Virus record (IMG/VR): IMGVR_UViG_3300020192_000058
Span: 1 to 30,874 of that record
DNA: 30,874 nt
Direction: 5' to 3' (one strand)
DNA from: a virus
The notes beneath the pieces were generated by a model. It was given only the letters and a program-made list of their open reading frames with translations. It searched no databases and had not been told where the DNA came from. Positions 1 to 30,874 of the stretch are shown here, piece after piece. How positions within the stretch are numbered: the stretch's first letter is position 1; the number at the start of each line of letters is the position of its first letter. The position numbers were made by a program, and so were the translations under genes.

Positions 1-20
1 CCTCCCCAGCCCCGCGTAAC

Positions 21-467
21 GTGGAGCTGATTACGGAGGATCAGCTCAAGGCACTCCGCGGCGTAATGGAGATCCACGACTGCAAGGTGCTGCTCGAAAT
101 CACGCTGGAACTTGAAGGGTTGGCGCTGGAACAAATGCCAAAATCACTCGCCGACCGTGTGATCACCGACCTCAAGCCGATTGTTCAAACTCACCGGGCA
201 CGGCAGGCCGCAACGGCAGTCGTGGCGACCTCGGCGCCCGCGCCGGCCGAGGCTTCACCATCAAGGCCAGGGGAACCGAAAACGCCATTCCCGGCGGCCG
301 TATCGAGCAAGCTCACTACGCATGAGGATAAGGTGAACGCGTACCTGCGGGCGCGATCTTTGATTTCCGCAGATCAAACGTGGCGCGACGCACCACCTGA
401 TACGGCTGAGAAATTGATCCTCCGAACTGACCAAATCCTTCGCGCTGCCGGCGTGGTACTCACATGA
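21..467 (+). CDS. Hypothetical early phage protein (148 aa)
   Basis: Function not recognised. The first 60 residues look like a compact helical domain beginning ITEDQLKALR. A low-complexity Ala/Pro/Ser linker follows (about residues 62-95) and then a second short helical domain. The N-terminal part is reminiscent of the helical tails seen after phage recombination proteins such as RecT or ERF, but this is only an impression. The GTG start at 21 was chosen because a TAA at 17-19 in another frame could be the end of the preceding gene, giving the tight spacing typical of this window. The frame is, however, open to the left edge, so the gene may begin upstream. Its last four bases overlap the next start (ATGA), so it is probably cotranscribed with the recombination genes that follow. 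Confidence 0.6.
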   Translation: MELITEDQLKALRGVMEIHDCKVLLEITLELEGLALEQMPKSLADRVITDLKPIVQTHRARQAATAVVATSAPAPAEASPSRPGEPKTPFPAAVSSKLTTHEDKVNAYLRARSLISADQTWRDAPPDTAEKLILRTDQILRAAGVVLT

Positions 468-1213
468 GCAACACCGAAACTCTGATAATCATAACTCCGG
501 ACGTTGCTCTTTCGACCGCTACAGCAACCGAATCGGCACGCCTTATTCGCGACCAGTTGCTAGCTGAGGCATCGACGATTTCAACCATCGCCGACGATCT
601 CGACAGGGATGCCGCAACGGAAACGCTGAAGAGTCTCAAGCGGTACAAGGACATGATTGAGGTTCAGCGTGAAGCCGCAAAAGCGCCAGTGCTGACCATG
701 AGCCGAGCCATCGATGCGCTCGCCAAGGATCTGTCCGGTCAGGTCACGTTTTCGTATGATCGCATTACTCGAGTGCTTGGTGAATACGAGTACGAGCAGC
801 GCCGAAAGCGCGAGGATGCCCGCCGTGTTGCTGAGGCTGAAGCAGCCCGCATTGCATACGAGGCCCAACGCGAGGCCGATGCGGTCCACGCAGCAGCCTC
901 GAAGTTGATACAGTCTACTGCTGTCGCAACGGAGGTTGCTGCAAAGGTCGAGGCGATCGAGCAGCAGGCGGTGTCAGCCATGATCGAGGTACGGCAGGCT
1001 GCGCACAACGTCGCCCCGAAAGTGGCGGGCACGGCATTACGCTCAACCCCAAACTACGAGGTAGAGGATATTGTGGCGCTGTATGCCGCTCATCCAACCC
1101 TCTGCACCATCTCCGACAATCGCCGCGCGATTCTTGCGGTGCTCAAAGATAATCCAAACCTCAAAATTCCTGGCATCCGCCACTGGCAGGACGCCAAAGT
1201 CACGCTCCGATAA
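464..1213 (+). CDS. Coiled-coil phage recombination-region protein (249 aa)
   Basis: No enzymatic motif is visible. The protein is mostly helical, with a long charged, Ala/Glu/Arg-rich coiled coil (about residues 95-180). A small C-terminal domain follows, with the pattern NYEVEDIVALYAAHP and, near the end, PNLKIPGIRHW. That C-terminal layout is familiar from phage proteins encoded beside RecT/ERF recombinases, exonucleases and DUF669-type ssDNA-binding proteins, which agrees with the neighbours here (ssDNA-binding-like protein, helicase, RusA). It is plausibly an accessory factor of phage DNA recombination or replication; that role is inference. The start overlaps the previous stop by four bases (ATGA), with no clear ribosome binding site. 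Confidence 0.8.
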   Translation: MSNTETLIIITPDVALSTATATESARLIRDQLLAEASTISTIADDLDRDAATETLKSLKRYKDMIEVQREAAKAPVLTMSRAIDALAKDLSGQVTFSYDRITRVLGEYEYEQRRKREDARRVAEAEAARIAYEAQREADAVHAAASKLIQSTAVATEVAAKVEAIEQQAVSAMIEVRQAAHNVAPKVAGTALRSTPNYEVEDIVALYAAHPTLCTISDNRRAILAVLKDNPNLKIPGIRHWQDAKVTLR

Positions 1214-1225
1214 ACAAACACAATC

Positions 1226-1729
1226 ATGAAAATCGACACAGCAGGCCTCCACGCGGTCACAGTTTCTGCACTTGAAATCGGGCAATCCGAAGCCGGAAAG
1301 CCCTACATAACACTGAATTTCGTTCGCAAGGAAGACAACGCAACTGCCGTAGGATTCCTTTCGTTGACGGACAAAAACGACCCGAACAAACTCAGTGAGT
1401 TTACATTCAAAACACTCCTCGACGCATTCAAATTCGACGGGGATTTTGAGCGGATCAACGAACAGGTGATCGGAAAAGATTGCTCAATCGTTACTCAGTT
1501 TGAGGATCGAAACGGAAAGGAACTGCTGCGCGTGCAGTACATCAACCCCTTGTCTTCGGCTCGTCCGCTCGAAGATGGGAGCTCGTTGCTCAAGCGGCTC
1601 AGTGCGCAAGCGAAGGCCCTTCCGCAAATCTATCGACCCGGATCGGCGCCGATCAGGCCGCAGTCTCCCAAGCAAACGCCGGCACCCGTATCAACGCAGC
1701 CCGCACCCGTAGCCGATCCATTCGCTTGA
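1226..1729 (+). CDS. ssDNA-binding-like protein (DUF669-type), SSB-like acidic tip
   Basis: This 167-residue protein resembles the phage DUF669/ssDNA-binding group. Residues 1-115 look like an all-beta OB-type domain, with a hydrophobic strand near 26-33 (KPYITLNFV) and a late segment IGKDCSIVTQFEDRNGKE followed by VQYINP. Residues 116-167 form a Pro/Ala/Gln-rich disordered tail ending in ADPFA. Bacterial SSB and many phage ssDNA-binding proteins end in an acidic, hydrophobic tip (for example DDIPF) that docks partner enzymes, so the tail probably serves the same purpose here. It would coat single strands during phage replication and recombination. The neighbours are a coiled-coil protein upstream and an SF2 helicase starting four bases downstream. 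The family call is from sequence feel, not a search. Confidence 0.75.
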   Translation: MKIDTAGLHAVTVSALEIGQSEAGKPYITLNFVRKEDNATAVGFLSLTDKNDPNKLSEFTFKTLLDAFKFDGDFERINEQVIGKDCSIVTQFEDRNGKELLRVQYINPLSSARPLEDGSSLLKRLSAQAKALPQIYRPGSAPIRPQSPKQTPAPVSTQPAPVADPFA

Positions 1730-1733
1730 TCCC

Positions 1734-3248
1734 GTGGAAATCCGCCCGTACCAGCACGAGTTCATTGATGCCACGTTGTCGTCTCTGGTTGATGTTGATC
1801 GAGTACTTTCGGTTGCTCCAACCGGAAGCGGAAAAACGGTCATGGCCGGAGAGATCATCCGGCGAGGAAATTGCCGGGTGCTGTTTCTGGCCGACGCTCA
1901 GGAGCTGGTACGGCAGGCAGCGGACAAGCTGGGCAAGTGGTCAGGGAAGAAAGCATCCGTCGAAATGGCCGACCACCACGCCGATCCTGATGCCCGGCTG
2001 GTGGTCGCAACCACGCAAAGCATTGCGCGGAGATTGGAAAAGTATCCGCCTGACGCATTCGGGCTGATAATTATTGATGAAGCGCACCGCAACACCCTCG
2101 GAGCACAGGCTCAGTCCATCCTGTTGTATTTTGCCGGGGCACAGGTGATCGGGCTCACCGCGACTCCGTACAGATCAGACAAAAAAGAGCTTGGATCTTT
2201 TTATCAGATCGTCGCACCGTGCGACGTTGGGCTGGTTCGTTTGATCCGCGAGGGTTGGCTTTCGCGGATCGTGATCAAATCGGTTGCCTCCGGGATCAGT
2301 ATCGACAACGTGCGGACGACCAAGGGCGATTACTCGGAGCGCGACCTTGGAGCGGCGCTCGCACCCCACATCGAAAAACTCGCCGACATCCTTTTGGAAA
2401 ACGCAGCAGACCGGCGAACGGTTGCGTTTCTGCCACTCCGTGAAACATCCAGGCAGTTTGTTGCGGCGTGTAATCGTAGGGGACTGCGGGCGGTGCACGC
2501 CGACGGGGAGGAGCGCGAAGGGATCCACCATTTCCGGACTGGCGAACCTGGTGTGATCGCGAACGCCCAGCTCCTCTCAACTGGATGGGACGAGCCTTGC
2601 GTGGACTGCGTATTCATCGCACGCCCTACGAAATCGTTCGCGCTGTACTCCCAAATGATCGGACGTGGAACGCGGATTTTCGATGGGAAAAAGAATCTGC
2701 TGGTTCTTGATCCGCTCTTCCACGCTGACACGATTGATCTGATCAAACCGGCACGGCTGATCGCAGAGACCGATCAGGAGGCATCCGACATCACAGCAGC
2801 AATTGAGGCAGGTAAAGGAGAGGTTGATATTTTTGATGCGGAGGAGATGGCAGCGAATCAACGCGAGTCCCGTCTGGCGGCGCGCATGGCGGAGGTCGCG
2901 AAGCGAAGGACGCGTACGGTTGATGCGCTGGATTTTGCATTGGCAATCCACGATGGTGCGCTGGCCGACTATGAGCCGGAAACCTCATGGGAGTCGAAAC
3001 CTCCGACATCAAACCAATTGATCTCCCTTGCGAATGCCGGATTTGATGGTGCGGATATCAAGTGCAGGGGGCACGCATCGAGATTGATCGATCAGATTTT
3101 CAAGCGGCGAACGATGGGGCTGGCCACGCCCAAGCAGCTGAAATGGTTGGTGAAGTTTAAGCACATTTCTCCGAATACTGCGACCTTCGCCGATGCGAAC
3201 AGTTTTCTGGATACTAAATTCAACAAAGGAAAGGACCAAGCAGCATGA
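1734..3248 (+). CDS. Superfamily 2 DEAH-box DNA helicase
   Basis: This 504-residue ATP-dependent helicase or translocase probably unwinds or remodels phage DNA in recombination and replication, like UvsW and RecG-type phage enzymes. Visible motifs: RPYQ near the N-terminus (Q-motif-like), Walker A PTGSGKT at residues 29-35, DEAH at 115-118, motif III TATPYR at 142-147, STGWDEP in the second RecA lobe, and motif VI QMIGRGTR at about 307-314. The C-terminal 90 residues carry RRTMGLATPKQLKWL, a helical pattern common at the end of phage helicases of this group. The start is GTG, four bases after the previous stop. The end overlaps the RusA gene by four bases, consistent with helicase and resolvase acting on the same branched intermediates. 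Confidence 0.95.
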   Translation: MEIRPYQHEFIDATLSSLVDVDRVLSVAPTGSGKTVMAGEIIRRGNCRVLFLADAQELVRQAADKLGKWSGKKASVEMADHHADPDARLVVATTQSIARRLEKYPPDAFGLIIIDEAHRNTLGAQAQSILLYFAGAQVIGLTATPYRSDKKELGSFYQIVAPCDVGLVRLIREGWLSRIVIKSVASGISIDNVRTTKGDYSERDLGAALAPHIEKLADILLENAADRRTVAFLPLRETSRQFVAACNRRGLRAVHADGEEREGIHHFRTGEPGVIANAQLLSTGWDEPCVDCVFIARPTKSFALYSQMIGRGTRIFDGKKNLLVLDPLFHADTIDLIKPARLIAETDQEASDITAAIEAGKGEVDIFDAEEMAANQRESRLAARMAEVAKRRTRTVDALDFALAIHDGALADYEPETSWESKPPTSNQLISLANAGFDGADIKCRGHASRLIDQIFKRRTMGLATPKQLKWLVKFKHISPNTATFADANSFLDTKFNKGKDQAA

Positions 3249-3691
3249 TCTCTTTTTTTGTCGCGGGCGAGCCAAAGGCGCAACCCAGACCACGACCGAT
3301 ACCCGGCAGGCGCGGAGTGTACAACCCCGCAACGGCCAACGAGTGGAAAGCACTGATAAAAGTAGAGGCCCAAAAGCAACGCGCGAATGAACCGATGGCG
3401 GGACCGATTGGCGTTGCGTTGGTGTTCGCGTTTGTGAGGCCGAATTCCCATTTCCGCGTGGTTGCTGGAAAGGTTGTGCTCCGCTCCGATGCGCCAATCT
3501 GGTATGCATGCAAGCCGGATATCGATAATTTGGATAAGGCCGTGCTCGACGCGATCACGGATTTGGGCGGGATCTGGCACGATGATTCTCAAGTTACGAA
3601 TCTTTTGACTGAAAAGCGTTGGGCGCAACCGGGCGAAATGCCGGGCTGCGCGATATCAATTGGGGAACTCGATAACAATACATCAAAATGA
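3245..3691 (+). CDS. rusA: RusA family Holliday junction resolvase
   Basis: This 148-residue endodeoxyribonuclease cuts four-way junctions symmetrically so that branched phage DNA can be resolved before packaging. The RusA signature is clear: an N-terminal GEPKAQPRPR segment, then KPDIDNLDKAVLDA with D92 and D94, and WHDDSQV with D113/D114. These correspond to the conserved aspartates that bind metal in RusA. The length is close to the usual 120-150 residues. The gene overlaps the helicase stop by four bases and its own stop overlaps the next start. A purine-rich AAGGA lies nine bases before the ATG, so this is one of the few genes here with a believable Shine-Dalgarno sequence. Confidence 0.95.
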   Translation: MISFFVAGEPKAQPRPRPIPGRRGVYNPATANEWKALIKVEAQKQRANEPMAGPIGVALVFAFVRPNSHFRVVAGKVVLRSDAPIWYACKPDIDNLDKAVLDAITDLGGIWHDDSQVTNLLTEKRWAQPGEMPGCAISIGELDNNTSK

Positions 3692-3891
3692 CGACACAAG
3701 AAACCAGCCACGAAGGAGAAATCACATGCCCGTTCTGCGGGCATGTGGCGAGTGAATCGTGGGCATGCACCCTGGACGCAGATGTGTTTGTGACCAAATG
3801 TGACGATTGTGGACGTCAGTTTTTATTCACCGGACACACGTGCGTTACGTACTCGACGACAGCAAAGGCCAACCGTAAAGGATCGAAATGA
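3688..3891 (+). CDS. Small zinc-ribbon protein (67 aa)
   Basis: This is a short protein with two CxxC knuckles, CPFC (residues 14-17) and CDDC (38-41), separated by about 20 residues. That is the layout of a zinc ribbon. A further Cys and His lie near the end (GHTC). Small zinc ribbons of this type are frequent in early phage regions, where they bind DNA or RNA polymerase or act as inhibitors of host functions; which applies here cannot be told. The start overlaps the RusA stop (ATGA). Its first codons (MTTQET) closely resemble those of the next gene (MNTQET), including a shared stretch ACACAAGAAAC. Confidence 0.8.
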   Translation: MTTQETSHEGEITCPFCGHVASESWACTLDADVFVTKCDDCGRQFLFTGHTCVTYSTTAKANRKGSK

Positions 3892-4214
3892 ATACACAAG
3901 AAACACAGTGGAATCTACTCAGTTGGCGCTTGCCTCAGGACGAGGAGTTCCCGGTCATGCTAGGAAGATGGGATTGCGACGTCTGGATGGATTATGCGTG
4001 CTTCAGTTGCTCGCAGCTGGCACTGTTCAGCAACAGTACGCACTGGCGGAGTATCAAAGCCGATCCGCCGCCGAAGGTGCGGACGCAGTGGGAGCTGGAC
4101 GAAGAGGCGTTTGAGGAGTGGTTTGTAACAGTGGAGGCAGGCAATCACACGCGCGGCGCGTGGCACGCAGCACTGGCACACGAACGCGCAGAGGTCAAAA
4201 GGGGGGCACCATGA
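3888..4214 (+). CDS. Hypothetical phage protein, DUF551-like pattern
   Basis: Function unknown. The layout is LPQDEEFPVMLGRWD near residue 15, a Trp-rich middle, then THWRSIKADPPP around residues 46-57. This recalls the small DUF551-type phage proteins, in which an opening 'LP.dge..v' is followed by 'tHWmplP.pP'. The C-terminal half is acidic and then basic (EWFVTVEAG, HERAEVKRG). There is no membrane segment or enzyme motif. A good Shine-Dalgarno-like AAAGGA sits about six bases before the ATG, and both ends overlap their neighbours by four bases, which supports it being translated. Assignment to the DUF551 group is tentative. Confidence 0.75.
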   Translation: MNTQETQWNLLSWRLPQDEEFPVMLGRWDCDVWMDYACFSCSQLALFSNSTHWRSIKADPPPKVRTQWELDEEAFEEWFVTVEAGNHTRGAWHAALAHERAEVKRGAP

Positions 4215-4768
4215 GAGTGCTTGTTGGGTGTGAGTTCTCAGGGGAGGTCCGGCGGGCCTTCAGAGCACGCGGTCACGAGGCATGGTCCTGCGACCTGCTG
4301 CCGTCCGAGGACGGATCACCACACCACATCCAAGAGGACATTCGAGGCGTGCTGCTCGAGGGCTGGCACCTGCTCATCGCCCACCCGCCATGCACGCACT
4401 TGGCCGTCAGCGGGGCAAGGTGGTGGGCATCCAAGCCTCCGGGCCTCCAGTCCTCCGCGCTGGACTTCGTTCGGCTGCTGCTGGATGCGCCTATCGAGCG
4501 GATCGCGGTGGAAAACCCTGTGAGTGTGATTTCCACCGCGATCCGAAAACCAGACCAGATAATCCAGCCGTGGCAGCACGGGCATGGAGAGGTCAAGGCG
4601 ACCTGCCTGTGGTTAAAAAACCTGCCGACGATACAACCTTCAAACATTGTGACCGGGCGAGCTGCGCGCGTGCACCGAATGGCCCCAGGACCGAACCGCT
4701 GGAAAGAGCGATCCCGGACGCTCTCTGGTATCGCTGCTGCGTTTGCAGCGCAGTGGGGTGGGAAATAA
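4211..4768 (+). CDS. Cytosine methyltransferase-like phage protein (no target domain)
   Basis: The 185-residue protein opens with MRVLVGCEFSGEVRRAF, a Rossmann-type first strand and glycine loop like the SAM-binding start of DNA methyltransferases. HPPCTHLAVSG (about residues 58-68) matches the position of the PPC catalytic loop of C5-cytosine methyltransferases. AVENPVSVIS (around 101-110) resembles motif VI (ENV). It stops after this core and has no recognisable target-recognition domain. Related short phage proteins are often labelled cytosine methyltransferase without proof. It could modify phage DNA against host restriction or act in nucleotide modification. The ATG at 4211 was preferred to an earlier in-frame GTG because it gives a four-base overlap with the preceding stop, has a G-rich run just upstream, and begins at the conserved residues. 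Confidence 0.85.
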   Translation: MRVLVGCEFSGEVRRAFRARGHEAWSCDLLPSEDGSPHHIQEDIRGVLLEGWHLLIAHPPCTHLAVSGARWWASKPPGLQSSALDFVRLLLDAPIERIAVENPVSVISTAIRKPDQIIQPWQHGHGEVKATCLWLKNLPTIQPSNIVTGRAARVHRMAPGPNRWKERSRTLSGIAAAFAAQWGGK

Positions 4769-4769
4769 T

Positions 4770-5030
4770 ATGAGCACCCAATTCGGGAATGACCGCACCG
4801 TGACCGCGCGCACGAAGCATGAGTGCGTATACTGCAAGACCGAGATACTGATCGGAGAGAGGTACGGGAAGCGGGCAGGCGTGGGCGAAAACAGGTTTTG
4901 GACCATGAAGTTCCACCCGGAGTGCGACGCTTACGCGACCGCAAATTGGAAGCCTGAAGACTGGAGCGATTGTGACTGGGAGGATGCATTGTTCGCACGT
5001 CCAATTCCGACGAGCGGGGGGACGCCATGA
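4770..5030 (+). CDS. Small Cys/His zinc-binding protein (86 aa)
   Basis: The protein contains CVYCKTEI followed about 26 residues later by FHPEC. This C-x2-C ... H-x2-C pattern is typical of LIM-like or treble-clef zinc sites in small phage proteins. The Trp-rich C-terminal half (ANWKPEDWSDCDWEDALF) is acidic. Role unknown; DNA or protein binding is likely by analogy. I chose the ATG at 4770 (one base after the previous stop) over an upstream in-frame GTG at 4743, because the earlier start would overlap the conserved end of the methyltransferase-like gene. The stop overlaps the next start by four bases. Confidence 0.8.
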   Translation: MSTQFGNDRTVTARTKHECVYCKTEILIGERYGKRAGVGENRFWTMKFHPECDAYATANWKPEDWSDCDWEDALFARPIPTSGGTP

Positions 5031-5428
5031 CCACCGAACAACAGCTAGACGCGGCCAACCACGAGATCGCTTTGCTCACAAGCGGATTCCACGCGGCCGC
5101 TCGGTGGATGGACGAGGATCGTGAAAAACTCACATCCGAACTCGCCACACTGCGCACGGAATTGGAGTGGCACGTCGAAGAGTACAAACACCTCACATCC
5201 GAACTCGCCGACGCCCAACAAAAGATTGAGAAACTCACCGCCGAACTCGCCACACCACGGAGGGATGCCGAACGGTTATACGCGTTGTCCCAGTCGTGCG
5301 AAGTGCATTTCTCCGCATCTGAGCAGCGGGCCATCGGCATGCTGCACAAAGACATCAAACTCGTCCGTGCGGCTAATCTCGCCGAACTCGCCGACAAATT
5401 AATCCTCAGCAACCCACGCACGCCATGA
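5027..5428 (+). CDS. Coiled-coil protein with heptad DNA repeats (133 aa)
   Basis: Function unknown. Residues 25-90 form a coiled coil of repeated units such as KLTSELA, HLTSELA and KLTAELA. At the DNA level the unit ctcacatccgaactcgcc recurs at about 5126, 5190 and 5231. The offsets are multiples of 21 bases, exactly seven codons, so the heptad register is preserved. A related copy appears near 5374. The remainder is a short helical tail. The N-terminus (MTTEQQLDAANHEI) resembles that of the next gene (MTLEKQLSEANKII), suggesting a local duplication. A run of G bases before the ATG could serve as ribosome binding site. Both ends overlap neighbouring genes by four bases. Confidence 0.7.
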   Translation: MTTEQQLDAANHEIALLTSGFHAAARWMDEDREKLTSELATLRTELEWHVEEYKHLTSELADAQQKIEKLTAELATPRRDAERLYALSQSCEVHFSASEQRAIGMLHKDIKLVRAANLAELADKLILSNPRTP

Positions 5429-5649
5429 CACTCGAAAAACAGCTCAGCGAAGCCAACAAGATAATCATTCGGCTCATCGCCGATCACGCCACTCTCGGTG
5501 CGGACAGGCTACGGCTCGACTGGATAGAGGAGCATCGACGCACCCTGCACGCTCTCGACGATGGAGGGTGGCAGTGCGGGCGCTGCAGAATGGGCACCGT
5601 AACAACCGCACGTGAAGCGATCGCCAAGGCCATGAAGGCAAAGCCATGA
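5425..5649 (+). CDS. Hypothetical small phage protein (74 aa)
   Basis: This belongs by pattern to a very common class of small phage proteins with RLDWIEEHRRTL in the middle and a final AREAIAKAMKAKP helix. Their function is unknown. A CxxC pair (CGRC, about residues 51-54) sits between these elements. The first 20 residues are a short helix related to the start of the preceding coiled-coil protein. Start and stop both form ATGA overlaps, so translation is probably coupled. Confidence 0.7.
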   Translation: MTLEKQLSEANKIIIRLIADHATLGADRLRLDWIEEHRRTLHALDDGGWQCGRCRMGTVTTAREAIAKAMKAKP

Positions 5650-6194
5650 GAACCCACGAGGTTGACGAGTTCCTTAACCGCTACTTTGCATGCCCGGAAG
5701 GGCGAGAGTTTGCGGCCGGATATTCCACGCTCCATGCGGCATGGGACGCCTGCGATCGCGTGCCTTGGCTGGTTTGGGCACGATGGCATAGCGTCCCGGC
5801 TGACCGGGAACAGCTGCGACTGTTCGCGTGCTGGTGTGTTCGCGAGACCCCGCTTGTGCACGGGCGGAAAGTTTGGAACCTGCTGACCGATCCACGGAGC
5901 CGAAACGCCGTGGAGGTTGCTGAGCGTTTTGCAGTTGGCGCGGCGACGAGAGAAGAGCTCGCAGTCGCCTACCGTTCCGCCCGCGACTTCCCCCTCTCCG
6001 TAGCAGCCGACGCAGCAGCCGACGCAGCAGCCGAGGCAGCCACATCCTCCGACTCCACCGCAGCCGCTGCCTACATTGCAGCAGCCTGCGCCGCATGCAT
6101 CGAAGCCGCATACGGTTCCGCTGCAGCCCAGACGTTCCAGCTCACGGAATTTCGCCGGAGGTTCAGCAACCCGTTCAAACCAGAAACACCATGA
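5646..6194 (+). CDS. Ala-rich hypothetical protein (182 aa)
   Basis: Function unknown. The body contains REQLRLFACWCVRETP, followed by AVEVAERFAVGAATREELAVAY. It ends in an alanine-rich helical stretch (AADAAADAAAEAA, about residues 120-150) encoded by short GCAGCCGAC repeats. This combination of a Trp/Cys-containing helix, the 'AVEVAER.A.G.AT.EEL..A' block and Ala repeats is a pattern I associate with uncharacterised proteins of Planctomycetes, Verrucomicrobia and similar bacteria, usually chromosomal. It may therefore be a host-derived passenger gene. It overlaps the previous gene by four bases. Assignment beyond 'hypothetical' is not justified. Confidence 0.7.
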   Translation: MRTHEVDEFLNRYFACPEGREFAAGYSTLHAAWDACDRVPWLVWARWHSVPADREQLRLFACWCVRETPLVHGRKVWNLLTDPRSRNAVEVAERFAVGAATREELAVAYRSARDFPLSVAADAAADAAAEAATSSDSTAAAAYIAAACAACIEAAYGSAAAQTFQLTEFRRRFSNPFKPETP

Positions 6195-6331
6195 CATCGC
6201 CGATTAAATTCGGCCATCGACCACTCTCCCGCGCAACGAAACTGTACAGGCGTCAAACAAGACCTGGGAACCTGTACGATTGCGCGGGAACAATTTTCAA
6301 CTGTGACAATGGATTCGAAAATCAGCGCTGA
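6191..6331 (+). CDS. Possible small ORF (46 aa), doubtful
   Basis: This short open frame begins with an ATGA overlap at the end of the Ala-rich gene, like its neighbours, and would encode a basic 46-residue peptide. Against it, the DNA here contains a conspicuous inverted repeat (6227-6289), and the frame overlaps the better-supported next gene by 23 bases. I list it because of the coupled start. The stretch may equally be a regulatory spacer with no protein product. Confidence 0.3.
   Translation: MTSPIKFGHRPLSRATKLYRRQTRPGNLYDCAGTIFNCDNGFENQR
6227..6289. repeat. Two-part inverted repeat (possible hairpin or operator)
   Basis: Outer arms are TCCCGCGCA (6227-6235) and its exact complement TGCGCGGGA (6281-6289). 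Inner arms are GTACAGG (6244-6250) and CCTGTAC (6271-6277). The loop is 20 bases. The arms are separated by 8 bases on the left and 3 on the right, so a hairpin would have an asymmetric internal loop. There is no T-run after it, so it is not an intrinsic terminator. It lies between the accessory-gene run and the replication genes, where an operator or RNA structure would be sensible. Confidence 0.55.
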
Positions 6332-6497
6332 AGTCCTTTCATCAATACTTAGACTTCAAGCCAAACCCCCAGCCAAGCCAGCCACACCACTGGAACAAAC
6401 CGGCGAGACCACGACAATTCTGCGCACGGGAGAGGTTTTCAGAACCACATCGAACGGCCGCACCGTTCAACTATTTCCTGCACCGCCAAGCAAATGA
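6309..6497 (+). CDS. Hypothetical small phage protein (62 aa)
   Basis: This small protein has a helical start (MDSKISAEVLSSILRLQ), a Pro/Ala/Thr linker and a short beta-like end (GEVFRTTSNGRTVQLFP). No family recognised. The ATG at 6309 was taken as start; an in-frame GTG two codons earlier is possible. Its stop forms an ATGA overlap with the primase-helicase start, which is the main reason to believe it is translated. It could be a small partner of the primase, but nothing in its sequence shows this. Confidence 0.6.
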   Translation: MDSKISAEVLSSILRLQAKPPAKPATPLEQTGETTTILRTGEVFRTTSNGRTVQLFPAPPSK

Positions 6498-8566
6498 CTT
6501 TTTACGACACCGCCAAGCAACTCCAACGCGTCGGGATCTCAACGATCCCTTGCAAGGCCGGCAAGCTGGCAGCCATTAAATGGGGCGACTACGAGGCCCG
6601 CCAGCCCACCGACGGGGAGCTGGTGGACTGGTTCGAGCTCGATCAACCGGTTGCCATGGCCCTCATTGGTGGGCGGGTAAACTGCCTCGATTTCGACGAA
6701 AAATACTCCGCGGGCATTTTCCACCGCTACCAAGTGCGGGCTGATGAAACCGGGCTCGGCGGTCTGGTACGCGAGCTTTTGCGTCAGCGCACCCCATCAG
6801 GTGGATACCATCTCGTTTGGATTTGTGAATCCAACAAGCCCATTCGGAGCCTGAAGCTCGCATCAAAGGCCAACCATGAAACGATGGTCGAAACACGGGG
6901 CGCCGGCGGGTATTTTCTCATCTCACCGAGTCCAGGCTACGAAATTGAGGCAGGATCGTTCTCCGACATCCCTAAAATTTCAGTCGAAGATCGGGACGCG
7001 CTTTTGGATCTTGCCCGAACTTTCGATGAACGCGAACGTCCCAAGGAGGTCGGACCGACCTCGCCTCTGCCGGCTGTAAGCGGGGAGAGTCCAGCGGACG
7101 ACTACGACCGCAACGCAGATGTGCCGGCGTTGCTGCGGAAGCACGGCTGGAAGCCCGCAGGCCGGTCCGACAAATATTGGACAAGGCCAGGCAAGGAGCG
7201 CGGCGTAAGCGCAACGTGGAACGTGGTTCCGGGGAGATTTTACGTGTTCTCGAGCTCAACCAGCCTGGAGCAGGGGCACGTTTATCGACCGGCATGGCTA
7301 TACGCGGCATTGGAGTGCGGGGGCGACTACGCCAAGGCGGCTGGCGAATTGCGCCGGCAGGGGTTCGGTGGAGTCCGAGCCAACCACGCGCCAAAGACGC
7401 TCACTCAGTACATCGATGACGCAGAGATTGTGGATATGCAGATCGGTCCCGCGGAGCATGATGATCCAACATTTATCGAGGGCGTCGACCCATCTGGTCA
7501 GGCTCCAACAACGGAATCCGAGGATGACCGTATCCGCCGAATGTTGCATGCCCGCCGGTTTGATCCATCAATCAAGCCTCCTGAAATCCGGGTAGTTTTC
7601 ACCATTAAAGGTTCAGTTGTTTCTACAGTTGGCAACTTGACAGCCATCGTTGCACCTCCCAAAGTCGGGAAGACGGCCTACGTAAGCGCGATCGTGGCAG
7701 CGACCATGACCCCGAATCCGGCAGATGTGGATTTGTTAGGTGTGGTCGGATACAATGCGCGCGGGCTGGGCGTACTGATGATCGACACCGAACAAGCTCC
7801 AGATGATTTTTGGCACAGCGTAAATCGCTCGAGGCAGCGGGCTCGAACGGAGGCTATGCCTGATTGGCTGGAGGCCTACACGGTGGCAGATCTGCCGGCA
7901 CCGATCGCGCGGCGTGCCGTTGGCATCAAGATGGCCGACATGGCGGAGCAGCATGGCGGGTTATGGGCCATCATTATAGATGGCGTGGCGGATCTCGTCT
8001 TGGATGTTAATGATGCTGCTGAATGCAATGCGCTGGTGGCCGAGCTGCACGGGCTAGCAATCAGGCACTCCTGCGCCATTGTTTGCGTGCTTCATCTCAA
8101 CCCCGGCAGCGATAAGGCACGAGGGCATCTCGGCTCTCAAATAGAGCGAAAGGCGGAGTCCAATCTCAAAATCGACAAGGACGACGCCGTATCAATAGTC
8201 TGGTCGAATAAACAGCGGCGCGCCCCAATCGACAAGGCGTTTGGGCCACGATTTGCGTGGTCCGATGATGCCAAAATGCACGTCACAATTGCAGGGGATG
8301 ATACCGGCATGACCCGAAAGGATCAGCGCAAGGTGATGGAGTGGGTCGAAATCGCCCAATCGGTGTTTCGCCCAGGCGTCCCGCCAATGCCCTGGACCGC
8401 CTTGGCTGAGGCCCTTCAGGAGGCACGCAGGACCGCGAACGGGGCACCATCTCCGGACACTGTACGGCGCTGGATCAACGAGATGAAACGGCTGGGAATC
8501 ATCTCGGTTTCCTTTGGCTCCTACAGCTTATCTCAAGTCATTTCTGATACTAAAGCAAATGATTAA
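6494..8566 (+). CDS. Bifunctional primase-polymerase / RecA-like replicative helicase
   Basis: The 690-residue protein joins two replication activities. Residues 1-180 are a prim-pol domain: LDFDE at 65-69 supplies metal-binding acids, TPSGGYHLVW is at 100-109, and ETRGAGGYFL at 133-142 is the typical 'ETRG.GGY' signature. A linker follows. About residues 370-620 then form a RecA-fold ATPase of the RepA/DnaB type, with Walker A APPKVGKT (K393), DTEQ shortly after, and Walker B WAIIIDG (D496). The last 80 residues resemble a winged helix (TVRRWINEMKRLGIISVS). It would synthesise primers and unwind DNA at the phage origin. The repeat-rich segment immediately downstream (8578-8764) is the obvious candidate for that origin. 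Confidence 0.92.
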   Translation: MTFYDTAKQLQRVGISTIPCKAGKLAAIKWGDYEARQPTDGELVDWFELDQPVAMALIGGRVNCLDFDEKYSAGIFHRYQVRADETGLGGLVRELLRQRTPSGGYHLVWICESNKPIRSLKLASKANHETMVETRGAGGYFLISPSPGYEIEAGSFSDIPKISVEDRDALLDLARTFDERERPKEVGPTSPLPAVSGESPADDYDRNADVPALLRKHGWKPAGRSDKYWTRPGKERGVSATWNVVPGRFYVFSSSTSLEQGHVYRPAWLYAALECGGDYAKAAGELRRQGFGGVRANHAPKTLTQYIDDAEIVDMQIGPAEHDDPTFIEGVDPSGQAPTTESEDDRIRRMLHARRFDPSIKPPEIRVVFTIKGSVVSTVGNLTAIVAPPKVGKTAYVSAIVAATMTPNPADVDLLGVVGYNARGLGVLMIDTEQAPDDFWHSVNRSRQRARTEAMPDWLEAYTVADLPAPIARRAVGIKMADMAEQHGGLWAIIIDGVADLVLDVNDAAECNALVAELHGLAIRHSCAIVCVLHLNPGSDKARGHLGSQIERKAESNLKIDKDDAVSIVWSNKQRRAPIDKAFGPRFAWSDDAKMHVTIAGDDTGMTRKDQRKVMEWVEIAQSVFRPGVPPMPWTALAEALQEARRTANGAPSPDTVRRWINEMKRLGIISVSFGSYSLSQVISDTKAND

Positions 8567-8577
8567 AAGTGACACTT

Positions 8578-8764
8578 ACCCTTATTTACCCTTAAGTAAG
8601 GGTAAGTGTAAGGGTAAGGGTATATGCATCATGACTCATTTACCCTTAACCCTTATCCACCCTTATTCCTACCCTTATGCGGGCCTACCCTTATTACCCT
8701 TACGCCCCCCCTATATATAGGGGGGCGTGTAAGGGTAAGGGTAAGTGTGAGGGTACCCTTACCC
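8578..8764. repeat. ACCCTTA/TAAGGGT repeat array, candidate replication origin
   Basis: This is non-coding DNA between the primase-helicase gene and 8844. The heptamer ACCCTTA occurs exactly at 8578, 8588, 8642, 8649, 8659, 8671, 8687, 8696 and 8755, and its complement TAAGGGT at 8597, 8609, 8615, 8730 and 8736. A near copy, TGAGGGT, is at 8748. Copies lie in both orientations, forming large dyads around 8621-8641 and around a perfect palindrome CCCCCCTATATATAGGGGGG (8706-8725). Clustered short repeats beside a replication protein gene are typical of iteron origins. G-runs from 8720 to 8753 could also form a quadruplex. Function is inferred from position and structure. From 8765 to 8843 I see nothing specific. 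Confidence 0.6.
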
Positions 8765-8843
8765 GCACCAATGCCTCTGCCCCACCCAAATCCACCCAAA
8801 ACGTAACACCTGCAATCCGCAATATCTTTTCACAGGCAACCAA

Positions 8844-9230
8844 ATGACAATACCAAAACAATTCACACAAGTACTCCCACCGACCGCCGGCCTGACATTC
8901 GGCGAGGCCGACGCACCACAATGGGTCGCCGTGCGTTTCGACGGCCAAATCGACATTCGCTCGGGAATGTCTCCCTACTCACTCAAAACCATCGCACGAT
9001 GGCCCGGCAATTGGGCATGGTGCCTCCATTCCGAGCTCATGGGGGTGATTGAGCGGGGAACGGCCGAAAACCCCGCCACGGCGACGGAACCACCCAGCGA
9101 CCCCCATTTGCCGGCCAAGTACGATGCTTGCGATGAGCTCTGGAAAGACTTCTCGGCAATGTGGGACGAGGCCAGACGGCTGAACGCACTCATGGCTGAT
9201 GTGCTCAAGCGCATGGAGGGTCCTCGATGA
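8844..9230 (+). CDS. Hypothetical phage protein (128 aa)
   Basis: No family recognised. The N-terminal half is Trp-rich and beta-like (APQWVAVRFDGQIDIR, ARWPGNWAWCLH). A Pro-rich linker (about residues 75-90) leads to a C-terminal helix of heptad type (ELWKDFSAMWDEARRLN). There is no Shine-Dalgarno sequence before the ATG. It is the first gene after the repeat array, and its stop overlaps the next start by four bases, so it probably heads a short three-gene cluster before the packaging genes. Confidence 0.7.
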   Translation: MTIPKQFTQVLPPTAGLTFGEADAPQWVAVRFDGQIDIRSGMSPYSLKTIARWPGNWAWCLHSELMGVIERGTAENPATATEPPSDPHLPAKYDACDELWKDFSAMWDEARRLNALMADVLKRMEGPR

Positions 9231-9445
9231 GCTCAGCAAACGACCCCGTAATCCTCATCAGCTCCGCCGATTCCGAGCCCATACTCATCACTGCACCCAC
9301 CTCGTTCACCTTCACCAACGACGCTGGCGAGGTCGGCACACTATCATGGCACGATGGCACGTTTCGCTTTTCAGGCAATGCTGATGCCTCGGCCCGCGTC
9401 TTCTTTGATGCCCTAAACCAATTATCAAAAACAATCACTCGATGA
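9227..9445 (+). CDS. Hypothetical small beta-rich protein (72 aa)
   Basis: Function unknown. The sequence alternates hydrophobic and polar residues as in a small beta sheet (NDPVILISSADSEPILITA, FTFTNDAGEVGTLSWHDG) and ends in a short helix (ASARVFFDALNQL). No Cys, catalytic motif or membrane segment is visible. Overlaps of four bases at both ends argue that it is translated together with its neighbours. Confidence 0.65.
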   Translation: MSSANDPVILISSADSEPILITAPTSFTFTNDAGEVGTLSWHDGTFRFSGNADASARVFFDALNQLSKTITR

Positions 9446-9930
9446 GCACACACCCTGATGCCTGCACCCAATTCCCCTACTCGGATGTGGAGAGCAGCAT
9501 CGACGGTCCACCCTCCGACCCCAACGAACTACGCGATGCAGCCTACAGTATAGCGGCACGTGGCGCACACGAGTACATGCGATGGCTCATCCTCGGACCA
9601 TCGCATGCAGGCATCACATGCACCCAGTCACCGTACATGCCGATCATCGCCAAGCGCGCTGTCGCCGCCGCTTGGGTTATCGACCCTTCACTATTCGCCG
9701 GTCGCTCCATGCGCCACGTAGCTCGCGCTGTCGGCATGAGTAAGTCACAATTGGATACGCTGATCCTTCAATTCTCATTCATATTCCGGATGCACGGACG
9801 CGGACAGATGCCCGTATCCAGACGTGCACTATACATCAGCAGGCCAACCAACCCGCGACTGCAACGCGCAGATGCAGCCTGCCACCGAGGGCGATCAGCC
9901 AAATCGCTCCGTGGTCGCGCAAAACCCTAG
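9442..9930 (+). CDS. Helix-turn-helix-like protein, possible regulator
   Basis: The 162-residue protein has a Cys/Tyr-rich N-terminal region, a helical middle, and about residues 87-112 a segment GRSMRHVARAVGMSKSQLD that reads as a helix-turn-helix (helix, GMSK turn, recognition helix). The last 35 residues are very basic and low in order. Such a protein directly before the terminase genes could be a late-gene regulator or a DNA-binding packaging accessory; both are inference. The start overlaps the preceding stop by four bases. The codon pattern of the basic tail looks less typical than the rest, so a C-terminal alteration is possible. Confidence 0.65.
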   Translation: MSTHPDACTQFPYSDVESSIDGPPSDPNELRDAAYSIAARGAHEYMRWLILGPSHAGITCTQSPYMPIIAKRAVAAAWVIDPSLFAGRSMRHVARAVGMSKSQLDTLILQFSFIFRMHGRGQMPVSRRALYISRPTNPRLQRADAACHRGRSAKSLRGRAKP

Positions 9931-10072
9931 TCAATTGCAATGCAACAGGCCTAGTGCCACCCCCATGCGAAAGGAATCTCTTTGGTAAAACAACTCGTTG
10001 GCTGGGTCCGCGACAGCCCACCGTTTACTCGCACGGCAGTTTCCGAAACATCTTCCCACTCCCACAACTAAC
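9931..10072. other. Spacer before the terminase genes
   Basis: This is the largest gap in the right part of the accessory region, just upstream of the small terminase gene. In lambda-like phages the cos site and terminase-binding sites can lie near this gene, but I recognise no cos-like overhang, clear promoter or terminator. The only structure noted is a weak inverted repeat, GGCTG with CAGCC nine bases later, near 10000-10018. Confidence 0.3.
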
Positions 10073-10681
10073 ATGCAACAAGATAGCGACACTTTGACGC
10101 CTCATGACGTAAGGAAATTGCAACGAAAGATGCAACAAGGCATCCCGTTGACCGCGGAGGAGAGTGAGGCGGTTGCAGCAACTGCCGGCAAGCCGACCCT
10201 GTTTGCGCAAAACCAAACCGAACTTGCCGCTGCGCTCGGAGTATCACGGAGGTCGATACTGGTATGGTCCAAGCAAGGGGCGCCGAGGCCCAGGCCGAAC
10301 GGCCACTACGAAATAGCCGCGTGGCAAAAGTGGGTGCGTGACAACGGGAGGAATGAAAAGGCGACGTCGGCACGTTCCGGCAAGGGAGGTGGGATCGCCC
10401 AAACCAAACTCAAGGCGACGGCCCGGAAACTACAGCTCCAAAACGAAAAGCTTGAAGCGGAGATTGGCATCCTGAAGCGCGACTACCTGAAGCGCGATGA
10501 GGTCGAGACCGAGATTGCGCAACTGATCGTTGGGGCTCGCACCGTTGGCGAGCAGATGCCGGCGGCGCTTGCACCGCAACTTGCCGGGCTCGACATCCCG
10601 CAGATCGAGATCCGGCTTCGGCAGTGGTGGGATGAATACTGCGAGAAGCTGCACCGAGGGGCGGCGGTGGACGACGTATGA
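10073..10681 (+). CDS. Terminase small subunit (Nu1-like)
   Basis: This 202-residue DNA-packaging protein would recognise phage DNA and recruit the large terminase subunit. Residues 45-80 form a winged helix-turn-helix of the Nu1/MerR type (TELAAALGVSRRSILVWS, with the wing GHYEIAAWQKWV). A Gly/Lys-rich linker follows, then a coiled coil (KLQLQNEKLEAEIGILKRDY). The C-terminal segment has the pattern LAGLDIPQIEIRLRQWWDE, expected to contact the large subunit. An upstream TTG at 9998 would lengthen the protein, but the ATG at 10073 begins nearer the conserved part. There is no Shine-Dalgarno sequence. The stop overlaps the large terminase start (ATGA), supporting the pairing. Confidence 0.88.
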   Translation: MQQDSDTLTPHDVRKLQRKMQQGIPLTAEESEAVAATAGKPTLFAQNQTELAAALGVSRRSILVWSKQGAPRPRPNGHYEIAAWQKWVRDNGRNEKATSARSGKGGGIAQTKLKATARKLQLQNEKLEAEIGILKRDYLKRDEVETEIAQLIVGARTVGEQMPAALAPQLAGLDIPQIEIRLRQWWDEYCEKLHRGAAVDDV

Positions 10682-12501
10682 GCCTGAGAATATACTGGTG
10701 CCGGCGATGGAAGCCAGCCGACCGTAGGCAGCCATGGCTGTGGGCGGAGGATCACGTGATTGTTGATGCTACGAGTCCGATGCCTGGCAAGTGGCGCTCG
10801 GACAATTCGCCATGGGTAAAGGGTTTCCTCGAAGCGTTCTCGGACCCGAATGTAAGCGAACTTGTAACGATGTGTTCGGCGCAATCGGCGAAGACCCAGA
10901 TGGTTATGGTTGCGCTGTTCTGGGCCGTGGCTGAATCGCCGGGGCCGATACAGTGGGTCATGGCGGCAGCGGATGAAGCGAAGGAGTTTGCGCGAACACG
11001 ACTCATCCCCGAGGTGCTGAATTGTAAGCCGGTCGCCGCACTGCTTGCGTCGGAACCGGGGCTTACGTCCATCGACTTCATTGGGTCGGCGTTCCTGATG
11101 ACTGGAGCAAACAGCAAATCAAAGCTCCAGTCGAATCCGAAGCGTTATCTATTTCTCGATGAAGTCCGGAACTATCCGCCCGGTGCATACGAGATGGTGC
11201 GCAAGCGCGTGAGAGCGTTTCGCAACTCGAAGATCTGCACGATTTCGACGCCGGACAAAACGAATGACCACGTTCACCGCGCCTACCTCGCTGGAAATCA
11301 GCAGTGCTGGCACTTCGCTTGTCCGGCGTGTGGGCATGAGCAGCAGCTCCATTTTCGGCAGTTCAAGTGGGATAAGAACGAGACGACGCGGCCGGAAGGG
11401 AGATGGGACTTTGACAAGCTTGCTGACACGATCCGGTTTGAGTGCGAAAAATGCGCACACCCGATCAAGGACACGCCGTCAAACCGGCGCATGATATGCG
11501 GGGGTGGATGGATCGCAATGAATCCGGACGCGCCACGAAACCGAGTATCCTTTCACTGGAACGCATTCCTTCCGCCGTGGGTAAGGTGGCGCGACAACGT
11601 GGTTGAGTTCATCACATCGTATTCAGTTCTCAAGAACGGTGATCACGAGTCGTACAAGTCGTTTATCAATGAGACGCTTGGAGAGCCATGGGAGGATCGG
11701 CTCAAGGAGGTTACTGACTTTGGGGCGCTGGAGCACAGGCGTGCATCGTATTCGCTGGGTGAACCGATGCCCGATGGGTGGGTTCCGATCCTTTCTATAG
11801 ATGTGCAGAAGGATCACTATCGATATGTGTGCCGCGCTGTTGGGCCGCTCGGGGCTTCGAGGCTTGTGGCATTCGGCAGGGTTACGGCCACGGCTGATGA
11901 TGCCGAGCTGGACGCGCTGCCGGACAAGTTAGGTGTTGATGCCGGGGATGTATGTATAGACTCAGGACACGCGGCGGCGAGGGTATATCGGATCTGTATG
12001 CGCAATGGGTGGAAGGCGTTCAAGGGTAACGACACTGAATACTTCACGGCAAAGATCAAAGATGCGGCTGGGTACGAGAAGAAAGTGCGGAGATTATGGG
12101 CTCTGGCCTATGTTGATCCGGCGTTGGGAATGAAGAGCGATGGACCGCGACGCCCGAAGCCGATCAAGCTTTTCCACTGGAGCAATCCAGGTATCAAGGA
12201 CGTAGTGGCTGAATGGATGGCAGGGCTGGGTCCTGACTGGTGTATTCCGAATGATGACACGGAACAGATGCGTGAGTACATTTCGCAGGTCACCGCACAA
12301 CGGCGGGTTGAGCAGGTTGATGCCAAGGGCACCGTGCGCCACGTCTGGGTGCAGACCCGCAGGGATAATCACTATGGCGACTGCGAGGAAATGATTGCGG
12401 TTGCGATGCTGGCCAAGCGGCTTGTCGGCCGGTCACCGGGTGATCCGAAGCCCGGGAAACCGGCGCCGGCGTCGGCTGAAGATACGAGCTACGAGGATTG
12501 A
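10678..12501 (+). CDS. Terminase large subunit (GpA type)
   Basis: This 607-residue packaging motor and nuclease cuts concatemers and pumps DNA into the prohead. The ATPase half shows CSAQSAKTQ at residues 66-74, the variant Walker A of the lambda gpA family. Walker B YLFLDEV is at 157-163 and the coupling motif ICTISTP at 186-192. A zinc-type pair follows (CPACG at 215-219, CEKC further on). In the nuclease half, ILSIDVQKD (D375), CIDSGHAA (D428) and GDCEEM (D568) give the three acidic metal ligands. GpA-type terminases usually cut at cos sites, so cohesive ends are likely. It forms an operon with the small subunit. Confidence 0.96.
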   Translation: MSLRIYWCRRWKPADRRQPWLWAEDHVIVDATSPMPGKWRSDNSPWVKGFLEAFSDPNVSELVTMCSAQSAKTQMVMVALFWAVAESPGPIQWVMAAADEAKEFARTRLIPEVLNCKPVAALLASEPGLTSIDFIGSAFLMTGANSKSKLQSNPKRYLFLDEVRNYPPGAYEMVRKRVRAFRNSKICTISTPDKTNDHVHRAYLAGNQQCWHFACPACGHEQQLHFRQFKWDKNETTRPEGRWDFDKLADTIRFECEKCAHPIKDTPSNRRMICGGGWIAMNPDAPRNRVSFHWNAFLPPWVRWRDNVVEFITSYSVLKNGDHESYKSFINETLGEPWEDRLKEVTDFGALEHRRASYSLGEPMPDGWVPILSIDVQKDHYRYVCRAVGPLGASRLVAFGRVTATADDAELDALPDKLGVDAGDVCIDSGHAAARVYRICMRNGWKAFKGNDTEYFTAKIKDAAGYEKKVRRLWALAYVDPALGMKSDGPRRPKPIKLFHWSNPGIKDVVAEWMAGLGPDWCIPNDDTEQMREYISQVTAQRRVEQVDAKGTVRHVWVQTRRDNHYGDCEEMIAVAMLAKRLVGRSPGDPKPGKPAPASAEDTSYED

Positions 12502-12507
12502 TCTGGT

Positions 12508-12533
12508 AAGCGGACAAGGCCGGTCATGGTAGG
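12508..12533 (+). promoter_or_regulatory. AAGCGGACA junction motif, copy 1
   Basis: AAGCGGACA (12508-12516), then 12 bases, then GTAGG directly before the ATG at 12534. The same arrangement recurs at 15228, 18669 and 28433. It sits in the gap between the large terminase and the gpW-like gene. It could be a phage-specific promoter or a translation signal; the spacing does not fit a sigma-70 promoter. Confidence 0.4.
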
Positions 12534-12806
12534 ATGACCGTCCAGGGAATATACGTTGGAATTGAAGAGCCTCAGCTCGTCGGAATGCGAGCTGATGTCC
12601 TTGCGCAGCTCACGCTTGCAAGGCAGGGCAAGAGGCTGAACGCGCTTTCAGGCGGAGGAAAATCGTTTGGCAAGCAGCTCATGAGCGTCGATGAATTGAA
12701 CCGCGAGTTGCTGGAGATCCGGCACGCACTGAAGAAGGCGAATCCAACGGTGCACGGACGGACGGTCCGCAGACTACACGCCGACTTTAGCCGCAACCTG
12801 CTGTAA
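12534..12806 (+). CDS. gpW-like head-tail connector protein
   Basis: This 90-residue protein lies exactly where lambda W lies, between the large terminase and the portal. Its middle and end follow the gpW pattern: ADVLAQLTLARQGKR (helix, then Gly-Lys-Arg hairpin), a short loop with GGGK, then SVDELNRELLEIRHALKK (second helix). gpW-type proteins sit under the portal after packaging, retain the DNA and prepare the neck for the tail. The first 18 residues are an extension not seen in lambda gpW, which is about 68 residues. Assignment rests on position and helix pattern. The ATG follows copy 1 of the AAGCGGACA motif. Confidence 0.72.
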   Translation: MTVQGIYVGIEEPQLVGMRADVLAQLTLARQGKRLNALSGGGKSFGKQLMSVDELNRELLEIRHALKKANPTVHGRTVRRLHADFSRNLL

Positions 12807-12809
12807 CCC

Positions 12810-14381
12810 ATGGCATCATTTATCGACCGCGCCCGCAAGGCACTCGCCAACGCAATCACGCCCGAAGTGTTGGAGCGGGAGGAGAACCGAGCCAAGGCAG
12901 CCGGCATCAAGCCGAACGAGTTTAACCGTGCCGTATCTACGGCTTTCAACTTTTACGAGGGCATCAAAGTCTCGAGGGAGCGGACGAGGATTCATACGAC
13001 GCTGTCGGATACGGACCAAACCAACTCCGCATTCGTCCGGCGCGAGCATGCCGGCATTGCGCGACACCTCTACGCCAACGACGGCATGACTCGTGGGTTG
13101 ATCAACGACATCAGCCGCTACACGGTTGGCTGCGGGATGAAGCCGCAGGGCACGAGCAGAAGTCAGGACTGGAACGATGCTGCTGAGGATTATTGGGAGG
13201 AGTGGGGCTACCGGGCCGACTACAACCGGCGCAACCATTTCGGCCGGCTTCAGTTTCTTTGGCAGGTGGGAGAGATCCGAGATGGCGACATCGGGATTGC
13301 GCTGGTCCGAGATGAGCAGGGCGGCCCCCAGGTGCAGAGCATTCGAGGCCACCGCATCGGCAATTTTGGGGAAGATACCGTTGGGCTGAAGGATGGCGTG
13401 CGACTGGATGGCAGCGACCGGCCGATGTCGTATCGGGTGCGGACGACAGCCGACCCGAAGAACGGAGACCCCGGCTTCCGTGAGATCCCGTCAAACTCGT
13501 TCATTCTCTTTTGCGAGCCACAGGAGACGGACGCGGATCGTGGGCTGACTGCGCTACATCATGCGATCAACCATGTGCGTGACAAAAAGGATACGATCGG
13601 GTTCGAGAAGACCGCGATCAAGAATTTGTCGGCATTCACTGCGGTCCTGAAAACCAAGTCTGGCACGACCGATGCCGACGACTGGAATGAGGATGCTGCA
13701 ACATCAACGGATCCAACGAACATCACCCTTGCACAGATGCAGAGCGGGCAGATCCCGGTAATATCGACCGAGGAAGATTTGCAGGCGTTCAGGAGTGATC
13801 GTCCATCGCCGGCCTTCATGGGTTTTCTTGAGTTTCTGATTCGCGAGATCGCCGCAGGACTTGGGATACCGTATGAGTTTGCGTGGAATTCGGAGAAGAT
13901 CGGCGGCGCGGTGGTTCGGTTTGTATTGGAGAAAGCACAGCGACGCTTCGATGAACGGCAGAAACATTTCGCAACCAAGGTTTTGCAGCGGATTTGGGGG
14001 TACGTGATCGCGGACGCAATCGCACGCGGTCGACTGCCCGATGATCCGCGCAAGTTTATCGTTGAGTGGCAGCCACCGGCAGCGATCACGGTTGATGCGG
14101 GGCGCGATGGCAACAGCGACCGGCAGGACGTGCTGATGGGGCTGATGTCGGAGTCGGATCACTACGCAATGCGAGGGCTCGACCGGCGCCGGAAGCGGAA
14201 CCTGATCGAGAACGAGGCGGACGACCTGCTGCTGCGTGCCAAGCGACTTGTCGATTCGCACGGCATCACGCTTGAGATGGCAATCCAGCTTCTCCGTCAG
14301 ACCGCGAGCAACCAATTCACAACGGCGTTTTCTCAGCCGAGCGGGAACGCCGGCCAACTTCCGCCGCCATCATCGCCATGA
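12810..14381 (+). CDS. Phage portal protein, lambda family
   Basis: This 523-residue protein would form the dodecameric ring at one capsid vertex, through which DNA enters and leaves and to which the neck binds. Characteristic segments are RHLYANDGMTRGLINDI (about residues 86-102), SRYTVGCGMKPQG, RHFxRLQFLWQ-like NHFGRLQFLWQ, GDIGIALVRDE, and later LIREIAAGLGIPYEFAWN. All of these match the lambda gpB family. Length agrees with the family's usual 480-560 residues. The C-terminal 40 residues are Gln/Ser/Pro-rich and probably disordered. The start is four bases after the gpW-like stop, without a Shine-Dalgarno sequence. The end overlaps the protease gene by four bases. Confidence 0.95.
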   Translation: MASFIDRARKALANAITPEVLEREENRAKAAGIKPNEFNRAVSTAFNFYEGIKVSRERTRIHTTLSDTDQTNSAFVRREHAGIARHLYANDGMTRGLINDISRYTVGCGMKPQGTSRSQDWNDAAEDYWEEWGYRADYNRRNHFGRLQFLWQVGEIRDGDIGIALVRDEQGGPQVQSIRGHRIGNFGEDTVGLKDGVRLDGSDRPMSYRVRTTADPKNGDPGFREIPSNSFILFCEPQETDADRGLTALHHAINHVRDKKDTIGFEKTAIKNLSAFTAVLKTKSGTTDADDWNEDAATSTDPTNITLAQMQSGQIPVISTEEDLQAFRSDRPSPAFMGFLEFLIREIAAGLGIPYEFAWNSEKIGGAVVRFVLEKAQRRFDERQKHFATKVLQRIWGYVIADAIARGRLPDDPRKFIVEWQPPAAITVDAGRDGNSDRQDVLMGLMSESDHYAMRGLDRRRKRNLIENEADDLLLRAKRLVDSHGITLEMAIQLLRQTASNQFTTAFSQPSGNAGQLPPPSSP

Positions 14382-15229
14382 GCACCTTTCGATTCCTCCG
14401 TATTCGCGAGATCCTTGCCCAGCCGTGGCTCATTACGGCGGAGGGGTACGATGCCGTCGCCTCACTGGTTGATCGGCACGCAGCCATGACGACGGCCGAC
14501 TTCGCCGCCATGAAGATGGATGGCCTCTTCGATGTACCGCCTCAGATGGCCATCGACAAAGAGACCGGAATCGCGGACATCCCGATTCAAGGCGTGATCG
14601 GCAAGGGGCTTTCTAAGATCGAGAAATCATGCGGGGCCGTGGGGACGGAAGACATCACGAGCAATCTTGCTTTGGCAATGGCTGATCCTTCGGTCAAGGG
14701 CATCTTGCTGAACATCGCTTCCCCTGGCGGCACAGTCAATGGAACGCCCGAGGTGGCGTCAGCGATCCGCGAGGCGGCCGGTCGCAAGCCAATCGTCGCG
14801 TTTACGGATTCGCTGATGGGATCTGCTGCGTACTGGATGGGCTCGCAGGCCAGCATGGTGATCGCGTCCGAGTCCGCGAGCGTGGGTTCAATTGGAGTGT
14901 ATATCCCTGTGACGGATATGTCCAAGCGTGCCGAGATGGCCGGCGTCAAGGTGGATATAGTTAAAAACAAGGAAGGGACTTTCAAGGGTATGGGCTACGC
15001 TGGAACCACTCTTACCGAGGATCAACGCGGACACCTGCAAGAGCGGGTTGACGAAATCTTTGCCATGTTTGCGGGGGCCGTGCAATCGGCCCGCACCGTT
15101 CCGGCCAGCGCAATGCGCGGGCAATCCTTCCTCGGAGCCGAGGCACGCAAGCAGGGGCTGACTGACGACGTTGGAGGGCTCAACCTTGCACTCAGGAGCT
15201 TGATGGCACTCATGCCGCTTAAACGCTAA
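14378..15229 (+). CDS. S49 family head maturation protease (gpC-like)
   Basis: This 283-residue serine peptidase of the SppA/ClpP-fold S49 family would process the scaffold or portal during prohead maturation, as lambda gpC does. Visible signatures are LNIASPGGTV (residues 111-120), DSLMGSAAYWMGS with the likely nucleophile S149, SVGSIGVY (168-175), and GTFKGMG with K203 as the probable general base of the Ser-Lys dyad. The C-terminal part has the usual helical end with AEARKQGLTDDVGG. Unlike lambda C it does not carry a long scaffold extension. A separate coiled-coil gene follows 27 bases downstream and probably takes that role. The start overlaps the portal stop (ATGA). Confidence 0.93.
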   Translation: MSTFRFLRIREILAQPWLITAEGYDAVASLVDRHAAMTTADFAAMKMDGLFDVPPQMAIDKETGIADIPIQGVIGKGLSKIEKSCGAVGTEDITSNLALAMADPSVKGILLNIASPGGTVNGTPEVASAIREAAGRKPIVAFTDSLMGSAAYWMGSQASMVIASESASVGSIGVYIPVTDMSKRAEMAGVKVDIVKNKEGTFKGMGYAGTTLTEDQRGHLQERVDEIFAMFAGAVQSARTVPASAMRGQSFLGAEARKQGLTDDVGGLNLALRSLMALMPLKR

Positions 15230-15253
15230 GCGGACAAAGCCGGTACTTGTAGA
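15228..15253 (+). promoter_or_regulatory. AAGCGGACA junction motif, copy 2
   Basis: AAGCGGACA (15228-15236) overlaps the stop codon of the protease gene. Twelve bases later comes GTAGA, four bases short of the ATG at 15257. The intervening AAGCCGGT closely matches AGGCCGGT in copy 1, so copies 1 and 2 are the most similar pair. Confidence 0.4.
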
Positions 15254-15256
15254 ACT

Positions 15257-15685
15257 ATGACAATTCCCGAACAACTCGCACAGGCGCTTGTCGACCTTGC
15301 TGCATCCAATCAGGCACTTGCTGCGGAGCGGGTTGCCGTCACGACTTTTACCAGCCAGCTCGCCGAGCTGACTGCGAATAACAAAGCGCTTTCGGTCGAT
15401 CTCGAAACCGCCCGATCTTCTGTATCCGCTTTAGGCGGTCAGGTTGCATCGCTCGGCTCCGAGGTTGTTACGCTGAAAGCTGCGGCGAAGACCGCGACCG
15501 AGCAGGCTACCGAAATGGCCGCACGGATTGGCGTCTCGCCTGTAGCCGCTGCCAGCGGGACGGGCTCCGAAATCGCGGCCGACATGACGCTGGATGAAGT
15601 CCGCGCCGCACTCAGCAAGACGACCGACTCCCGCGAACGCGGGCGACTCACCATGCTTTCCCGCAAGATTCGCGGGCTCCAATAA
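15257..15685 (+). CDS. Coiled-coil scaffold candidate (142 aa)
   Basis: Residues 1-90 are a long Ala/Leu/Ser/Thr-rich coiled coil (EQLAQALVDLAASNQALAAE, LETARSSVSALGGQVASL). An Ala/Gly linker and a short basic C-terminal helix follow (ERGRLTMLSRKIRGL). A coiled-coil protein with a basic tail directly between the head protease and the major capsid protein is the expected profile of a scaffolding protein such as lambda Nu3, whose C-terminus binds capsid subunits. A decoration protein is less likely, given the absence of beta structure. Role inferred from context and composition. The ATG follows copy 2 of the AAGCGGACA motif. Confidence 0.72.
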   Translation: MTIPEQLAQALVDLAASNQALAAERVAVTTFTSQLAELTANNKALSVDLETARSSVSALGGQVASLGSEVVTLKAAAKTATEQATEMAARIGVSPVAAASGTGSEIAADMTLDEVRAALSKTTDSRERGRLTMLSRKIRGLQ

Positions 15686-15717
15686 CTCTTAGAAATTAAC
15701 TCAACTCCAGTCACTAC

Positions 15718-16911
15718 ATGCCTACTCTAGTTTCCTCTGAAATCCTGATGGATGTCCTTCAGGCGTTCAAAAATCAGATCCCTGCGATCAATCGCATGGG
15801 TACGGACTTCCGCGCTGACTCGCTCAAGCTGAACCAGACCTACACGGCGCACATCGCCGGCCTGCCAACGGTTGCAACCTACGATGCCTCGACTGGATAC
15901 GCGAACGGAGCGACTGCTGCACGTACGCTCCTGACGGACCTGCCGATCACGGTCAACCAGCACAAGCACGTTCCGCTCAAGTGGACGCATCTCGACAATA
16001 TCAAGGACCAGAAGTCCAGATATAACGAGGTGGTGGCCAATGCTGGATACGTTCTGGCCAAGGCGCTGATCGATGACATCCTGTCCGGAGTAACGGAGGC
16101 GACCTTCTCTCAGGAGACGATTTACACCGTCGCCAACTCCGATCTCGACATGATCGTGGAAGTCAACGCGAACCTGAATAAGCGGAAGGCTCTGCCGACC
16201 GGCCGCGTAGGCATCGTGAATTCGGATGTGGCTACGACGATTGGTGCCGACACCCGCGTCATGTCCAAGGATTATTACGGCCAGATCCAAGGCGGCAATG
16301 GACTTCGCCGCTTCGCGAACATCGGCGGTTTCTCGGAAATCTTTGAGTATTCAGATTTCCCGACCAACGCACTCGACGCATTGACGGCGGTTACGGGCAC
16401 CGCCGCTACGGACTTGATCAACAAAACCGCGCACGGGCTTCTTGATGGTGAGGCGGTCGTATTCACTTCTGGCACGGGCTTTACGGGAATCGTCGCCGGC
16501 ACCCGCTACTTCGTCCGCGACGCTACTGCGAATACCTTCAAGCTCGCCGCGACCCGCGGAGGTGCAGCGATCGACATCACCGTTGATGGCAGCGTTGGCG
16601 TATTCACCGAATGCGCGATGACTGGTTTCTTTTTCGAGTCCAGGGCAATTTCCGTTCTTGCTGGCATCCCGGAAGATTTCAATGGCGCGATCGCCGCGCA
16701 GCTTGGCATCCCGCAGCTGATGGGATACGAGGCCGTCACCGATCCCGACACGGGCTTGACGATGGCTGCTGTGTCCTGGCAGGAGCTTGGCACCGGTAAC
16801 GTCTACTGGGCTCCCACGATCGTGTGGGGCAAGTCGATGGGCAAGCAGCTGGCCGCAACCGCTGCCGGCGGGCTGGTTGACTACGCCGGAAACCGTCTGC
16901 TCTCGACCTGA
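15718..16911 (+). CDS. Major capsid protein with inserted beta domain
   Basis: This 397-residue protein is placed between the scaffold candidate and the neck genes. Features fitting an HK97-type capsid subunit are an N-terminal helix (VLQAFKNQIPAINR), an extended-loop region (residues 55-100, ITVNQHKHVPLKWTHLD), helix LAKALIDDILSG, then RVGIVNSDVATTIGAD and a late FFFESRAISVLAGIPE. Residues about 216-303 look foreign to that fold. They follow the pattern TAHGLLDGEAVVF...GTRYFVRDATANTFKLAAT...GSVGVF, which I know from repeated beta domains in phage tail fibres and capsid decorations. It probably protrudes from the capsid surface. The exact capsid family is not assigned. Confidence 0.85.
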   Translation: MPTLVSSEILMDVLQAFKNQIPAINRMGTDFRADSLKLNQTYTAHIAGLPTVATYDASTGYANGATAARTLLTDLPITVNQHKHVPLKWTHLDNIKDQKSRYNEVVANAGYVLAKALIDDILSGVTEATFSQETIYTVANSDLDMIVEVNANLNKRKALPTGRVGIVNSDVATTIGADTRVMSKDYYGQIQGGNGLRRFANIGGFSEIFEYSDFPTNALDALTAVTGTAATDLINKTAHGLLDGEAVVFTSGTGFTGIVAGTRYFVRDATANTFKLAATRGGAAIDITVDGSVGVFTECAMTGFFFESRAISVLAGIPEDFNGAIAAQLGIPQLMGYEAVTDPDTGLTMAAVSWQELGTGNVYWAPTIVWGKSMGKQLAATAAGGLVDYAGNRLLST

Positions 16912-16916
16912 TTACG

Positions 16917-17132
16917 ATGTCGCTGCACGTTGTCATCGGCTTTGATGGGCCGTCTCAGACCGCAACTCCTTCCGTAGTGTACCTCGGTCGAGACGGAAGT
17001 GAGGCGGAGTCGGCCATCAAGGCGTCATCGGTGTTCCGATACGAGTCGTTTCGCAATCCGGCCGGAGTGCGCAAGCACAACCCGAATCACCGGGCGTCCG
17101 AACCGGCGCAGAAGCCGGCCGCGAAAAAGTAA
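16917..17132 (+). CDS. Small head-region protein (71 aa)
   Basis: The N-terminal part is a short beta-like segment (LHVVIGFDG, TPSVVYLGRDG). The end is basic and disordered (RKHNPNHRASEPAQKPAAKK). It occupies the position of lambda FI, a small accessory packaging or head protein, but no similarity to FI is visible. A strong intrinsic terminator follows at 17164-17191, so it may be the last gene of the high-expression head transcript. The start is five bases after the capsid stop, with no Shine-Dalgarno sequence. Confidence 0.65.
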   Translation: MSLHVVIGFDGPSQTATPSVVYLGRDGSEAESAIKASSVFRYESFRNPAGVRKHNPNHRASEPAQKPAAKK

Positions 17133-17163
17133 CTTGGGTTAGCTGTGTTCTTGGTTGTCTGTC

Positions 17164-17191
17164 GCCCCGCCCGAAACGGCGGGGCTTTTTT
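17164..17191 (+). terminator. Intrinsic (Rho-independent) terminator
   Basis: Perfect 8-base-pair GC-rich stem GCCCCGCC (17164-17171) / GGCGGGGC (17178-17185), loop CGAAAC, and six T bases (17186-17191). It points along the + strand and has no A-run on its left side, so it is unidirectional. It lies between the small head gene and the next head-tail gene, whose ATG is only five bases further on. Confidence 0.88.
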
Positions 17192-17196
17192 CTAAC

Positions 17197-17514
17197 ATGA
17201 CTTTTGAGGAAGAACTTGAATCGGGATTCGCGGAGCTTGCGGACATTGCCGGAGCGGCCGCAACGTTCGGCGACACTGCGCTGCAAGTCGTGGTGTCCGC
17301 GCCGACAGCAGCACAGCAGCAGGTTGACATTGCGATGGGCAGACCCTACGTGGTGAGAATTGAGGTTGCACGATCCACGCTGCCAACCATTCGCCCGAAG
17401 GTGGGCGAGGTTATCGACATAGGTGGAATCAAGCACGACATAGCGGACATCCTCAAGCACGACCCGACAGATCCGACCATCGTTTACATCTGCCGAACAA
17501 CCGGCAAGCCGTGA
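17197..17514 (+). CDS. Head-tail joining protein candidate (FII-like)
   Basis: This 105-residue protein lies in the lambda FII position. The N-terminal half is helical (EEELESGFAELADIAG). The second half is a small beta domain (RPYVVRIEVARST, PKVGEVIDIGGIKHDIADI) that ends with DPTDPTIVYICR. This 'G..i...g..y.v..v..dp..p....c' layout is common to phage head-tail attachment proteins. Length agrees with FII (about 117). The ATG at 17197 was preferred to a GTG at 17155, because the latter lies upstream of the terminator hairpin. Function is inferred from position and pattern. Confidence 0.65.
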   Translation: MTFEEELESGFAELADIAGAAATFGDTALQVVVSAPTAAQQQVDIAMGRPYVVRIEVARSTLPTIRPKVGEVIDIGGIKHDIADILKHDPTDPTIVYICRTTGKP

Positions 17515-18200
17515 TTGAAGTTACGATACAGGCCAAGCTCGCGGAGGTGAATCAGGCACTGAACGAGTACGTTGCGGCAGCCCGCAAGAGTCCGGACGAG
17601 GTGCTGGAGAAGAAGGGGCGGGATCTCGCCATCAAGGTTTTTCAAGGCTTCTGGGCGCAACGGTTGAAGGCCACGAAAGCACAGAGGAAAGCGCAAGCAG
17701 GATTCAGGGGTCCGGCGTTTGATGAGGCGAAGGCGCGAGGCTGGCGGGTCAAGATCCGGAGTGGGCTGAAGTTGAATGCCAATTACCGGCTTGCACGTGC
17801 GAAGACCAAGGGAGGCAGGACCAAGCGCAATGGACTCAGCGACTACGCACTACTGGTCGCGCAGGAGTTGTCTATGCGGCAACGTGGTGCCGGGTTGCTC
17901 GGAGTCTCATTCCTTCATCGCCGTTGGCGTAGAGGCACGCGTACATCTACAGGCAGGACAGGGCGATACTTGTCCCATAATGTATCCAAGAAGCTCGGCC
18001 TGCTGTCCGCTGTCGAGAAGGGACAGAACGGCGATTCTCACTTCCTGCGGATCACGAATAAAACTCCAGGCGTCGCAATCGTGGACGCCAATAAGCAAAT
18101 CATCGCGATTGCGCTTGAGCGTGTCCGAGCCGATACGCGGGTTTATTTGGAGCGTAAGGCGAAGGAAGCGGGCGACCGGGCACTAAAAACTCTTTCCTGA
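17511..18200 (+). CDS. Neck / tail-completion protein candidate (Z or HK97 gp10-like)
   Basis: This is a 229-residue basic protein. An N-terminal helical region (LAEVNQALNEYVAAAR) is followed by GRDLAIKVFQGFWAQRL, a very basic middle (RRWRRGTRTSTGRTGR) and a helical end (ERKAKEAGDRALKTLS). Position corresponds to lambda Z, which is needed to finish tails and insert DNA into the tail; proteins of the HK97 gp10 group sit in the same place. No specific motif secures the call. Start GTG overlaps the previous stop (GTGA). Confidence 0.6.
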   Translation: MIEVTIQAKLAEVNQALNEYVAAARKSPDEVLEKKGRDLAIKVFQGFWAQRLKATKAQRKAQAGFRGPAFDEAKARGWRVKIRSGLKLNANYRLARAKTKGGRTKRNGLSDYALLVAQELSMRQRGAGLLGVSFLHRRWRRGTRTSTGRTGRYLSHNVSKKLGLLSAVEKGQNGDSHFLRITNKTPGVAIVDANKQIIAIALERVRADTRVYLERKAKEAGDRALKTLS

Positions 18201-18202
18201 CC

Positions 18203-18652
18203 ATGACTATCCGAGAACTACGCGAGCAGATCCAAACCTACCTCTCGACAATCACGGCGCTGCCTGGTGTCGTCTGCCTGCTCGAGCGCGACGGAACAGA
18301 CCAGAGCGAAGCGGAGACGGAAGCGCTGCGAACCAAGGGGCTCTTGATCGTGGTGCAGAATCTTGTCGGCTCGCTTGGCAGCCGCTCTCAGGAGGGGCGA
18401 CTACTGAAGCTGGATCTCGCGGTTCCCATCGCGATCATCGAAAACCCGATTATCAACCTTGGAGTTGGAGGTACCGGTATCGTTGGAGAGGATGCGTTGG
18501 AGACAATTGCCCGCCACCTCATGGGCCGGGCTGGGCCGTTTGGAGCCATGGAGGTCAGCGGCGACTCATTCGGCCGCATCGATGAGGGCGACGGCGTGGT
18601 TGTGAATTACTTTGTTGTATCGGTTCCGTGGGTGATGAGGCCGAATTGGTAG
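18203..18652 (+). CDS. Tail terminator candidate (U-like)
   Basis: This 149-residue protein has an opening helix (TIRELREQIQTYLSTI), alternating beta strands (RTKGLLIVVQNLV, LLKLDLAVPIAIIENP), a helix (EDALETIARHLM) and a closing strand NYFVVSVPWVM. This strand-helix order, together with its place between the Z-like and tube-like genes, fits the tail terminator family (lambda gpU, minor tail protein U), which caps the tail tube and joins it to the head. Assignment is by position and secondary-structure impression. It starts two bases after the previous stop with no Shine-Dalgarno sequence. Confidence 0.62.
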   Translation: MTIRELREQIQTYLSTITALPGVVCLLERDGTDQSEAETEALRTKGLLIVVQNLVGSLGSRSQEGRLLKLDLAVPIAIIENPIINLGVGGTGIVGEDALETIARHLMGRAGPFGAMEVSGDSFGRIDEGDGVVVNYFVVSVPWVMRPNW

Positions 18653-18668
18653 CATCGGCGGGCCGTGG

Positions 18669-18693
18669 AAGCGGACAACGAGGCAAGGGTAGA
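18669..18693 (+). promoter_or_regulatory. AAGCGGACA junction motif, copy 3
   Basis: AAGCGGACA (18669-18677), 11 bases, then GTAGA (18689-18693), in the 61-base gap between the terminator-like and tube-like tail genes. Here the ATG (18714) is further away, 45 bases from the start of the motif rather than 26-29. This argues against a simple ribosome-binding role. Confidence 0.4.
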
Positions 18694-18713
18694 GCTTTAA
18701 CCTCCCTTGATCC

Positions 18714-19205
18714 ATGCCGCTGCCCACCTCTCCATTTGATACCGCCAAGTCCATCTATGCTGGACTTTCCATCATCTCCCTCAAGATCCCGGCCGGTGGT
18801 TCGGCAGTCATCTATGAGGCCCGAAAACTCGACCAGCCGACTGAGCAAAGCGAGAAGTCCATTGAGATGCCTGATGCGACCGGCGTTCTTCGCCGCGTGC
18901 GGACCGTGCTGACCAACCAGCAGGAATCGTTTATGTTCGAGCTGGTGGAACCGAAGCGGCTACTGACGATCTTCGGAAATTCGCTTTCCGGCCGCAAGAC
19001 TGGGACTTGTATTATCTACATTCCAGACCCGAACGACGCAGCCGGAAAGGTTGCGCTCACGAGTGAAACGGACATCCCGGTCACGGTCACGCGCGACGGA
19101 GGACTCACGTTCGGCGATGCTGATTTCACGAAAGCCACGATCAAGATTGAGTCCAACAAGCTCGGAGCGATCACGTGGACCGCTGACGCCAGTGTTCCTG
19201 CCTGA
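18714..19205 (+). CDS. Major tail tube protein candidate (V-like)
   Basis: This 163-residue protein lies directly before the tail chaperone and tape-measure genes, where siphophages encode the tube subunit. It reads as a beta sandwich: FDTAKSIYAGLSIISLKIP, AVIYEARKLDQP, RRVRTVLTNQQESFMFELVEP, IIYIPDP, TDIPVTVTRDGGLTF, ATIKIESNKLGAITWTAD. It lacks the C-terminal Ig domain of lambda gpV, which accounts for its shorter length. Hundreds of copies would polymerise around the tape measure. The family is not proven, but position makes this the best tube candidate. Confidence 0.7.
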   Translation: MPLPTSPFDTAKSIYAGLSIISLKIPAGGSAVIYEARKLDQPTEQSEKSIEMPDATGVLRRVRTVLTNQQESFMFELVEPKRLLTIFGNSLSGRKTGTCIIYIPDPNDAAGKVALTSETDIPVTVTRDGGLTFGDADFTKATIKIESNKLGAITWTADASVPA

Positions 19206-19618
19206 TGATCTCACCAGCTACGACGCTTGAGGTTACGCTGATCGACGGGACGACCAAGGAACTCGTCGAGCTCAAGCGGCTTTCGCTTCGGCAACTGTAT
19301 CAGTTTGTTGAAGTCCTGAGTGCAAAGGAAACGATCGACGCCATCGTGCTTGCGACCGGCAAGACGGTGGAATGGGTGGAGACCATGAGCGACGAAAGCT
19401 ACGGGCTGCTTGCAGAGGCGGTGCACAGTGCAAATTTTCCGAGAGCCATGGCGCTCATCAAGAAAGATCCCGCCATGGCCATCGGCCTCGCACCGTACAT
19501 CGGAAGAATGCTCAAGGCAGATGGCATGGTTGGCGGCGCAAGGTCGCAGCCCTTGCCCTCAGCGGAGTCTGCGGAGGCGAATGTGAGCGTATCCTCGACC
19601 TCCCGCACGACTGGATAA
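19205..19618 (+). CDS. Tail assembly chaperone (gpG-like)
   Basis: This 137-residue helical protein is encoded between the tube and tape-measure genes, the position of lambda G. It contains DGTTKELVELKRLSLRQLYQF, a charged helical middle and, to about residue 105, IKKDPAMAIGLAPYIGRML. The remaining tail is low-complexity (PSAESAEANVSVSSTS) and looks unlike a folded end. In the -1 frame the DNA instead continues sensibly to 19755 (see next entry). Chaperones of this type coat the tape measure during tail assembly and are absent from the virion. Start and previous stop overlap as TGATG. Confidence 0.8.
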   Translation: MISPATTLEVTLIDGTTKELVELKRLSLRQLYQFVEVLSAKETIDAIVLATGKTVEWVETMSDESYGLLAEAVHSANFPRAMALIKKDPAMAIGLAPYIGRMLKADGMVGGARSQPLPSAESAEANVSVSSTSRTTG

Positions 19619-19755
19619 ATTTCCTTTACGCAGAGATTGGCCGGCGCAACGCGAGCCGGGACTTGGCGATGATGGCTGTCGTCAGTCGAGCAATGTCGGG
19701 AGGAGACGAATACGGAAAGCTTTCTGCAACGCTGGCAAACAGCGCAAACTCTTAG
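19205..19755 (+). CDS. Tail chaperone G-T fusion by -1 frameshift
   Basis: Lambda and many siphophages make a second chaperone, gpGT, by a -1 ribosomal slip near the end of G. Here the -1 frame is open from before 19372 to a stop at 19753-19755. From about 19540 it encodes a plausible helical domain (VAALALSGVCGGE, DLPHDWINFLYAEIGRR, MMAVVSRAMSGG) that has no start codon of its own. It ends three bases before the tape-measure ATG. Protein-level plausibility places the crossover at roughly 19520-19560, yet I find no in-phase X XXY YYZ heptamer there. The only textbook heptamer in phase is AAATTTT at 19432-19438, which would cut into the conserved part of G. The fusion is inferred; the slip site is unresolved. 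Confidence 0.65.
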
Positions 19756-19758
19756 ACC

Positions 19759-21387
19759 ATGGCTACCCAATCTGAAGTCACGTTACTGATCCGGGCACGC
19801 GACGACGCGAGCGCGACTTTGCGCAGTCTGAATCGTGAACTTGGAGAGTCTGGCACGAAGATGACCGGGCTGTCCAAGACTGCGGATACGCTTCGGAAGA
19901 AGTTCGCAGGAGGGCAATTCTTCGGCTCGATTTTATCTGGAGTTGGGCTCGGATCGGGAATGCAGATTGCGAATACGATTACCGAGATGATTTCCAAGTC
20001 ATTTCGCGAAGCGGCGGAAGTGGCGAAGATCATCGAGGACTCGAGCAAGGTGGCTTTGGATCACACCAGGCGCATGATGGCGCTGCGAAGAGGCGAGCTT
20101 ACGGACGCCGAAAAGCTGGTCGATTTAGAGAAGCAGGCCAGAAGCGCCCGCGATGATTTCGATCGAGCGAATGCGCCTCAATTCAAGGAAAAGAATTTCC
20201 TCTCTGGGGATTACCTTGAGACCGTTACAAAAGGCCAGGTGCTTATTCCGAAAACGATCGAGCAAGAGAAGGAGATCAGTCAACTTCGCAAGGAGACAAA
20301 CGATGCAGACTACGCGTTGTTGAAATTCAAAACGGATCAAGAAAAGAAGCTCACCTCGGAGCTTACGAAGCAGGCAGATCTTTTGCGGGAAACATTCGCT
20401 ACGGCGAATGTGGAATGGGATTCGATTATCGAAAAACAGAATCAGGCGAGGGCCGAACAGCCGGTCCTATCCGGGGAGGATCGCGATGCGCTGAGGAATT
20501 TCGCGACCAAACAATTGCCCGAGCAGCTCCGAGGCACGACAGTCGGCGGGCAGCAACAGCGCCGCCAGAATGCACCGCCACAGGGGGAAGCGCCTACGGC
20601 CACTCCACGGCAGGCGGGCGGCTTCGAGTCTGGCATTGCCAACACGATCGCGGGTATCGGGACCACGGCGCAACAGGTCGCTGGATTAGTCCAAGATACT
20701 ATTGGAACCGCGGTGCTCGGGATATCGGATGCAATTTACGGGTGGGTCACTGGTGCCATGGACTTTGTCGATGTTCTTCGCAACGTCGGCACGTCCGTCT
20801 TGCGGCAAACACTTGATGCGCTGGTCAACATCGGCGTGCAGCAGCTTATCAACGGCAATGCGGCGAAGTCCATTGCCATAGGATGGAAGGCGCTCACGTC
20901 CGGTCTTCGTGTTGCGGATACTGCCGAGACAATTGCGGCAGAAACCGCGAAGGCGCCAGTGCTGGCTGCCAATGCCGCGGCTGCATCAGCGGCGAGTTTC
21001 GGACTTTCAGCGGTGGTGGGCATCGCAGCATTGGCTTTGGCCCTTGGAGCGTTTGTGGGCATCTTGGTTTCAGGCGGATTTGCGGAAGGCGGATACACAG
21101 GCGCAGGCGGAAAGCACGAGATGGCAGGCATCGTGCATCGAGGGGAATACGTCATGCCTGCTGATGCGGTGGAACGTCTTGGGGTACGCAACTTGGAGTC
21201 AATGCGCTACGGTGGGCTTCCCTCTGCCATGGCAATGGCTCCGGCTTCCGGTGGTGGTGGTGGGCGCGGAGGTGCAACGGTGCTCGTCGATAACCGGCGC
21301 GAGGCAGATCGGTTCCGTCGCGGTTCACCGATGGAAACACAGATCGTTCAAGTAGTTCAGGCAAACCGCTATCGCATCGCAACCTAA
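19759..21387 (+). CDS. Tail tape measure protein (H-like)
   Basis: At 542 residues this is a short tape measure; by the usual proportionality it implies a fairly short tail for a siphophage. The N-terminal region is helical and charged, with VTLLIRARDDASATLRSLN and LRKKFAGGQFFGSILSGVG. A coiled-coil stretch covers about residues 90-230 (EKLVDLEKQARSARDDFD). A Pro/Gln-rich linker is at about 255-290. Hydrophobic helical segments follow, including SAVVGIAALALALGAFVGI near residue 418. The C-terminal signature GFAEGGYTGAGGKHEMAG, then HRGEYVMPADAVERLG, is typical of lambda gpH-family tape measures. It would set tail length and enter the host envelope at DNA ejection. No Shine-Dalgarno sequence. 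Confidence 0.93.
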   Translation: MATQSEVTLLIRARDDASATLRSLNRELGESGTKMTGLSKTADTLRKKFAGGQFFGSILSGVGLGSGMQIANTITEMISKSFREAAEVAKIIEDSSKVALDHTRRMMALRRGELTDAEKLVDLEKQARSARDDFDRANAPQFKEKNFLSGDYLETVTKGQVLIPKTIEQEKEISQLRKETNDADYALLKFKTDQEKKLTSELTKQADLLRETFATANVEWDSIIEKQNQARAEQPVLSGEDRDALRNFATKQLPEQLRGTTVGGQQQRRQNAPPQGEAPTATPRQAGGFESGIANTIAGIGTTAQQVAGLVQDTIGTAVLGISDAIYGWVTGAMDFVDVLRNVGTSVLRQTLDALVNIGVQQLINGNAAKSIAIGWKALTSGLRVADTAETIAAETAKAPVLAANAAAASAASFGLSAVVGIAALALALGAFVGILVSGGFAEGGYTGAGGKHEMAGIVHRGEYVMPADAVERLGVRNLESMRYGGLPSAMAMAPASGGGGGRGGATVLVDNRREADRFRRGSPMETQIVQVVQANRYRIAT

Positions 21388-21390
21388 CCC

Positions 21391-23142
21391 ATGCCCTTCG
21401 TATTCAAAGCAGCCGCAGGGAGCATCCCGGATTCTTACGCTATTGTCATTCCTCCCGACTGGTCTGATCCAGTCCGGCTGACGTATTCACTTTCCAGCGA
21501 ACAGGCTGAAGGATTGACCGGCATTGAGTATCGAGTGCCGGGACATCGCTACCTGCGAGTGAAGCAGCAGTACGCGGCGAGCATGGAGGAGGCGGACGCG
21601 GCCTCGATGAGGGAAGCACTGTACTCGATGGGCGACGGTACGCGCGTTGCAGTTCCGCTCTGGCCCGATGTGTACGCTTCGTCGTGGATGCACGTCGGCC
21701 AGTATACTTTCTCCTACTCTGCGGCCGGTGCAGTGGCTTACATCGCAGGGTCAACCGGACCTTTTACTTACGCATATAATGGGCCGATGCTTTTTGGTCG
21801 GCTTGTGAATCGGCCAACGATCAGCCCGATTGGCGGGGCTCTTTGGCTCGTGGAAATTGAAGTGGAGGAGGATGCGCCGGACTTACTGCGCATCGAGCCA
21901 GCGGCCGGAGCCACGCCGTCGACCTTCGAGTGGGCGCCGGATTGGTCGAACGCGATCGAGGATGTATCACGCGACCAGATGCGGCCGGCCATGCTTGGAC
22001 AAGGACGTGAGGTGGGTATGTCGGGTACAAACGGTTTTCCACGATGGGGCCAGCAAGCAGGCTTTACTTTCGATCAAAACGAGGCTGCTCGGTTGCTGCG
22101 ATTCTGGGTAGGCAAGCGCGGTTCGTGCGACTCATTCACGTCCGATGCATGGGGGCAACCAGGCACGCCGACCAGCACGACGCCGGCAACATACACCTGT
22201 CGGTTCGATTCCGATACACTGTCACTTTCCTTCATCACGCCGGAAGTGATCGAGACGACCATTACGCTCTGGCAGGAAGCACCCGCGGTCACGCAGTCGG
22301 GCAGCGGTCGCACGATGCTGGCCGCGTTCACATGGGAGGGCGGCACGACTACGCGGCTCACTTCGTGGGAGCACACGCTCACCTACTCTGGGGATGACTA
22401 CGCGCCGTCGAGGATCGAAAAGGCGCAGCTCAGAAAGACGATGTCGCCGCTTGGCGATGAGTGCGATATTGAGATCTGGTCAGAGGAGCCGGGAAACCCG
22501 ATGCTCCCGCTTCTCGCGGGCGAGGCTGAACGCAAGCTCACCGTCACGATTGGAGAGGCAATCATCAATTCATCGGGAGTCGTTACGGCCTATGCGGAGA
22601 CCTTCACTGGCACGATCCGATCGGTTGAGTTGAAGGGGGATACGCTGGTCGGCCGTGCGGCTGCATTCGGCGCTATCTTCGAGCGAAAGCTTCCCTCTTT
22701 TTTCATTCAGCAGGGGTGCAACTACGTTTTGTTTTCGGCGCCGTGCGGGCTTTCTTCGGCATCGTGGACAAAGACCGGGCCGATCGGTGGCACGCTTCCG
22801 AATACGACGGTGACTTTTACCCCGTCATCCGCGCCAACCGGAGCGTACAAAGACAAGTGGTTCGCTGGCGGGTGGCTGACGGTGACTGGAACGGACTCGT
22901 CGGAGAACCGCCGGGCCGTGCTTGATTGCTCCGAGGCTGCTGGAGTCTGGACTCTTAAACTCAATCGGCAACTTCCAGCAACCTGTAGCGGGCAAAGCGC
23001 TACGGTTTACCCTGGGTGCGATGGGAACTACACGACATGTAAGGACAAGTTCAGCAATGGGCTTCAATTTGGCGGGCATCCGTACACGCCGAGTTTCATT
23101 GCGACCTCAAGCGGCAACGGTACGAGCAACAAAGCAAAATGA
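21391..23142 (+). CDS. Distal tail protein with gpL-type iron-sulfur cysteines
   Basis: This 583-residue protein fills the place of lambda M and L. The N-terminal half carries beta-rich sequence with LTYSLSSEQAEGLTGIEYRV and VPLWPDVYASSWM. The C-terminal half matches the DUF2163/BR0599 type: TGTIRSVELKGDTLVGRAA, then QQGCNYVLFSAPCG and PGCDGNYTTCKDKF, GLQFGGHPY. C443-x8-C452 and C543-x6-C550 repeat the cysteine spacings of lambda gpL (x8 and x6), which bind a [4Fe-4S] cluster. It should form the ring at the tail tip to which the gpJ-like protein attaches. Its length suggests an M-L-like fusion or a DUF2163-type two-domain protein. It starts three bases after the tape-measure stop. Confidence 0.87.
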   Translation: MPFVFKAAAGSIPDSYAIVIPPDWSDPVRLTYSLSSEQAEGLTGIEYRVPGHRYLRVKQQYAASMEEADAASMREALYSMGDGTRVAVPLWPDVYASSWMHVGQYTFSYSAAGAVAYIAGSTGPFTYAYNGPMLFGRLVNRPTISPIGGALWLVEIEVEEDAPDLLRIEPAAGATPSTFEWAPDWSNAIEDVSRDQMRPAMLGQGREVGMSGTNGFPRWGQQAGFTFDQNEAARLLRFWVGKRGSCDSFTSDAWGQPGTPTSTTPATYTCRFDSDTLSLSFITPEVIETTITLWQEAPAVTQSGSGRTMLAAFTWEGGTTTRLTSWEHTLTYSGDDYAPSRIEKAQLRKTMSPLGDECDIEIWSEEPGNPMLPLLAGEAERKLTVTIGEAIINSSGVVTAYAETFTGTIRSVELKGDTLVGRAAAFGAIFERKLPSFFIQQGCNYVLFSAPCGLSSASWTKTGPIGGTLPNTTVTFTPSSAPTGAYKDKWFAGGWLTVTGTDSSENRRAVLDCSEAAGVWTLKLNRQLPATCSGQSATVYPGCDGNYTTCKDKFSNGLQFGGHPYTPSFIATSSGNGTSNKAK

Positions 23143-23618
23143 TTCCATACTACTCGACGCCCGAACGCATTGCCGTACTCGATTCTCAAGTACGGCTCTG
23201 GATGGGTACGCCGTTCCGTGCTGGTTCCGCAGTGTCAGGCCCATTCGGTGGCGTCGATTGCGTGGGATTGCAGGCCGCAATCCACACGGCGACGGGGGCA
23301 ACGCAGGCAATCGAGATCCCGCGCAAGCCGCTGGACTGGCACCTGCACCACGACAATTCCGCGATCCTCGACTTTTTCAATGCGCCTGAAATTCGATCAA
23401 GGCTGCGGCGGGTGGAGTCGTATGAGGGATACCATCACGGCGACCTGATGGCGGTGCGCGTAGGGCTATGCGAGCACCACCTAGGGACATGGATTGATGA
23501 CTCACGCGGCAAGCATCTCTTCCATGTTCCGATTGGGGCCACTGTACAACGCTGGCCGATTGGATCACCTCCGCTGGCTGGCAAGATTGCATCGGCTTGG
23601 AGGATCATGCAGCCATGA
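23139..23618 (+). CDS. NlpC/P60 tail-tip peptidase (K-like)
   Basis: This 159-residue protein has the NlpC/P60 layout. GTPFRAGS precedes GGVDCVGL with catalytic C41, and GDLMAVRVG leads to CEHHLGTWID with H113. A downstream HLFHVP supplies the possible third polar residue. Lambda gpK has the same domain, in part, and helps tail-tip assembly; in other phages such domains cleave peptidoglycan during entry. There is no N-terminal JAB/MPN domain, which lambda gpK possesses, so it is the minimal form. Both ends overlap the flanking tail genes by four bases (ATGA). No gpI-like gene separates it from the tail-tip gene. Confidence 0.87.
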   Translation: MIPYYSTPERIAVLDSQVRLWMGTPFRAGSAVSGPFGGVDCVGLQAAIHTATGATQAIEIPRKPLDWHLHHDNSAILDFFNAPEIRSRLRRVESYEGYHHGDLMAVRVGLCEHHLGTWIDDSRGKHLFHVPIGATVQRWPIGSPPLAGKIASAWRIMQP

Positions 23619-26600
23619 GTTTCGCAAACAAAGTAGAATCGCCAGCGCTGAATCCGACCACGCCAGATCGGCGCAACACGTACAGGGAGGCGGAGTCTCT
23701 GCCATTCGGGAATGGATACATGCGGCTGGCACCGAAGTGGATCACGGACCGATTCAACGATCACTGGTCAAACGGAAAGACGACCGGGCAGGCGTACTGT
23801 TCGGTGGCAGGAGTGCTCTGTCATGGCCCGATCCAGCACATTCGTGCGATCTACGTTGGCGGCGAAGGCGTAGGAGTCTTTGATGTTTCGCGACCGACGA
23901 ACCCAGCTGATCCGGATTACTACTATACGACGATTGAGTTTGGAGGCGCTGATGCCGACCTTGGGGTGTCGAATAGAATGCGGTTCTACTGGGGCGACGA
24001 GGCACAGCCAGTGGACTCCTGGCTTGTGTCCACGACCGGACAGGATCATCCACCATACAAGGGGCAAACGCTGGTAATCTTTGAACGGCTCCACTGCGGG
24101 CAGGTGCAGGCAAACAGTCAGGCGCAGCCTTCCCTGCCGAATATCGAGTTTACGGTTTATCGCCTTCCATCGCCATCGATGCCTGCGGGGCTCAGGTTCC
24201 CCGCTGCGCTGCCTGGCGGAACGGCACAGTTTCGAGGGGTTAATATCGTATCGGGAATTTGGGACTTCCTTACGCACGCGCGCGGAGGTCTTGGACTGAC
24301 AAGCGCGACGCTGGACCAAGCAGACTGGACGTCGAATGCCAGCAACATCGAGACGGGTGCCAAGCCAGCAGCAGGGCTTTATGGCGAGGAGGCGTACCTT
24401 TCTCCGCTGCTCACTGGCCAGCAGGATGCCGGCAAAGTCGTTCAGGATGCGCTCGAGTACATCGACGGATGGACCTACACTGAGGCAGGAAAGATCCGCA
24501 TGGGATGGTTTCCAAACGACGGGACGATTCCGTCGCCGTTGCCGGAAATCTCCGAAGCGGACCACGTTGAGGCGCCATCGATCCGGACGGATTCGCTCTC
24601 GGAATCGCCATCCACGATCGTGGTGGAATTACTTGAGGGCGACAGTGGAGAGCTGGATTTGATCGATGCGATCGAAACCGCCCGGGTGCCTTTCATCCGC
24701 GAGATCGTAGGCACTTCGCCGGCCAAGAAATTGCAGCGGCCGTGGATCACCTCCCGTGACATTGGGGCGAGGTATGCGACGAGGGCGGCAGGGCTCGCAA
24801 CCATCCCAGCCAAGAGCGGGGAATCGGTAGTGCGGCTCGATGCGGCCGTGCGGCTCGACGGAACTCCTCTGCGGATTGGCGACATCTTCGAGATGAACTA
24901 CGCCCCCATGGGGGAGCTTGTGATTGCGCGGCTGGTTGAGCGGCTCGAAGATGAGACTACGGCGACGCTCCGATGGGAGCGTGAGCGCGGAACATCGTCG
25001 GTGCCATACGCGCCCGCGAGCGACGCTCGCGACAACTACGCGCTGCCTGATCCGCCAACGCCGGGCACGGGCGACTGGGCGATACTTGAGGCACCATCCG
25101 GACTGTCCGAGGTGGCAGCGGCGGTGATCCTCGCGCATCGACCAAGCGACGCTCTGGCCGGAATGCGTGCGTATCTGGATCTAGATGACAACTGGGCGAC
25201 CGGCTCAACGCTTCTAGGCTTTCAGAGTTTCGCCGCCAAGGTCACGCTCGACGCGACAATCAACAGCAGCGTGGTGACGTGCGTACTTAACGGCACGGGC
25301 GTCGATGTCTCGCCCTTTCTTGGCAGCGGGTTTACGACGGTGGAACAGGATGACGACACGATGGTTCTGGTGATCGGAACCGAGTGGTTGTCTATCGGCA
25401 CAATATCCTCCGCGGGCGTAGGCTCGTACAATGCGGGAATCAAGCGCGGGCGTTTGAGTTCAACGGCGGCGGGGCACACTGCGGCGGATGTGGGATGGTT
25501 GATCCGACGCGACCGGCTGACGCTCTGGACCAGCACAACATTCACCTCGCTATCGGATCGGTTCTTCAAGGTTGGATACTACCACGCCAAGGCGGATGGG
25601 ACGTTGTCGGCATCGAAGCAAGTTACATTTGAGAACCGTGCTCCGAACCCGCCGACCAGCTTTGCGGCAACGTCGCTTCCGGGAGCGGTCAAACTTTCGT
25701 GGGTGGTTCCGACTGGCATCAATCTGTTCGGGTACCAGATTTACCAACACACGGCGAATACTTTGCCGGGATCGCCAAGCTACTTCGTCGCGCACGCAGG
25801 CAACACGTTTACGGCAACTGGGCTGACTGCTGCTGTTCCGTATTACTTTTGGATTGTGGCGCTGACAGACACAATCGGAGTGAGCTCGACAGTCGGCAGC
25901 GTCACGGCGACGCCGACAAGCGCATCGTCGGGGACCGACGCATACACGATAACCCAGACGATGCCGGCGCCGCAGGTACGATGCGATTCGGCAGGTACAC
26001 CGATTGCGGGCGAGCTGACAACTCCAAGGGTCCAGACCACGTTTTCAGTGATGAAGGGTATTACGGCTTTAACTGGCGTGACTGGAACTCCCGGCTCTGG
26101 ACAATTTCGCGTGCTGGCCAATGGCGCGGCGGTCAACTCAACGGCGACGTTCTCAACGGCTTACATCGAGTTGGATACTGTGTCATCAGATTCCGGGTAC
26201 GTGCCATATAAAGTTGAGCTTGAAGGTACGGCTGTATTCGTCGTGGGTCAATGGCACTGGGTGAAGACTCTGGCTGGAGCAACCGGAACGGGAGGCTCAA
26301 GCGTCGCGCAGGTGCTGCTATATCGGAGATCTGTTTCGTCTCCCACGCTTCCGAGCACGACGGCAACCTACACTTTTGCCACTGGTGTTTTGACCGGGCA
26401 TAATAACTCATGGACGCAGGCGATCCCTGCGGTTGATGGGAATCCTCTGTGGGTAACTGCGGCAAGCGCCAGCGCATCGACTGCTACGGATACAATCGCA
26501 AGCGGCGAGTGGGCTGCTACGGTTAAGATTTTAGAGGATGGAGCGGCGGGAGCCAACGGGCTGAACGTGGCCACAGCATGGCTATTTCAGCGGGCCGCAT

Positions 26601-28279
26601 CGCCGCCAGCGGTGCCAGCATCGACACTGACTTTTACGTTCTCAACAGGGGGTTTGTCGGGCACGCTCGGGAGTTGGACTCAGGCTGTCCCGGGTGGCAG
26701 TAATCCGCTTTACGTTACGACTGCAACGGCATCGGCTACGTCTGCCACGGATACGATTGCAACCGGAGAGTGGGCGACGCCTCAGATCCACGCGCAGAAC
26801 GGGGCCGATGGTTCCAACGGCACGAATGGAACCAACGGGGCTGGTTACGTGGGCACATCAACCACCTCGCTCGCAATCGGAACCGGCTCCAAGTCTTTCA
26901 CCACTCAGACCGGGCTTGCCTACGTTGTCGGCCAACCGGCGCGACTGATCTATACGTCGGATACCGCGCAATTCATGGAGGGTCCGATCACGGCATACAA
27001 CTCCGGAACCGGGGCCATGACAATCAACAGCGTGCTGTACGCTGGCACCGGAACGTACGCAACGTGGACGCTGGCAGTGATAGGCCAGAGCGGAGTGGGT
27101 GCGGTTAATGGAGGCGTCTATGTTTCGGGAGGTACCTATTACGCCAACACGGTAACTACCAGTATCGTTTATGTTGGTACGACGCCATACCGAGCAGTCA
27201 ACCCAGCGAAGAACGGGCTGACGACGTGGGGCACGCCGGGATCTTCATCCGATTGGGTGGCGGCTGACGCGAGCTTCAAGTTCTTGGCGGCCGGGATTGC
27301 GTTGATCGATAACGCTACGATCAACAAAACGCTCATCATGGGAGATGGCGCAACGGCAGATGCAGGCATCATCCGCTCGGCGGGAGCAACAGCGTTTGGA
27401 ACCGGTGCCGGCTACTGGCTCAACCCAAGGTCAAGCGGGCATAGCAATAGTTCTGTGTTTCGCGTGGGCAACCCGGCCGGATACAATATCTCATACGACG
27501 GGACGAATCTGATCGTGAATCCCTACCGGATGATAGTCGGCGACTCGACGGGCACCGATGACACCGTCGGATTCCTTCAGGTCGATGGGAATTTCTCTGC
27601 CCGCAAATTCGGATCGGGAGCTCAGAACGTGGGGCTGACCTGCACAGTTGCACAGGGAACCATTGCCAGCCCATCGGCCACGGCGTCAGGATCGTTTGCA
27701 GCGCTGCGGCTTCGTGGATACAACGGAAGTTCCTACGGCACAGCATCATCGATTCGGCTGAAGGCAGCGGCTACTTGGACCGCCGGTGCCGCACCGTCAG
27801 AGGTTGAACTCATTGTCGTGAATCTCGCCGGCAGCGGGTCGAACTATCTATACTATTCATCCGAGGGTAAGCTCGAGTTTGGCGGCACCACGGCCACCCG
27901 CGACAATGCGAACCTGTACCGGGGCGCAACGAATACGATGAAGTGTGACGGCACTTTCGAGGCAGGCTCATTCAAAACCGCCTACCTTGAGGCCGGAGTA
28001 TCAAGCGCGGTGGACGTGAAGGATGTGAACTTGAGAGTGTACTCGGGCGGAACACAGAACGCGCGCATTGACTACACCAATGGATATTACTACGTCCAGG
28101 GAACGAAAGTTCTTGGAGCGCGGGCGACTGGGTGGACCACGACTCCGACGGGCACTCTCACGCGGACTACGTTCGCAACCCCAACCGTTACGCTGGAGCA
28201 ACTGGCCGAGCGTGTGGCCGCACTTATCAACGATGTCCACGCGGTCGGCACGGGAACACATGGAATAATTGGATCATGA
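23615..28279 (+). CDS. Tail-tip / host specificity protein (gpJ-like), 1554 aa
   Basis: This is the largest gene in the window and encodes the central tip and receptor-contacting fibre. The first 600 residues hold the gpJ/tail-hub module (AYCSVAGVLCHGPIQHI, GLTSATLDQADW, later YATRAAGLATIPAKSG). A fibronectin type III domain lies around residues 678-770 (GAVKLSWVVPTGINLFGYQI). Two related modules follow at about 895-980 and 983-1065, each ending in ATDTIASGEWA or ATDTIATGEWA. Next are a short collagen-like GADGSNGTNGTNG and a tail-fibre domain with TSLAIGTGSKSFTTQTG. A long beta-rich shaft ends in VTLEQLAERVAALINDV. The ATG at 23615, overlapping the peptidase stop, was chosen over a TTG six codons upstream. 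Confidence 0.9.
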   Translation: MSFANKVESPALNPTTPDRRNTYREAESLPFGNGYMRLAPKWITDRFNDHWSNGKTTGQAYCSVAGVLCHGPIQHIRAIYVGGEGVGVFDVSRPTNPADPDYYYTTIEFGGADADLGVSNRMRFYWGDEAQPVDSWLVSTTGQDHPPYKGQTLVIFERLHCGQVQANSQAQPSLPNIEFTVYRLPSPSMPAGLRFPAALPGGTAQFRGVNIVSGIWDFLTHARGGLGLTSATLDQADWTSNASNIETGAKPAAGLYGEEAYLSPLLTGQQDAGKVVQDALEYIDGWTYTEAGKIRMGWFPNDGTIPSPLPEISEADHVEAPSIRTDSLSESPSTIVVELLEGDSGELDLIDAIETARVPFIREIVGTSPAKKLQRPWITSRDIGARYATRAAGLATIPAKSGESVVRLDAAVRLDGTPLRIGDIFEMNYAPMGELVIARLVERLEDETTATLRWERERGTSSVPYAPASDARDNYALPDPPTPGTGDWAILEAPSGLSEVAAAVILAHRPSDALAGMRAYLDLDDNWATGSTLLGFQSFAAKVTLDATINSSVVTCVLNGTGVDVSPFLGSGFTTVEQDDDTMVLVIGTEWLSIGTISSAGVGSYNAGIKRGRLSSTAAGHTAADVGWLIRRDRLTLWTSTTFTSLSDRFFKVGYYHAKADGTLSASKQVTFENRAPNPPTSFAATSLPGAVKLSWVVPTGINLFGYQIYQHTANTLPGSPSYFVAHAGNTFTATGLTAAVPYYFWIVALTDTIGVSSTVGSVTATPTSASSGTDAYTITQTMPAPQVRCDSAGTPIAGELTTPRVQTTFSVMKGITALTGVTGTPGSGQFRVLANGAAVNSTATFSTAYIELDTVSSDSGYVPYKVELEGTAVFVVGQWHWVKTLAGATGTGGSSVAQVLLYRRSVSSPTLPSTTATYTFATGVLTGHNNSWTQAIPAVDGNPLWVTAASASASTATDTIASGEWAATVKILEDGAAGANGLNVATAWLFQRAASPPAVPASTLTFTFSTGGLSGTLGSWTQAVPGGSNPLYVTTATASATSATDTIATGEWATPQIHAQNGADGSNGTNGTNGAGYVGTSTTSLAIGTGSKSFTTQTGLAYVVGQPARLIYTSDTAQFMEGPITAYNSGTGAMTINSVLYAGTGTYATWTLAVIGQSGVGAVNGGVYVSGGTYYANTVTTSIVYVGTTPYRAVNPAKNGLTTWGTPGSSSDWVAADASFKFLAAGIALIDNATINKTLIMGDGATADAGIIRSAGATAFGTGAGYWLNPRSSGHSNSSVFRVGNPAGYNISYDGTNLIVNPYRMIVGDSTGTDDTVGFLQVDGNFSARKFGSGAQNVGLTCTVAQGTIASPSATASGSFAALRLRGYNGSSYGTASSIRLKAAATWTAGAAPSEVELIVVNLAGSGSNYLYYSSEGKLEFGGTTATRDNANLYRGATNTMKCDGTFEAGSFKTAYLEAGVSSAVDVKDVNLRVYSGGTQNARIDYTNGYYYVQGTKVLGARATGWTTTPTGTLTRTTFATPTVTLEQLAERVAALINDVHAVGTGTHGIIGS

Positions 28280-28434
28280 TCACAACCGAATACATAACGC
28301 AGAAGCTCGCCGAGGCGGAGGCCAACGGCAAAAACGCCAGAAACGCCGCAATACATTGGGAGGCGCGGGCCGAGCAGTTGCGCGAGCTGATCGCTGAGGC
28401 AGATCGACCGGCCGACCAGAAGCCAGGCGCATAA
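28276..28434 (+). CDS. Small coiled-coil protein after the tail-tip gene (52 aa)
   Basis: A short, almost entirely helical peptide (TQKLAEAEANGKNARNAA, then ARAEQLRELIAEAD) with a polar end. It could be a chaperone or small structural partner of the tail-tip protein; no family recognised. The ATG overlaps the preceding stop (ATGA), which is why it is preferred to a longer reading with an upstream start inside the tail gene. Its TAA overlaps copy 4 of the AAGCGGACA motif. Confidence 0.65.
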   Translation: MITTEYITQKLAEAEANGKNARNAAIHWEARAEQLRELIAEADRPADQKPGA

Positions 28435-28458
28435 GCGGACATCCCGCGTAATAATAGG
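28433..28458 (+). promoter_or_regulatory. AAGCGGACA junction motif, copy 4
   Basis: AAGCGGACA (28433-28441), then 12 bases, then ATAGG immediately before the ATG at 28459. The distance to the ATG (26 bases) is the same as in copy 1, although the 12-base spacer is different. It begins within the preceding stop codon, as copy 2 does. Confidence 0.4.
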
Positions 28459-28827
28459 ATGCCTGCAACAACCACGCCCGTAGAATTCGCGTTCGTCCCC
28501 CATGGGGCATCGTTTGCGCGGACCTATGAATCTATCATCGACGAATCAGGTCTGGCTGTGACCAACCTGACGGGGTGGACGTTTGCGGGAGCGATCAAAA
28601 CCACCATTGCAGACACGGACGGTGATGCTCTCGTTTCCATTGCCGACGGGTCATTCTCCAAGCTCGCCGGCAAGGCAGGCTTTATCCTGCCTCCTGCCAC
28701 GATGGCAGTTCTGACGATTGGCATTGAGTACTTTTTCGCCGTCAAAGCCAGCTCGCCGTCTGGCTTTGTAGATACGATCGACGAACTACGGCTTCAGATA
28801 ACTAAATCTGCACGTCAGTCAATCTAA
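28459..28827 (+). CDS. Baseplate/fibre-associated protein, BppU-like pattern (122 aa)
   Basis: The sequence reads as a small beta-sandwich: VEFAFVPHGASFARTYESI, then LAVTNLTGWTFAGAIKTT, GDALVSIADGSF, AGFILPPATMAVL, EYFFAVKASS, IDELRLQITKS. The order 'pG.tf......d.sG....ltG.t..g.i......' is common in N-terminal domains of phage receptor-binding and upper-baseplate proteins (BppU type) and in small stand-alone tail proteins. Position among tail-fibre genes agrees. The family call is tentative. Confidence 0.65.
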   Translation: MPATTTPVEFAFVPHGASFARTYESIIDESGLAVTNLTGWTFAGAIKTTIADTDGDALVSIADGSFSKLAGKAGFILPPATMAVLTIGIEYFFAVKASSPSGFVDTIDELRLQITKSARQSI

Positions 28828-28839
28828 TCCGAAAGCACC

Positions 28840-29256
28840 ATGCCTATCACCGCCGCAGTCTGCAACACCTACAAGGACGAGATTCTTGAGGGTATCCACC
28901 TCGCCGCCGACGCCTACAAAATCGCGCTCTTCACGAGCTCCGCAACCCTGTCGAAATCAACAACCGCATACGCTGTCACAAATGAAGTAACCGGCGCTGG
29001 ATACACGGCCGGAGGCGTGACCCTGACAGGCTACAGCTCCGCGCTGGATACTGACACGGCCGTACTCGACTTTGCCGATCCATCTTGGGCATCAAGCACG
29101 ATCACCGCACGCGGTGGGCTGATCTACAATAGCACTCGCAGCAACAAGGCCGTGGCGGTGCTGGACTTCGGGGCAGACATCACTTCGACCGCGGCGACTT
29201 TTACCGTTACATTCCCGGCCGCTACCGCTGCGGCTGGCCTCATCCGGATCGCCTAA
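28840..29256 (+). CDS. Conserved phage tail-region protein (138 aa)
   Basis: Recognisable as a widespread uncharacterised phage family: AADAYKIALFTSSATL near the N-terminus, TNEVTGAGYTAGGVTLTGY, then ADPSWASSTITARGGLIYN and VAVLDFGADITSTAATFTV, closing with LIRIA. The pattern is an all-beta domain, and members usually sit beside tail-fibre genes, as here. It is presumably a structural or fibre-associated protein. Function is not established. The gene starts 12 bases after the preceding stop. Confidence 0.75.
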   Translation: MPITAAVCNTYKDEILEGIHLAADAYKIALFTSSATLSKSTTAYAVTNEVTGAGYTAGGVTLTGYSSALDTDTAVLDFADPSWASSTITARGGLIYNSTRSNKAVAVLDFGADITSTAATFTVTFPAATAAAGLIRIA

Positions 29257-29272
29257 ACGTTTTTTGGCCGCC

Positions 29273-30154
29273 GTGAACGCAAGCCGAAAAACTAATCGCG
29301 TCACTGCCTCTGCGTCGTTTCTCGCGCTGCTGATTGCGGCGGGAGTCGCAGGCGTGGGCGCGGTGGCGTCGATCGGCACGCCAACGGCACGCGGCGGCGC
29401 GGTGGTTATGGTGTCGGGCGTATCGGCCTCGTCGGCGATCGGCACAGCAACGGCAACCTCTACCGCCGACGGGCTGGCGTCGGTTGTTGGCGTGGGCACG
29501 TCGGCCACCATTGGCACGAGTGTGGCGAGTGGTGCGGGCCAGGTCTCGCCAGCTGGCATCGGGGCTACGGCGGCATTGGGTACCGCTACGGCGACCGCAG
29601 GTGGCGCTGGCACGGCAGCGCCGGCAGGCATCACGGCTACCGCATCAAGGGGCACGGTTACCGCAACGGGCGCGGCCGCAGTCGCGGCTACAGGCCGATC
29701 ACTCACCTCGTCGCTCGGTACTGCTACTGCATCGGCTGGCGGAGCTGGCACCGCCGCTCCCGTCGGCCTCACTGCCACGTCGGCACGGGGCACCGTGATC
29801 GCAACAGGTGCGGGCAGCGTCGCAGCAACTGGACTCTCTGCGTCCTCCGCGCTTGGTACGGCTACGGCGACCGCAGGTGGCGCTGGCACGGCAGCGCCGG
29901 CAGGCATCACGGCTACCGCATCAAGGGGCACCGTGATCGCAACTGGTGCAGCCACCAATGCGTCAACCGGCGTATCAGCTACGTCGGCACGGGGCACGGT
30001 AACCGCTACCGGCGCAGCGGCGATTGCGGCAAGTGGCGTATCAGCCACGTCCGCGCTCGGTACCGCTACTGCATCGGTAACCGTTTCCGCACTACTCCTC
30101 GAAGATAGCTCATACATCCTTCTCGAAGATGGATCAAAACTTCTGCTTGAATAG
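29273..30154 (+). CDS. Ala/Gly/Thr-repeat structural protein
   Basis: A repetitive protein of about 293 residues built from units such as GVSATSALGTATATA, GITATASRGTVTATG and GGAGTAAPAG. It closes with the motif LLEDSSYILLEDGSKLLLE, which is frequent at the ends of phage fibre-region proteins. Repeats of the 'G.sat...Gt...' kind occur in phage structural proteins and probably fold as a beta array. GTG at 29273 was taken as start; a TTG at 29264 in the same frame is also possible, and neither has a Shine-Dalgarno sequence. A 71-base segment is duplicated exactly 276 bases apart within the gene. Likely a fibre or surface protein; specific role unknown. Confidence 0.7.
   Translation: MNASRKTNRVTASASFLALLIAAGVAGVGAVASIGTPTARGGAVVMVSGVSASSAIGTATATSTADGLASVVGVGTSATIGTSVASGAGQVSPAGIGATAALGTATATAGGAGTAAPAGITATASRGTVTATGAAAVAATGRSLTSSLGTATASAGGAGTAAPVGLTATSARGTVIATGAGSVAATGLSASSALGTATATAGGAGTAAPAGITATASRGTVIATGAATNASTGVSATSARGTVTATGAAAIAASGVSATSALGTATASVTVSALLLEDSSYILLEDGSKLLLE
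29585..29931 (+). repeat. 71-bp perfect direct repeat inside the Ala/Gly/Thr gene
   Basis: Copy one 29585-29655 and copy two 29861-29931 are identical over 71 bases. The offset is 276 bases, 92 codons, so the reading frame is preserved. The DNA between them contains weaker related units. Identity at silent positions indicates a recent in-frame duplication or ongoing recombination. Confidence 0.9.
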
Positions 30155-30156
30155 CC

Positions 30157-30874
30157 ATGCCCGACACAAAACTTTCAGCACTCACGGCAGCAACGACGCT
30201 CACCAGCGTACACATCTACGGCGAGCAATCGGGATCATCAAAAAAGTTCCCGTCCACGCTATTCGTCCCGCCGACCAATGTGCAAACGTTCACAAGTTCC
30301 GGCACTTGGACAAAACCTGCGGGCGCAGTCGCGGTGGTTGTCTGCTGCATCGGCCCAGGTGGGCCGGGCGGGTCTGGCCGCAAGGGATTAGTGAACCAGG
30401 ACAGATCCGCCGGTGCCGGCGGTGGTGGTGGTGCGGTTACATTTATCCATCTGGACGCTACGTTACTCGGGGCTACTGAATCCGTGACGGTGGGCGCGGC
30501 CGGGACTCCTGGAGCGGCGGTAACGGCCAACTCGACCAACGGCGCGGCGGGAACCAATTCTGGGGCAAGCTTATTCGGAAACTATCTTAGTGCGGGCGGC
30601 GGTGCGGGCGGCGGACTCGGCACTGCCAGTAACGTAAGTCCGGGTAATGGGGGGGGCTCAATTTCGACAGGCGAGCCGAAATCAGCAAACAACGCAGCCG
30701 CGATCGGTGGCCAAGGCGGGGCGTCAACTTCGTCAACCGTCGCGCAACCCTCCGAGTGGGGAGGTGCGTCGGGTGGCGGCGCTTCGGTCAACGTGGGAGC
30801 GGCTGGAGGATGCGCGATCTACGGTGGCCCGGGAGGCGGTGGTGGCGGTGGCCTTACAGTGGGCAATACTCAAT
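30157..30874 (+). CDS. Glycine-rich tail fibre protein (3' end outside window)
   Basis: The frame opens at ATG 30157, two bases after the preceding stop, and runs without a stop to the window edge (239 codons). The N-terminus, MPDTKLSALTAATTLTSV, is the usual start of many phage tail fibre proteins. It continues with FTSSGTWTKPAGAVAVVVC, a well-known phage fibre motif, and then Gly-rich segments (GPGGPGGSG, GAGGGGGAV, GGPGGGGGGG). Such Gly-rich regions can form polyglycine-type receptor-binding tips. It probably provides host recognition together with the gpJ-like protein. The C-terminus is not visible. Confidence 0.82.
   Translation, partial: MPDTKLSALTAATTLTSVHIYGEQSGSSKKFPSTLFVPPTNVQTFTSSGTWTKPAGAVAVVVCCIGPGGPGGSGRKGLVNQDRSAGAGGGGGAVTFIHLDATLLGATESVTVGAAGTPGAAVTANSTNGAAGTNSGASLFGNYLSAGGGAGGGLGTASNVSPGNGGGSISTGEPKSANNAAAIGGQGGASTSSTVAQPSEWGGASGGGASVNVGAAGGCAIYGGPGGGGGGGLTVGNTQ

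Follow-up and report, generated by a model that had tools for sequence, protein, structure and literature searches.

The window analysed here is the entire IMG/VR record of 30,874 bp. Its gene at 6494-8566 encodes a 690-aa protein that combines a primase and a helicase, and a non-coding array of the heptamer ACCCTTA/TAAGGGT begins 11 bp past the stop codon of this gene. About 80 bp separate the end of the array from the next likely start (8844), and its neighbours in the gene order are early-type genes on one side and packaging genes on the other. The record further encodes an SSB-like protein, a DEAD helicase, RusA, a methyltransferase, terminases, portal, S49 protease, major head and tail proteins. 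Since terminases, portal, major head and tail genes are present, the element is, judged by its gene content, a tailed phage rather than a satellite. The features of the locus are as follows.

6311-8842, no strand: cassette of gene and array, missing as one unit in the related phage fragment L009 (blastn)
6494-8566, + strand: candidate initiator gene, 690 aa, with Prim-Pol (aa 11-148), RecA/DnaB-like AAA_25 helicase (aa 380-536) and winged helix (about aa 608-680)
8315-8533, + strand: segment coding for the C-terminal winged helix (wHTH, aa 608-680), predicted reader of the heptamer (model; co-variation)
8572-8609, no strand: left dyad with 17-nt arms (94% inverted repeat), covering the first two + heptamers and most of the first two - heptamers
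8578-8621, no strand: upstream heptamer group (+ 8578, 8588; - 8597, 8609, 8615); a similar extra group (++-) occurs in relatives G001 and L252
8642-8677, + strand: canonical block R1R2 (8642, 8649), R3 (8659), R4 (8671), in the same order in relatives
8687-8702, + strand: tandem heptamers R5R6, -29/-20 from the palindrome centre (usually -25/-17 in relatives)
8706-8725, no strand: perfect 20-bp palindrome CCCCCCTATATATAGGGGGG, proposed melting/hairpin element
8730-8742, - strand: inverse heptamers R7R8, +14/+20 from the palindrome centre
8755-8761, + strand: trailing heptamer, of which G001 has one too

The primase-helicase and the array at its 3' side

Both domains expected of an initiator of the PF09250 plus AAA_25 type score over their curated Pfam cut-offs in the 690-aa protein: Prim-Pol (PF09250) with E=2.7e-6 and 28.4 bits against 22.8, AAA_25 (PF13481) with E=1.2e-11 and 45 bits against 27. 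The protein contains LDFDE (65), GGYH (103) and VETRG (132), which from knowledge of the families we take to be AEP-like motifs, and at 388 a presumed Walker A. The AF2 model of aa 345-690, built from 17 sequences (the window and relatives), has a pLDDT of 87.5 and shows a RecA/DnaB-like ATPase and, C-terminal to it, three helices with two strands, a fold that in the model is a winged helix. The best matches of this model in a Foldseek search of the PDB are DnaB and RAD51-family chains. A sequence search of the PDB gave no match, and single-sequence AF2 of the whole protein gave no usable model (pLDDT 35).

The array comprises 14 exact heptamers, nine on the + and five on the - strand, in the order ++---++++++--+. 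The count and the non-coding character given by a sequence-only reading are confirmed, as is the start of the array at 8578; its last base is 8761 and not 8764. No further copy occurs on either strand of the whole record. In 100 dinucleotide shuffles the heptamer appears 1.2 times on average and four times at most, so its clustering is indeed not due to chance. In sliding 277-bp windows away from the array surroundings the commonest heptamer has fewer than six copies, versus 14 in the array. The locus thus has the repeat cluster of iteron-type origins, with short repeats beside the initiator gene that are rare elsewhere.

The two dyads proposed previously are present (8612-8651, centred at about 8631, 80% complementary; 8694-8738, centred at about 8716, 89% complementary), but the strongest one, with arms 8572-8588/8593-8609, had been overlooked together with the palindrome at 8706-8725. 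The palindrome is flanked by heptamers on both sides, and its AT-rich part is only the 8-bp core TATATATA between GC arms. Folding of the array region as single-stranded DNA gives z = -7.4. The resemblance to telomeric repeats is superficial, as the start-to-start spacing of neighbouring heptamers is irregular (6-34 bp); the array is moreover internal to the record and gene-linked, and a telomere reading was dropped. Nor does the cumulative GC skew turn at the array, as had been suggested it might: its minimum in the window is at 10.1 kb, and the skew of G001 is without a turn at the array as well; as a mark of the origin the skew was set aside as uninformative.

Just left of the cassette a long inverted repeat (6227-6297; CCCGCGCAA...CTGTACAG / CCTGTAC..TTGCGCGGG) precedes a short T run. 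This element is terminator-like and is also found in L009.

Arrays in relatives and their common geometry

Exact-peptide scans with the whole 690-aa protein found no relatives, and the DNA of the array region had no similarity match among named phages. Three relatives, L210, L211 and L212, were reached by protein alone via alignment with Bacteroidales members; their arrays consist of ACCCCGA, ACCCCGA and ACCCCAA, respectively, each plus GCCCCTATATGTAGGGGC. A scan for the palindrome brought further ones from Akkermansia, Opitutaceae, other Verrucomicrobia and Tangfeifania MAGs, and genome searches within the phylum of those hosts (Verrucomicrobiota) added about 40. The 50 regions compared come from the window and from relatives found on viral contigs and in genomes of Verrucomicrobiota.

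Of the full relatives, the viral contig G001 (36 kb) is the closest. Its initiator protein shares 57% identity with that of the window over aa 5-680, whereas TerL and portal reach only 26-28%. At the same place, directly past the gene, it carries 11 copies of ACCCTCA in about 200 bp (five elsewhere in the 36 kb), and their order, trailing + copy included, nearly matches that in the window. The phage fragment L009 is 96.7% identical to the window and lacks 6311-8842, that is, gene and array together (blastn: L009 114-288 = window 6117-6310, L009 280-5077 = window 8843-13649). Inheritance of gene and array as one cassette is thereby shown at the level of sequence. Being without the primase-helicase gene and the putative origin, this phage either replicates by another module or is defective; the contig is only 5 kb long.

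In each region a 350-bp stretch around and beyond the stop codon was compared with all other windows of that length in the same locus. The commonest heptamer exceeded every background window in 34 of the 50 regions, so that the comparison with relatives suggested earlier finds the array directly 3' of the gene in G001 and in most others. About a third of the relatives have no array above background. None was seen after the gene in Calle and Shambre1, nor in the Bacteroidales/Prevotella members, though the wHTH of the Bacteroidales is similar.

The heptamers are lineage-specific (ACCTTCA, ACCGTCA, ACCGACA, ACGCCCC, AGGCTAT, ACCCGCA, ACTCCGA, AACCTAC and others). A frequent layout consists of a tandem pair, two single copies, a second tandem pair about -25/-17 from the palindrome centre and an inverse copy at +9 to +20. 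The palindrome is often a GC-armed TATATRTA, and its spacing to the heptamers is fixed. Within 40 nt past the last tandem pair the palindrome arms of 38 arrays average 6.7 bp versus 3.2 bp in shuffles, and the letters of these arms vary from array to array. A palindrome CCCCCTATATATAGGGG was also encountered in Acidaminococcus (L249, about 860-1040) among DnaA boxes resembling TTATCCACA; this place looks like a chromosomal origin, and the sequence may fit the palindrome pattern by chance.

The probable reader domain of the heptamer

Among 36 non-redundant arrays the similarity of the heptamers correlates with the identity of the wHTHs when the helicase core is controlled for (partial Mantel r=0.449, p=2e-4), and not with the identity of the cores when the wHTH is controlled for (r=-0.034, p=0.64). 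Single pairs demonstrate the same. The cores of L210 and L212 are 96% identical, their wHTHs 48%, and their heptamers differ; Akkermansia and L211 have cores of 56% and wHTHs of 66% identity and the identical heptamer. At the DNA level the identity of L210 and L212 is mostly 90-97% as far as the wHTH, drops to about 50% across it and to 43-77% in the array, and is mostly 90-98% again beyond. We therefore strongly infer from co-variation that the C-terminal wHTH of the 690-aa protein is the reader of ACCCTTA. It is by comparison only (partial Mantel test and the L210/L212 pair) that the repeat-specific DNA-binding domain of iteron-type origins is recognised here, and co-variation identifies the reader of the heptamer, not that its reading starts replication.

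The N-terminal part is swapped across the family, being Prim-Pol, DnaB-N, PriCT_2, BT4734-like_N or none recognised. As the heptamer tracks the wHTH and the N-terminus is free to change, the array appears from these sequences to be tied to helicase and wHTH and not to the primase. The exchange is seen in L280, L281, L291 and L300, where DnaB-N, PriCT_2 or BT4734-like_N stands at the N-terminus, the C-terminal part stays and the 3' array is found in most.

Comparison with known systems and probable function

PICI origins lie immediately 3' of rep and consist of two sets of iterons around an AT-rich region; for EcCICFT073, a plasmid assay was carried out on the pri-rep-ori segment (PMC6092414). 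The window shares with SaPIs and PICIs an origin-like region directly past the primase-helicase gene (the array starts 11 bp from the stop) and short element-specific iteron sets flanking a melting region (PMC6092414), which is a putative one in the window. It differs in the RecA/DnaB-like helicase joined to Prim-Pol, in the GC-armed TATATRTA palindrome in place of a plain AT-rich stretch, and in being a phage with terminase, portal, capsid (major head) and tail genes of its own, whereas those elements are satellites without a full capsid/tail set. Mixed orientation around a central element, considered by the sequence-only reading as a possibly new architecture, is known from PICI/SaPI and P4 crr (PMC6092414).

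P4 alpha likewise unites primase, helicase and a repeat-binding C-terminal winged helix in one polypeptide, and crr, whose repeats point in both directions, is annotated as starting 46 bp past the stop codon of alpha. P4 requires ori1 and crr, of which crr alone lies 3' of alpha. P4 differs in its Toprim primase, SF3 helicase (D5/DUF5906), Pox_D5 C-terminus and repeat GGTGAAC as well as in having ori1 elsewhere; the window has Prim-Pol and AAA_25 with a DnaB/RecA fold instead. The iterons of RSF1010 oriV, which works with RepA, RepB' and RepC, are longer than the heptamers of the window. The same tasks fall in RSF1010 to iterons, a helicase, an AEP primase and a pair of priming sites (PMC4538821, PMC4234260), but initiator, helicase and primase are divided over three proteins (PMC4538821), versus one polypeptide in the window. 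The origin of pRN1 requires, besides the replication operon, no more than a 100-bp stem-loop 3' of orf904, and ORF904 is also an AEP primase with helicase and C-terminal wHTH (PMC4234260); its helicase is however SF3 and its single long stem-loop is without iterons, of which the window has 14 along with several dyads. In phage NrS-1 a Prim-Pol joined to a helicase domain recognises TTTGGTTA (PMC8718748, PMC7102993), and such short words are proposed as the origin; only two 8-nt copies, one per strand, lie at the genome centre (PMC7102993), compared with 14 copies probably read by the wHTH in the window. The system of the window would work like those of PICIs, pRN1, RSF1010 and NrS-1 but fits none of them fully.

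In 9 of 12 cases a dense array fetched by the heptamer of the window follows just behind a DUF5906 primase-helicase gene; control arrays of the reversed letters are not near such genes. In the phages L106, L166, L148, L163, L152, L172, L178, L031 and L062 GTTAAGGGT-type arrays in both orientations stand within the 200-300 bp directly past the DUF5906 (SF3) gene, which is the layout of the window with an unrelated helicase. The common heptamer was rejected as a sign of homology because the arrays were fetched by it, and only their position is informative. Both-strand arrays of other words directly past primase-helicase genes (L202-L205, L201, L206, L200) follow SF3-type genes in Pseudomonas phages (CCCAACACA, TAACCA) and Moraxella phage Mcat1 (CCTGCAC), and Prim-Pol genes in Arthrobacter phage PeggyLeg03 (AGTGACA) and a Streptomyces plasmid (GCAGGGA). 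Mixed-orientation ACCCTTA groups (e.g. +++-+-) also stand just upstream of Sf6-like small terminase genes (L080 7649-8044, L068, L054, L083 and others), where they are possibly packaging sites or an origin.

Very probably the array is the replication origin of the phage, an iteron cluster with a melting/hairpin palindrome, and the product of the gene directly upstream is its initiator. This is argued by an array beyond chance that is confined to one place, immediately behind the gene of a primase-helicase whose model ends in a wHTH, by arrays at the same place in G001 and most relatives, by the co-variation of heptamer and wHTH, by the fixed palindrome geometry, by the loss of the cassette as a unit in L009 and by the tested 3' origins of PICIs and pRN1. 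Array conservation and co-variation likewise favour the earlier suggestion that the 690-residue protein binds an iteron-type origin here. The lack of a GC skew turn at the array, the third or so of relatives without an array above background and its absence from Bacteroidales members with a similar wHTH speak against an origin.

It is unlikely that the array is an accessory element which, similarly to crr, raises the local concentration of the initiator or controls copy number while replication truly starts elsewhere. The position of P4 crr 3' of alpha, beside a separate ori1, and the distance of about 1.4 kb between the array and the GC skew minimum would agree with such a role; the record, however, is without a second heptamer cluster, the conserved palindrome with its AT core is inside the array, and in PICIs and pRN1 the gene with its 3' region suffices (PMC6092414, PMC4234260). 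wHTH domains are often transcription regulators, and an array between early-type and packaging genes could serve as an operator where the bound protein regulates transcription of the downstream genes (8844 onwards) and not replication. This seems highly improbable: promoter-like and terminator-like matches in the array region are at or below chance (one weak promoter-like match on the - strand, 8850-8821), the reader domain belongs to the same polypeptide as a replicative helicase, and the anatomy of the array is constant while the downstream genes differ between some relatives. We give equally little credence to the heptamers being template recognition sites of Prim-Pol itself instead of wHTH sites. 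The NrS-1 Prim-Pol does read an 8-nt word at a proposed replication start (PMC8718748, PMC7102993), but arrays are mostly kept where the N-terminus is DnaB-N, PriCT_2, BT4734-like_N or none detected, and it is the wHTH that the heptamer tracks.

If the array is the origin, the wHTH would bind the ACCCTTA copies in both orientations, as co-variation strongly suggests. Several bound monomers may then assemble the hexameric helicase at the GC-armed TATATATA palindrome, which would melt or extrude. The RecA/DnaB-like motor would unwind the DNA, probably bidirectionally since the palindrome has inward-facing heptamers on either side, and the N-terminal Prim-Pol, by analogy with its family, would lay the first primers on the exposed strands. 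Joint diversification of the heptamer and its reading domain would keep co-resident replicons off each other's origin.

The layout itself is not new, as SaPI/PICI, P4 crr and pRN1 origins are also 3' of primase-helicase genes. Three features are apparently new against the literature compared: the layout occurs with a DnaB-type helicase that itself bears a wHTH, heptamer and wHTH diversify in concert, and the palindrome is present. We tentatively propose, while being inclined to doubt so broad a reading, a widespread undescribed class of origins, mainly of Verrucomicrobiota phages and mobile elements. In this class a DnaB-type (SF4-like) helicase with its own origin-binding winged helix would load itself and need neither a separate initiator nor a separate loader, the palindrome would be a hairpin for priming of two strands, and heptamer and wHTH would be selected to co-diversify against cross-firing. 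If such a class exists, its natural variants would constitute a recognition code that can be read. The origin of an uncultured phage is seldom pinpointed, and here the probable reader domain, its words and the proposed melting element can be indicated from sequence. Dozens of natural pairs of word and reader on a common frame would make DNA recognition by winged helices and incompatibility of origins directly testable.

Follow-up and report, generated by a model that had tools for sequence, protein, structure and literature searches.

The late region of this virus genome raises the question of what is done by a two-block element, AAGCGGACA followed by a TAGR block, that recurs directly upstream of a few of its genes. 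The window, which is the entire virus record of 30,874 bases, contained AAGCGGACA at 12508, 15228, 18669 and 28433, four times on the plus strand and never on the minus strand. The second blocks were GTAGG, GTAGA, GTAGA and ATAGG in copy order, with spacers of 12, 12, 11 and 12 bases, and the letters common to all copies were AAGCGGACA and TAGR, nothing more. The pattern AAGCGGACA-N11/12-[AG]TAG[AG] gave four forward matches in the whole window, no reverse match, and no match in the reversed control. An earlier note on this DNA had described these four junction copies, which our scan confirmed, and had judged a chance origin very unlikely, in agreement with the absence of the two-block form from all 300 dinucleotide shuffles; AAGCGGACA itself averaged 0.30 copies per shuffle (maximum 2). 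Numerous extra copies inside genes, which the same note had considered, were not seen. Over the 14 scored positions, no other site with fewer than three mismatches was found on either strand of the window, the early region included, and sites with exactly three mismatches numbered 11 on the plus and 2 on the minus strand.

Copy 1 (AAGCGGACA-N12-GTAGG, 12508-12533) lies before the ATG (12534) of a 90-residue gene in the place of lambda gpW. Copy 2 (AAGCGGACA-N12-GTAGA, 15228-15253) overlaps the stop codon TAA (15227-15229) of the S49 protease gene and precedes the ATG (15257) of a 142-residue gene. Copy 3 (AAGCGGACA-N11-GTAGA, 18669-18693) is followed by the ATG at 18714, and copy 4 (AAGCGGACA-N12-ATAGG, 28433-28458) overlaps the upstream stop TAA (28432-28434) and precedes the ATG at 28459. 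The second block is thus separated from the ATG by 0, 3, 20 and 0 bases, respectively, and the earlier description of two copies overlapping a stop codon (15228 and 28433) and two ending at the ATG (12508 and 28433) was accurate. The junction gaps are 32, 27, 61 and 24 bases. They rank among the wider junctions of a genome in which 4-base overlaps between adjacent genes are common. We also observed an inverted repeat on the plus strand (12518-12543) that includes the second block and start codon of copy 1. Its fold z was -1.66 in the window and -4.28 in the close relative L006; the repeat was retained in both L006 and L007, and repeats of this type were absent from some motif copies.

The gene order begins with the small terminase subunit (10073-10681, plus strand; phrog_57, likely start ATG 10073) and the GpA-type large terminase (10678-12501, plus strand). 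The gpW-position gene comes next, followed by the lambda-type portal (start 12810), the S49 protease (start 14378), the 142-residue gene and the major head protein gene (start 15718). The last has a 32-base leader that lacks the element, and is preceded by a gene that carries it. A hairpin with a T run resembling an intrinsic terminator (17164-17185, plus strand) lies between the head genes and copy 3. The gene at 18714 had no family match, a tape-measure-like protein starts at 19759, and the gene at 28459 matched only phrog_1084, a family of unknown function. Since the genes after the copies are known by position or have no family, the claim of the earlier note that each copy stands before a structural gene holds for the junctions and is plausible, by synteny alone, for the genes. 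In our reading, copy 1 heads a late unit of the gpW-position gene, portal and protease, and copy 2 a unit of the 142-residue gene and the head protein that ends at the 17164-17185 terminator. Copies 3 and 4 would head the units beginning at 18714 and 28459.

Close relatives retained the element. In L006 and L007, with terminases 97-98% identical, AAGCGGACAAGG and GTAGGATG were kept at copy 1 and the spacer letters differed, and L005, most of whose genes are 98-100% identical, retained copies 2 and 3, the latter without change. Among the ten records reached via head and terminase relatives, the exact motif was confined to these three. In the more distant L008 (TerL ~ 50% identical), the junction of the gpW-position gene holds AAATTGACTAGGCCTGCCCTTGTAGCATG, equal in length to copy 1, with TTGAC in place of CGGAC. 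At the position of the 142-residue gene it has AAATTGACTGGAGCGGGGTTTGTATCATG, upstream of which lies a terminator with a perfect hairpin and a T run, so that two of the four junctions carry a recognisable counterpart in a distant phage. The called genes of L021 and L027, which are closer than L008 by terminase (57 and 62% identical), were not preceded by an element of this kind. For copy 3, the search for further relatives yielded none beyond one near-identical contig. The only more distant relative of the copy-4 gene (L185, 68% identical) lacked the element at that gene; it belongs to a different phage type, in which the neighbours of this gene differ. The element thus seems to be a property of the phage rather than of the gene, and the N-terminal sequence common to both homologues argues for 28459 as the start codon. 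On the other point raised by the earlier note, conservation at the same junctions was found for copies 1 and 2, for copy 3 in the near-identical contig only, and not for copy 4. The window DNA matched nothing in a search of named phages, and a per-locus search for recurrent words returned chiefly A/T words, so that the window and the lambda-type prophage of Verrucomicrobium sp. BvORR106 remained nearly its only yield.

A wider element was seen in the relatives. Starts were called with our own crude longest-ORF caller, taking the first ATG, and near-identical upstream regions were removed by their last 30 bases. Among 200 TAGNATG sites in 95 viral sequences, TTGAC preceded TAGNATG by 11-14 bases in 8 cases, as many as at the other 32 spacers together (8). 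TTGAC began 20-23 bases upstream of the ATG in 44 of 1028 called starts, and a second peak at 34-37 bases (24 cases) fits ordinary leaderless sigma70 promoters. Near terminase relatives had TTGAC at -19 to -23 in 47/911 starts with ~ 4 expected (background 0.74 per offset), a descriptive count, because the range was picked after the peak had been seen on largely the same loci, and one inflated in some groups, where the sequence coding for the terminase C-terminus contains a TTGAC shared by descent. At the same offsets, the counts were 1/76 in distant terminase relatives, 0/192 in six named phages of other hosts, 11/444 in host contigs recovered through their terminase and 4/48 in the BvORR106 prophage. 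The BvORR106 chromosome (4/293 or 4/270) and two further Verrucomicrobiota chromosome samples (1/139 and 2/131) were near background; the named-phage and chromosome samples are separate data, except for the BvORR106 pieces, which had been looked at previously. A host-wide start signal was rejected, as all three host samples were near background. Genome-wide counts of TTGACA-N13..15-ATG did exceed those of the reversed pattern in 8/8 host genomes; because the base order of the reversed pattern is different, we relied on the offset counts.

The element was also biased in position. It preceded 39/375 rightward genes after the terminase versus 18/535 of all others (Fisher p 2.2e-5), the latter comprising rightward genes before the terminase (15/328) and leftward genes before (3/113) and after it (0/94). 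The offset counts by set, together with this bias, indicate a phage element that is mainly late, and the motif of the window is a local version of it: a TTGACA-like box ~ 20 bases before late start codons.

Alignment of 56 sites gave GTTGAC[A/G] as the preferred box, with the preceding G in 32/56. Eight relatives (L061, L064, L065, L070, L071, L073, L078 and L081) carried an extended box, TTGACA-NN-GAATCTT, whose start lay 17, 20, 21, 22 or 33 bases from the ATG (32 in L079). The same extended context held TGGACA in L081 and GTGACA in L071, and these variants bridge TTGACA and the CGGACA of the window, which differ at two of six letters. Over 40 kb of the BvORR106 prophage, roughly twelve pairs of box and ATG were picked by eye. 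In GC-rich relatives such as this prophage, little was kept beyond TTGACA, and many copies had no AT-rich stretch.

The host phylum is likely Verrucomicrobiota, as all 30 loci in bacterial genomes with TerL relatives (terminase profile search, one genome per species) carried titles from that phylum. Shine-Dalgarno signals were scarce. The four-letter core was found in only 4 of the 32 window genes tested, and pieces of the BvORR106 chromosome gave 8 hits at 270 starts, against 6.8 expected.

We give a probability of about 0.5 to the reading that the element is a phage late promoter with a geometry different from sigma70, yielding leaderless or near-leaderless mRNA. The left block (AAGCGGACA in the window, (G)TTGAC[A/G] in most relatives) would be the recognition box, and the right block (TAGR in the window) the region where RNA begins. 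Each copy would then produce a leaderless or near-leaderless mRNA for the leading gene of a late unit. The box starts ~ 17-23 bases before most start codons and does not fit host sigma70, from which we infer a phage factor, most likely a conserved helix-turn-helix protein working with the host RNA polymerase. Judging from sequence, the TTGACA-like boxes of the relatives are probably unusual late promoters as well. The earlier note had left two branches, one a promoter read by an unusual or phage-specific sigma factor, the other a translation or processing element in place of Shine-Dalgarno signals. The promoter branch is the better supported, short of proof: the spacing between box and second block is fixed and the distance to the ATG is variable, a pattern more in keeping with a promoter or protein-binding site than with a ribosome signal. 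The branch is further favoured by the strand and late-region bias, the lack of a sigma70-type site at the copies and the position kept despite letter changes. For the second branch, the rarity of the Shine-Dalgarno core speaks in its favour, and genes that have a leader and lack the element, such as the head gene at 15718, show that the element does not replace such signals in general.

Further observations touch on the promoter reading from both sides. The major head gene, expected to be highly expressed, lacks the element and follows an element-bearing gene, which counts for a promoter, as do the terminators immediately upstream of the element in the BvORR106 prophage and at 14661 of L008. 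Several other terminators, including that at 17164, are not followed by the element, and this counts against it. So do the GC-rich copies with no visible melting region, and the peak of box-ATG distances at 19-23 bases, which is also expected of a signal linked to the start codon.

That peak is the main argument for a translation element acting at the RNA level, in which UUGACA or AAGCGGACA ~ 20 bases before the AUG would recruit ribosomes by binding a protein of the ribosome or of the phage. We regard this as unlikely, though worth weighing. It would suit the near absence of Shine-Dalgarno signals in the window and in BvORR106, and a hairpin around the AUG might give extra control in some phages. 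Strong hairpins over the ATG (z < -2) were found in 4/12 box copies of the BvORR106 prophage versus 0/27 other starts. The overall fold difference was weak (rank test p 0.09 in the prophage; z < -2 in 9/68 box-bearing starts versus 90/1514 others, p 0.05). A hairpin over the ATG as an essential part of the element was rejected, since it was found in some phages only. Moreover, in copies 2 and 3, L071 and L079 the six-base box begins 26, 42, 33 and 32 bases ahead of the ATG, with a constant box-block spacing, and the major head gene does without the element.

The asymmetric repeats, in one orientation and within short junctions, would also be compatible with sites for a phage DNA-binding protein that blocks or paces transcription at late junctions without being part of a promoter. 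Stoperators are comparable regulator-binding sites of phages. A conserved helix-turn-helix protein is encoded nearby, as this explanation would want. Coupling to start codons and a late bias are unexpected for roadblocks, however, and the early region was free of sites with fewer than three mismatches; we consider such a role distinctly improbable.

It is very improbable that the copies are normal sigma70 promoters of the host whose -35 box has degenerated. TTGACA is identical to the -35 hexamer, and the separate peak at -34 to -37 resembles normal leaderless sigma70 promoters. Yet a scan of 11500-30874 gave seven sigma70-type sites, none at the four copies, and a canonical sigma70 promoter at these positions was rejected. 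The spacer between CGGACA and the TAG block is 12-13 bases instead of 16-18, the 56 aligned sites carried no base signal resembling a -10 element 12 to 7 bases before the ATG, and host chromosomes were near background. Least probable of all are promoters of a T7-kind single-subunit phage RNA polymerase, which would account for a box ~ 17-22 bases before the inferred start, for the TA-purine second block of several groups and for the drift of box letters between phage groups, but have against them a variable spacer length and the lack of a PF00940 match in 18 genomes or records, a search in which the records were fragmentary and the control genomes were silent too.

With regard to the promoter reading, the candidate recognition factor is a helix-turn-helix protein of 162 residues (9442-9930, plus strand) encoded before the small terminase; it may read the box. 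A profile built from this protein and that of L064 collected 54 ORFs in the loci searched after three rounds (redundancy kept), with a common helix-turn-helix core, and homologues lie upstream of the terminase in several relatives too. The BvORR106 member matched HTH_23 and sigma-70 region 4 weakly (E 6e-4, below the curated cut-off), and any single Pfam family was matched by at most 5 of the 29 members scanned (0.01). The model of the window protein had a mean pLDDT of 77 and a pTM of 0.57, with a confident core, and matched no solved fold at E < 0.001. Two of these proteins had no match among named phages. The protein was not found in the element-bearing L008, L032, L075 and L084, which counts against it as the reader; these loci are fragments. 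ArpU is a late transcription regulator of Gram-positive phages, and the window protein belonged to none of the Ltr, RinA or ArpU families by Pfam, where it had no match at E up to 1; its best and only match was phrog_13059 at 0.015.

Gene expression in Verrucomicrobiota phages has been little described. Among open-licence works on Verrucomicrobia promoters, leaderless genes, phage late promoters and prophages, titles and abstract beginnings revealed nothing on the element, and no paper on Akkermansia start sites was found in the same kind of source. If the promoter reading is true, late transcription in these phages follows a geometry unlike that of sigma70 and coupled to leaderless translation, with a specific protein as candidate factor. 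More tentatively, Verrucomicrobiota phages may own a class of late promoters with a TTGACA-like box ~ 17-22 bases before the RNA start, aided by the helix-turn-helix protein and giving leaderless or near-leaderless late mRNAs. It is equally tentative that, within such a class, the recognition letters drift by phage (TTGACA, TGGACA, GCGGACA) and the mRNAs suit hosts poor in Shine-Dalgarno signals. In uncultured phages from this phylum, the element is useful for finding late operons and for correcting start codons.

Several known systems resemble the element in part. With the sigma70 promoter it shares a TTGACA-like upstream hexamer (TTGAC[AG] in relatives, CGGACA in the window) and not the spacing of 16-18 bases between hexamers. 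Phages of the T4, SPO1 and T7 types have many phage-specific promoters in their late regions. The element differs from these in sequence and geometry, and no matching polymerase was found in the 18 genomes and records searched, of which the records are fragments and the control genomes gave no match either. The Start-Associated Sequence (SAS) of cluster K mycobacteriophages contains a ribosome-binding site. According to the relevant portion of the cluster K report, SAS are short asymmetric repeats right before many gene starts, mostly in one orientation (PMC3203893), as here. In that portion, SAS is one 13-base sequence, GGGATAGGAGCCC, of unknown function, and extended SAS has an inverted-repeat consensus that varies between subclusters (PMC3203893). 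Unlike SAS as described there, the core in the window is a 6- to 9-base box ~ 20 bases upstream with a second block, has no Shine-Dalgarno core and is biased to late genes.

Leaderless bacterial genes, in the part of the source that concerns them, carry TANNNT ~ 12 bases upstream of the start codon (PMC3160421). The likeness lies in a promoter-like signal at a fixed short distance from the start codon and a very short leader; our signal, in contrast, is TTGACA-like and begins ~ 20 bases upstream, with no TANNNT peak at -12. The Ltr and RinA late transcription regulators of Gram-positive phages, within the sections of the source that deal with late regulation, have a small regulator gene directly upstream of the packaging genes and repeats as recognition targets, and the Ltr of staphylococcal phages resembles the window helix-turn-helix protein in position and size (PMC13123087). 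In these systems, as portrayed in the same sections, late genes are co-transcribed from one late promoter with the repeats further upstream (-107 to -42 relative to the start in phi13; PMC13123087), whereas the window has several single-copy sites distributed along the late region, near the start codons.

The gene for the major head protein occupies window positions 15718-16911. Over residues ~225-295 this protein matches families of tail fibres, and a segment of 49 aa in it shares 62% identity with a Rhizobium phage tail protein. The stretch matching tail fibres is likely an inserted surface domain. Downstream of the head genes, the longest ORF at 17155-17514 begins with TTG, immediately 5' of a terminator-like hairpin; its real start is likely the ATG at ~17198, soon downstream of the hairpin's T run. 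Near the window end, the protein encoded at 29264-30154 is built of repeats rich in alanine, threonine and glycine, and the GC content climbs to 67% in this kilobase.

Numerous AGGGTAA-like repeats, in both orientations, were observed at 8570-8760, 3' of the primase-polymerase gene, where they came to light in the sequences lying 5' of 8624 and of 8844. These repeats are possibly origin iterons. In the related phage loci L008, L084, L075, L032 and L064, ParB-like and PAPS-reductase-like genes, called by eye from their translations, lie 5' of the small terminase gene.

In the prophage on contig C88 of Verrucomicrobium sp. BvORR106 (L177 and L178), several late genes have the start codon inside a strong hairpin, as exemplified by the S49 protease gene at 51048. 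These hairpins look as if arranged to silence read-through RNA. In the chromosome pieces of the same strain (L159-L176), TTGAC started 34-37 bases upstream of the ATG at 8 of 270 starts, which is consistent with leaderless sigma70 transcripts in BvORR106.
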